Assembly: GCA_033439255.1 (NCBI GenBank) | Contig: CM065880.1 | Span: forward strand, 2,232,001 to 2,296,000 | Length of the DNA stretch: 64,000 nt | Direction: 5' to 3' | Source: Hericium rajendrae | Taxonomy: Eukaryota; Basidiomycota; Agaricomycetes; Russulales; Hericiaceae | In this document: in pieces, positions 1 through 64,000 of the stretch | Position numbering within the stretch: position 1 is the stretch's first letter | How the letters are laid out: each line of letters starts with the position of its first letter | Notes under the pieces: model-generated | Seen by the model: the letters and a program-made list of their open reading frames with translations, nothing else | Database searches by the model: none | Told to the model about the DNA's origin: nothing | Position numbers and translations under genes: made by a program

Positions 1-539
1 TTACCTATATAGAGCTATGATGGCTATCATAGTCTCCATAGTAGTAGTTACAAGGTATATAGCACTATGTAATTGTGAGGGGTAGCTATGGTTGCTATAT
101 AATCCCATAGGCATGCTATAGAAGGTATATGCCCTATGGCCACTCAGGTAGACACGAGAAGCATCAATGTCAAATTTTCTACATTTCAGATTGGAGGACT
201 ATAAGCTTGATCATCAAGGTAAATCTGTTCAAATTATTGATGTAGCTACATGAATTACTAGCTACAGAGAACAGGCACAGGATACACAACTGATGTGGCA
301 CTAGACATGCTGTCGTAGGCACGCGGGTTGTCGGGGCAGCACGCAGGATGTCGTGTGCGAGGCGTGGGGTCGCTGCGGCTGTTGTGCGGGGTGCTGGGAT
401 CATACGCGAAGCGCGCAGGTCGTGCGCGAGGGGCGGGGACTGGCGCGAGGTGTGGGGACTGCGTGGAGGTGTGGGGACTGCGCGCGAGGCACTGAGGCCG
501 TGCGCAGGTGACTGGGCTGCAGGCGTCGTGCGCGGGCTG

Positions 540-800
540 CGGGGGTGGCTCGCGGGCTGCGGCTGCCGTTCGCGGGTTCCGGGCTCCGTTCGCGGACTGC
601 AGAAGTCACTCACGGGCTGCCGGGGTCGTGCGCGGGCTGCCGGGTCGTGCGCGGGCTGTCGGGGTCGTGCGCGGGCTGTCGGGGTCGTGCGCGGGCTGCC
701 GGGGTCGCGCGGGGGCTCCAGCTGTCGTGCATGGGCTGTGGGCGTCGCTCGCGGGCTATGGGGTCGTGCGCGGGCTGTGGAGTCGTGCGCGGATGTCGGT
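540..800. repeat. GC-rich tandem repeat in the E1 arm
   Basis: A degenerate tandem array with a unit of about 22-23 bp built on GCGGGCTGNCGGGGTCGTGC. The clearest units lie at about 617-712. The same array is present in inverse orientation in copy E5 at about 21198-21458. It makes all six frames open over long stretches, so these open frames are not evidence of genes. Confidence 0.8.
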
Positions 801-897
801 CGTATGCCGGGCTCGTGTGCGGGATGTTGCAGGCGCGCGCGCGTGGGCCGCTGATTGCTGGCAACCGGTGGTGCGCGCAGGCGTGCTCGTTGGTGCT

Positions 898-913
898 CGT
901 TGCCACGGCAACG
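898..913. promoter_or_regulatory. RFX/X-box-like palindrome in E1
   Basis: The palindrome CGTTGCCACGGCAACG has half-sites GTTGCC and GGCAAC, the two halves of the RFX-family X-box. Equivalent palindromes occur in the GC-rich arms of E3, E4 and E5. Protein binding is inferred from the motif only. Confidence 0.55.
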
Positions 914-1350
914 GGTCCGACGCGGCGCCGTGTGCTGGCACGCCCGTGCGCAGACACCCTGGGGCGTGTACCGCTGCGCGCGCCGGTGCGAGCGTACGGG
1001 GCCGTGTGCTGGTGCTGCGGACGCGGGGCCGTGTGCAGACGCGCGCGTGGATGGGTCCGTGCGCTGGCGCTGGCGTGCGCGGCCATTCGTGCACGCAGGC
1101 CTGCATGCGGGCCTGCAACTCCTAGCTGGGTGGTGTTGACGGGGCCGTGCATGCGTGCGTGCGCTGGCGTAGCCACGTTGGTCGCACGCACACAGTCGGG
1201 GGCCGTGCACACGGTCAGGCGAGGGTGTCAAAGTCGGCGGGTGGTCGACACGCGAGTGACGCGGGGAAGTGGGCGCGGACGGTGCGCGAGTGGGGCGGCG
1301 GAGGATCGGAGGGGAAGGGCGTCGTGTGGTGTCGAGAGCAACAGAGAAAC

Positions 1351-1386
1351 CGAGAGTACCACTCGTCGACACGAGTGGTACTCTCG
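1351..1386. other. Central hairpin of E1
   Basis: An inverted repeat with 16-nt arms starting CGAGAGTACCACTCGT and a 4-nt loop. It lies beside the conserved splice-donor-like site read on the minus strand (1423-1432). The arm sequence differs from E2, E3 and E4, but the differences are matched on the opposite arm. Confidence 0.8.
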
Positions 1387-1422
1387 AGATCAGTACATTA
1401 CATACGAAAAGAATGTTTTTTT

Positions 1423-1815
1423 ACTTACCTTGTGCCCCCAATCCCCCGAGCCCCCACTGGATCCTTCAAGTTGACGAAAGACAAAGGAAAGCGAGATGAA
1501 GAGATCGAAGGGGAGTGATCAGGAGAGAGGGACAGAGGGCACTAAGACGAACGACGCGACTTCGGGACTCCAGCCACCGAATGCCCGAAGTTAAGATCGA
1601 CGAGGCACAACAAATGTAATAAAATCGTAGAATTTAAGAGAAAAACGGAGTACACGTATATCAATCAGCAGAAGGGATTCTATGAGAATCACTTCGAGTT
1701 ACTGTACTGTATACTACCGGACAGCAAAGACGATATAATGAAGTCTGCCAGCTAGCCTCTGTTGCGGCGCTCGGCAGTGTCCGGCCCGGCCCCATCCGCT
1801 GGCAATCCTATTTAA
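1423..1815. promoter_or_regulatory. Divergent promoter-like centre of E1
   Basis: On the plus strand a TATA-like TATTTAA (1809-1815) is followed by a CGCGCG palindrome, a CT-rich run and a donor-like site near 1922 (GTAAGC). On the minus strand a CT-rich stretch ends in a donor-like site at 1423-1432 (AAGGTAAGT, followed by an A run). The same two-sided layout is present in every E copy. No coding exon is seen downstream on either side, so the role is inference. Confidence 0.45.
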
Positions 1816-2597
1816 CACGCGCGCAACGCGCGTCGTCTCTCTCTCTCTTACCACCATCATCTCCACCATCTCCTCGTTTTCAACTCTGACTTTATCTCGG
1901 GCTCTTGACTTCACTATCTGTGGTAAGCTTTCTTATGTTATTGGTCTTATATTCTTACTCTGACTTGTATTCTCTTACTAAGTTATTAGATTTTCGCTTT
2001 TTTGTCTTATTGGTGAGTACTTATTGTAGACTTTATATTTTCGCTTTTTTCTAATATTGGTAAGTCTTCTTACTTATATATAATCTTGTGGTATCATGAC
2101 TAACTGTTATCTTGTTAGATATATGTACATTTAATTTGGTTGTGTAGTAGACTACAAATAGTTGTAGTAGATTACAAATATTTGTTAGATTTTGAATATA
2201 ATCTTTTTGATGTGATCTTATATTGTTTGATGTCTGATTTTTATATGATGAAAGTGAATATAATACTGTAGACTTTTATGAAGTCTACTAAGGCTATATA
2301 ATGAAGTTTAGAAATGTAGCTATGATAGAGTTTATAGATGTGTCTACTGAGTATAACTTACATCAGTAAGATATCTTCCATACATTGTATAGCTAGATCT
2401 GCTATGATAGATATCATAGCTAACTAAGAAGCTATCATAGCTATTATAGAGCTACATAGCAACCCACCCAAGTTACATAGCACTACATAGCATCTCACTA
2501 CAGCTATATGAGCTATGTAGAACTTGACGTTGCTATGGCCCTAGGAAATCTATGTAGGACTTATAGAGCTATATAAGACCTGTTCATTTCCCTGATG

Positions 2598-4544
2598 TAC
2601 CTGGAAGGTTCTCCCCATACTGTGGAGATCTGGACTGACCATAAGAACCTGGAATACTTCAAGTCTGCCCAAAAGCTGAGTCGTCGTCAGGCTCGCTGGG
2701 CTCTCTTCCTCACTCGTTTCGACTTCACCCTGATCCACAAACCCGGTATTCATCACCGGCCAGATGCCATGTCGAGACGACCTGACCATAGAGAGGGGGT
2801 GGACGACGACAACTCTGATCGTGTCCTCCTCGACCCCAAGTACTTCCAGATCCGTGCTACACGTCCAGCTGCTGTCAAGTCCATTGGCAATGCTGATCTT
2901 CGCCAACGCATTCGCAATGCCAAGACCAAGGACATTGAGGTTGTTCAAGCCCTTGATGTGATCCTGAACAATGGTCCTCGTTCCCTCGTCAAGAACCTCC
3001 AAGAATGGAACTACGAGGATGGCCTCATCCTCTTTCGTGGCAAAGTCTACATCCCTGCTGACAAGGACCTTCGTCGGGACATCATCAAGCTGCATCATGA
3101 CACCCCCATGGCTGGTCACCCAGGATGCTACAAGACCTATGAGCTCCTCAGTTGCAACTACTGGTGGCCCGGTATGTCTGTCTTCGTTCGTGATTATGTT
3201 GATGGCTGTGCTACCTGCCAGGCCACCAAGGTTCAAAATCACCGCCCTCATGTTGAAACAATTCCCAATGCCATCCCTACCCGTCCCTTCCAAGACATTA
3301 CCTCGGACTTCATCGTCAAACTCCCAGAATGCCAAGGCTATGACTCCATCAATGTGGTCGTCGACCGTTTTACAAAGCATGTCTCCTTCACTCCTTGTAA
3401 AGAGACCATTACCAGTGATGGCACAGTCGACATCCTTTTTGACAGGATTTATCGGAACTACGGCCTCTGGGAACGCCTCATCTCTGATCGTGGCCCACAG
3501 TATGCAGGCAAAGTCATGCGTGGCGTCTTTGACAAACTTGGTATCAAGTCCTCCCTCAGCACCGCCTATCATCCACAGACCGACGGCGAGTCAGAACGCA
3601 TCAATCAAGAACTCGAGCAGTTCCTTCGTACCTTCTGCAACTACCGTCAGGATGATTGGGTCCAATGGCTCCCTTATGCTGAGTTCTCGCACAACCACTG
3701 TATCCACAGCGCCACTAACCGAGCTCCATTTGAAATGCTCCTTGGCTATATTCCCACTGCCATCCCCACTGTCAACCCCACATCGTCTACACCCGCCGTC
3801 GAGGATCGTTTCCGTCACCTCGAACAACTTCGCACTGAGGTCCAGGCCAGCCTTCAAACAGCTGCTGATCTCATGAAGCGCAACAACCAGGACCATACGC
3901 ACGACACCATCCACTTCCAGGTTGGTGACAAGGTCTGGCTCGATGGCAAGAACATCAAAACCACGCGACCCAAAGCTAAGCTTGCTGATCGACGCCTGGG
4001 ACCTTTCAAAATCACTGACGTCCTGGGCCCAGTCTCTTATCGACTGAAGCTACCGCCCACCTGGCGTATCCACCCGGTGTTCCACACATCCCTGTTGTCC
4101 CCTTACAAGGAAACCGACGCTCATGGTCCCAACTTCCCTGCACCACCACCTGACCTTGTGGAGGGCGAGGAAGAGTACGAAGTTGAGTCTGTCCTCGATG
4201 CTCGTCTCACCCGGAACAAACGCGGCATTGAATATCTCGTCAAATGGGCAGGCTACCCTGATTCGGAAAATCAGTGGCTTTCACGTACCTCCCTTTCCAA
4301 TGCCCATGGTGCAATCACCGACTTCTACACCCGCCATCCGCATGCACTCAAGGCTCCCAATCTTCGTGGACTCATCTACCTCGACCCCGTCCATGCTCAT
4401 CACGCACTCCAGGCGAAAGTGCGTCTTAGAGAGGGGGTGATGTCACGGATCGCTCCATTTCTCTCCGCCTTCTTCTCTGCCATCAAGGCATCGCATCGGT
4501 CATGTGCTCCAGCAGCCCCATCACATGTTCACTTCCTCACATGA
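2598..4544 (+). CDS. gypsy pol 3' part: RNase H end, integrase, chromodomain
   Basis: The order of parts is: end of RNase H (WTDHKNLEY near the start), H2C2 integrase zinc finger (about residues 165-215, with CATCQ), integrase core (about 225-345, with HPQTDGESER), a GPF-type module with HPVFHTSLLSP, and a C-terminal chromodomain (EYLVKWAGYPDSENQW). This order is typical of fungal chromoviruses. The frame runs into the LTR. Confidence 0.85.
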   Translation, partial: YLEGSPHTVEIWTDHKNLEYFKSAQKLSRRQARWALFLTRFDFTLIHKPGIHHRPDAMSRRPDHREGVDDDNSDRVLLDPKYFQIRATRPAAVKSIGNADLRQRIRNAKTKDIEVVQALDVILNNGPRSLVKNLQEWNYEDGLILFRGKVYIPADKDLRRDIIKLHHDTPMAGHPGCYKTYELLSCNYWWPGMSVFVRDYVDGCATCQATKVQNHRPHVETIPNAIPTRPFQDITSDFIVKLPECQGYDSINVVVDRFTKHVSFTPCKETITSDGTVDILFDRIYRNYGLWERLISDRGPQYAGKVMRGVFDKLGIKSSLSTAYHPQTDGESERINQELEQFLRTFCNYRQDDWVQWLPYAEFSHNHCIHSATNRAPFEMLLGYIPTAIPTVNPTSSTPAVEDRFRHLEQLRTEVQASLQTAADLMKRNNQDHTHDTIHFQVGDKVWLDGKNIKTTRPKAKLADRRLGPFKITDVLGPVSYRLKLPPTWRIHPVFHTSLLSPYKETDAHGPNFPAPPPDLVEGEEEYEVESVLDARLTRNKRGIEYLVKWAGYPDSENQWLSRTSLSNAHGAITDFYTRHPHALKAPNLRGLIYLDPVHAHHALQAKVRLREGVMSRIAPFLSAFFSAIKASHRSCAPAAPSHVHFLT

Positions 4545-4886
4545 CCTGGGGCTATCCTTCACCCATGCCCTTGTTCCCCTTTGGGACATCCTATTGTTCT
4601 CCCTCCCATTGTTCTCCTTTTGGCCACCATTGTTCTCACTCTATTGTTCGACCCATTATGGTGTCCATTGTTCTTTTCCCATTGTTGTCCCAGTACTTAT
4701 AGGCTCCCTGTCGCTTGCCTATTTCCCTAGATTGTCCATTTCATCTGTACCGTACTGTACCTCCAATACAGGTCACTGCGCTGCTAGTCGCTCTCTGCTC
4801 TCTCGCTCCCATCATCGCTGGTGACTTGGGTGGTTCTCTGCTGTCTACGACCAAGTCTTGACATCGTTCCAATCTTTCCAGTGACA
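4441..4886 (+). repeat. 3' LTR of the gypsy element
   Basis: It begins TGTCACGG directly after the pol frame and ends CCAGTGACA, giving inverted TGTCAC/GTGACA ends and a length of 446 bp. It is followed at once by sequence that encodes a different protein (the helicase relic). The matching 5' LTR is not in the window, so the limits rest on the terminal inverted motif and on the resumption of helicase coding. Confidence 0.7.
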
Positions 4887-4899
4887 GTGTACTATAAAT

Positions 4900-5243
4900 A
4901 TAGATTCGCAGGTCAAATTTTTAGTATGGCACGACAACAACTACCTCTCCTTCCGGCATATACATTCACCGACTATAAATTGCAAGGTCTGTCAATTGAT
5001 AAAGCCCTCGTGGATTTAGCGGGTGCACGGAGCTTACAGAGTGTGTATGTCATGCTTTCCAGAGTGACATCTCTCGAAGGCTTGGCAGTTCTGCGCTGGT
5101 TCCCTCCTGGTAAGATATCTACGCCATTAACGCATGAATTCCGTACCGAGTTTGCGAGACTGGCTATGCTTGAAGGGAAGACTAAGACGAGATACGACGA
5201 GTCCCGTGCAATAAACGCCGTTGACGTGGCAACGTTCACGTGA
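4900..5243 (+). pseudogene. PIF1/Helitron-type helicase, C-terminal relic
   Basis: The frame encodes the C-terminal helicase motifs of PIF1-like proteins found in basidiomycete Helitrons and their derivatives. The motif LPLLPAYTFTDYKLQG matches the 'AYAFTDY..QG' motif, and VYVMLSRVTSLEGLAVLRWF matches the last helicase motif. The N-terminal part is absent because a gypsy element is inserted directly upstream, with its LTR ending at 4886. It is therefore a broken copy. Whether it belonged to a Helitron or to a stand-alone PIF1-like gene cannot be decided from this fragment, because no Rep domain or CTRR end is visible. Confidence 0.7.
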
Positions 5244-6375
5244 CTACTGCCTTGCATGCTCCCTTACGCTGACATTAACTATCAACCTCCTTCATACTAT
5301 CCTTCATTGCTGTGGTAAGTCTGCTTTATTTTTCTTACTTACGAACTAACAAACTTTCATTGATATAGGTAGTACAAGAAATTCTCCTTTCCATCTCTCG
5401 TCATGAATTTATACACAGACGACATTGGAACCTCTACTTCACCCATTGCGCGCGCATCTTCATGAACGATTTCTTTAACAATGAGCCCTAAATCTTGTAC
5501 GTTTCTTAGAATCTCATGGTCGCGTCACTCATCCGCAATCAAGCGCTTGACATCGCGTCATTCTAAATCGCGCTGGAATCATTCTCCTTCACGACCTGCA
5601 GGCCAATAAAATTTTGACTATCTTCAATGTGTTCCACGCGCACAAGAAATATACCTATCTTCACATGCAGCCCATCCTCTACATTTCACCACACTACTGG
5701 CCTGCATCGCATCCGCGTTCACACTGTCGAGCAAACAAACAGCACATGCATTGTAGAAATGGCCGCCGCTCGTGGATTTGCACTTCACGGTCGCACTTAC
5801 GGACGAACGTACGTCCAATTTTGTATGGCACTGTTGTCATATCAACTGCAACTTATAAACAACGGAAAAATACGTACAGTCCAGCCATATATACCTCTGC
5901 GGTATACGCATTAACGCAAGCAGGAAGTCTGAGCGAACTCGGACTTTTATAACGTGCCCGGGACAACTGATTTTGGCATAAACATGGTAAGTCGTTGTCT
6001 GTATAAGCCCATCTTTGCTAAACTCACTTCTATGTTCTTAAAGGTTCAGACTTTAATTATCATGCGCTAGGCTAAGACAGAAACATGGTTGACAAAAATC
6101 TGTCATCTTACAACTATGTTTCTACGAATTCTTATTCTATCCGTTCCGCCCGATCCTTCTTAGCGAGGTCTATTATCTCTAAATCAGTTTGAATCTGCTT
6201 CTGAAACTACTGCAATCTGCTCTCTCGTCTGACGTTACCTGTGACATCATGATGTCACACATCGCCGTCCCCTGCGTCTCGTTTACCCGACTGATAGGTC
6301 AAGATGCAACTGCCACGTTTCGCTACCATGGCGACAAAGTACGTCCGTTCTTACTCACTATGGATAGCTTTTCAA
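5244..6375. other. Stretch without a recognised gene
   Basis: Short AT-moderate sequence with splice-like signals (a donor-like GTAAGT near 5310 and another near 5990) and short frames, but no recognisable product. It may hold the 3' region of the helicase relic and the 5' region of the next F-box-like gene. Confidence 0.3.
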
Positions 6376-7251
6376 ATGACTTTCGGTAGATTATCCGTCA
6401 AATTATGGAACAATATTTTCGCGCAATGTAGCTTTCTCGATCTCCTATCCCTGCGACGTACCTCCCCTTTCTTCCGACAGCTCGTACAACAATACATCCT
6501 TCATTGCCTGCAAGTCTGCCTGGCTCTTTTCAGACTCGATGCTTCATCATTACTAGCTGCTCTCTATGACAGCAAGTCATATATTGGTGGCGATTTCGTC
6601 AACAAAATCATGAACTTGCCATCTGTCAGTCGCACCACAGAAATGGAAATTTTTTCCGGACGCACCGCTCGCATCATAGGCCAATATCTTCGACAGAAAG
6701 GCTATCACACCCGCATTGTACCTTACGAAGCACAGATCGTCGGCTTCGACATATTCCAGTCGCGACAAGATCACCACGTTTTCCAATGCAATAATCATCC
6801 CTTCCTTATCTTTCTAACCGTTAGCAACGGCGATACATCCCTCAAACCTATTTTTCATTCCGATACAACGTATGACATGACCATCCTCTCCCACCGCGGA
6901 ATATTCTGTCCTTATCCCGCTACAACCTTCCAAAGAATTGCACTCATCCCATCTTATCGTCGAATGGATGAAAATACTTATCAAAACATGTTTCGCTACC
7001 TGTCTGCAGGAATCTCCATTGCCACCTTTCGCCATCCCCTTCCCTCCAGTGTCAATCCCAGGCATGGGTCGTGTCGACGCTACTGTCCTCACCGGAAACG
7101 CACTTACTCTGACTCCACGTCTTGCTTTTTCTCCTTCACTAGCTCTCGCAGTCATGACAATCACGACTTACAATTACCCGTCTGGTGTTTCAGCATGCCT
7201 TATTGTCCTTATGACTGCGACGGCCGTTCACTATCTCTCATTGACGCGTAG
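6376..7251 (+). CDS. F-box-like protein of a fungal expanded family
   Basis: The start chosen is the Met before TFGRLSVKLWNNIF, where an F-box-like helix block (about residues 5-40, LDLLSLRRTSPFFRQLV) begins. Two in-frame ATGs lie upstream (6304 and 6328). The middle part has a GGDF-type turn and an acidic segment like those of the two family members at 22.1-23.8 kb. The C-terminal part has a spaced Cys pattern (CRRYCPHRKR, then WCFSMPYCPYDC) that also recurs there. The family is common in mushroom genomes. I do not know its substrate or partner, and an SCF role is only suggested by the F-box-like start. The gene lies among transposons and may be a recent duplicate. Confidence 0.5.
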   Translation: MTFGRLSVKLWNNIFAQCSFLDLLSLRRTSPFFRQLVQQYILHCLQVCLALFRLDASSLLAALYDSKSYIGGDFVNKIMNLPSVSRTTEMEIFSGRTARIIGQYLRQKGYHTRIVPYEAQIVGFDIFQSRQDHHVFQCNNHPFLIFLTVSNGDTSLKPIFHSDTTYDMTILSHRGIFCPYPATTFQRIALIPSYRRMDENTYQNMFRYLSAGISIATFRHPLPSSVNPRHGSCRRYCPHRKRTYSDSTSCFFSFTSSRSHDNHDLQLPVWCFSMPYCPYDCDGRSLSLIDA

Positions 7252-7464
7252 AAGCTATTGTACATTAATGAAGCCATTCTTAATAAGGCCAGGAACAAAC
7301 ATTATGAACCATTTCTCGCGAACTATATTGACTTCTTATAAATCCTCAACAATATCACCCTCATCTTCGACGATGACAACCCCGCCTTGCATGGCAGAAG
7401 CTGGAGTGAAACTCATGATCTGAATCATTGTCAGTTTCCCTATCTGCCGAAGAATGATAAATAC

Positions 7465-8238
7465 TCACGGATGGTGCCATATTGGCCGGACAAAGCTGAA
7501 CGACTTTATTGAACGACAATTGCAAAGTCGTAGCTTCCGTCTGTGGTGGGGCTTGAAAGAGACAACATCTACGTTGGCATGAATGGCCACAAAGTCGCCG
7601 ATAGAAAACATCAGAGGATCAATAGCTCGGGTTCTTCTGGAATTGAGCCGATGCTCGAAGACGACTTTTTTCACCACACGCCACTCAGCAGAAACAGCTG
7701 CTGCATGGTGAGCGGGATCGTCGTCTTCTGTCAGCACCGACGCCTGTATGGATTTCATGCCGGCCACCTGAACACACTAGTGAGCATGCTATATGTATAT
7801 ATCTCCTGACATTCTTACCCTCTGGAAAACGCGCCGCTGACAGACAATCTTTCCCGTCAGATCGGAAGTCACGTTGTCACCCGTCTTCAACGTGCGGGCC
7901 ACCAACAATCAGAATAGATTGAGCGCTCGCTCTTGTTCAATAATCATGTCATAGAATGCATGGCCACCGCTTTCTAAGACAAGAAGCTGAGTAGCCTTCT
8001 TAGCTGAATTGTGCGTTCTGTCCATATGAAGTAAAACTATTCTCACAAACATTCATGGGAAGAGAAACTTACTTATCCCAGTTCCCGAATACATCAAAGT
8101 TCATCTTGGATGCGAACCCATAAAGCCAAACTGCTATCTTCTTCATTTCCGGGCGCTTCGACTTCTGCTCCGAGCCAGACTGACGATACACCAGTATATT
8201 CTGGCGAGACAAATCTCGCGTGCCGACAGACGTGACAA
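7465..8238 (-). pseudogene. Downstream part of an unidentified gene split by E2
   Basis: Minus-strand coding blocks run from the E2 edge at 8238: a block ending in SKMNFDVFGNWDK, then a donor site (about 8074), then a block with GGHAFYDMIIEQE, then a block at 7767-7465 with FSIGDFVAIHANVDVVSF. The 'GDxV' segment is reminiscent of an OB-fold-like part also seen in the plus-strand gene at 13.3 kb, but this is weak. An in-frame TGA at 7909-7911 interrupts the second block, so the gene looks decayed or the exon ends there. Removing E2 with one TT of its duplication rejoins the frame to the block at 11811-12000 (TQWARV followed by VTSVGTRDLSR). The function is unknown. Confidence 0.45.
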
Positions 8239-9630
8239 CATCTGAAATGAAATCTACATAGCTGCCAGCCAATGCTATTCCTGGTTCCATAGTGCTATGG
8301 CTGCTATGTAGGTGGGCCACACAGCTATACAGGACTATGGTAGCTATCATAGCTATCATAGTCATGGGTGATGGGTATATAGTATTACATAGTAACAGGA
8401 CACTACTATGCCTGCTATGTAACTTATGTGTTTTTAGTCTCCCTCTATGTATCCTATAGATACTATGTTCCATACAGAGCTTCCAAAGGCTACTATGGAT
8501 TCTTAGGCTGCTATAATATCTATACTTGGTGTAGAGACTATGATTTCGAGCATACTATATTTGAAACAGGTCAAACTAGATTATATTTGACTACTACTAC
8601 AGTTAAGTATACTACATTACATATGTGCTGCAAGGTGACCAAGGCGTGCACGTGCACAAGGGTGCGGCTGGTGCGCGCGACACTGCACGCGAGGTGCAAT
8701 GGCGCGTGCGAAGCTCGCGAAGTTCGCGACCCATGCGCGGGAGCACGCATGTTGTGGGGCCGGCGCACAATAGGACGGGCCTACGCTATACGGCCGGCCT
8801 GCACGCGGGAGACGCGGATCATGGGATCCGTGCGCAAGTCGTCGGGCCTGTGCACGAGGCACCAGACCCGTGCGCGAGGCGTGGGCATTGGTGGCAGCGG
8901 TGAGAGGCGTTAATGGCAGCGGCGGGAGGCATCGACGGCGGCGGCGGAGGTGTAGGAAGGCGGCGGGCCCGTGCGCAAGCCGTTGGCATGCAGTGGCCCA
9001 TGCGCAGGGCACTGGCGTGCGACGGACCCGTACGCGGGGGCTAGAGCTTGGTGCGGGGTGCGGGGGGCATGCGCGACATGGCAGGTCTGTGCGCGACGCT
9101 GCAGGCGTGCGTGCGAGGCGCGGTGGCCGCACACGCGGGAGGGCGGCCGAGGCGTGAGGTGCGGGGATGGCGTGCGAGGCGTAGGACTGCGGCGCGCCTG
9201 CACATGGCCATGCGCGATGCGCACGCATGTGCGTGCTGTCCGACATGTGCTGGTGTGCCCATCCCGCGTCGTTCGGTGCTGGCGTGCCCGCCCTCGGTCG
9301 CGTGCGACGTGCGCGTGTCCGTCCGTGCGTGTGTGCTGGCATCCCCGCATGGCTATGGCCATCCGCCGGCCGTGCGCGCACTGGCGGGGCCTCGTGTGCG
9401 CTAGCGGGGCCGCATGCACGCAGCACGGCAGGGCGGGCCCATGGACGAGGCGGCGGGCTCGCGTACGCGTCGTCCGTGCGATGTGCGTGCGCCAGCGCAC
9501 GGTCATGTTCGTTGGAGATGGCGCGCCAGGCCCTGCGGGCATGACGGCGATGTCGGGAGATGGGCCGATGGGGGGGAGATGGCGGCGGGAGGCAAAGGGA
9601 AGGGAGTGGCCCGTGAGGGGGAAGTAAATC

Positions 9631-9663
9631 GAGAGTATCGCTCGTTCGACGAGCGATACTCTC
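9631..9663. other. Central hairpin of E2
   Basis: An inverted repeat with 14-nt arms GAGAGTATCGCTCG and CGAGCGATACTCTC. Compared with E1/E5, two base pairs of the stem differ and both remain paired. Confidence 0.8.
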
Positions 9664-9701
9664 TAGATTAGCACGAATAGATGAATGAAGACTTTTTTTT
9701 T

Positions 9702-10096
9702 ACTTACCTTTGAGGCCCTCGCATTCTACTAACCTCCTCCGATGTTCGATCCGATAGGAGCGAGAAGAGGGATGGCAGACGAGGGAGATAGGAGAGTGAT
9801 GGTGGTATAGACAAGACGAACTTCGACGCGCGTTCGATGCTTCAGCCACCGAACAAGCGAAGCTACGTTGTTCGAGCTTCAACAAACCAAATAAAATCGT
9901 GAAAATTCAGAGAAAAAGACTTACACGAGAGATCATACAGTAAATCAGAATTAATGAGGACTCTATGTATCTACTGCATCGTGAATCACTGAGCAGCAGC
10001 ATCAACGTAGTAAAGTCTAGCGCCCAGTCTCTGACGCGACGCTCGGCAAGCGACCAGCAACCACGAATCCCGGCTCCGCCCGGGATTCGTATATAA
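9702..10096. promoter_or_regulatory. Divergent promoter-like centre of E2
   Basis: On the plus strand TATATAA (10090-10096) precedes GGCTCGCGCGACGCGCC, a CT-rich stretch and a donor-like site near 10240 (AAGGTAATG). On the minus strand AAGGTAAGT followed by an A run lies at 9702-9709. This matches the layout of the other copies. Confidence 0.45.
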
Positions 10097-10721
10097 GGCT
10101 CGCGCGACGCGCCTTGCCTCTTGCTCCTTAACCCCCACTGTCTCCTGCCACGTCGACGCTTTCGTCGACATCCTTTGCTCGCTCGTCGTTATTTTTTGCT
10201 CGCTCGTTGTTATTTCTTACTCGTTGTTGCTGTCTTTAAGGTAATGTTCTAATTGTTGATTTCTTATTGCTTATACTGATCTAATACTAATATCTTTAGG
10301 TTAGTTTTTTAGATTTTGCTTTTTGTTACTTGGAGGTAAGTTCTTATGTGTTATCTTTTATCTTCTAAGACTAATGTTTTCTTATCTTTTCTTACTTAGT
10401 TTTATATTCTCTTATTGTATATTCTTTTACTTTATCTTATCTTCTTATCTTATCTTCTTGTATTATCTTATCTTATCTTATCTTATATTTTCACTTTTTA
10501 GTCAGTAGTAGTGCTTGTGATATCAATATAATCTTGATGCATTGAAATACTTTATATCTGTGTGATCATATGTTATTAGTCTTGATATGATTGTAGAACA
10601 GATTTAAAGTTCTAATAAATTTTATTGCTTTAATATATATATTAGGTCTACATATTAAATATAAGATATATGAGACACATATTGAATATAGGATATGTAA
10701 GACATATAAGCCTTATAGCTT

Positions 10722-11581
10722 TACAGCCGTTTGCGAAATTATGCGGAATCGCCGCGCGTTTTTCAGCAGCGGTGGCGTCCGGTCCACACCGGTCCGGAGA
10801 TTAGTAAGTGCGTTCGAGCTGTGACACATCCACAACTCTTCGCTGCAAAGTTCTATGTACTCTGTCTTTTGTAGAGTGCTTGGGACTCAAACTTTCTAAA
10901 GAGGCATTATAATCACATTTTGAAAACCTGTTGGCCAAGGGTATCATATTATGAGTGTTGTATGTCTTCGAAAAACATATCTTGTCAAGGCTGCGGCTTA
11001 AAACGGCCGGAGCGGCCGGGCTCGGTTGCCTCAAACAGTGTCTTGATAAGCGCTGTCCCTCAACACTCGGCCGTCGTATGTTGCGAGATATTGCACCGGT
11101 GAAGAAGATTAGCACTTTTGAAAGTGCTGACTTGCTCGGGGCTTTCGATCTATGAGCTTTCCGCACTTGCATAATTCTTTGCTATGCCTCGAGGCTCGCA
11201 AACAATATCTACCACGGCACGCTCGGCACAGAGCACCGTGACCTGCCACAATGGGAATCCATTGGGACACATCCGGCTGTTGCCGCCAAAGCCAAACGGC
11301 ATAAGTCAAGTCGCACCCACACAAGTCGAAATTCCATGCGAACTTCCGTTGCACCAGGCTGACATGCTTTTGTCCGCTCCTGTACGGTATAGGGCATAAC
11401 GACAACCAGCTCTGTGCGAAGGGATTATAAACATGTCAAACAGATCAAACGATGAACATTGACACGTGAGAGTCTGACACACGACGCGTCGTGTTTACTA
11501 ATCTCCGGACCGGAGTGGACCGAACGCCACCGCTGGCTGAAAAACGCACGGCAATTCCGCATAATTTCGCAAATGGCTGTA
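10722..11581. mobile_element. Non-autonomous TA-type DNA transposon nested in E2
   Basis: An 860-bp unit with terminal inverted repeats of about 85 bp (10722-10806 and 11497-11581) that differ at roughly ten positions. The ends read TACAGCCGTTTGCG and, inverted, TACAGCCATTTGCG, so the insertion is flanked by TA. TA flanks and CAG-starting ends suit the Tc1/mariner/pogo group. The interior has frames on both strands (such as 10801-11172 minus and 11109-11405 minus), but I see no DDE transposase motifs. It sits in the AT-rich arm of E2 and is therefore younger than that E2 insertion. Confidence 0.75.
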
Positions 11582-11810
11582 ATAGATACTGATAGCTTTC
11601 ATAGCTAGTCATACTATCATAGCTATATAGTCAGCTCTCATAGCTATGATAGCACTTCATAGCACTCCATAGCATCACCTTTGAGCTTCATAGCACTACA
11701 TAGCATCTCCCTTTGGCTATGTGGGCTATACAATAAAGGGCGATACTATGAAGCTAGGAGATCTATGTAGACTTTATAGAGCTATGTATCACTGGCAAAT
11801 TTTTCAGATG

Positions 11811-12317
11811 AACTCGCGCCCACTGTGTCAAATCATCAAAAGTAACAGGAACCTTTTTTTCATCCGCAGTGTCTTGTACGTCCTTGTCTCCAATCAAACA
11901 GGCGACGCCCCCCGGGAAACGGTCCCGGATGAACCCGCCCGTCTTCAAAGCTACGTTTTTATGGTAAGATATATCATTATGTGAACAACATAGACTCACA
12001 CTGCAAGAAGGACATAAAGGCATAAATAATTTAGAAGACAATACCAGAAGGAAAGCGACAGACGACAAATGCCCTCCCCTCTTCCACCAGACGATATATA
12101 CGCCTCACCCATTCAGTTGCGGCGCAAGACTGAAAGACGAGACAATTCCATGACGTTCGATGTGACAGACTTTTGGCACAGCTGATGCAATCCAAGACCG
12201 GAGATTTGCTGCCGTCTGACAATACCACCGGCGACCACCACCACCTCCTATCCCTCCGACGATGTCCGCGTCTTCATCCTGCTCAGTAACACCTACACAT
12301 CCTCTCCTCAAACTCAA
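11811..12317 (-). pseudogene. Upstream part of the unidentified gene split by E2
   Basis: Minus-strand frames lie between the divergent gene start at 12317 and the E2 edge. A block with VRRIYRLVEEGRAFVVCRFPSG ends near 12031. A second block with GVACLIGDKDVQDTADEKK runs to the E2 edge at TQWARV. The block continues in frame at 8236 when E2 and one copy of its 2-bp duplication are removed. I do not recognise the protein. Its 5' end faces that of the plus-strand gene at 12317, so the two may share a promoter. Confidence 0.35.
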
Positions 12318-13495
12318 TGGTGCCGAAAAGAAAGCTAGCCGACATTATTCCAGATGGCAAGGAGGAAGGACCTGCTAAAATCCTAAAACAGGACAATAAT
12401 GAACGGTCCGTCATGAAACATCCCTTCGTTTTTAGACCTTCTCATCGTCCTCGACAGTACATCCCCTACAACATCTCCTTCGCCTTCTTCCACTCCTGTG
12501 CATGTGGTTGACAAAGGAAAAGGGTCAGTCTTATATATATCTGTCAAAATTCTACACTGACGTTCTACAACAGACGTGCTCAGACCACCTCACCTACGCC
12601 CTCGACTCCAGACAACGCGGACGAAGGCGAACATATCGGTCAAACAGACGATCAACATGCCTTCCCAGTTGACAAGGACGGCATCATCATAAACGACAGT
12701 TCGTCCATGACACTGACGCAGTGTGTACATTATTACCTATTTCAAACACAGCTGACCGACTCGTTCAAAGGCACATCAAGACAGTTCTAGAGTGGCAAGA
12801 CCTTCAGAAAAACACTTTCTCTGTCTGTCGTATCCCGGACGACCTCCGATGGCCTCAGGAATTAAAAAGCAAGACCTTCTCCCTCTGCCGCGGTCAAGAC
12901 ACTCATCCCATCCTGTTCTGGATGATAGGAACCGTTCTAAGCAAATGGTTCTTCGACGGGAAAGACACGCCTGCGAAACGAGTGAACATGACTATACTTC
13001 CCGCCTCCTACCAAGCATTTCAAGCCGCCAGAGGGCTTCTTGTACGTTTCGGCCCTGGTGGTTCGTATTATATGCCATAATTCTCAGCAGCATGTTGATC
13101 TCTTCACAGGCGAGCCTGATCTATGGAAAGATGGAATCCATGTTGCCCGGTGGCAGAGTGGATGGGAAAGAGGTGAGACTACTTCTGCCGTTCGTTCCAA
13201 TTCCTGTCTAGTCCTTCGTCCTTGCCTACGTACACTAAATCTCCAGGCTCTACCATTCACCAATGTATATGACGCCAAGGCAAACTTCAAAAGCAAAGAT
13301 CAAATGACGAAACTATCCCCCTCCTACATTCAAGAAGGTGATACTGTTCTCGTGGAGGCAACGATGACCTCCTACGACCATAAAGGACAAGGCCGACGAG
13401 CGTACTTCCATATGCAAAGTATTTCTTTGTTCGCGGAAACTACAAAGAAACCGGAGATGAAGAGCGTAGACCACGGCTTCACAGGGGTTATTTAA
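12317..13495 (+). CDS. Unidentified conserved fungal-type protein, multi-exon
   Basis: The start is the ATG of MVPKRKLADIIPDGKEEGPA. Likely introns are 12388-12438 or nearby, about 12521-12573 (GTCAGT to CAACAG), and short ones near 12753, 13070 and 13180. Recognisable blocks are KTFSLCRGQDTHPILFWMIG, then KWFFDGKDTPAKRVNMT, then GEPDLWKDGI and WQSGWERGETTSAV, then LRPCLRTLNLQALPFTNVYDA, then LSPSYIQEGDTVLVEATM and FHMQSISLFAE near the C-terminus. The last block looks like a beta-rich, OB-like segment. I recall similar proteins as repeated families in basidiomycete genomes but cannot name a function. Exon joins are approximate. Confidence 0.45.
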
Positions 13496-14548
13496 TTTGT
13501 ACCGATCAGTCCAAAATGTGTCCGTTCTGTATCTGTACTATATATGCCTAGCTTCTCGAATAAACGAGCTGTCCATGCCCCCTCAAGTGCCCGCCATGAC
13601 GCCCGTGCGTAGAACGCAGATAATCTCATGCGAGCTGCGCCTAACGAAAGCCTCCAGATCGCCGACAACGCCGATCCCTTGCTAAAAAATGAAGGGAATC
13701 ATCAGAAAAATATGCAGGTCCTACATAGTTCTACATATCTTATATAGAAGTCATAGGTCCATAGCACCTCCCTTTACTACATAGCCCTCATAGCCCAAAG
13801 GGAGAGCTATGAAGTGCTATGAGATGCTATAGAGCTGAAGAGTGTGCTATGATCTGCTATCATAGCTATCATAGCTAACTATGAAGCTATTATAGGATAT
13901 CTAGCTATTAAATCTATCAGAGCTATATTACCTACTAATGCTACACTCAATATGTAAACTTAACACATCTATTAAAGTAATAAATCTATCAGAACTATCA
14001 AATTTTTGATCTAACTATAAGCAGATTTTATATTCATCACTAATATTGAAAGATCATATCAAAACATTATCTCAAAAGTAAAATTTCAAATTATATTAAT
14101 CAATCTAATATATTATACATCTATTAAACTATTATAAACTAATAAAAAAAGTATTACTATATATCTACCTACCTAACCTAAAAAGCGAAAATATATTAAC
14201 CAAATATATTAGATAAGAAAGACACAAAGACAAAGACAATAACAGATCAGCTCACCTTAACTTGAAAACATAATGAAAACATAACTAGTGAAAACATAAC
14301 TAGAGAAACCATTAGTGAAGAACATAGAACATTATGAAGTCAACATACCTTAATTATAATTGAGCAAAGGAACGATGAGTAAAGAAAGAACGACGACGAA
14401 TAAAGGAAGAATGACGACGAATAAAGAAAGAATGACAACGAGCAAAGGAGGCCCAATAGCGAGCAAGCAACAACGATGCCGACGCCGATGCCGACGTGGC
14501 AAGAGATGGTGGGGGTTAGAGAGCAAGAGATACGCGCGTCGCGCGAGC

Positions 14549-14945
14549 CTTATATACAAATCCCGGGCGAAGCCGAGAATCGTGGCTGCCGGGCACTGCC
14601 GAGTGTCGCGTCAGGGACTGGGCTGGTAGATTTTGCTAAGTCGAGCTTGCTGTCCAGGAATGTACCCTACCCTACATATCTAGTATTCTCATTCAGTTTG
14701 ATGTACCATACAGTCCGTAGCAGCAGTCTTTTTCTTTAAATTATCACGATTTTATTTGATTTAGGGAGGCTCGGACAACTTTGCATCGCGCGTTCGATGG
14801 CTAACGAACCGAAGACGCGTTGACTTATCCTCACACTTCCTCATCCTCCCCTTCGTCTCTCCTTGCTCTCCTCATTTCTCCTCTACTCGAAGGGCTGTAG
14901 GATTTGATGGAACTCGGCGGGACTCGAAGTTGGCTCAAGGTAAGT
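14549..14945. promoter_or_regulatory. Divergent promoter-like centre of E3
   Basis: The minus-strand TATATAAG (14549-14556) is followed by GCTCGCGCGACGCGCG and then by a donor-like site near 14350 (AAGGTATGT). On the plus strand a CT-rich stretch (14822-14887) leads to CAAGGTAAGTAAAAA (donor at 14940-14945). Confidence 0.45.
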
Positions 14946-14983
14946 AAAAAAAATGTCTATATTCGTTTGTATCGTACTAATTC

Positions 14984-15018
14984 CGAGAGTATCGCTCGGA
15001 TAACGAGCGATACTCTCG
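14984..15018. other. Central hairpin of E3
   Basis: An inverted repeat with 15-nt arms CGAGAGTATCGCTCG and CGAGCGATACTCTCG and a 5-nt loop. The stem is the same as in E2 although the loop differs. Confidence 0.8.
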
Positions 15019-15269
15019 TTCTTTCGTGCCTCTGCCACCCCGTCGCCCTCTCCCTCCCCTTCGCTGTCCTCTCGCGTCCTCGCTGCTTCAACATCGCTGC
15101 CACGTCGCACACGCGACATCCTCTGAGCGTGGTTCCGACGCCCCGCGTACGGCTTCAGCAGCCCGCGCGTGCCCTCGCACGTGCCTGCGCCTGCCCTCCA
15201 GGCCGTGCACGCCCCGCCCACCTCAACATCCTCATACGGCCACAACCACAACACAAGCACGACGATCGG

Positions 15270-15293
15270 GTCTCGTTGCCATGGCAACGAGAC
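15270..15293. promoter_or_regulatory. RFX/X-box-like palindrome in E3
   Basis: A 24-bp perfect palindrome centred on GTTGCCATGGCAAC, the textbook full RFX X-box. Binding in this organism is inference. Confidence 0.65.
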
Positions 15294-15654
15294 TCGATAT
15301 CTCGTACTGTGTCCCTGCGCCCGCTTCCCGCACCCCCGACTGCGCGCACATGACCTCAACAGCAAGTGCACGAGCGCGTACGCCCGCGATAGCGTGTGCA
15401 TGGGCCCGCGTTTGGCCCCGGCTATGCGCGCCTGTGCCCAACCGCCCACTTCCCCCCGACCGCGTTGCCTGCACGCCCCAGACTGCGCGCGGTCAACCGT
15501 GTGACAGCGCAGGCACGAGTGCGACGGCGCGAGCAGGCCTCCACGCCGTTTATGCCCTCCGCACGGCCCGCCGCCCTCTGTGCCACGTCCACCACCTCAG
15601 CGCCACGTCGATGCCCTCAGCGGCCTACCTCCACCCTCCGCGCCGAGCCTGCGG

Positions 15655-15780
15655 CCTCCGCGCTGCCTCCACGCCGTCCGCGTCGCCTCCACGCCGTCCG
15701 CGTCGCCTCCACGCCGTCCGCGTCGTCTCCACGCTGTCCGCGTCGTCTCCACACCGTCCGCGTCGCTTCCGCACCATCTG
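15655..15780. repeat. 18-bp tandem repeat in the GC-rich arm of E3
   Basis: About seven units of CCTCCACGCCGTCCGCGT, with single-base variants (GTCTCC, ACACCG). The array is not at the same place as the 22-bp array of E1/E5, so tandem expansion happened separately in each copy. Confidence 0.8.
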
Positions 15781-16698
15781 GGCCGTCATCTCGCCCTATG
15801 CGCCATCTCTCCGTCTGCGCTGCGTCCACGCACTCCGCGCGCCATCCACCCCGTCTGCGCCGCACTCCGCGCCGCAGCTCCGCACTCCGTGCCCCTCGCA
15901 CACGGACCCCGGCAGTCCCCCGGGCAGCAGCCCGCGCGCGAGCCCGCTGTCACACGTAGGGTGCTGATGCCATGCGCACGACATCAGTGGGCTGCGCGAT
16001 GCTGCCCGAGTGATATTTATAATTACAAAGTAGTTTGTTAGCTGTGTTCCTTATATCAATGAAATATTTTTAAAGTTGGAAGTCTCTCATCTAATAAAAT
16101 TAAAAATTTTGACTTCTGATTATGGAGTCTACCATATCTGACATAGGGCTGATAGAGTCCATAGCAAGGCTATGATGGTACATAGCTCTGATAGTAATGG
16201 CTTACAGGTACATAGGTCTATATACCTTCTACCTGCTGCTATAAAGGCTATCATAGTGTGCATAGCTCTGCATAGATGCAAGGGCAGCTATATAGACCCC
16301 ATAGCACTATGCTAGGACACATACTTTAGTACTGAGCTATATAAATTTCTAATTTTTCAGATGATGCCATCGTCATTCACGCCGACTTACGAGGCGGAAA
16401 TGTCTTGACATCTCGCCTTCACGTCGAACTACAAGTCGACCTTGCCACCATCAATATTGACAACTCAGGGAAGATTGCATCATCTGACCTGACCGACCTC
16501 ATCCTCCACGACGAAGTGCACCATGTCGTAGACATATATGACAAAGACCACAAAGGGCCAGACTGGTATTATTCCCTCTACGCCCCCGATCAGAGCAAAT
16601 GCGCCCATCAAAATATTAACACGATCGCTTCCCTGGTGCTGAAAAAAGGCACACCTCCCCTCCGCAGCGCATGCATAGTCATTAAAAATGGCCCGAAA

Positions 16699-17783
16699 CA
16701 TCAGAGAAATCTGCAAGTGTTACATAGCTCTATAAGTCCTAGATAGCTTTCCTAGATCCATAGCACTGCCCTTTATTGCATAGGCTCTCATAGCCAAAGA
16801 GGAAAGCTATGTAGTGCTATGAAGCTGAAGAGCAGTGCTATGGAGTGCTATCATAGCTATCATAACCAACTATGCAGCTATCATAGTATCTCTAGCTACA
16901 AAGGCTATGAGTATCTATCAAAGCTATGAGACTTATACCATACATATATCTTATGATTAATATGCAGATTAAATATATCTCTCAAAGCAATAGGGCTTAT
17001 CAAAATCACAGCTCTTTACTTCATTTATACAGCAGATTCCAAAATAGAAGAATCACACAAATGTAAACTTTGTTTACTTCAACATAATTATATTCATTTT
17101 GTTACATTACTACAAGATAAACATACTAATATAAAAGTAAACACTACTAACACTTACTACAAAAGAAGACAGATAAGTAAGCTTACCAAGATTACAAAAA
17201 GCGAAAATATGATCTATAAAGCAGAAGATTAGTTAGTAACAAGTCCACAGTGACAAGACATTGAGACATACCAAAAATGTTGAGAAAAAAACGGAGATAA
17301 AAGTTTAAGACATTGATAAGATGAGCATAGAACAACAAAGATGAAGGATAAGGACTTACCGAAGGTTGAGGAACAAAGGATGAAGTCCCGAGGAAAGTCG
17401 GAGCGAAGAGGGAATGTGGTGGTTGAAGAGAGAGAGAGAACGCGCGTCGTGCGAGCATTATATAGGTGAGCGCAGGTTTGCCCGGCGGAGCACCAAATGT
17501 GTCTGCCGGCGCCCGGCCCGGGCACCACGTCAGAGGCTAAGTGCCAGATTGCAGTAACTTCGTTTCGTTGCCTAATAGCTTTCGGTACTTTCATTAGATT
17601 CATAGCTCATTCAATCGAATTTTATTAGTACAAGATACCTGCCCTCTTTTTTTCGGAGTTGTTGAGATTTTATTCGATTTATTAAGTTCGAAACATTCGA
17701 ACTCGCGCAAGTACTTTCGGTGGCACGACGCGTCGTTCGACTTGGTCTCAAGCCGTCACTTCCTCTCTCAACCCTCCGCTCTC
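16699..17783 (+). mobile_element. E-family copy E4, AT-rich half
   Basis: It starts with CATCAGAGAAAT after the flank AA (16697-16698) and runs through the array, the AT-rich arm with AAAAGCGAAAATATG (about 17196), a reverse TATA-like unit (17458-17464) and the CT-rich stretch. It stops abruptly at CTCTC (17783), where another element end begins. Its missing half is found inverted at 17784-19400. Together the halves total about 2.70 kb, the family length. Confidence 0.7.
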
Positions 17784-18945
17784 CATCAGGTAAATCTGTT
17801 TTCTACATAGCTCCCAGCCAATGATATGACTCTTATGATAGTACTATGAACCCTATGTATTTTGACAGCACAGCTATACAGCTCTATGAGACCTATCATA
17901 GCTTCTATAGTTGTTAGTGAAGGGTATATAGAGCTATGTAGTTATGAGTGACAGCTCTGACAGCTATGTAACATCATAAGGTTGTTATCAATGCTATGAC
18001 TCCTACCATGCCATACCTAGAACCCAAAGACATACTAAGGCAAGAGCATCCCAAGCCAAATGTATGAGTTCAAAATATTTATATTGTGGACTTAACAGTA
18101 ACTATATCTACTATACTCGGAGTCAAGTAAGTACAGAGTGATCAGACATTATCGAAGGCAGGCGTGCCCGGGCATAGTCGGGGCCACGCGCTGGTATGCG
18201 CACACAGAGGGATCGATGCGGGCACGCGTGCACAGTGCAGAGGCCAGCGCCAGGCCCAGGGCCCGTGCGCGAGAGTGCGCGTGCTGGTGGGGCCTGTGCG
18301 CGACAGGGCGGGCATGCGCACGAGGCGCGGCGGGCCTGCGCGACGCAGCAGGCCTGCGCGCGGGAGATGCAGGGCGTGGGGTCCGTGAGCGAGGCGCAGC
18401 GGAGCGTGCACAAGGCGTCGGGCTGCGGCGGACCCATGCGCGACGTGACAGCCTGCGCGCCAGGCATGATGGCCGCACGCGAGAAGGCGGTGCGAGGCGC
18501 AAGGTGCGGAGCCCCGTGCGAGGCGTTGGGCTGGCGCGGGCCTGTGCACGATGCGTGGCGACGTGCGCAGTGGGCAGGGCCACGCGCGACGTGCGCGGGC
18601 GTTTCCTTGCACGCGCGCGGCCGTATTCCCCCTGGCGTGGCTGTCCGCGCGCGCGTGCTGACGTCCGTGCACTGCGCGGCCGTCACGCAGCCAGGTCGGG
18701 GTCGCGCACGACTTGCGCGGAGGTAGCCATCTGCACGAGTGTGGGGAGTGCCCCCACATGGTTGGGGGCCGTGCGCGAGCCGGTGGGAGCCCCTGCGCCG
18801 ACATGCGCGCCGTATGCGCAAAGGACGGCGTGACTGCGAGCCAGCATGTGCACATACTCGCGGCGTTGCGCTGGCGCTGTCGTGCGGGGCCATGCGTGTG
18901 GGTATGGGAGGGCTGGCGGCTCAGTGCGCGGCCGCACGACGCGTT

Positions 18946-18979
18946 GTCGAGTCTCGTTGCCACGGCAACGAGACTCGAC
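18946..18979. promoter_or_regulatory. RFX/X-box-like palindrome in E4
   Basis: A palindrome with 16-nt arms around GTTGCCACGGCAAC. It is longer than the one in E3, with GTCGAGTCTC and GAGACTCGAC outside the core. Confidence 0.6.
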
Positions 18980-19254
18980 GCTGGCCCCTTGCGGGCCACC
19001 CACAGCTCTTGAGGCCGTGCGCGTAGGCGTTGGGAGTGCCCGCGCCTGGTTGTTGCCGTGCGCGAGCCCATGGGAACCTCCGCGCCTGGGTGACGTGCGC
19101 GGACGTTCGAGCGGGCTGCGACAAAGAGGTGGGGTGGTCGGAGACAGGCGCGGAGAGGGAGAGAGGCGCGGAGGGTGCGCGAGAGGTGAGGCGAGGTGTC
19201 GAAAGGCGCGCAGGGGGGCGGGGCGTGGTGTCGTGTCCAATAGCAAATTAGAAC

Positions 19255-19282
19255 GAGTCTCGCTCGATAACGAGCGAGACTC
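19255..19282. other. Central hairpin of E4
   Basis: An inverted repeat with 12-nt arms GAGTCTCGCTCG and CGAGCGAGACTC and a 4-nt loop. One stem pair differs from E2/E3 and is compensated on the other arm. Confidence 0.75.
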
Positions 19283-20182
19283 TCGAGATTAGTACAATAT
19301 CAAGAGAATAGAAGTTTTTTTTACTCACCTTGGTCCCTCGAGCCCTTGCCCAGTCCATCCGACCTTCATGTTGACGAGGAAAGTGATGAGGAAGCAGCGA
19401 CATCAGGGAAATGAACAGGTCTTATATAGCTCTATAAGTCCTACATAGATTTCCTAGGGCCATAGCAACGTCAAGTTCTACATAGCTCATATAGCTGTAG
19501 TGAGATGCTATGTAGTGCTATGTAACTTGGGTGGGTTGCTATGTAGCTCTATAATAGCTATGATAGCTTCTTAGTTAGCTATGATATCTATCATAGCAGA
19601 TCTAGCTATACAATGTATGGAAGATATCTTACTGATGTAAGTTATACTCAGTAGACACATCTATAAACTCTATCATAGCTACATTTCTAAACTTCATTAT
19701 ATAACCTTAGTAGACTTCATAAAAGTCTACAGTATTATATTCACTTTCATCATATAAAAATCAGACATCAAACAATATAAGATCACATCAAAAAGATTAT
19801 ATTCAAAATCTAACAAATATTTGTAATCTACTACAACTATTTGTAGTCTACTACACAACCAAATTAAATGTACATATATCTAACAAGATAACAGTTAGTC
19901 ATGATACCACAAGATTATATATAAGTAAGAAGACTTACCAATATTAGAAAAAAGCGAAAATATAAAGTCTACAATAAGTACTCACCAATAAGACAAAAAA
20001 GCGAAAATCTAATAACTTAGTAAGAGAATACAAGTCAGAGTAAGAATATAAGACCAATAACATAAGAAAGCTTACCACAGATAGTGAAGTCAAGAGCCCG
20101 AGATAAAGTCAGAGTTGAAAACGAGGAGATGGTGGAGATGATGGTGGTAAGAGAGAGAGAGACGACGCGCGTTGCGCGCGTG

Positions 20183-20575
20183 TTAAATAGGATTGCCAGC
20201 GGATGGGGCCGGGCCGGACACTGCCGAGCGCCGCAACAGAGGCTAGCTGGCAGACTTCATTATATCGTCTTTGCTGTCCGGTAGTATACAGTACAGTAAC
20301 TCGAAGTGATTCTCATAGAATCCCTTCTGCTGATTGATATACGTGTACTCCGTTTTTCTCTTAAATTCTACGATTTTATTACATTTGTTGTGCCTCGTCG
20401 ATCTTAACTTCGGGCATTCGGTGGCTGGAGTCCCGAAGTCGCGTCGTTCGTCTTAGTGCCCTCTGTCCCTCTCTCCTGATCACTCCCCTTCGATCTCTTC
20501 ATCTCGCTTTCCTTTGTCTTTCGTCAACTTGAAGGATCCAGTGGGGGCTCGGGGGATTGGGGGCACAAGGTAAGT
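20183..20575. promoter_or_regulatory. Divergent promoter-like centre of E5
   Basis: The minus-strand TATTTAA (20183-20189) is followed by CGCGCG palindromes and a donor-like site near 20076. On the plus strand a CT-rich stretch at 20460-20525 precedes CACAAGGTAAGTAAAAA (donor 20570-20575). It is the reverse copy of the E1 centre. Confidence 0.45.
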
Positions 20576-20611
20576 AAAAAAACATTCTTTTCGTATGTAA
20601 TGTACTGATCT

Positions 20612-20647
20612 CGAGAGTACCACTCGTGTCGACGAGTGGTACTCTCG
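20612..20647. other. Central hairpin of E5
   Basis: An inverted repeat with 16-nt arms CGAGAGTACCACTCGT and ACGAGTGGTACTCTCG. It has the same stem as E1. Confidence 0.8.
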
Positions 20648-21084
20648 GTTTCTCTGTTGCTCTCGACACCACACGACGCCCTTCCCCTCCGATCCTCCGC
20701 CGCCCCACTCGCGCACCGTCCGCGCCCACTTCCCCGCGTCACTCGCGTGTCGACCACCCGCCGACTTTGACACCCTCGCCTGACCGTGTGCACGGCCCCC
20801 GACTGTGTGCGTGCGACCAACGTGGCTACGCCAGCGCACGCACGCATGCACGGCCCCGTCAACACCACCCAGCTAGGAGTTGCAGGCCCGCATGCAGGCC
20901 TGCGTGCACGAATGGCCGCGCACGCCAGCGCCAGCGCACGGACCCATCCACGCGCGCGTCTGCACACGGCCCCGCGTCCGCAGCACCAGCACACGGCCCC
21001 GTACGCTCGCACCGGCGCGCGCAGCGGTACACGCCCCAGGGTGTCTGCGCACGGGCGTGCCAGCACACGGCGCCGCGTCGGACC

Positions 21085-21100
21085 CGTTGCCGTGGCAACG
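21085..21100. promoter_or_regulatory. RFX/X-box-like palindrome in E5
   Basis: CGTTGCCGTGGCAACG, the counterpart of the E1 palindrome at 898-913, with the same half-sites GTTGCC and GGCAAC. Confidence 0.55.
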
Positions 21101-21197
21101 AGCACCAACGAGCACGCCTGCGCGCACCACCGGTTGCCAGCAATCAGCGGCCCACGCGCGCGCGCCTGCAACATCCCGCACACGAGCCCGGCATACG

Positions 21198-21458
21198 ACC
21201 GACATCCGCGCACGACTCCACAGCCCGCGCACGACCCCATAGCCCGCGAGCGACGCCCACAGCCCATGCACGACAGCTGGAGCCCCCGCGCGACCCCGGC
21301 AGCCCGCGCACGACCCCGACAGCCCGCGCACGACCCCGACAGCCCGCGCACGACCCGGCAGCCCGCGCACGACCCCGGCAGCCCGTGAGTGACTTCTGCA
21401 GTCCGCGAACGGAGCCCGGAACCCGCGAACGGCAGCCGCAGCCCGCGAGCCACCCCCG
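21198..21458. repeat. GC-rich tandem repeat in the E5 arm
   Basis: The same 22-23 bp array as in E1 (about 540-800), in inverse orientation. Confidence 0.8.
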
Positions 21459-22081
21459 CAGCCCGCGCACGACGCCTGCAGCCCAGTCACCTGCGCACGG
21501 CCTCAGTGCCTCGCGCGCAGTCCCCACACCTCCACGCAGTCCCCACACCTCGCGCCAGTCCCCGCCCCTCGCGCACGACCTGCGCGCTTCGCGTATGATC
21601 CCAGCACCCCGCACAACAGCCGCAGCGACCCCACGCCTCGCACACGACATCCTGCGTGCTGCCCCGACAACCCGCGTGCCTACGACAGCATGTCTAGTGC
21701 CACATCAGTTGTGTATCCTGTGCCTGTTCTCTGTAGCTAGTAATTCATGTAGCTACATCAATAATTTGAACAGATTTACCTTGATGATCAAGCTTATAGT
21801 CCTCCAATCTGAAATGTAGAAAATTTGACATTGATGCTTCTCGTGTCTACCTGAGTGGCCATAGGGCATATACCTTCTATAGCATGCCTATGGGATTATA
21901 TAGCAACCATAGCTACCCCTCACAATTACATAGTGCTATATACCTTGTAACTACTACTATGGAGACTATGATAGCCATCATAGCTCTATATAGGTAAGAA
22001 GAGAGCTATGTAGACCATATAGCCCTATCATAGACCACATAACCTGACACTAGGCTATGTAGAATTCCCATTTCCCTGATG

Positions 22082-22727
22082 AACTGGATCCTTCGTTTAC
22101 AATTTCCTAACCGAACCTATGTTCAAACGCATGAAATGCGACCTCGACATCATTTGCCCTAACAACTCAAACAGCATCAATATCCTTCATAACGTCTTAC
22201 TTGCCTCCTTCGGCTTCTCCGTCCATTCGCTCGACAATCCATTCCCTAACGCTTACCAAGGTCGTATTAGCCGTTCTAACATTTATATTCGCCCTCGCTG
22301 TGACCTCGACATCCATATTCATATCACACCCATCTCCCCGGTCTCCTGCATCTTACCATTTTCATGGACAACATTACTTATGAACTGCATTTCTCACCAC
22401 GCCATCATCTCCGCATATCCTGAATGGACCCTATCTTCTACAGCCATCGTCAACCATCTCCGACTTCTCCAAGGCTCTGAGGACGACCAACAACGACATG
22501 TCCGCCTTTGCAAAAAATATCTTCATCGTGGTGCATGGCTCTCCACCTTTGAGATCGCCTCGTCCACCTTACCCTCAGACACTGCCATCTGGTACAGATC
22601 TGACACAGACCGCAGTCTAAATGATAACGGAACCCTAATCCTCCCCTTCTGTGACATTCCCGACAGTTCTGCAGATCGCCTCGTTACAGAATGCAGATGG
22701 AATATGTCGGAGAACTTCAGCACTTGA
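22082..22727 (+). pseudogene. F-box-family paralogue lacking its N-terminal part
   Basis: The open frame runs from the E5 edge as TGSFVYNFLTEPMFKRMKCD and continues to 22727. The GS turn followed by CDLDIICPNN matches the GSLILFF...NDIDVYCP segment of the neighbouring gene, so it is the same family without the F-box-like start. No N-terminal part lies on the other side of the E4/E5 complex, where a different gene ends. Either the gene was cut when the complex was rearranged or it was truncated before. The first Met in frame is at 22119. Confidence 0.5.
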
Positions 22728-22765
22728 ATGTAAGCCTCCTAACCTCACGTCCTTCCTCATTGACC

Positions 22766-23763
22766 ATGTCGTCCACTGCAATCATCCATCACAAAGACAT
22801 TATATTCACTATCCTTGAACATGTAGCATTAACCGACCTATCCCGCGTGCGAAGCGCCCATGATATACTTCGCATGCACGTGGAATCCTTCCTGGCCTTT
22901 CTACTGAAACGACTACTCGCCCCATTCCTTCTCGCACACACCAATCCATTCCTCGACACCTTGCATGATGCCCGATCTGCCTTGTCAGGCTCCCTCATCC
23001 TCTTCTTCGCCCTACATGCTACCCATTTCCTCCATTGGCGACCCAATGACATCGACGTCTATTGTCCGCTTAGCAGTGGCGCGATGGTCATCGACTTCCT
23101 TATCAGCACCTGTGGCTACACAGCAATATGGCCCGACCCCTCCCTATCCGACTCCATATCAGACTACACCAACGGCATCACCACCGTCGTTCACCTCTAT
23201 AATGCCGCCCATCTCCGCATCGACGTCATCATCAGCACTCGACCATCTTTTTCCTGGCCTATCACATTTTTCTGGAACACGCACGTCATGAACTGGGCCA
23301 CTCCCAGCCGACTATGCATCTCCTATCCATTGTCTACCCTGCAAGGAAAAGGCAAGATAAAAAAATTCACTGTATAAAAATATTTCTCACCGCAACATGT
23401 CTAGGAATGATCACTCCTCCTGCGGAAGGGAAACAGCGAACAGAAGAGTGCAAAGTGAAATACACAACCCACGGCTTTCAAATCGAATCATTCGGTAACA
23501 TCTCCCCCCATACATCCCGCGAAAAACACCGTCGATACTGCACCAGCGCTTTACGCTGCTTCGAAGATGAAACATGTCTCCGCTTCGACTTGCAGCCGAA
23601 TGGCGTTACCTTGGCCGACGAAAACAAATGGACCAAATTCCCAGAAGTACGACCTTTTTGGTCGTATGGTGCAGCCGCATGTTCCCGCGGATGTGGAGGT
23701 AACTCCGGCAACGTTATAGGTCTCACGAACCCCGATTCTGAATCAGATGTTGAGGACAACTAA
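22766..23763 (+). CDS. F-box-like protein, complete two-exon paralogue
   Basis: Exon 1 is 22766-23351 and starts MSSTAIIHHKDIIFTILEHV, an F-box-like helical start (about residues 1-40). A GS turn and the acidic NDIDVY segment at about residues 72-95 recall a nucleotidyltransferase-type fold, but this is a weak resemblance. The intron 23352-23404 (53 nt) begins GCAAGA and ends CTAG, a GC-AG intron. It joins the frame as LQGK-GMITPPAEG. Exon 2 is 23405-23763 and carries a C-terminal Cys/Trp pattern (WSYGAAACSRGCGG) and an acidic tail. It forms a tandem pair with the truncated paralogue upstream. Substrate or partner unknown. Confidence 0.6.
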
Positions 23764-23926
23764 GAAAATCCTCTCTCTTACATTCTTACTTTTCGTCATT
23801 TTTTCGTCCCTTCTCTTGTACAATAAATAAAACCGTCTGAAACCTTATGCCAAACCAAACACGTGCAAACCAATCCGAGGCCAGGCGATGCCCGAAGGGC
23901 CGTGGAATTCAGGCAGACCTTCCTTT

Positions 23927-24755
23927 TACAGTGCTTTGCATATGAAACTGCAGTCGACGCGTCGAGAAATCTGTTTGCAGTCGCCAAATAGTCACACTAT
24001 GTCACACGTCAATTGACGGACTGCTCTGACCCTTGCCCCTGCGTCTTGTAGCATCCTGCCGTCTTTAATGATGGACGTCGACTCTCGGTACGTTTCTAAC
24101 TGAACTGATGAAAGTATGTAGCTAAAAAAAGGGTCCTCGCTGGGCCATAGATCCATGCGCAACCTCAAAGCTCGCACCAAGGCGCACCACAGGTTTCAGC
24201 CGGCACGGTAGCGTGGCGGCCATAACTCTCTCATATGTGCTTCCGACGTTGAGGAGAGCGAAGAGCTCGCGCCGGTTATGGCATGCGAACGTTCTGGACA
24301 TGCCGACGTGTTCTCTTTTAAAGTCTAAAAGTCTGCGTGCCTCAGACACCGCGACTTGTACTCAAGCGAGATATCTATGTAGGTAGGATAAGTACAATCT
24401 CCACAAGTCGTGCCCACACCGCTATAGCGATGTTGGAATATGTTGCTGTAAGTGAGTGTCTTCGGTACCTCTGGGTGCAATATTTGGTGTCTCGGTGGCT
24501 GGCACTGGGGCGGCAGGTACGGCGTGCGGGTTACAGTTGGGTCGTAGCTGCTCAAACTTCAATGTCTGTACATGAACCTTGTTTGTAGGATATTTATCTG
24601 CTTATCTAGAGGAACCTTGAGTGCTGTAAGGCATGCGAAGGTGTGTGCTGTACTAAACTCGCAAATGGGATTTAGAGCGCCAAACTGTCACGCTTTGGTC
24701 CGAACAAACAAAGATCTCAGCGCGTCGACTGCAGTTTCATATGCAAAGCACTGTA
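23927..24755. mobile_element. Non-autonomous TA-type DNA transposon
   Basis: A unit of about 829 bp including TA at both ends. The first 33 bp of the terminal repeats match perfectly (they start CAGTGCTTTGCATATGAAAC), and the next 15-20 bp match partly. CAG-starting ends with TA flanks suit the Tc1/mariner/pogo group. Only short frames are inside and none looks like a transposase. Confidence 0.75.
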
Positions 24756-24797
24756 GGTCGACGTGGCAGTCGTGTGGTCGTAGGCGCTGGCTCCTCG

Positions 24798-25046
24798 TCA
24801 GTCCATCTCACCGACGTCCATCTCACCATCTTGACCTAAGACGTCGTCGTCTTCATTCTCTGCACCCATGTCGAGATCCCCAGGCAGGTCTACAGTCTCG
24901 GCGTTCTGAACGTAGTCGTGGATAGCTCCAGCTTCGTTGGGCTCAGGCAGGGCCGCAGCGTCCTCATCGATACCGTTCTCTGGCATGGGCTCATCGACAT
25001 TCTCCTCATTCACCAGCATCTTAGACTCGTCTCCCTTCGAAATCAA
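24798..25046 (-). CDS. Very acidic short ORF, unidentified
   Basis: An 82-codon frame starting MISKGDESKMLVNEENVD and ending GQDGEMDVGEMD. It is rich in Asp and Glu throughout. It could be the acidic tail of a longer protein whose upstream exons I cannot trace, or a chance frame. No family recognised. Confidence 0.2.
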   Translation of the reverse strand: MISKGDESKMLVNEENVDEPMPENGIDEDAAALPEPNEAGAIHDYVQNAETVDLPGDLDMGAENEDDDVLGQDGEMDVGEMD

Positions 25047-26165
25047 ATGACATCTTGCCCTCCTGGCTTCTCAGTGGCTCAATAGACTGGCTCGCTGTCG
25101 TCGGGACAGTCAGCTCGGTTGCCATCCCGTTCATCGCCGGAATTTTGGCCCAGGAAAAAGAATTCTAGAGCGTAACCATTGTGCGTCGACAGAAGTACTT
25201 CTCTTGGCTGAAGTTGACTGATCTAGTTCATGTGTCGTTGCAAATTGGTTTGTCCAGAACGGTATCAATGCTGGTCTTGCAGTTCGTGGTCCCGAAGGAT
25301 CCTCGCCAATGTGTTGGCTCTGTATAGACTGTCCTTTTCTCTAGGTGTCCGAATCCCCAACCGCCATTGACGGTGCTCACCAAAATTTTCGGCTACAGTA
25401 TCGCTATTCGTACTAGAATTCATCCTACAGCAATTGTAGCATTCTATTGCCAAGTGTCTGCATTCGTCGGACCCGGACACTAGAGAATATGCACCGGCAT
25501 TCCATTGACACGTGAATCCAGACTCTTTTTTTTTCCAATAGAATTGAAATTCATTCTATCCTGACGAGCTGAAATTTGAGCAAAGGACAAGGTTCTTCCA
25601 TAGGTCAACACAAGTTCGATGGTGCCGCCGGGCCCGGCGTACTGTCTTACAGCCGTAGTCAGGCTAGTCAAGTTCGACGGAACGGTCGATCTGCCGAGTA
25701 CCGATCGATCGCGCCTTTTGCTAGAGCCTGGGGCCCTTGCTGGGGCCCCTTCATTGGTTGCGTTCGATCGTCATCTCCACGATGAGTCGAACTGAATGGC
25801 CAAACTTGACTGAGCCGGTGCCTAACTGCGCACGCGCGCATCGGACGATCCGCCTAGACCAAATACCGTGCTGGCTTTCAAACTGAATGCCCGGTTGACT
25901 GGTACGTTCCTTGAGGAAATCCATTTTACTGAAACCACCCCTGTGGGTGCGCGATCTCCACTCTCGACGTCAATGCTCGTCATCCCCCGCCTGCATCCGC
26001 AGTGGATGCCGCCATACACAGTAACACGCGTCATCATAGTCAATAGAGGACGGCGCACTTATAATCTGCGAGAACACCCCATAGACGATCTCAACGTCAA
26101 CATATCTCGCATCATTCACAGCTGAGACTTGCGAACTTCCCTGATTGTCGTTTTCTTAAATTATC
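25047..26165. other. Stretch without a confident gene
   Basis: No convincing gene. A plus-strand frame at about 25868-26125 ends MPPYTVTRVIIVNRGRRTYN and a few more residues, which vaguely recalls the C-terminal module of retroelement integrases. I cannot support that call. The last 150 bp serve as upstream region of the gene at 26166. Confidence 0.3.
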
Positions 26166-27065
26166 ATGTCTTACGAACAGAATACCGACGAGTACCAGGG
26201 TTTCGAGGGAGCCCGCGGCCAGCGCCAACAGGGCCAACGCCAGCAGGGCCAACGCCAGCAAGGTCAGTTCGACCAGTCTGGCGGCCAGGGTTGGGAGCAG
26301 TCCCAGGCCGGTGGCGGCCAGGGGAAGTGGGAGAACAGGCAGGGCCAGGGTCAGTACCAGGACCCAAGCCAAGGCCAAGGTCAGTCCGCTTTTCACTTTG
26401 CCTGCCTTCACCCACTTATCTGCTTGACACCAGGCTACGGCGCCGACAGGCAGTACGCTCAAGGCGGTCAGGGCCTCGACCGCTCGAGCGACCTGTATGG
26501 CAGCCAGCAGTATGGCAGCCAGCAGTATGGCAGCGAGCAGCGCAGTGGCCAGGGTCAATATGGCAGCCAGCAGCGTAGCGGCCAGGGCCAATATGGCCGC
26601 GAGCAGCGCAGCGGCCAGGGCGAGTACGGCGGCCAGCAGGACTACTCTCAGTATCAGTCCGGCGGCGGTGCCGGCGAGACCGGACAGTTCGGCTCGGGGC
26701 AACAGTACGGGTCGGAGCAGCGGAGCTCTGGCGCTGGTGCCGGCCAGTACGACACCTCCGATCCCTACAAGGATGACGACCCTGGGAAACAGCAGCATGG
26801 TTCCGGGGCCGGTGGAAAGCCGTCTTTGACAGACAAGTTGAAGGGTGAGTTCCGATTTACAAACCGCCTTCTTGTGCTGAGGGTCGGTTCGCTGATTTCT
26901 GGTTGATGCAGGCACCGCTGAGAAGCTGACCGGAAAGAGCAAGGGTGACCAAGGCCAGGCTTCGAAGGGAGAGCAGCGCCAGGTATGATGTCAATTGTTC
27001 TTTGTTCGACGCGGGTTATTGATGTATGCTGCTCCATCTTCCAGAGTGGTGAAGCTGGCTATTGA
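26166..27065 (+). CDS. Gln/Gly-rich low-complexity protein with CsbD-like tail
   Basis: Four exons: 26166-26379, 26434-26844, 26912-26982 and 27045-27065, with introns of 54, 67 and 62 nt that keep the frame. The protein starts MSYEQNTDEYQGFEG and is about 238 aa. It has QRQQG repeats near the N-terminus, then YGSQQ/SGQGQYG repeats (about residues 85-150). A short C-terminal segment (SLTDKLKG-TAEKLTGKSKGD) resembles the helical repeat of CsbD/LEA-like stress proteins. The Gln/Gly/Tyr/Ser bias is of the prion-like type. A stress-linked hydrophilic protein is a reasonable inference, but no function is proven. Confidence 0.7.
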
Positions 27066-27425
27066 TGTGTTTCAAGCGTCTTTATTGACGATTCCGTGAA
27101 TTTTGCAGAAGTAATCGCCGTCACTTGTACGATATGATATTGTATCAAATGACCGTGTACCATATGTCTCGATCGTAGTTAACGAAATGAAATTCACGTT
27201 CTGGTACCTTGTCTTGGCAAGATGTTTATGCAGCGGAGGTGAGTACTACATAAAATATGCGCCCTGTCTACAATTCGATGCGCTTCGGGAGTCTCGGGTT
27301 ATGTAGAGATGCCGGGTACCGGGCACCGTGTGAGTTACGGGGCCTCGAGTTCAATTTTCAAAAGTCTCAATATCTTCAACTCCACTCTCTTCTCGTCTTC
27401 CTTTCGTTGAACGACCCTCCGGATC

Positions 27426-28031
27426 ATGGAATCGCATCCAACAGTACGCCGTCTCTGCTCATCTAACTTGATTTATGATGTATTCCCATCCTTATTTAGT
27501 ACTCCGATCTCTCCACTTTCCTGCCGAAGTACCCTCGTTCTGCAGGAGCCGTGTATCAAACGTACAACGACCTACTGCTAGGTGGGGTGTTTACGGCTTG
27601 CTGTCCCTGAAGCGTAGTAGCTGATGGTCCGTTCCACTATACGCCTTCACGCACCCACTTGGCCCCACAGCACAGCAGTGGAGTGGTTTGGAAGTTGTGG
27701 AACTCCCTTTCTGCAGCAGATGCGGCTTCCGAGGCTTTAAACCAGAGTCGGTAAGTCTGAGGTTCTATTTCGCAGGTCTTACGATACCAGAGCCTTCGCT
27801 TCCCAGGAGACGTCAGCGTATGTGGTGCCGTGCTCACTCGCGGAGATGCTTTCGATGGCCTGGTGAGTGTGATGTGCCTCCGTCATTTGCGTGCACTTAC
27901 GCTACCCCAGGCTGAGATCTGCCTTCGAGGGATTTGGCAACCCGTCGGAGCTCTATGTGGCCATTTCTTCGGATGACTCGTCTATCGTGTATTACAAGTT
28001 GAGTCAAGGGATCATCAAGCCGCCGGTATAA
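27426..28031 (+). CDS. SEN15: tRNA-splicing endonuclease subunit Sen15
   Basis: Five exons: 27426-27443, 27500-27581, 27671-27750, 27807-27862 and 27911-28031, all with GT-AG introns and a consistent frame. The protein is about 118 aa, within the small size of the family. Key blocks are YPRSAGAVYQTYNDLL, QQWSGLEVVELPFCSRCGFR, AYVVPCSLAEMLSMAW and the diagnostic C-terminal strand ELYVAISSDDSSIVYYKLSQ followed by GIIKPPV. Sen15 is a structural subunit of the heterotetrameric endonuclease that cuts introns from pre-tRNAs. The gene is easily missed because the first exon has only six codons. The gene is on the same strand as its neighbours on both sides. Confidence 0.8.
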
Positions 28032-28822
28032 CTAGCACGTGGAATACGCACGATTTTCGATCAAACCAGGACTCGATGGTCCGGCTCCGCGTAAGGTCGT
28101 TGCATGGCGCGAAGTACCTCTCAATGATAGAATTGGGGTATATCCAACGGGAATAGCGAAGAAGCCCGTCACCCCTTTTGGCGAACGTGTCGTTTACGGG
28201 GAGAACGAAGGTCGCATCGCGATTGGGTGTTATAGAGTAGTGCAATCAATTGTGTGGAAATCTGCTGAGACCAAATATAGACTGAATTGACAAGCCCTGA
28301 CTCCGGGGTGTGAGCGAAGACATAAATCTTTCCGGAACAAGGGAAAATCGTAAGGAAAACAGATGCGCGGAGATGGAAATGCTGCGGATATGACGTCAGG
28401 GCCTGGTGAAAGCGAGAGGAGGCTGTCCAGTTGGTCACTTCGCATCCTCCAAATTGAACAACTTCTCAGTGTACTATATTCAGGGGGTCCAGCGCCTGTG
28501 GGGCCGCCCATGGAGTTCCCATGTCATCCGCGACAAATGCTTCAGATACATATAGCATCCCGGCGTCAGCTCTCGTCTCTTCATACACGGCACCACTGCG
28601 AACCACCAGCTCTTCTTGTCTTTGACGCAGACGGGCTTTCCACTAATCCACTAATACTAATTCCTAATCCGCATTCACCATTTCTCCGTCCAATTCCACT
28701 TCCCACCACGCCGCTCCAAGTTACCGAGGCTAGGGTCCCAGGGATTGACGTTCAAGTAGTACCATTCATTAATTTTTCTAGCGAAAGGTACGTCGGTGGC
28801 CCAATTTGCGCGTCTAGATCTA
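28032..28822. other. Intergenic stretch
   Basis: No gene recognised. The part at about 28630-28740 is pyrimidine-rich (ACTAAT and CCA/TTC runs) and looks like promoter or 5' leader sequence of the YTH gene that follows. Confidence 0.35.
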
Positions 28823-31800
28823 ATGCCAGAACAGACAGCCCTTATAATCATGGCGTACGTGACATCTCCGGTCGCCAACCCCTCTACCGTTGTGAGGAGG
28901 GATTTACCTGGTGAGTCCTTCACTGCGGGAGATGCCGGCGGAGTCCGGATGTTGCGTAGCCGCCGGCCAGCGTGTTATTTTTCTTGGTTCTCTCCAACTA
29001 TCTATACCGCAGTGGACGGCCGTCGCTGTGTGTGCTATAGCCCAGCGCTGAGCAGACGCACGTCGTGTCTCGTCCATTAAGCGTTTCCCTGCGTTCATTA
29101 ATTGTTATGCTCATTTTTTGATTTTACCCATAGACAATCTTTACCAGTCCGCTCCCATATCGTCCCAGGACTCAGGTCAGCATCTCGTGTCTTTCTCGCC
29201 CGTTGCGTCAGGCATGAAATTCTTTTTCAGCCTTTCGTGATCTTGAGTCCCGACTTCTACCTCCTTTCGACCAAAATTCTTCTACGTTCGCAGAAATCTC
29301 GTCATCGGTTACCACTTCTCCCGCATCGAGTGATTATACGAGCGGTGATGCCAGCGGGGATAAACAGGACTTGAGTATGTCAGAGTCTTCGGCTCCCAGT
29401 TCTAGTGGGGCCCAATACACCGGTTCTTCTCGCCACAACACTCATGCGCGTCGACAAACCGGCCGACGTCCACCCCGTCCTACCGGCTCTACACATCCTT
29501 CTGGATCTTCTCCTAATGTCCAGGATGTCCGAGTCACTCCTCTCGCTCACCCATCTACCTTCCAGGGTGCGACGCCCCACTATCAGTCAACCCCGTCGTT
29601 CAGGCAGCGCAACAGCTTCATCGGATCGCAATACACGATGTCCCAGCAGCACCCGTCTATGAATATGGTACACAGTCCTCCCTTCCCATATTCACATCAT
29701 CCTGGTGGTCCCAACCAGGAGGCAAGCGTCCCACACATCTCGTATCCGTCTGCGTCCATGGTCCCCATGATGCAGCCGCAACCCCCTGTGTACCACTACC
29801 AAAATCAATCACCCGACGGCGGCTCCACTTTGCAGCATTCCTTTGCTCCTTCGGCAGGCCCGACGCCGATCCCGATGTACGCGCACTTGTCCAGCCCTTC
29901 GCCCCCGCCTGTATCGCCTCTGTCGCCTCAGCAAGGCCACCCCGGTCGGACCGGTGGCCCGGCTATGTCTGCGTCTTACAGCGGGCAGTCCGCTTACTCG
30001 CCGATAGGGTATTCGACACCTCACCAGTACGCATACGCGCCCCCGTCGTTCGCCCACAGTCCCCCGTTGTACCAATCCCAGTATGCACCGTCGCCTTATG
30101 CCCAGTCGTACACAACACAGGGCGATCAAGACAGCCAAGGCACCTGGTGGTATGTCCCGCCTGGTTCTAGCGCGCCTTCCGGTTCGTATGAAGGCGTGCA
30201 ACCGACCTTCCAGTCGCCGTACAACATGGGATACCCGTCTGTCAGTCAGCAGGAGGAGGGCTATGGCGCAGTCGGACCGTCTACATCATCCATTCAACCT
30301 CCGTCGGCACAGGGTCGAGGGGCGCAGTTTAACGTACCCAAAGAGACTCAGCCACCTTCCCCGCCCAGTGATCGCCAATCTTCCTCTTCCGCATCGGCTC
30401 TGGGCGCAGATATTGCGGATCCGTCAGTCTCAGGCGAGTCTCGACAGGCCCGTTCCAAGCGGCGTGCCTATCATCCGAACCCGCCAGTGCAGCGTTCAGA
30501 ATGGGTTATGTGGGCGGGAAACGTGCCGTCCGATGCGACGTACGACGAACTCCTCCAATTCTTCAATCAGCCACTTCCACTGCCGCGCCCGCCTGCCAAT
30601 CCCCAGTCGTCTGCGCCCCAAGAGCCGACGATTTTCGGCGGAGTGTCCTCGATTTTTCTCATTTCTCGCTCGAACTGCGCATTCGTCAACTTCGAGTTGG
30701 AGCAGCATCTCGAGGCAGCGACCATGCGTTTCAATGGCCAGATCCTTCGCCCCCACGATCCTCGTTGCCAGCGACTAGTCTGTCGCGTTCGGAAGCCTAC
30801 CGACGACCTGCGTTCCGGTGTTGGTGGCCAGCGTGGAATGGGTATGCATACCAACTGGGTGAAGGAGCAGAAGGCGAAGGCGAAGCAGGCGCCGGTGCAG
30901 CGAAAGGGAGGACTTGAGGGCTCGAGCTCCAAGTCCGCAGGGAGTTCTCCGGAGGAGGCCGCGGGTAGGATAGCTCTGATGACGTTGTCGGATGATGAGG
31001 GGCGACGGCAGCGCGGCAGGCAATCATTGTCGAACAGTTCGGAGTCGTTTACGAGCTCCAACTCAAGCATGATGGGTCGATATTTCCCTCAGCGGTACTT
31101 CATTTTGAAGTCGCTGACTCAGGTGAGTAATTTTACATGCCCGTGTCACATGGCATGTCTGATCAGTGTCAAAGATCGACCTGGATATCAGCGTCAAGAA
31201 AGGTCTGTGGGCGACTCAGCGGCATAATGAGGGGATCCTGGACCACGCATACCGGACAAGCCAGGACGTATACCTTATCTTCGGCGTTAATAAGAGCGGC
31301 GAGTTCTATGGTTATGCTAGGTAGGTTTTATATCACCCTTTTGATAAGTTCAAGCTGTACTCATATGAGATTAGAATGTCTGGTGCCATATCTCAGGGCG
31401 AACATCAGATAGATTGGCCCCCCGTATCCTCTCCCCAGCATTCGTCCAATTCACAAGCTTCTGTGACGAACGCACTATCGCCTCAGTCATCATCCGCAAA
31501 GCGTGGACAGAGAGCCTATTTCCCACCTGGGGAGGGACGGATGGCCGAGGCATCTCCTGCGCCAGTGTCCAGCAGTCGAGAGAAGCCACCTGCCCCGGCG
31601 CATGTCGACTCTGGCGTAGCCTCCGCGCCGGCTGAACCCCATCGGCCGCACCAGAAGCTAACCATCAAGACACCGCAGACGGGCTACAGCTTGGACATGA
31701 TGCCGCACGCGTCGGACCGAGGCTTCAACCTCGATAGCAGAGCCCCGATAAATGCACTACGCGCCAAATCGGAGGATCTAGCCACTACCGCGGAAAGCCG

Positions 31801-32431
31801 CAGGGGACATCCGGAATCTCTTCCGGGAAGTAGCTCTCTCCGCTCCGTTGAGGAAGTAGAGTCTCGCGACTGCCCTATGCCCCCTCCAAAGGCAGGTGCA
31901 GGCAAAGCTGGCGACTGCCCTACGCCTCCTCCAAGGGCAGGTGCAAAGATTGCTGACGACTGTCCTACTCCTCCTCCAAAGGCAGGTGCAGACAAAGCTA
32001 GCGACTGCCTTGTGCCTGGCGACTGTCCTGCGCCTGGCGACTGTCCTGCGCCTGGCGACTGTCCTGCGCCTGGCCACTGCCCTGCGCCTGGCAACTGCCC
32101 TACGCCTCCTCCAAAGGCAGATGCAGAGCATACTCCCGGACAGTCGGCGGAAGACGTGACATGGGGTGAAGCATTCCCTGTCCAATGGATTCGCACCGAT
32201 CGACTTCCTTTCAACCGCACGCGCCATCTTCGCAACCCATGGAACCACGGACGCGAAATAAAGGTTTCTCGCGACGGCACGGAAATGGAACCTTCGGTCG
32301 CAAAGGCGCTTCTAGAGGAATGGGAGCGCCCGCCGTCCTCGACTCAAGCTGGTACTGCTGCCACCGCTGCTCCTCCCCGCCCTGCTGGCCCTCAACGCCG
32401 CACCTCCCGACTCAATCCCCATCCACCATAG
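28823..32431 (+). CDS. RRM and YTH domain protein (m6A reader type)
   Basis: The long exon up to 31122 is followed by exons 31175-31320 and 31375-32431 (introns of 52 and 54 nt). Upstream, the frame is open without ATG back to an acceptor at 29218. Likely earlier exons are 29133-29162 or so and one ending at 28911 that carries the chosen start (MPEQTALIIMAYV). A start at 29377 is the fallback. The N-terminal half is Ser/Pro/Gln/Tyr-rich. An RRM (EWVMWAGNVPSDATYDELLQ) starts about 370 residues after Met 29377. The YTH domain begins PQRYFILKSLTQ, with the cage Trp in KKGLWATQRHNE, and continues FYGYARMSGAI. It resumes about 260 residues later with TWGEAFPVQWIRTDRLPF and RHLRNPWNHGREIKVSRDG. YTH proteins bind N6-methyladenosine RNA. 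The long insert inside the domain is unusual. Confidence 0.8.
31867..32115 (+). repeat. DCPxP repeat inside the YTH coding region
   Basis: Two kinds of tandem unit are seen. One is a roughly 48-bp unit coding DCPTPPPKAGA plus a few residues (about 31867-32010). The other is an 18-bp unit coding GDCPAP (about 32020-32095, at least five copies). The reading frame is kept. Cys occurs in each unit. Confidence 0.85.
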
Positions 32432-33147
32432 ACTCGTTGCTATATCTGCGCAGAACATACTGACGGAGCACGAAAGCGGCTCAAGCACTCATTTTCATGA
32501 CAACGCGTCCCTGAAAACCTCGTCACGAGGACCAACGCACGTACACGCACGCATTTTCTGTCATTTACATACACGCAATAATGACTTTGTCTCCGCACAA
32601 CATCATTTCGTCCTCATTCTTTCAGCATAATTCACGACCGACGAGGCACCTTGTCATTCACGAAACAGGTTCCCGGCGATTTCTAGGTTTTAAGCAATGG
32701 TCTTCCCTTCGTCTAATCCTTAGTTGCATTTGCTACTTGCTCTATATGCTGTCATCATTCTCTCAATCATTCGCACTTGGCTTTTGTAGCAATAGCTCAG
32801 AACTCTCAGACTGTATCCTCGTATTACTGGCATTATACACGTCGCAGAGTAGTGCGCTGGATCTGCATAATATACAGCGGCTGGAGTCCTCTATGTTTTC
32901 TAAGCCTTTGTGTGCGTCTGCACATTGAGAATATCTCAGCAGACAAGTCTGCGGAATATTCGGACGATCTATCGTTCTCGTTCTCGGACAGCGGTGCAAA
33001 GGTGATTTTACATAATAATACAAGAACTGGATCCCCCACCCTCCGTCAGTCCTCGTCCGCCATGAACATGATCTCTACCACAAGACATAAAACCGAACTG
33101 ACGCAGTCCAGCACGTCTCCACAGCATGCGCAGCAATATATGAGGGT
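32432..33147. other. Convergent intergenic stretch
   Basis: This lies between the 3' ends of the YTH gene and the minus-strand gene at 33148. Only short frames and 3'-leader-like AT-rich sequence are seen. Confidence 0.35.
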
Positions 33148-33974
33148 CTAGGCATCACCGCAGCCACTGTCAGCACGACGCAGACGCGTAATGGAGGACG
33201 AACCGCGACCCGCCTCGCAAGTACAGCAGCACTCCATGCATGACGTGCAGCATGACGGCTTACGCTGCGCGTCTTCCTGTGAAGGAAGCTTCTCGACATG
33301 CGTGGATACAGCTCCTAGTGGTAGAGAGCTCAGATTTAAGTAGTGTGAAAGCGAAATAGGGCCAGACTTACCTGCTCTCATACTGGATGCGACCGCAGGC
33401 TTGGCTGCTGTACTGCACAAGGAGGCTATGGGGTCGTAATCGCGACTACCAGGACGACCAGCGTTCTGGACCCGATCGTAGTCGGGCTCGCGATGCGGGC
33501 GGATGGTGAACGGCTTGCGTGCTGCAAGAAATTACGCATCAGGGAACCAGTTTTTGTGAGTGATGTGATCGACGAACTCTCGGCTGCTGCATCCCTGCTG
33601 ACTTCATAATATCCATTGCTAGGCGCCAGGCGTGGCGGGGGCACTGACGTCGAGTGGTTGGGCAGCAAGGAATATGAAGGTGGCGAATATCCGGGTTTGC
33701 GTCGCGGCGAAGAGTCTAACGGAATATAAGCCTGTTCAACTTCGTGAAGATCCGAAGTATTGGGGCTGGTGTTGCAGCTGTGGTATGAACCGCTGGACGA
33801 GGGACTCGGGCAACGGCTGGAGTATTCCGTTCGGGGAGTCGGGGACGTGGGAGTGTGGGAGTAGTCAGTGCTGGAAGTGCGGCTATGAGCGTAGTGCGGC
33901 TGGACACAGCCGACGCCAGGTTGGAAAGATATATCACGGGGGACGGGCACGCAACGGGCGATCGGAAGGACCAT
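33148..33974 (-). CDS. Ser/Pro-rich protein with Cys-rich tail, unidentified
   Basis: At least three exons. The first runs from Met at 33974 (MVLPIARCVPVPRD) through a Ser/Pro/Tyr-rich stretch (PSPSSSGSYHSCNTSPNTSD). A middle exon of about 33371-33519 contains RKPFTIRPHREPDYDRVQNA. The last exon (about 33148-33317) has CCTSCMECCCTCEAGRG and ends SGCGDA. A longer start at 34049 is possible. I do not recognise the family. The CC-rich tail near a basic end could be a lipidation or metal-binding site, which is speculation. Confidence 0.45.
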
Positions 33975-36930
33975 GTTGATGAATGTCCGCAGTTGATCAA
34001 GTGCAGTAGTGAGGAGTCGCAGCGGACGGATGCTGATTATCTGGGGCATCCGAGAGATTACTTATACCACAGAGAACAATTGCATTTGTGGCGGCCCAAG
34101 AGCACATCGTTCTGAAGAGGGGAATAATGGTATGTCGGGGTCTGTGCAGACCGAACAAGAATTGACATATGCATCGGGATATGTATCAAGCATGATGCAC
34201 AATTGCATCTTGTTTCCTAGTATTCCGAAGTTCTTCCCGGTCAGCGCTCAGCAACGGCTTTTGTCCTCTACTTGGCAACAAGGCTTGCCAGCTTGAGCAG
34301 AACGTTCATGTTCCTAACAGCTCGAGGATTGTCAACATGGGTGTCGAACAGCACGGATTGAGTTCGCGCAGTTTATTTTTATGTCTAGATTGAGCGTGAG
34401 TGAAGGCACCTGTTGATCGTGCGAAAGCACGCACAATTAACGGGCCATACGGGCCACGTATGGATTTGTGGTCATAGATTTGCCGAGGGCGGAACATCGC
34501 ACAATATCGATGGTAAAATATTTGTGATACGTACCATGCGCAACCTGCGATACATCATCGCCTTTTGAAGAACAAAAACCAGATGAAGGACCTTGGGAAG
34601 CTCGCCTCATGCCAACCGAAGCGCTCACGCGCTGATGGTCCCCATAAGCACGAAAGACCGCGGAATCGGGACCGTTTCAACAGCCAGTGAACAAGATCTT
34701 CAAATTGTGGGCGGTTGCGGACCGCAGAACTGTGTCTCCGCGTGCCGTCGGATCTCAGCCGCTCTCAATTCGCCTTCTACTCGGAAACAGGTCGAAGGAC
34801 GTCGGTAAATGCCGACACCTTTGGTTACACATGATGAAGATCCGACCTAGATGCAATAGCTCGAAAAGCGGCTGCATTGTGGACAAAAGGGCCAGATATT
34901 TTTCAGGGTGTGTACCCAAATTATCTAGGCCTCGTTCGAGGGAGTATTTTGAATGGAGATACTGCTACACGTCTCAGCGGACATTGGATGCTGGATTGGT
35001 GGATAGGGAGGGCACAAAGTGTGCTCACCCGCCGGTTCCCGGTCCCGTCAGGGTTCTTGGCTCGGGAATTCCTAAAAAGGAAAACCAATACACACTCGAA
35101 AAGGAAAAATAAATACCCGGTCAAATCGTGCAGCTGATGAGTAGTTGATGCCACCGCCTGGTGCTGCAGCAGAGGCAGTCGAGTTATAACTTAGGTGGGC
35201 ATGGTTTGGACGGAAAAAGAAATAATACAGCACAGACCCCCCGGTAGCATCAAGACCAACGATATTATTTTGCTCGATGTCGCAGATCGGAATGTCGGCC
35301 TCGCGACACTGTTCAAGCACCCGGTAGTACTCAACTAGTATCGTACCTTACTGTATTTGTCGACTGACTTCGGCCAACTCCGAAGTTCAGCGACTTGTGT
35401 CGTTTCTGTTCGTCTCTCTCCTCGCACCACTGACTGCTCTGACTTACAGGACCATCCACACCATGCCCATGCTCAAATCCACACCCACACCCACACCCCC
35501 ACGAAATGACATCCCCATTCCAATCGAAGGCTGCGCACAGATGCGACAGCACTGCCTCAACTTCAACGAGTGATCTCGCTACGTCATCGCGGTCTTCATA
35601 GGCCCAGTGCTAAGTACCTCCCACATCTCCAAACTCAGCCTCCATTTGCTGTGTATGCGGAGCTCAAATGAGAGAAGGAGGCGAGGCGGGCGTGACGTGC
35701 TGCGAAATGAAGGACGGGCGGCAGCCAATTGGATACTAGTGAGCAAATGTCGTGGACTATGCTTGCCCTGACGAGCCCTCAGCCCTCAACATCACGACAA
35801 CAAGAACAACTGTGTACATGACCACACGCAATGCTGCTTGCCCGCTCTCTGTGCGCTCTGCTCTCTTCGCTTTCGCGTGCCGTTGCAGCGAAGAACGAGG
35901 CGCGCGTGCAGGACAGTGTCTACATGCGCGTGTGGGTGCGCTGAGCAGTTCTGGCTCACTGCCCAGCAGCTTCAGCTGGCGCCGCGCAGGGCTGGCGCAC
36001 ACAAGCACGAGAGGGCGGCGGTGGCGGACGCGCTCGCCACGCAATGCGCGATGCGGCGGCGCGACGAGGCTGCAAAAGGTGCATGCCCGACTCTACCTCG
36101 TGCTCCGCACTCTAGTGCGTTCGCTGCGTCACGCCCTCCGCTCTGGCCTCGCGCTCATGCACTCAGCCCCTTCACACTCTCGCGCACACATCTCCTGCGC
36201 GCGAGTAAGTCATCACCATACATGCGTTGCGCAAGTGACCTAGCTTGCAGGCGAGTTCTAGTAGTGTTAGATACCTCTCGTGTAGGGTATATAATATGGG
36301 TAGTAGATAGAATAATAAAATGGTTGAATGACAAACAAATGATATCGCATATCACAGGGCTTTCAAGAACTTTCAAGAGCCCTCGAGAGCTCTTCCGGAT
36401 TTAGAACGGTGTCTTGGCAGCTCTTGCAAGCATTCGAAAAGAGCTTCCAAGCTTGATTGCATCTATCCAGAACATAAGAGTCCTTGATCGCGCTTGGGCT
36501 CTTGAGCCTCTTGTAGACGCTTCAAGGACTTGATTGTTTTACTGATCCGGGCCCTGTGGCCACTCCAGCAATGGCCCTCAATCCACTGCCATGCCGAAAT
36601 TCTTCCGGTTGTGCTTGGGTTGTGTTCTAATGACTGTTATAATTTATCATGTACTTATCGCTGCCTCCGAATATGATCTGATTCTGTATGCTTTCTCTCG
36701 AACAACGACGGGACCAGGTTATGCCCAAAGGGCCGTACTGTGGTGAGCTTGAATCCATTTTGGTGGCGAAATACCAAAAAAAAGGCAAAGTTCCATCCAT
36801 TTTCGGATGGCTCAGGTGCTAAAATTGCATCCCATAGCAGGTCAAGTTTCGGCTGACGGGATGGTCCTATCGAGACTGGATAAGTGGTTGACGCAGTCGC
36901 CTAGAAACGTGTGTGCCATGCAGTCCCCGT
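33975..36930. other. Gene-poor stretch
   Basis: I see no convincing gene. Many short frames occur on both strands, and a GC-rich segment at about 35860-36190 has open frames of biased composition only. AGAGCTC-like and CTTGAGC-like words recur at 36355-36530, but I cannot define an element there. Confidence 0.35.
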
Positions 36931-37175
36931 TACAGCCGTTTACAAATCGATAGGCCTTTCGGAAAAAAAAGATGTAAACATTGTGAATAAGGTTTTTGAG
37001 TCGGAAGGAAGGAAGGAAATCACTCACGATTCTGTGGCGCCACGCCGCGTACCTCCTGCCGTGCTGCTGTTGCCACCGGGTGTGAGCTAGATTGAAACTC
37101 CCCTGTATCTTGAATGTCCGACTTAAATGCATCCACTTCTGCCGAGGAAGGCCTATGGATTTGTAAACGGCTGTA
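36931..37175. mobile_element. Short TA-flanked MITE, 245 bp
   Basis: The ends form an inverted repeat of about 30 bp starting TACAGCCGTTTACAAATC and, inverted, TACAGCCGTTTACAAATC with the AGGCC block following in both. The outermost TACAGCCGTTT is shared with the 860-bp element nested in E2, so both may use the same TA-type transposase. No coding capacity. Confidence 0.7.
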
Positions 37176-37711
37176 GGACCATAGACGATCATGCGCTGGT
37201 GGAGGTGTACGCAGGGAATTCGAAAGATCGCAGTAACGAACGAACGTTCAACCCCACCGGCGGCAAGTATTGGCTTGGCAAGGGTAACACGCCTCCCACC
37301 GCCCCGAAGCCCCGACAGCAATGACATCACTCTGCAAATGGCATTTGACAAATGATGTGAATGTATTTGTCCATGAGAGTGCCGCACCGTGTCCGCGGGA
37401 TTGCCGCGGGGCGCGCTGAGGCATTTTCATCTGATGGGCATTGCCGGGCGCAAGATAGCTCTCATTCGGGGAATGAATTAGTGCGAAGAGGCTGCGATAA
37501 GCACGGATAGATGCGATTGCAGTTTCAAACGCTCTAGAGGCGGGTACTGGTGAAGGAATGAGAATCGAACCAAAACACAATATCAATATCCTCGTGCATA
37601 ACAAAGTTTCTGAAATACTCGTGTAAGGAATAGAACAACACAGGGTGTGCGTGTGTAGATGAAACGAGGGCTCCGTGAATAATCTGACGATTAAGGCATC
37701 GGTATCGGCGC
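37176..37711. other. Intergenic stretch downstream of the Cys-rich gene
   Basis: No gene recognised. It is the 3' flank of the minus-strand Cys-rich gene that ends at 37712. Confidence 0.35.
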
Positions 37712-38234
37712 TCAGCAACACATCTCGCAAGGGCAGCCTGAAAAATGGTCAGCATTTGACGAATCCTGCCAACGCGCGGGATCGACTCACAGACGATGTC
37801 CGCGAAGCATTCGCAGCAGAACTAAAGATGACGAGATTAGATTAGAGGACAGGTCACAACGCAGCCAACGGTTAAGGCGAACCTTGCAGCTCTCTGTGGG
37901 ATCAACGTTAGCATGGGTCGATCTACAGAATAAATCCACGACGTACCGAAGCAGATGAAGCATTCGACCAAGCCGAGGAAACAGTCCTGCATCAATGTTA
38001 GGTGGTCAAACTCGAGAGGCAGGTTGGTTGAAATATACCTTTGCAGCACCACCACCGCGGATGCGCTCAGCCTTGTGTTCGTGCTGATGTTGGCCATTCA
38101 CGGGCGCGGGATTCATGGCATCTGCTCTACAGGTTGGCGAAGCAAGCTAAGCTGCGAGAAGGTGGTGACTCACTCATCTGGACAGCACCCTGTGGCTGAG
38201 CGGCGGTAACGTTGGTGGGCTTGGGTGCTTCCAT
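37712..38234 (-). CDS. Small Cys-rich (CYSTM-like) protein, 83 aa, six exons
   Basis: Exons on the minus strand: 38234-38174, 38121-38039, 37986-37947, 37893-37883, 37821-37791 and 37737-37712. All joins keep the frame and use GT-AG. Exon 4 is an 11-nt microexon. The protein starts MEAPKPTNVTAAQPQGAVQM, has RIRGGGAAKDCFLGLVECF in the middle, and ends CFADIVCCPCEMCC. Twelve Cys lie in the last 34 residues, in a hydrophobic context. This resembles the short tail-anchored Cys-rich proteins common in mushrooms and, more loosely, the CYSTM module linked to stress tolerance at the plasma membrane. The role is inference. Confidence 0.75.
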
Positions 38235-39103
38235 AATGGATATTGGGGGTAAGAATACGCGGTGGTATACTTGGGCGCGACGAGGGATAGGAGAATCTTA
38301 TATGGGCGGGAAAGATCAGTTTGTTACATCATTAGCCGCTCAAGAGGGCATGTGGCGGGGGGCCGGAGATGCAGCTATTTTTATCGTTGCCGTCGCTTCA
38401 ACCAGTAGGGTCATCCGGTGGCCACTTGCGCTGTGCAGAGCGTCACTCGGGGCGTCAGAGAGGAGGCACATACGACTGCATAGGAATGCCAATGGCTCTG
38501 ATGGAGCAGAGCGTGGGGCGACTGCGCACAGAGAAGAGAGCCTGAAAGAGGCGTGGTGTGTGCGCACAGATATGGTCCCAGTCTGGAAAGTGTTTCACTT
38601 CTTCCCGTGGACGTACGGGAGGATCCGGGCTGTAGTCACCGCCGTCCGCCAGCGTCCGTCTGACGGACCCGCGTGCGGAGCGATCGCGCTGTGCACGTTC
38701 GACTCCTAGTTCGATTTGCAATCAGTTCGGTCCTCGTAATTGCACTTACCGCTATAGGGAGCATGTGCACCCCCAAAGCCTGCAGGTGGGCGGGGCGTGA
38801 GTATGTTTTCGCAGCCGAGTCGTGTACAATATTCATGAGAGCGTAAAAAGCAAGTAAAGAGTGCAGGGAAAGCGAAGGAAGCGCGATCGCGAGCGGAAAG
38901 TGGCGAAATTATAAGGAGGACGGCCGAGGCTGACAAATGGGGGAATTGCACAGTATTGCACAACTTGGCCGCCCTCTAGCGTGCCATCTCAGGCTGACAC
39001 AGACCAGTTGCATGTCACTGCGATCCCCCTTCTCTTCCGATCTCTGCCCTGGCGCGGACAACCTAGAAACCCCGTCGTTATATAGGCACGAACTCTGCCG
39101 ACC
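38235..39103. other. Divergent intergenic region
   Basis: This lies between the divergent starts of the Cys-rich gene and the MFS gene. Only short frames are seen. It should contain both promoters, but I cannot point to a clear TATA box. Confidence 0.35.
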
Positions 39104-41860
39104 ATGGCCTTCGTGACCCCCCGTGCTTCTGGCCTCTGGGAGGACAGAATGACCTACTTCCAATCGGACGAGGAGGCTGACGAGGATGTCGAACAGGCTG
39201 AGGCCCTCGATAGTGACGGGCGCACACCGCTGGATAGGACCATCGATCGGATAGGCATGGGTGCGTTCGTTCTGTTGCTTTCGAGCTTGCCGGTTGTAAC
39301 CCGAGAGCATGGTCGCATCTAGGCAGTTACCAGTGGACGCTTCTTTCATTATGTGGTTTTGGTGAGTTCAACATATGCATCCCTTCCCCTTGACCAGTGA
39401 AATGAATCCTCAACGTCTTCAAAGGGTGGATGGCAGACAACGTGAGTGGAGATAGTGCTGTGCGCTGGAAATACACTGAGTGAATCGCCCGTTTCAGATG
39501 TGGATCCAGGCGATTGCCATAGTCCTGCCTCGTGTACAACGACACTATTTAGGCAAGCATGACTTCTGTTGCTTTCGAGCTCTGCGTCTGACGGTGTTAT
39601 AGTGCCCGATAATTATATCGGCACGCTGTCATCATCCATGTTCGCCGGAATGATGTTTGGAGCTGTGGGATGGGGAACCTGTAAGCTTTGCTGCCTGGGC
39701 TGGACATGGGATATTTACTTCCTTCTCAGGCTCCGATGTCATGGGACGAAGCACTGCGTTCAACGCAACGCTCTTCTTCACAGCAATATTTGGAATCCTT
39801 GCCTCCTTCGCGAATACCTTCCCATTACTATGCATTTCGCTGTTTTTCTTAGGCAGCTCCGTGGGGGTACGTCATTGCTCATTTGGCTACCTTTTCCTTC
39901 GAACCTCGAGGTTGTGAGAACCAAGTGATTTCATATTGACGACTACCAATGCAAACAGGGCTCCATGCCGACTGATGGAACACTACTTCTTGAACACATG
40001 CCCCGCGGCAAAGAATATCTCGTCACTGCTCTATCTGTTTTCTTCTCATTTGGCGCCGTCCTCGCCGCACTTGTAGCCATAGTCCTGATACCCAATAATT
40101 CGTGTCCACCCGCCCCAGCACCATGCGATGTATCCATCGACAACGTGGGGTGGAGATATACTCTTATGGCCCTGGGGTTAATTGTGGGTGTTCACTCCCG
40201 CCTCATGCCTGCAGTCTGGGATCCCCCCAAATCCATTCTCATTCTCCCAACCTCCCCTCCCCTCCATGCCCTCCGTAATATATGATCACCCCCTTATACT
40301 AATCTCTGCTAGACACTCTCCATGTTCATCGCACGCATGGTTTTCTTCCGCCTCCACGAATCTCCCCGTTATCTAGTCCACGCCGGTCGCCCACATGAAG
40401 CAATCGAGTCGCTCCAGCTCATTTCGCGCTTTAATGGCTCCGAGATCGACATCAGCCTTCTCGATGTCGAAGACCACATTCGCGATCCCGCCGGCGGGTC
40501 GGCGCCTTTTCTGTCAGGTCAAGAAAACAGCAGGGACGCATCTGCCACTTCGCCCCAGCCAATCGGTCAACTCAGCGCGCCCGATGCGGACCTCGAGGCC
40601 GGTCATACACGTGTCTCATCTGCCAACTACCTCATCGACCGTCCACCCTCCGAGGGACAGGGCCACACTTCATCCTCTCCTCCAGATGGTCGCGCCGTCC
40701 CGATCTACAATGCAATCGAGGAGTCAGATACCTCGTTAGAAGGCCATTCGTTCCACTCGCCGATCACCGAGACAGGTCGTGGCGCAGACCGGCGGTCGTA
40801 CATTTACAACGACACGCCGACAGTAGAGTCACAAAAGGAGGAAATGACCCCGCACACAAGAGGGCGGAGTGCAACTGCTGCGTCGCGCAGGAGCCGGATG
40901 TCGACGCGGAGCGTCGCATCACGCCAGTCCTCGTTCTACGAAGTCAAGCGACGCGTATGGTGGAAGCTACCGCGCTTCATCCGCAAACCGCTCGGCGCCT
41001 GGCTGGACCGGTTCGCGATGGTGCTTTCGCCGGAGTGGATACGCACAACTCTGTTGGTGTGGATGTCGTGGTTCGGCATGTCGCTTGGTGCGTGCTTTAC
41101 GGGGATGATGTCGGCGAATTCGAAGCTCATTTCATCCCGGTTTGCCTCGCAGCTTACACGATGTTCAATGTGTACCTGCCGAAACTGCTTGAAGCGCGGT
41201 CGGCGGTGACTGTGGGGCATAGTTCGTTAGAGGGGACGTTGTGGGATGTGGTCATTTTCACGATCGGCGGATGTCCGGGCGCCGTGGTATGTTCCTTCCG
41301 TGTCTAGTCTGGGAGACGCGCTCATGACGCACATAGCTTGGTGCCTACTTGATCGAGTCTCCTCTTGGCAGGCGTTTATCGCTCGCCGGGAGCACGTTTA
41401 CGACAGCGTTATTTTGTGTCATGTTTGTAATGGTAGAAGGGAAGTTCGCAGTGACTGCGAGTACCGTGGGTATTAGTCTGAGTGCAACGGTTCGTGTCTC
41501 GCATGCTCTATGGACTAGATAGACTGACGCGAAGGGATCCGCAGGCCATGTGGGCTGTTTTATACGGCTGGACACCAGAAATATTTGGCACGAAAGTCCG
41601 AGGGACCGCATGTGGCACCGCTTCCGCACTCTCTCGCATGTTTGTGACTTATTTTTATGTCTTGACACTGGGCTCACGTTTTCTCTATCAGAGGTGGGAT
41701 GATCGCACCCATTCTCGGCGGTATGCTCCTCACGGTGAACACCTCGTTCCCCGTCTACATGAGCATCGTCATCTTCACGCTATCTGGCATATGCGTGTTG
41801 CTGCTCAGTGAGAATGCCGGAGATGGGAGTAGAGAAGTAAAACCGGCTATCGTGCACTAG
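39104..41860 (+). CDS. MFS transporter, SV2/sugar-porter-like, with long central loop
   Basis: It starts MAFVTPRASGLWEDRMTYFQ. Exons include 39104-39260, 39323-39361, 39425-39441, one ending at 39552, and further exons to the stop at 41858-41860. The intron 39553-39602 begins GCAAGC and ends ATAG, a GC-AG intron that gives the frame HYL-VPDNYIG. Family blocks are DRIGMGSYQWTLLSLCGFGW, SSMFAGMMFGAVGWGTCSDV, GSMPTDGTLLLEHMPRG and, after TM6, RLHESPRYLVHAGR. A Ser/Asp-rich cytosolic loop of about 230 residues follows. Then come TM7-12 with LGAYLIESPLGRR and YGWTPEIFGTKVRGT. This is a 12-TM proton-coupled or facilitated porter. The substrate cannot be read from the sequence. Confidence 0.8.
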
Positions 41861-42304
41861 CGATGCTCGTTCCTTGTTTAGAGTGGATGGTAGAGGTCGG
41901 GATGAGTGTGGTGGACGTTCATATCTGCCCAGTGCTTTGCATGCTTCATGTCACTTAGAATGTATATGAGTGTCGAGTTATCGCCGTTATAATAACCGTG
42001 ATAGCATTGCGTAAATAGTGTAGGCCACATACCGAACGAAATTGATTTACTTGTATGAAGCCATAGGCCCTCTTAAACCCAGCTTCGTGCAAGGTCTGTA
42101 CAGGCCGAGAGAGAGAATGTTTTCTGCCAAGACGGACAGGATCAAGCATGACGTAGCGGGGGCGCCGGTAAGCGCTCGTCTGCGCGGTGCTCCAGTTCAA
42201 ATCACTGCGCCCAGCACTAAGCCGGTCTAACCCAGACCTGTAAGCTATCACACTTAATCCCCCGTCGTTCCTTACCACGTTCAATACCCCACGACCTCAA
42301 CCTC
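41861..42304. other. Intergenic region upstream of the PLD gene
   Basis: No gene seen. It lies between the MFS stop and the PLD start. The last 100 bp are CT/CA-rich as in fungal 5' leaders. Confidence 0.4.
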
Positions 42305-45300
42305 ATGCCTGATCTCGCGGACATCGTGCGCAAGGCCGCAGAGTCCAAACCCGATGCCCACGACCGCAATGGCCACGCGCAGCCTGCACGCGAGCATCTC
42401 CCGAGCTCCGCAAAGCCTAATGACGCTGGGACGAACGGAGACCTGCCTCCACCTCTACAATCGCCTCGCAGGAAATCCGGCACGCATTCCCACATAGAAC
42501 TATCTAACCAGTCACCCGCTTCTAGGACCGGTCCTCCTAGATCTCTGTCCTACAATTATCCTGTCCCCAGTGCTTCGCTTCCTCTGACACGGTCGATCTC
42601 ACGACATGAAAATGGTGATGCACGCATCGAGAAAAGTCGCCTTTCCCATGCCGAGGATGAGGATGATCCATACTCCTATGACTATGAACCCCGTGAGAGC
42701 GAGTTCCGCGGGGCACTGGAGTACGCGGATCCTGAGCAACGCGAACGCGAGCGAGAAATCGCGCGGAAATACAAGAAGCGGGAGGCGAAGCGATGGGACG
42801 AATGGCGGCTGAAGTGGATCACTGATTCGCCCACGACGTCTCCGAAGGAGGAAAGGCCCCATTTCGATCTCGACACCAGAGCTCAAGAGGAAGGTGGGAA
42901 GACCGAGCAGGACAACCAGGAGAGTCCTTCGCAGAGGCAACCAGAATCCGTCCATAGTCGTGCGCACTCCAGGTCTGTATCCGGTCCGACGGACAAGATC
43001 AAGGAGAAGGAAAAGGAAAAGGAAAAGGAGGAAGGCGGCACGCAGGATGGCATGAAGACTGGCGCGGGTGCGAAATGGAACAAGCTCCGTTTCCTTTTCC
43101 CCCACGCCGCCCAGCAGGCTCAGAAGGAGCCCTTGGGATCCTCTACCGTTACTCCCGCTGGTGTGAACATCACAGACGAGCTCATCGCGGGGGGTTTGTC
43201 TACGCTCATTCTACGCCTTTGGTTCGAGCGCGACGAGAAGGGCCGTCGGCGGGTCCCTGCTCTGCTGCACAGGTTGCGTATACGCATCAGCGATAGCTTA
43301 CATCCATTACATGGGTCACAAACTGTCTTTCGTATCGAGTGCGAGTACGCAAACGGGGCGGTCAGGTGGGTTATCTATCGCCAGCTGCGCGACTTCCTCT
43401 CTCTTCATACCCACTACGCGGTGTCGAATGCCTACAATCGGAATGTCGATACTCTCCCTGAGTTTCCTAAGACAAGTACGTGCTCCTCGCAACCTTTTAG
43501 TATAACGGCTGAAACGGCTAGACTAACTGGCATTATGAAGGTCTCCCCTACTTCAAATTTTTGAAGAAAGAAAGCAAAGAGAAAGGCGGCGAAGTAGGCC
43601 GTTTCGACTTCGCTCGTCTACAACGAGAAGCCCTTGAGAATTATCTCATTGGCCTGACACGCGCTGTTGTATGTCTTACTATCAGACATTGTAAATCGCC
43701 CATAGTCGTTCTAAATTTTCTTTTCGATTAGATGTTTCATCCGACATCGAACAGGTTGGCAGGTTTCTTGGAGCTTTCAGCCCTGTCCATCGCTCTTGCT
43801 CGTTCTGGCGGTGCGCAATATAAAGCTGGATATCTGAAAATCAAAGCATCTACCAGTAAAGGCGGAGGTTTTGGTCGTAAAGCGGCCGGCAGGTCACAGA
43901 AACAGGCACAAAAGTGGTGTGCTATCCGCGAAAGCTACCTCGTTGCTGTGGATGAACCGGGAGAGGTGAATGCAGCCTTTCATTTTACAGATCATTAGCT
44001 CATGTTCTTGTCGACGGTAGCTGTCGATCTGGGACGTCTTCATGTTGGACCCAGATTTCAAGATCGAGCGTCCTGTGCGTTACTATCGTCAGGGTCTGAA
44101 TCTCCTTCAAGGCGATACCACTACTCTTGAGCGAGTCTCGGACGACGACGGAGATAAAGAGCATAAAGAGGACAAGACTAAAGAAAAAGCACACGCATCC
44201 CATTCCGAAGAGACCACGGACTGCAGATCGCTTCTTGGCTCCATCAGGACCAGCTTTTCGAGGGTTCTCCATTCGCACCACAGTACCGGTGGCCGCACCA
44301 ACGGGGATACGCGAACAAGCACGTCCACGCGGCTGCGCTCAGACTCGACAATTTCGGATACCTCATCAGACGGCTCGTCGACTCCTCCCAGAGCAGCTAC
44401 GCCCATGTTGGACCCGTCAACGAATACTGATCCGCTCGCAGATAGCCAGGAGGATCGGAATAAGAAACCCTCACAGGAAGGTCGGGCGAAAGGTTCGAGT
44501 GAGGTCTCAAAGCATACATTCTACGTCGAGAACTCGCAAATGCGCTTGAAGCTATATGCCAGGACTGAGGTATGCTTCCTTGGTATGAGTGCCCTGGGAC
44601 TTTGGCGGTTAATTATGCGTTGTATTCTAGCGCCAAATGCTCCAGTGGATTGCGGCCTTGGAGAAGGTGGCAGCTACTTCGCATTTCACGGGTGGCAACA
44701 GGTTCGACAGCTTTGCGCCCATTCGTTTGAACGTCGCCGCTCAGTGGCTGGTGGATGGTGTACGTACTTGTGCATTTTCGATCTTGAACACGCTCTGATT
44801 GTGGTTTTGACAGCGTGATTATTTTTGGAACTTGTCTCGCGCTATTCTTCTGGCGCGTGAAACCATCTACATTCACGATTGGTGGTTGAGTCCCGAATTG
44901 ATGTTGCGTCGTCCCGGCAAGCCCAAGTACAGACTGGATCGCTTGCTGGAAAAGAAGGCGAAAGAAGGTGTGAAGATCCATATCATCTTATAGTAAGGCA
45001 TTCTTTGGCTTCAAATGCACTGTTATTCATGCAAGGTGCAGTCAGGAGGTATCAAGCAGGACGACGCCTACGGATAGCAAGTGCGTATCTCCCATGAGCA
45101 ATTCTCTTCTAGCACCTTACAACTGTCGTATTGCAGTTACTCTAAACAGAGATTAGTCGCGTTGCATCCTAACATCACGGTGCAACGTTCACCCTCTCAT
45201 TTCCAAACGGGCACTTTTTACTGGGCACATGTGAGTGGTACTATGCACATATGCGTCTTCGACCTGACCTCGACCTGCCCGCCCGTAGCACGAGAAATTG

Positions 45301-48300
45301 TGTGTTATTGATGAGACCATCGCTTTCATGGGAGGACTTGACCTGAGCTTCGGACGGTATGTCCTATTCTCTGGGAAAGATTGCTTTCGTGCCATTGCTG
45401 ACTATCTCTTTCGCAGATGGGATACGTCGCAGCATGTTTTGGTCGATGATCCCGAGGACGGTGAACCACAAATCTGGCCTGGTCAGTCTGAACACGATAG
45501 CTCTTGCCTGGAAGTCTAATGTAATGCCGTTTTGACAGGCAAGGACTATAGCAATGGTCGGATCACTGATTTCCATACGCTGAACAAACCAGATGAAGAT
45601 ATGCACGAGCGAGATAAGATTCCGCGAATGCCATGGTTCGCTTTGTCACTTCTCCCTATGATTATTGAGTTGACCGTTACAATTTCGTTAGGCATGATGT
45701 TGGGATGCAGGTCGTTGGACAACCTGCCCGCGATCTTGCACGACATTTCGTGCAAAGGTGGAACTATCTCCTGAGGATCAAGGTTGGTGATCAGCCTATG
45801 ACACTCTTCAGAAGTCTCATTATGTGAATTTCAGAATCATTCGCGTGTGATGCCATTCCTCTTACCGCCTCCGGAGTTCAAGACTGGCGAGCTCGAGAAG
45901 CTCGGTCTGAATGGAACCTGCGAGATGCAAATCTGCAGATCTGCCGGCCCTTGGTCTATGGGCACACCAGATAGAATTGAGCACTCGATCCAGAATGCGT
46001 ACTTGAAAGGTTGGTCAGGCAGGTTTGCGCGACGATGCTAGGCTGAGATTTCTCCACAGCCATCCAGATGTCCGAACACTTCGTCTATATCGAGAATCAG
46101 TTCTTCATTACTTCGTAAGCGCTGTCTTTCGAATTCTGCGACGCGCTGATCTCACGCACATTGAGTAGTACTGTAGTTGATGATGTGCCGGTTGAAAACA
46201 AGATAGGCGATGCCATAGTTCACCGTATCATCCGCGCCCATCGTGAGGGTACACCGTGGAAGTGCTGTGTCATCATACCCCTACTTCCAGGCTTCCCTTT
46301 CCCTGTGGATCATAACGACGCTAGCTCCGTGAGTGCCATTCAAGCGTCTTACAATGACCCAACTGATATTATGGCTGATTAGCTTCGCATCATCTTGGAA
46401 TGTCAAAACAGGACTATATGCCGTGGGCCTCATTCAATCTTCGCTCGCCTGCGCAAGGAAGGCATTGATGTCCGTGTCTTCCTTATATGATGCCGGCATC
46501 GGACTCACAAGCATATGCATACAGCCTGATCAATACTTCGGCGTGTTTTGCCTGCGTAACTGGGCGAAGCTGCGAGGAGACGTGCTCACGACGGAGCAGG
46601 TCCGTCATTGCTTATAAGTTACTAACGCTGCATCTATTGATTCTCTCAAAAAGGTCTACATTCATGGCAAGGTTTGCATTGTAGACGACCGTCTGGCCAT
46701 CATCGGTAGTGCCAACATAAACGAGCGATCCCAGAGAGGAGATCGCGATTCTGAGCTGGCTGCGGTCATCCGGGATACCGACATGATTGACGGGTATGTT
46801 CTTCTTTTCATCGTATCAATTACACACCTGACTTGTATTTCAGGATGATGGGTGGTCGACCATTCAAAGTCGGTCGGTTTGCCCACAGCCTGCGGGTCAG
46901 ACTCATGCGCGAGCATATCGGTGTCGACGTTGATGCGATTGACGAGGAAGATCTATCGAAGAACGAGCCAGTGAAGCATGAGCATGAACAGGAAGAATGG
47001 GACCCGGAAAACGAGCAGCAGCATGGCCGTGAAGACATCATTGAGGAGAGGCACCCGCATGAATCGAGCACCTTTAACATGATACATATTGGTACGGATA
47101 GTCTCAGACAAGGTCAGCATGCTTGGTTGCCTGCACGTATCCTCTGTTGCTCATATATGAGTTGTCAGTCCTCCACGGTAGTGGTGACGTTGGCTCAAAA
47201 AATATTTCAACGGCTCTCAAGAAAGTTGGCATCAAGCGTGACACCCCTGATGCTGCGAGAACTGCAGACCTCACCCTTCAAGAAGAGCGTCAGACGTACA
47301 CCCGAGAGGGTGAAAAGGTTCCCGGTTTCACCAGCGCTACAGTTCCGACACTCGAGGAAATGATAGTGGCGGAACACCGCCCACCGAGGAATCAAGCTTA
47401 TGGCGCTCCAATCATGGAAGACCTGGAGCAGGAAGCTGCTGAAGAAGCCGCGCATGCCGACGCAAAGCTTGCTGATGGCCAGGAGTATGGTGCCCCTGCT
47501 GATGCAGCAACTTCCCTTGCGACTGACGACCAACCACCGGAGACACGTACCGCTGGTGATAAGACTGATTTCGATGCTGAAGAACAGAAAGCACCGCGGG
47601 CGCGGTCGCTTCCTCGAAAGCATCTGGTCACGCCTGGAGGTCAAGGGCAGGGCCCCTGGACATTACCGACGCCAACTCCGAAGATCGACCCGGATGGGTT
47701 CGAAGACCCGGTCTGCGATGAATTCTGGAAGAATGTATGGGTGACGGCTGCAGTTCACAATGTAAGTTCATTACGCTCCTGTTGCTTTCTCTTTATAATT
47801 CATTCGTGGTTTCTTGGTGTTGCAGACGGAGATATTCCGTAGAGTTTTCCATGCTGTCCCAGACGATCTTGTCACTACTTGGAAGCAGTACATTGAGTTC
47901 ATAAGCCACCACGAGCGGCTGAACAAACCTGTGGGTTAATGGTTTCCTTCCGTCGCGACTGTGGCTGATGCTGTTACCAGGTGCCTGGCGATGGTCCAGA
48001 ACCTGTCGGCCGGGTTCCGTCAGAGACAGGGGACGAGGATGTGCCCGAAGAACACTCTCCAGGCCATGACCCCCGTGCTGAAGAGCTCGTAGGAAATGTA
48101 GCACCAGGGAAGACCAAGGGTCCTAATGATGAAGACAATGAGCAGTCAAACTCGAATGGGAGCCAAGCTCATGCGACCGGAAGCCAGGCCAATATCCCTG
48201 CTCAGAGCCCGGCTGAAAAGGCTCAGAACGAGAAAGCGAAGAGATCGAAAGGCGAAGTCTCGCCCTTTACTAAGCAGGAGAGGGAAGAGATGGAAGCGCT

Positions 48301-48472
48301 GCTTCAAGAAGTATGCGGCCACCTTGGTAAGTTACATATTTTGAACGAGACGATGCATCTTCTGACGTCCGTAACAGTTGTGTACCCGACGCGATTCCTG
48401 GAAGGCGAGGACATCGCCAATAACTTCTTGTTTAACGCAGACAGGATGATGCCCATGCCCATTTACGACTAA
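42305..48472 (+). CDS. SPO14: Phospholipase D, PX-PH type (Spo14/PLD1)
   Basis: It starts [20 protein letters not shown]. The long first exon (to about 43470) holds a disordered charged N-terminus and the start of a PX domain ([20 protein letters not shown]). The PX and PH parts follow ([37 protein letters not shown]). The catalytic core has [11 protein letters not shown], the first HKD motif [20 protein letters not shown] (about 45289-45355) and the second [20 protein letters not shown] (about 46660-46735). The C-terminus has [20 protein letters not shown]. The gene has many short introns. It hydrolyses phosphatidylcholine to phosphatidic acid, and PX/PH direct it to phosphoinositide membranes. 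Both HKD motifs are complete, so it should be active. Acidic disordered inserts lie between the second HKD and the C-terminus. Confidence 0.9.
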
Positions 48473-48681
48473 CGGGCTACGTGTTTAACACACCTTGTAC
48501 TTACCAGCTCGCTTGCAAACAGTATATCTTGGTTTGATCGGACTATCTTATCCACGAAACCTCATATTATACCCCTCTCTAATTGCGAATTGACATTGTA
48601 CTGACTACGTCTCGTTATCTGCATCGAAATCGAATATTACTCGGTCTTGATGAAATTGAATAGTTCAGGATTCGTAAAGAC

Positions 48682-49099
48682 CTAAGCTAGCAGAGGGTAT
48701 TTCGTACCTTGGATTATGTTTGTTGCTAGTTTCAGGTAGGCTTGGTGAGCCTCGTGAAGACCATACTCAGCTAGCTTGTCGCGGCTGTCGATGACATAGA
48801 TAATACCTGGGATGTTCTCAACTGAACCAAGGCACACCAGTATGAAGCCGTTCAGGACACGCACAATCGTCCCAGTCACCACCAAATTGATTTCCTGGTA
48901 TCTTTGCACCAGTTATCACTTTCTGAAGGGCAGGAATGGCGGTGGGAAGGGCGGCGGCAGCATCTCTCCATTCTTGGATTTGCTGCTGCGTGCTGTCTTC
49001 TTTCAGCTTCACGAGCACTGGAATGACAGAGTGGTTGGCTCCTCTGAGTCGGAAGCGGTATGATCAGTGACACGAACCTACGTGATAGACAGGGGGCAT
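48682..49099 (-). CDS. Dabb (stress-responsive A/B barrel) domain protein
   Basis: The start is the ATG at 49099 (MPPVYH, a typical Dabb start), followed at once by an intron. Further blocks are VLVKLKEDSTQQQIQEWRDA, ALPTAIPALQKVITGAK, GFILV near SVENIP, and HEAHQAYLKLATNIIQ. At least four exons are needed. The last codons are uncertain because either a read-through end at 48682 or a further exon below it (FTNPELFNFIKTE) is possible. Dabb proteins are small dimeric ferredoxin-like barrels of varied function, and no catalytic role can be assigned. It is convergent with PLD and divergent from PRP8. Confidence 0.6.
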
Positions 49100-50003
49100 G
49101 CTTGGCTGGGAGAGAAGGATATGTACTTGACGCTGGTTCTGCCTTCCGACTTTATATTGCGACAACAGCGAGAATCAGTAAGCAGCAACGATAAGCGAAA
49201 GACTCGTCCACAGCGGAGAACTTGTTGATGTCCGGGCAGAATCAGAATAGTCTGTCGCACCTGGCCAAAGTCCGAAGTGGACTTCGCGGCATCAGCCTCA
49301 TCGAAGAGGCGGTGATGGCACAAGAACTGACCCACTTACCGTTCCACTACCGCCTGATGAGCGACACAATGGGCGGCAAACCAGTGGCCACCAGTTACTT
49401 ATCCCTATGCGTACCTCATCGATATATACATCGAGAATTGGCCATGGCGGAAGAATTCTCGTAGGCCTGCCTGGATCTAGCCATCCTTGACGATCGTAGA
49501 CGACATGAAGATCGCAGGCTTCCTGCAGTAAAGAACTCTGCAAAAGATGCTTCAGAATGGATGCTTACAAGGTCGACAAACAATTGGAAGATTCTTAAGA
49601 TTCAAATGTAAGGTAACCGACGTCGACAAGACCAGCGAAACGCAACTGAAAAGACTGAACGTGCAGAATCCAGATAGGCTTGTTTCCTCACCCGACTGTG
49701 CATGGCGGGGTATCGCTTAGTAAGTTTGAGGAACTTCTGTGCTGAACTCCAGAATCCACGAGCATATGCGATGCAGGACGATACAGCAATAGTGCGGGCA
49801 ACAAGCTGCAACTTGAAGTTGGCAAATGCCAAAGCCTGGAGTGTGACGACATCAGGGTGTGATAGGGTGTGATGCGCACCTGTAACCGTGACATTGGCCA
49901 ATTTCAAGCTCCGCTTGAAAGGCCCACCGCGTCGTGTTGTGTTTGGTCAGCGCGTATTTCCTGGCCGCCACCGTCTTTCGCGTCAACCACCACCACGACA
50001 AGC
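49100..50003. other. Divergent intergenic region before PRP8
   Basis: About 0.9 kb with short frames on both strands and no recognisable product. It should hold the PRP8 promoter. Upstream non-coding exons of the Dabb gene cannot be excluded. Confidence 0.35.
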
Positions 50004-57902
<7,899 letters not shown>

Positions 57903-58392
57903 TTTGGGACTTTCTAAAATGTTTCGTATGTATACGTACAGTGCTTTATAGTTGTATATTAGTTGTCGTATGAATGCTATTTCGTTGTTGTCATCCTCGT
58001 GATTTGGCTTGTGTTCTTCATACTCGGACTGTTCAACACGAAATTGAATTGGGGTAATGTCCCTTCCTCATTGCGGCTGAGTGGACTCGACTCGTCAACA
58101 ACTGCTGTCTATAAATAGATGTACATGAAGACCAAAAGCACAAATAAGCAAAGCATGGTGACTATGCGATGGTATGAAGATGCAGTAGACGTACGCGTGC
58201 GCGTACAGTGTAAAATTACATGTGTTCCAGAACCACTGAGCAACGTCGCGTCGACAGGACGAAGATAGGACGAAACCAGCAAATGAAAGGAACGCGCGCA
58301 CAGCACCAAGAAGGCGAAGATGGATAACATAGAGTAACAAGGTATCATACGAGAAAAGATGCACAGCAACCGAGAAAAAAAACGAAACAACA
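57903..58392. other. Convergent intergenic stretch
   Basis: 3' regions of PRP8 and of the minus-strand PH gene. No gene is seen. Confidence 0.4.
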
Positions 58393-61300
58393 TTATGATA
58401 CACCAAGGATGTCGAGCGACAGCGTCGACGCATTGCGCGACATGTCCATCGACGGAGGCCTATGCTCGCCGAGCTCGACGCCCGCGTCCTCCGGGAGGTA
58501 AAGCGCCGCCTCTGCCTCCGCCTGAACCTCTACTTCCGCCTCGCCGCGTGTCTTCTCGCGGTCGGGCGGCGTGATCTGGCGCGAGCCGCGGCGCGGCGGC
58601 GGCGAGAGCGACGTCATCTCTAAGGAGCGGCGCTCGGGCGGCGGCGGACGGAACGGGCTGCGCGGGGGAACTGCAGGCTTTGGGGGCGACGGCGGCGTGG
58701 CGAGCATGAGGAAGTGCGGATCGGACGGGTCGATGATGCGCTCGCCGATGGGCGTCGACGGCGGCGGCGGCGTCTGCGGCAGTGGCTGCGCGGTCGCGAC
58801 CTCGATGTCGAGCATGGGCGCGATGGGCGGCGGCGTGGGCGTCGAAGGCGCGCTGAGAATCCGCAGGCGCTGTTTGAAGGTGGTGGCGAGGCGGGGGGAG
58901 GAGGGTGTCGATGGCGAGGGAGGCGGAGGGAGCGGGCCCGTGGGGGCGGGATATGGCGGGTCGGTGGGTGTGGCGGGTATAGTGTACAAAGAATCGGTTC
59001 GGGAATTGTCTATGCTAGAGCTTCTATTATGTGAGCGCTTCGAGGGCTCGTCGGGACGGGGCGGGAGCGACCGCGAGGGGGGATTAGTCGGGGGTAGCAT
59101 TGAGAGACGGAGGGCGCGGTGCGCAATGGAGTCGCGGAAAGAAGTTTTGGCCGGCGGCGTCGAGTCTGGCTTTTCGGATGCGTTATGAGAATCAGATGCA
59201 GCGGATGGTGTGGGAGGCAGGGCCATGCTCGGTGCGGGACGCTGCGGCGGTGGAAGGGAGAAGCGACTGATATTTGCGGGTCGGGTAATATGAAGGGTAT
59301 TTCGGCGCGACGACGGAGAGGATTGGGTTATATGTGCAGGTGCACTATATACAGACGACGATGTCGAGGCCCGCTTGGAGAATATCTGCAGGTTGGTGGA
59401 AATGCTTGAGTACTTGTGGGAATAGTTCGACGACGAATCTCTGCTGGACGGACGATCTCTGCTAGACGGGCGATCTCTGCTGGATGGCCGCTCGGACAGG
59501 CGATCCGCCGCATAAGGATGCGACAACCTCTGTGATTGCCATGGCTGAGAGGGAGAACTTGGTGGCGGGGACGCTGAAGGCGACGACGACGGTGCCTTGT
59601 AGAATCCAAGCTGTCTCGACCACCGCCGAGAAGTCGAATTAGACCGGTCAACTCCGTGGTTCTCGCCAGACCCAATCGTCGACACAGAAGACACGGAGCC
59701 CCGCCCGTTCTGCCTCGGCGTGCCGTTCGACCCTGACCCAGAGTACTCGGTGCTTGGTCGCGTACTGGAGGCAGGCGAATGCAGATCGTTAGCCGACAGC
59801 GCAACTCCGAAACTACCCGCCGTGCTCGCATTCCCATGGCTATAGATCAGCATGCCGGAGCTCTCGCGCTGCGGCGACGCCGATTCGTTCGTCGTCCACG
59901 CGCGCTTCCGATGCGGAGGCGGCATCAGCGACGAGGGCGACATCGCGCGCGTCGGCGTCGCGATCGTAGGCGACGGCGGCGGGATGTCGTCCCCCGCCCA
60001 GTCTAGGCTCGTACGGTTCTGCACGATCCGGCGTTCGAGCTGCGGCTCGGGTGATCCGAACGACACGGCAGACGATGCCATGATGCTCAGCGGCGTGATA
60101 ATAGGCGAGGACGAGATTGGGGAGCGCGCGCGCTCGCCGATGCTCAGGACTGCGCCGTTCGCGGATGGCATCGTGAGCAGGCTGCTGCCGACGCTGCCAA
60201 AGGACTCGCTGGGAGGATCGAACTGCGGCTCAGGAGACGTCGCACGCGATGAGGATCGAGGCCGGTTAGAGCCTGTAAAAAGGCCTTTGAAAGAGGTGAT
60301 GGCGCGTGGCGACCGCAGTGGCGAGCCTAAGCGGACGGTCGATGGCTTCTCGGGCGTGCTGCTCACGTCGTCGGATAACTCCTTGTCCTTGGGCGTGGGC
60401 GTCCTTGGGACGAAGTCGGAAGCAAGAGGCGAACTCTGGGCCGGCGGGGATACTAGGCCCTGCATGCGCATGTTCGACAGCATGACATCCATGTCGCCTC
60501 TTGGCTCCGTGCCAACGATAGAGGACGGCGCACCAAGACCGGCACGGATGGATCTGCGAAAGTGACACTTAGTGGCCGAACAAGGAATTTTAGTAGAGAC
60601 ATACTTCTGTCCTAGAACGTTATGTTTGATAGCGTTGATCCATTGGCGCGACTCGGCCTGGTCGATGATCTGCAGAAGCATCATCGTCAGACCTGTTTCC
60701 TCCGCATTCAGCTCCCTTCTCTTCGTGCCGACATCGACACCTCCGACTTTCACGACGCTCCTGCGCCCGCCGAACTCCTCGTCCGCCACAAAGACAACGC
60801 TGTTCTCGTTGATTTCTAGCCTCTCCACTTCGCGCTCCTCATTGCCAGGCGACTTGAAGAGATGGAGATATGAGACCGTAGGCCCTAGGCTTGCTCGCTT
60901 CGGGCGCGATCCCTGTACCGGCGTGGTGAACATGACAAACCGATTTTTCCACTGCTTGGAGAGTGCCATCATGAACAGCGAGGGCGGCGGGTAGTACTTC
61001 GGCAGTGTCGCAGACAGTTGGGCAAATGGCGACAACGAAGAGTGACTCGCTGGAAATGCAGGGACCGTGCGCGTCGGCGATTGGTTTGCTGACCGAGATG
61101 TCGTTTGTGAGAGCGAGAGCGACAGAGATCCTGCGCGCCGACGATTGACAAGGGAGGGTGCAGGCACGGCCGGCTTTGGCGCTTCCAAGTCACGATAGGA
61201 TATCAGCGACGGGGTCAAAGAGCTTCTGTGCAAGCTCTCCGCTCCCTGAAATTCCTCGAATCGTGGAGCGAATTGGATGGGTTCTTCGTCGTTGTCATCG

Positions 61301-61981
61301 TAGAGGCTGTTGTCACGTGAGCGAGTGTGCACAGGCTCGTCGAGGTCGACACCGAGACCGACGGAGCGTGCGGCAGCGTCGCGCAGACGCTGTCGCTCCT
61401 CCTCCTCTTCCTCAATTCTGCGCGCACTGATCTCGATGACGTCTGTCAGTATCTCCTGCTGGATTGGTGGGGGTTGTTTTACGGATTTGCGCCGGCGGCC
61501 GAACCTCAGTGCGTCCGAGGCGGCGCCCAGTATGCTGCCATGTCGACGGGGTGCGTTCGGGTCTGCGCTGGTCGGGCGAGAGGATGTATGGTTCGAAGAA
61601 CCCAGTCGGTGCTGCCTAGCACGGTCTGCATCCCACGGACCAGCTAGTGCCACGATACGTGTACATGTTAGTCATAGAGCAAGACGCGCGAAGATGGGGC
61701 GACGCACAGAATGAGCTGGACTCGATGCTCTCTGTGGTTTCCTTTTCCTTGCCCTTGCTGCTTTGCCTCGCTGCGGAGGTGATCGAGGACGTGCGGGTCC
61801 GAACGTCTGACCAGAGGTCGGGCGCCCCGCCGGATTTGGAATGTGAAGTGGTGTCGCCAATGATACAGAAGCTTGTTGGGGCGGGGGTGGGCGGAGAGAG
61901 CGGGCGGGGGGAGAAATACATCTCTGAGAGGACCGAGTCGCGTTTGGACTGGAAAGATGGGGGGGAAGAGGTTGTTAGCAT
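58393..61981 (-). CDS. PH-domain protein with long disordered Ser/Pro-rich tail
   Basis: The first exon starts at 61981 (MLTTSSPPSFQSKRDSVLSE) and ends near 61708 at a GTGCGT donor. The main exon starts near 61643 with GPWDADRARQHRLGSSN. A 51-nt intron near 60559-60609 (GTATGT to CGCAG) is a multiple of three, so the frame also reads through it. The PH domain spans about KQWKNRFVMFTTPVQGSR to AESRQWINAIKHN, with the closing Trp in ESRQWINAI. The remaining about 700 residues are Ser/Pro/Arg-rich, with an RPSSRD repeat, and end STLSLDILGVS. It is probably a membrane-linked regulator in cell polarity or signalling, but this is inferred only from the domain. Fungal PH proteins of this kind are mostly unnamed. 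Confidence 0.75.
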
Positions 61982-63090
61982 GAGAGCAATAGTGGTAAGC
62001 AGCCACGGGCGCAGACATGATCAGCGTCTGTCTGCCCGCGCTTCGCGTGTGACACGAGCGTTTGGAATACTCACAGCGGAATGGAGACGGGCGTCAGAGG
62101 ATAGCCATGGGTGGAAGAAAAGAGCAGGAGAGGCTCCGATGGACATCCTCGTTGCTTCTCGGCAACGGCTTTGTCTCGATTCGTTCTCTTCTTTATTATT
62201 GAGGGACGTTCGCTTAGCAGGCATCACCCCCTTTCGGTATTTTTCATTATGCCCCCACCTCAATCGGGATTTCACAAGGCACCTCAGGCTATACCAGGCA
62301 GGATTTAACCGAACCCACCGAGTGCAGCCCGAGCGATCATTATCATAGGCACTCCCGCACTCAGCTTTTACAGCCCACCGGCGCGTAAGATGCGTTCAGG
62401 CAATGCTCACTGCATCAGCATCATATCTGCTCTAGTAGTACAGCTTGAAGCTGTTTCACGACAAAGATCCCGCTGCACCGGACTTGCAACAAGCTGACAG
62501 CCCCATCGAACGTCACGTCATCCTGCCGACAAGCGTCTGGCCCACCGAGTTCAGAGTCGGCGTAAATCAGCCACAATTCCCCCGCTTGTATGGACGTGGG
62601 TGACGAAGCTAAAAAAAAATCTGCGGCATTCACCCAGCAGAATGTTGACTGCGTGTGCATAATTACAGAGGACCTGTCACAACCCTGCCGGTTGTCATGA
62701 TCATCACCCATCTCAGAAGCCCAGCAACAGGCTTCGAAATCGAGTGGTCTGCCCCTTGAGGTCTGTGTCAAAATTAATCATCAGAGCATCTTCACTGAAG
62801 AGCCAGTCATCATCAGAAGTCCTCTCAGCATCAGTTGCAGAAGTGAAATCCTTATAATAACAGCAAATTATAATGTACAACGACCATATGGTCTAGAATA
62901 TCAATTACATGCGGTGCGACAGACCTCAAGGTCGCGATGCTCGTGAAGACGAATATAGACAATAGTCCACGCCTGTCAAACCAGCAGCCAAGTGTCATCA
63001 ACACCTGTTTAACAAACGATCGCCAGGGTCATCAGCGTTGACTTCCGCAACCTATACATACCACGATGCCACAAACCTGATGAACGCAGC
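61982..63090. other. Intergenic stretch
   Basis: Upstream region of the PH gene and 3' flank of the coiled-coil gene. Short frames only. I see nothing else that can be named. Confidence 0.35.
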
Positions 63091-63890
63091 TCAACTGAGC
63101 CCCCGCATTTTTTTATACGTCCCGAACGGACCCACAGTGCCCTTCGGCCCCCCGAGCGTCCGCTGCGTCCTCGAGACCGGCAGTACACTCTGTCTGCCGT
63201 CCTCTCCAGGACCCATACCCGTCCCTGCGGCGGGCCCGATGGGTCGGTCCTCGGGCAAGGTCTGGGTCTCGTCGACTGGCTCGCCCAACAGCCGCCTCAG
63301 GACTTCGTTCTCCTTCTCCAGCCGCGCGAGCTCGCACTCCCGCTCGAGCGCCCAGTCCGCCGCCGCCGCCGTGTCCCACTCGCTCGGGTCGTAGCCGTCC
63401 TCGAGCGCGGATGGCGGCGGCTCTGTCACGTCCTCGCCATTTAACGAGCGCATAGTCAGGCGGAGGTAGTTTGAGAGGCGGGACAGCGATTCTGAGAATG
63501 CGGTGCTTGCCGCGAGTTGCTGCTCTTGCTGCTCGGTTTCGCGCGCGACAAGCTTCGTTTCGTACTCTTTGATGAGGGAGAGCTCCTGTTCTTGGACTTC
63601 ATGCTGTAGACGCGTGAACAAGACGGATAGCAGAAAGACTGGAATCGGCTATACCGCGCGATGTCGAAACTGGTTCATCACGGTCTCCAATGTCGTTTCG
63701 TACTCCTTGATCAGGGCGTTTAGCTGCTTGTTGTCGTACTGCAGGTTTTGGTTCTCGGCAGCCATGGCGGCGTTCGTACGCTCCAATTCTGCGTCATATT
63801 CCTCTGCATCCCTACTATTAGTTACCACTTAGATGCATCATGCCTCAGAGAAGATACATACCCTTCGTCTTGTCCATATTAAACCTGTCA
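63091..63890 (-). CDS. Coiled-coil protein, SIKE/FGFR1OP2 (SCI1)-like, 5' end uncertain
   Basis: The last exon (63603-63091) is joined through a 51-nt intron (63654-63604, GTATAG to CTACAG) to an exon at about 63811-63655, giving FRHRA-HEVQEQELSL. An exon with MDKTK near 63890-63860 may be the start, but its join is not clean, so the 5' end may lie elsewhere or outside the window. Two coiled-coil stretches carry the same LIKEYET heptad block. The motif DNKQLNALIKEYETTLETVM is close to the SIKE/FGFR1OP2 family, whose fungal member SCI1 belongs to the STRIPAK complex. The C-terminal part is Gly/Pro-rich and ends YKKMRGLS. Family assignment is from memory of that motif and is moderate. Confidence 0.5.
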
Positions 63891-64000
63891 GGACCATAAG
63901 ACAGCCATTCACGCGTCGGAGTCAACTATACACACACCGTCGTAATACAAAACCCGTCTGCGAGTCAAACGCAGATTTCTACATAGCATTGCCCATTCAG

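Follow-up and report, generated by a model that had tools for sequence, protein, structure and literature searches.

The window analysed here, a 64,000-nucleotide stretch of the Hericium rajendrae genome, opens with five copies of a 2.7-kb element that has inverted ends, conserved internal signals and no transposase. What kind of element is this, what moves it, and why would its interior be conserved? We consider it fairly probable that the five copies (E1 to E5) belong to a large, recently active non-autonomous family, PlavakaB-like, with an unusual conserved non-coding cargo.

Structure of the E elements

The elements that a preliminary description had delimited in this window are real, but their coordinates needed correction; the GC-arm end of E1, for example, lies 84 bp upstream of the window start (C3:2231917). 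The corrected map is given below (plus and minus, strands; TSD, target site duplication).

1..2597, minus: E1, in full C3:2231917-2234597, 2,681 bp; TSD TA
8239..11810, minus: E2, 3,572 bp with the nested element counted; TSD AA (8237-8238 / 11811-11812)
10721..11582, no strand: inverted-repeat element nested within E2, outside the E family, with inverted arms
13700..16363, plus: E3, 2,664 bp; TSD AT (13698-13699 / 16364-16365)
16699..17783, plus: AT arm and promoter half of E4; outer TSD AA at 16697-16698
17784..19400, minus: GC-arm half of E4, inverted; its terminal CATCAGGTAAATC abuts the E4 middle (TC directly followed by CATCAG)
19401..22081, plus: E5, 2,681 bp; left flank GA, which is E4 sequence; right flank AA (22082-22083)

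E1 is bounded by the inverted repeats CATCAGGGAAATGGG and CATCAGGGAAATGAAC and is inserted in a Gypsy-type retroelement. E2 terminates in CATCTGAAATGAAATC and CATCTGAAAAATTTGCC, and the arms of the element nested within it comprise inverted stretches of 47 nt and 41 nt, 94-95% complementary. CATCAG stands at both ends of E1, E4 and E5, and CATCTG at both ends of E2 and at one end of E3.

Thirteen complete elements, 12 of them distinct (E1 and E5 are near-identical), were compared. The proposal of one family with a shared architecture was borne out in all 13: each has 6-14 ATAGC/GCTAT motifs in its first and in its last 300 bp and 0-4 elsewhere, a single AGGTRAGT donor motif, an AT-rich arm, and 62-73% G+C in its GC arm. 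The subfamilies align only partially, at ∼65-85% identity, many pairs over short stretches.

E4 and E5 form one compound, in which the limits of the inversion coincide exactly with element ends. The right flank of E5 (AA) equals the left TSD of E4, and once the E4 GC-arm half is flipped back, the element measures 2,702 bp and agrees with the family in G+C profile and donor position. The compound is best explained by transposase action on the ends of two nested copies: the enzyme would use ends belonging to different copies, and the intervening segment would be rejoined inverted. The compound exemplifies an inversion delimited exactly by transposon ends. This rearrangement had been missed before, as had the location of E1 in a Gypsy element whose intact empty site exists elsewhere.

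A large, probably recently mobile family

The E end pattern occurs at 749 places in the 46.8-Mb genome, on many contigs, versus 0 for the reversed control; AT-arm-type ends account for 256 of these places (control 0). The five copies first described are real, but the family has hundreds. The concern that such ends might not recur at other loci is answered by this count, and the boundaries agree elsewhere too: among 25 convergent end pairs, drawn from the first 100 of the 749 places, 22 span 2,558-2,844 bp, the others spanning 3,304, 4,403 and 5,318 bp. Many of the ends read have CATCTG instead of CATCA. Two longer stretches with matching E ends were found, L047 (5.3 kb) and L048 (4.4 kb), the latter with an LTR-like stretch inside, recognised by eye from its translation; a ∼5-kb insert in L049 had no Pfam match in the three frames tested.

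A perfect 2-bp TSD, as originally proposed, flanks ten of the 13 elements (E1, E2, E3 and seven copies elsewhere), and E4 provides an eleventh (AA/AA) when E4 and E5 are taken as a single compound. Mismatches are confined to copy B (CT/CA) and to E5 taken alone (GA/AA). The duplicated sequences are TT, TA, AT, AA, TC and AC. In all four Gypsy copies compared, the E1 site is empty and carries a single TA. A second insertion, seen at its right flank only, places an E element in a Plavaka gene (L064) whose uninterrupted counterpart is present in L063. E1 and E5 differ at 1 of 2,681 bases.

It is from the inverted CATC(A/T)G ends, the 2-bp TSDs with an empty site, the near-fixed length, the hundreds of copies and the near-identical pair that we infer mobility; the E elements are probably non-autonomous cut-and-paste DNA transposons, recently active. 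That the five copies arose by segmental duplication within this region, or are a repeat artefact, would fit the contiguity of E4 with E5 and the distance of 335 bp between E3 and E4, but end places spread over many contigs, TSDs and subfamilies that can be aligned only in part speak against it, and the empty sites refute it, leaving it virtually no credibility.

A conserved centre with putative promoter, intron signals and hairpin

The following internal features were located in the window.

14940..14983, plus: intron-like segment of E3 (GTAAGT ... CTAAT), adjoining the hairpin
14984..15018, plus: E3 hairpin, 15-bp stem, 5-nt loop
9631..9663, minus: E2 hairpin, 15-bp stem
1351..1386, minus: E1 hairpin, 16-bp stem
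19255..19282, minus: E4 hairpin, 12-bp stem, a compensated variant
20612..20647, plus: E5 hairpin, same as that of E1; inner part C3:2252615-2252644
15275..15288, plus: X-box-like palindrome of the GC arm of E3, GTTGCCATGGCAAC

A promoter-like, two-sided centre and a hairpin had been described. Both are present, but the two sides differ, the centre resolving into a putative promoter accompanied by intron signals towards one side, and a predicted intron with the hairpin towards the other. Even diverged subfamilies appear to retain a TATA-type promoter and an intron-rich leader heading into the AT arm, and in the opposite direction from the centre their candidate intron signals run up to the hairpin. 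The TATA box is degenerate in one of nine promoters inspected (copy D), and the same copy is the only one of the 13 elements without a branch-like CTRAY. In E1/E5, E3, E4, H, A and F the sole acceptor is GAG, with no TAG or CAG. The intron-like block beside the E3 hairpin has counterparts in E1/E5, E2 and E4. The TATA-type promoter would transcribe the AT arm, passing through intron and micro-exon signals; on the opposite side, the predicted intron would terminate at the hairpin with which the GC arm begins.

The hairpin follows the intron-like segment in 12/12 distinct elements, with one or two mismatched stem pairs in four of them (D, F, G and E4). Its statistics come from 15 rows picked by position alone, disregarding the stem. 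In these rows the 14-bp hairpin carries compensatory changes: 97.6% of the hairpin cells are paired, 5 of the 14 pairs are changed on both sides, and the covariation score was reached in 0 of 500 shuffles. Further pair types gave no signal (9 versus 9.2 in shuffles; 364 of 500). An earlier 12-row alignment (99.4% paired) had admitted only perfect stems of 9 or more pairs and was thereby biased, so the 15-row figure is used. Palindromes of the GTTGCCATGGCAAC type, which resemble RFX/X-box sites, number only four in the window, the one in E3 and those starting at 899 (E1), 18956 (E4) and 21086 (E5). The window had no match in an Rfam search at gathering thresholds and none in a tRNA search.

No conserved protein or coding frame was found in the 13 elements, which upholds the earlier statement that they hold no transposase; no PF18759 match is listed within the window. 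A coding GC arm, suggested by whole-arm shuffles, was dropped when block-wise shuffles took away most of the signal. It is very unlikely that the GC arm nevertheless specifies a genuine protein of low complexity and fast evolution and that the elements are therefore coding. The longest sense open frames of the arms reach 145-380 codons, long sense frames have p ≤0.01 under whole-arm shuffles in ten of the 12 distinct elements, and a tilt towards them persists under local shuffles; single p values are then 0.04-0.98, however, and the phase in which the open frame starts after the hairpin varies (core +0, +1, +2 or elsewhere). Moreover, protein matches between subfamilies are at most weak and of low complexity, the rows compared share no start codon upstream of the donor, and several arms contain repeats of 20 bp, a length that three does not divide.

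Taken as a whole, the evidence is probably best explained by a centre that is a conserved non-coding transcription unit, its transcription and splicing being predicted from sequence. Non-autonomous transposons usually retain only their ends, as needed by the transposase. Here, 12 distinct elements, many barely alignable, retain promoter, intron signals and hairpin with no protein, and we attribute the retention of this cargo to a presumed service to the element, either an open, transcribed centre or an RNA product. A more specific version, in which the selected cargo is an RNA gene with divergent promoter, intron-rich non-coding leaders and covarying hairpin, whose transcript or transcription aids spread, is tentative and rather unlikely; if true, the aid might consist of transposase recruitment, chromatin opening or escape from silencing, for example. 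If the retention reflects selection, a transposon gains from a non-coding transcription unit, and the hundreds of natural variants in this genome are material for testing such selection.

A probable Plavaka connection and the search for a transposase

PlavakaB is described as a CACTA-like group with termini CATCA..TGATG and TSDs of 2-3 bp (PMC12730594, section 3.2.2), within the CMCT clade, CACTA/EnSpm-Mirage-Chapaev-Transib (Kojima 2025, PMC12730594). As far as that description goes, the CATCAG ends of the E elements match these termini and the CATCTG ends deviate at the fifth base, a variation also shown by the ends of one Plavaka subfamily of this genome; the duplications are of 2 bp (10/13, plus E4 as compound); and the PF18759 transposase is not encoded. 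The E elements are thus, judged by sequence, at most non-autonomous associates of PlavakaB, and not members by coding content. The suspected likeness to CACTA/CMC elements was well founded, CATCAG ends and duplications matching those given for CACTA-related PlavakaB (PMC12730594); the statement that no known family matched can be refined, CATCAG ends and TSDs fitting this published group.

The genome contains 132 matches to PF18759 (Plavaka transposase; fragments counted), 31 to PF02992 and at least 172 to PF18758/KDZ. The survey for an autonomous partner covered these matches and the Plavaka copies in L052-L054 and L063-L068. Within the small part of the genome read, which includes the 100 listed end places, no element combining E ends with a transposase was found, and the search once proposed for a same-ended copy with an internal DDE transposase came up empty there. 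L064, a candidate Plavaka with E ends, proved to be the Plavaka gene with the inserted E element, and L054 showed the reverse nesting, its Plavaka copy ending 334 bp from an E end. E centres had no match in 17 Plavaka loci except for E insertions in two.

One Plavaka copy has inverted ends CATCAGGAACCC, and a 211-bp inverted-repeat element with this end is present in two copies with perfect 2-bp TSDs (CA, AA), one of them with an empty site. Another Plavaka subfamily terminates in CATC(A/T)GGAAAAAGTG. The E GC-arm end resembles the latter (3 of 300 shuffles as good), and the AT-arm end resembles neither (106 and 111 of 300). Subterminal repeats are of the TCTGA type in one Plavaka subfamily, the other having 1 ATAGC per 100 bp over its first 200 bp; ATAGC arrays are absent from the Plavaka ends read. 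The flanks of the sole complete Plavaka copy are unmatched (CC/TA).

Since the elements share ends, promoter and intron signals and hairpin without any recognisable protein, they are probably moved by the enzyme of another transposon. A CACTA-type transposase acting in trans, likeliest of the Plavaka (PlavakaB) kind, would bind the ATAGC-rich subterminal arrays and cut at CATC(A/T)G. The enzyme might instead stem from an unsampled lineage, a CACTA-like branch or an unknown family, with CATCAG ends convergent or distantly shared. This is possible, though improbable: the subterminal arrays differ from those of both Plavaka subfamilies read, the AT-arm end has no Plavaka counterpart, and, the convergent pairs at the 100 listed places, which span C1 and C2 as far as 2.55 Mb, enclose, as judged by eye, neither PF18759 nor PF02992 matches, nor any listed KDZ match; yet CATCAG termini and TSD length fit published PlavakaB (PMC12730594) and are shared by two small PlavakaB-end elements of this genome, the end of the GC arm is similar to that of one Plavaka subfamily, and the hairpin is present inside stretches with Plavaka-type ends. 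Those hairpins also bear on a question of descent, compatible with the main explanation, namely whether E elements are deletion derivatives of a TET/JBP-carrying Plavaka, the centre being the former divergent promoter between dioxygenase and transposase genes. In favour, a 14.2-kb pair of Plavaka-type ends on C2 (C2:1810067-1824229) has the hairpin 2.08 kb in from either end, and it lies 1.78 kb inside another; six weak PF12851 matches, including ones on C2 and C4, are found at a distance of 6.4-7.4 kb from PF18759 matches, the two pointing apart; and a PF12851 neighbour accompanies three of the four Plavaka copies whose end is exactly CATCTGGAAAAAGTG. A further stretch between Plavaka-type ends, C9:1470233-1485258, is of similar length (14-15 kb). 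All six matches fall below the Pfam cut-off, however, the 2.5 kb upstream of the L063 Plavaka gene do not match E centres, and the places listed for the strict intron-plus-hairpin pattern do not include the C2 hairpins; such an origin appears doubtful.

Comparison with known systems

No published description of such a family was found in the open-licence literature. MITEs are likewise non-autonomous, with high copy number, inverted ends and no protein; they are some hundreds of bp long and have no conserved gene-like signals inside, whereas E elements have 2.6-2.8 kb and a conserved internal plan. Tc1/mariner elements also duplicate 2 bp, always TA, while the TSDs of E elements vary beyond TA, and the TGT..ACA termini of PlavakaA are not those of the E ends. 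CACTA/EnSpm elements and their non-autonomous derivatives (dSpm type) share short inverted ends and subterminal arrays, and depend on a transposase in trans, as is proposed here for E elements. Such derivatives usually retain parts of parental genes, and none was recognised in E elements. EnSpm proper has CAC..GTG ends and 3-bp TSDs (PMC12730594), unlike the CATC(A/T)G ends and 2-bp TSDs found here. PlavakaB shares 2-bp TSDs and subterminal repeats, its CATCA..TGATG-type termini are matched by the CATCAG ends, and Plavaka transposases abound in this genome. E elements differ from it in having no transposase or other protein, many CATCTG ends, ATAGC instead of the TCTGA-type subterminal repeats of the Plavaka copies read, and a conserved cargo of putative promoter, intron and hairpin. 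With these elements one can also ask how PlavakaB-type transposases and the subterminal arrays that they recognise are paired.

Mobility of the elements

The preliminary description took E1–E5 for five copies of a family of 2.7-kb elements without a transposase, with recurring ends and a 2-bp target duplication. A genome-wide search with the end pattern CATCWGRNAAW-gap-TAYATAG returned 749 places, against 0 for the reversed pattern used as a control, and the mobile family withstood the tests on boundaries and end recurrence proposed at that time. Of these places, 256 have the 29-nt spacing of the AT-arm end; judged among the matches listed, most of the remainder have the 27 nt of the GC-arm end. 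Among the same matches, 22 of 25 convergent end pairs span 2,558–2,844 bp and the other three 3,304, 4,403 and 5,318 bp. The window corresponds to C3:2232001–2296000 in a genome of 46.8 Mb on 19 contigs, and the ends of all five E elements were located.

E1: from 84 bp upstream of the window to 2597, minus strand
E2: 8239–11810, minus strand
Element nested in E2: 10721–11582, long inverted arms starting TTACAGCC..GGCTGTAA
E3: 13700–16363, plus strand
E4: 16699–19400, GC-arm half (17784–19400) inverted
E5: 19401–22081, plus strand

E1 and E5 differ by a single base over 2,681, at position 304. The element nested in E2 is possibly Tc1/mariner-like, with a TA duplication. Between E1 and E2 we recognised by eye Gypsy-type retroelement sequence (~2598–4870) and, adjoining it, a Helitron-helicase-like fragment (4920–5240). 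Tandem repeats, possibly genic, occupy 26217–26719 (15–66 bp units) and 31866–32107 (18–45 bp units).

Thirteen complete elements (E1–E5, and A–H from elsewhere in the genome) were pieced together, some lying in the window or in one whole locus and some spanning overlapping loci. A perfect 2-bp duplication flanks ten of them (in element orientation TT, TA, TA, AT, AA, TC, AC, TA, TT and AT). Flanks are unmatched in copy B (CT/CA) and in E5 read alone (GA/AA), and the duplication of E4 is perfect once E4 is read as part of a compound with E5. The host site of E1 is a Gypsy-type polymerase region, with TA on each side of the element and a single TA in all four other Gypsy copies compared. The duplications and this empty site, which bear out the duplication first described, make it very likely that the E elements are non-autonomous cut-and-paste elements.

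Two further insertions are of use in relative dating. At C7:2313000–2321000 an element splits a gene of Plavaka, a CACTA-related transposon group, only the right flank of the insertion being seen; the gene runs uninterrupted at C4:1126500–1134500, where another element lies within a Gypsy-like reading frame (judged by eye). At C1:195100–202200 the GC arm of an element is split by ~5 kb carrying open frames, with zero Pfam matches in the three frames tested.

The E4/E5 compound

AA precedes the left end of E4 and AA follows the right end of E5, and at the inner junctions CATCAG is preceded by TC in the middle of E4 and by GA at the left flank of E5. Re-inverting 17784–19400 yields a 2,702-bp element with an AA/AA duplication and the G+C profile and donor position of the family. 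In the simplest history, E4 would have inserted at AA, E5 would then have entered E4 at TC, and the segment from E5 end to E4 end would have been inverted, with breakpoints exactly at both CATCAG tips. Homologous crossing-over inside the ends is the less likely route to this inversion, because the end in question is still the same, base for base, in E5 and E1; we favour cutting and rejoining by a transposase.

Internal plan and coding content

The described plan of end arrays, AT-rich arm and GC-rich arm recurs in all 13 elements. Each terminal 300 bp holds 6–14 ATAGC/GCTAT motifs, versus 0–4 in the remainder. Every element has exactly one AGGTRAGT. It stands 1.16–1.29 kb from the AT-arm end, except in E2, where the nested insert moves it to 2.10 kb, and the 1 kb that comes after it has 62–73% G+C.

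The centre likewise retains its putative two-sided promoter. Facing the AT arm, eight of the nine promoters compared have a TATA-type box (TATATAAG, TATATAAT, TATTTAA or TATAAAAG), the position reading ACATAAGG in D. Downstream come a pyrimidine-rich stretch and a 5' splice-site motif; most of these promoters also have a micro-exon-like ATTTTCGCTTTT block adjoining another 5' splice site. On the GC-arm side, a CTRAY stands after GTRAGT in 12 of 13 elements (D lacks it), and the hairpin comes directly next. A TAG/CAG acceptor stands at the hairpin foot in copies B, C, D, E, G and E2; the sole acceptor on offer in the others is a GAG within the stem. A strict intron-plus-hairpin pattern occurs at 109 genome places (control 0). 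All these promoter and splice signals are predicted from sequence; the cargo is likely to be transcribed.

Compared with whole-arm shuffles, the open frames of the GC arm seem long; against shuffles of 100-bp blocks, p ranges from 0.04 to 0.98, with a slight tilt toward long sense frames. The frames begin in differing phases among elements, and proteins across subfamilies show at most weak likeness, confined to low-complexity stretches. On this reading of the sequence the elements carry no protein, as the preliminary description held. We think it unlikely that the element profits from its cargo, whether through an RNA or through open chromatin. Among the 12 distinct GC arms, four hold a GTTGCC-gap-GGCAAC palindrome, which we take to be an X-box-like, RFX-type site, versus 2 of 3,600 after shuffling; the window has four such palindromes, each in an E element.

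The hairpin

The hairpin was aligned in 15 rows picked by position, without regard to the stem, and compared with 500 shuffles. Cells are paired in 97.6% of cases, and 5 of 14 pairs are altered on both sides. Covariation score and paired cells exceed all 500 shuffles, and the count of pairs altered on both sides was reached in 6 of 500; further pair types show no excess (364/500). The 12 changed cells represent fewer events, E1, its copy on contig C14 and H sharing some changes. The elements share the hairpin, as first proposed; of the 12 distinct ones, D, F, G and E4 have mismatched pairs in it. Across the genome its commonest form has 223 places and that of E1 has 19, with 0 for either pattern reversed; a degenerate form finds 296 in all, 54 of them without a class. 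In the listed stretch, 18 of 37 AT-arm ends have a listed hairpin 1.22–1.43 kb inside and, among the matches listed, no such end has a hairpin equally far to the outside.

Relation to Plavaka

A copy with the same ends and an internal transposase, which the preliminary description proposed to seek, was not found among the end places listed and 71 loci. Profile matches to Plavaka, KDZ and TET/JBP are abundant in this genome, which suggests a basidiomycete of the mushroom type. Inverted CATCAGGAACCC ends bound one Plavaka copy (9.66 kb, L068+L054), whose flanks are unmatched (CC/TA). Two 211-bp elements, near-perfect palindromes with 2-bp duplications, share this PlavakaB-type end (L052:7853–8063 and L053:4706–4916); one sits within a Plavaka copy, with an empty site in L052. 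A second Plavaka subfamily ends in CATC(A/T)GGAAAAAGTGTTTTTTGAT (27 places at ≤3 mismatches).

In shuffle comparisons, neither E end resembles the CATCAGGAACCC end. For the GC-arm end (33 examples), likeness to the CATC(A/T)GGAAAAAGTGTTTTTTGAT end surpasses that of 297 among 300 shuffles; for the AT-arm end (18 examples) there is no such likeness, 106 of 300 shuffles being as good. A 14.2-kb pair of CATC(A/T)GGAAAAAGTGTTTTTTGAT-type ends on C2 has the dominant hairpin 2.08 kb inward of each end, and a further such end has it at 1.78 kb. The GC-arm likeness and these hairpins suggest a link between the E elements and Plavaka, and a Plavaka-type enzyme is, somewhat probably, what moves them.

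Facing Plavaka-type end pairs 14–15 kb apart lie at C2:1810067–1824229 and C9:1470233–1485258, with no PF18759, PF02992 or PF12851 between them among the matches listed; the C2 pair is the one with hairpins 2.08 kb from either end. Weak TET/JBP matches ~6.4 kb from Plavaka transposase matches, and diverging from them, mark C2:25000–34276, C2:3857472–3866747 and C4:1122998–1132277 as candidate TET-carrying Plavaka elements. At L054:469–809 and L067:7720–8074, a Plavaka copy carries several GAGAACGAGC..GCTCGTTCTC hairpins in a GC-rich tandem array; they recall the single E hairpin, with a different sequence.

Kojima (2025; PMC12730594) gives CATCA..TGATG termini and duplications of 2 or 3 bp for PlavakaB, CAC..GTG and 3 bp for EnSpm, and TGT..ACA and 2 bp for PlavakaA. 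Many E ends read CATCTG, unlike the CATCA of PlavakaB, and PlavakaB is nevertheless the best fit of the three.
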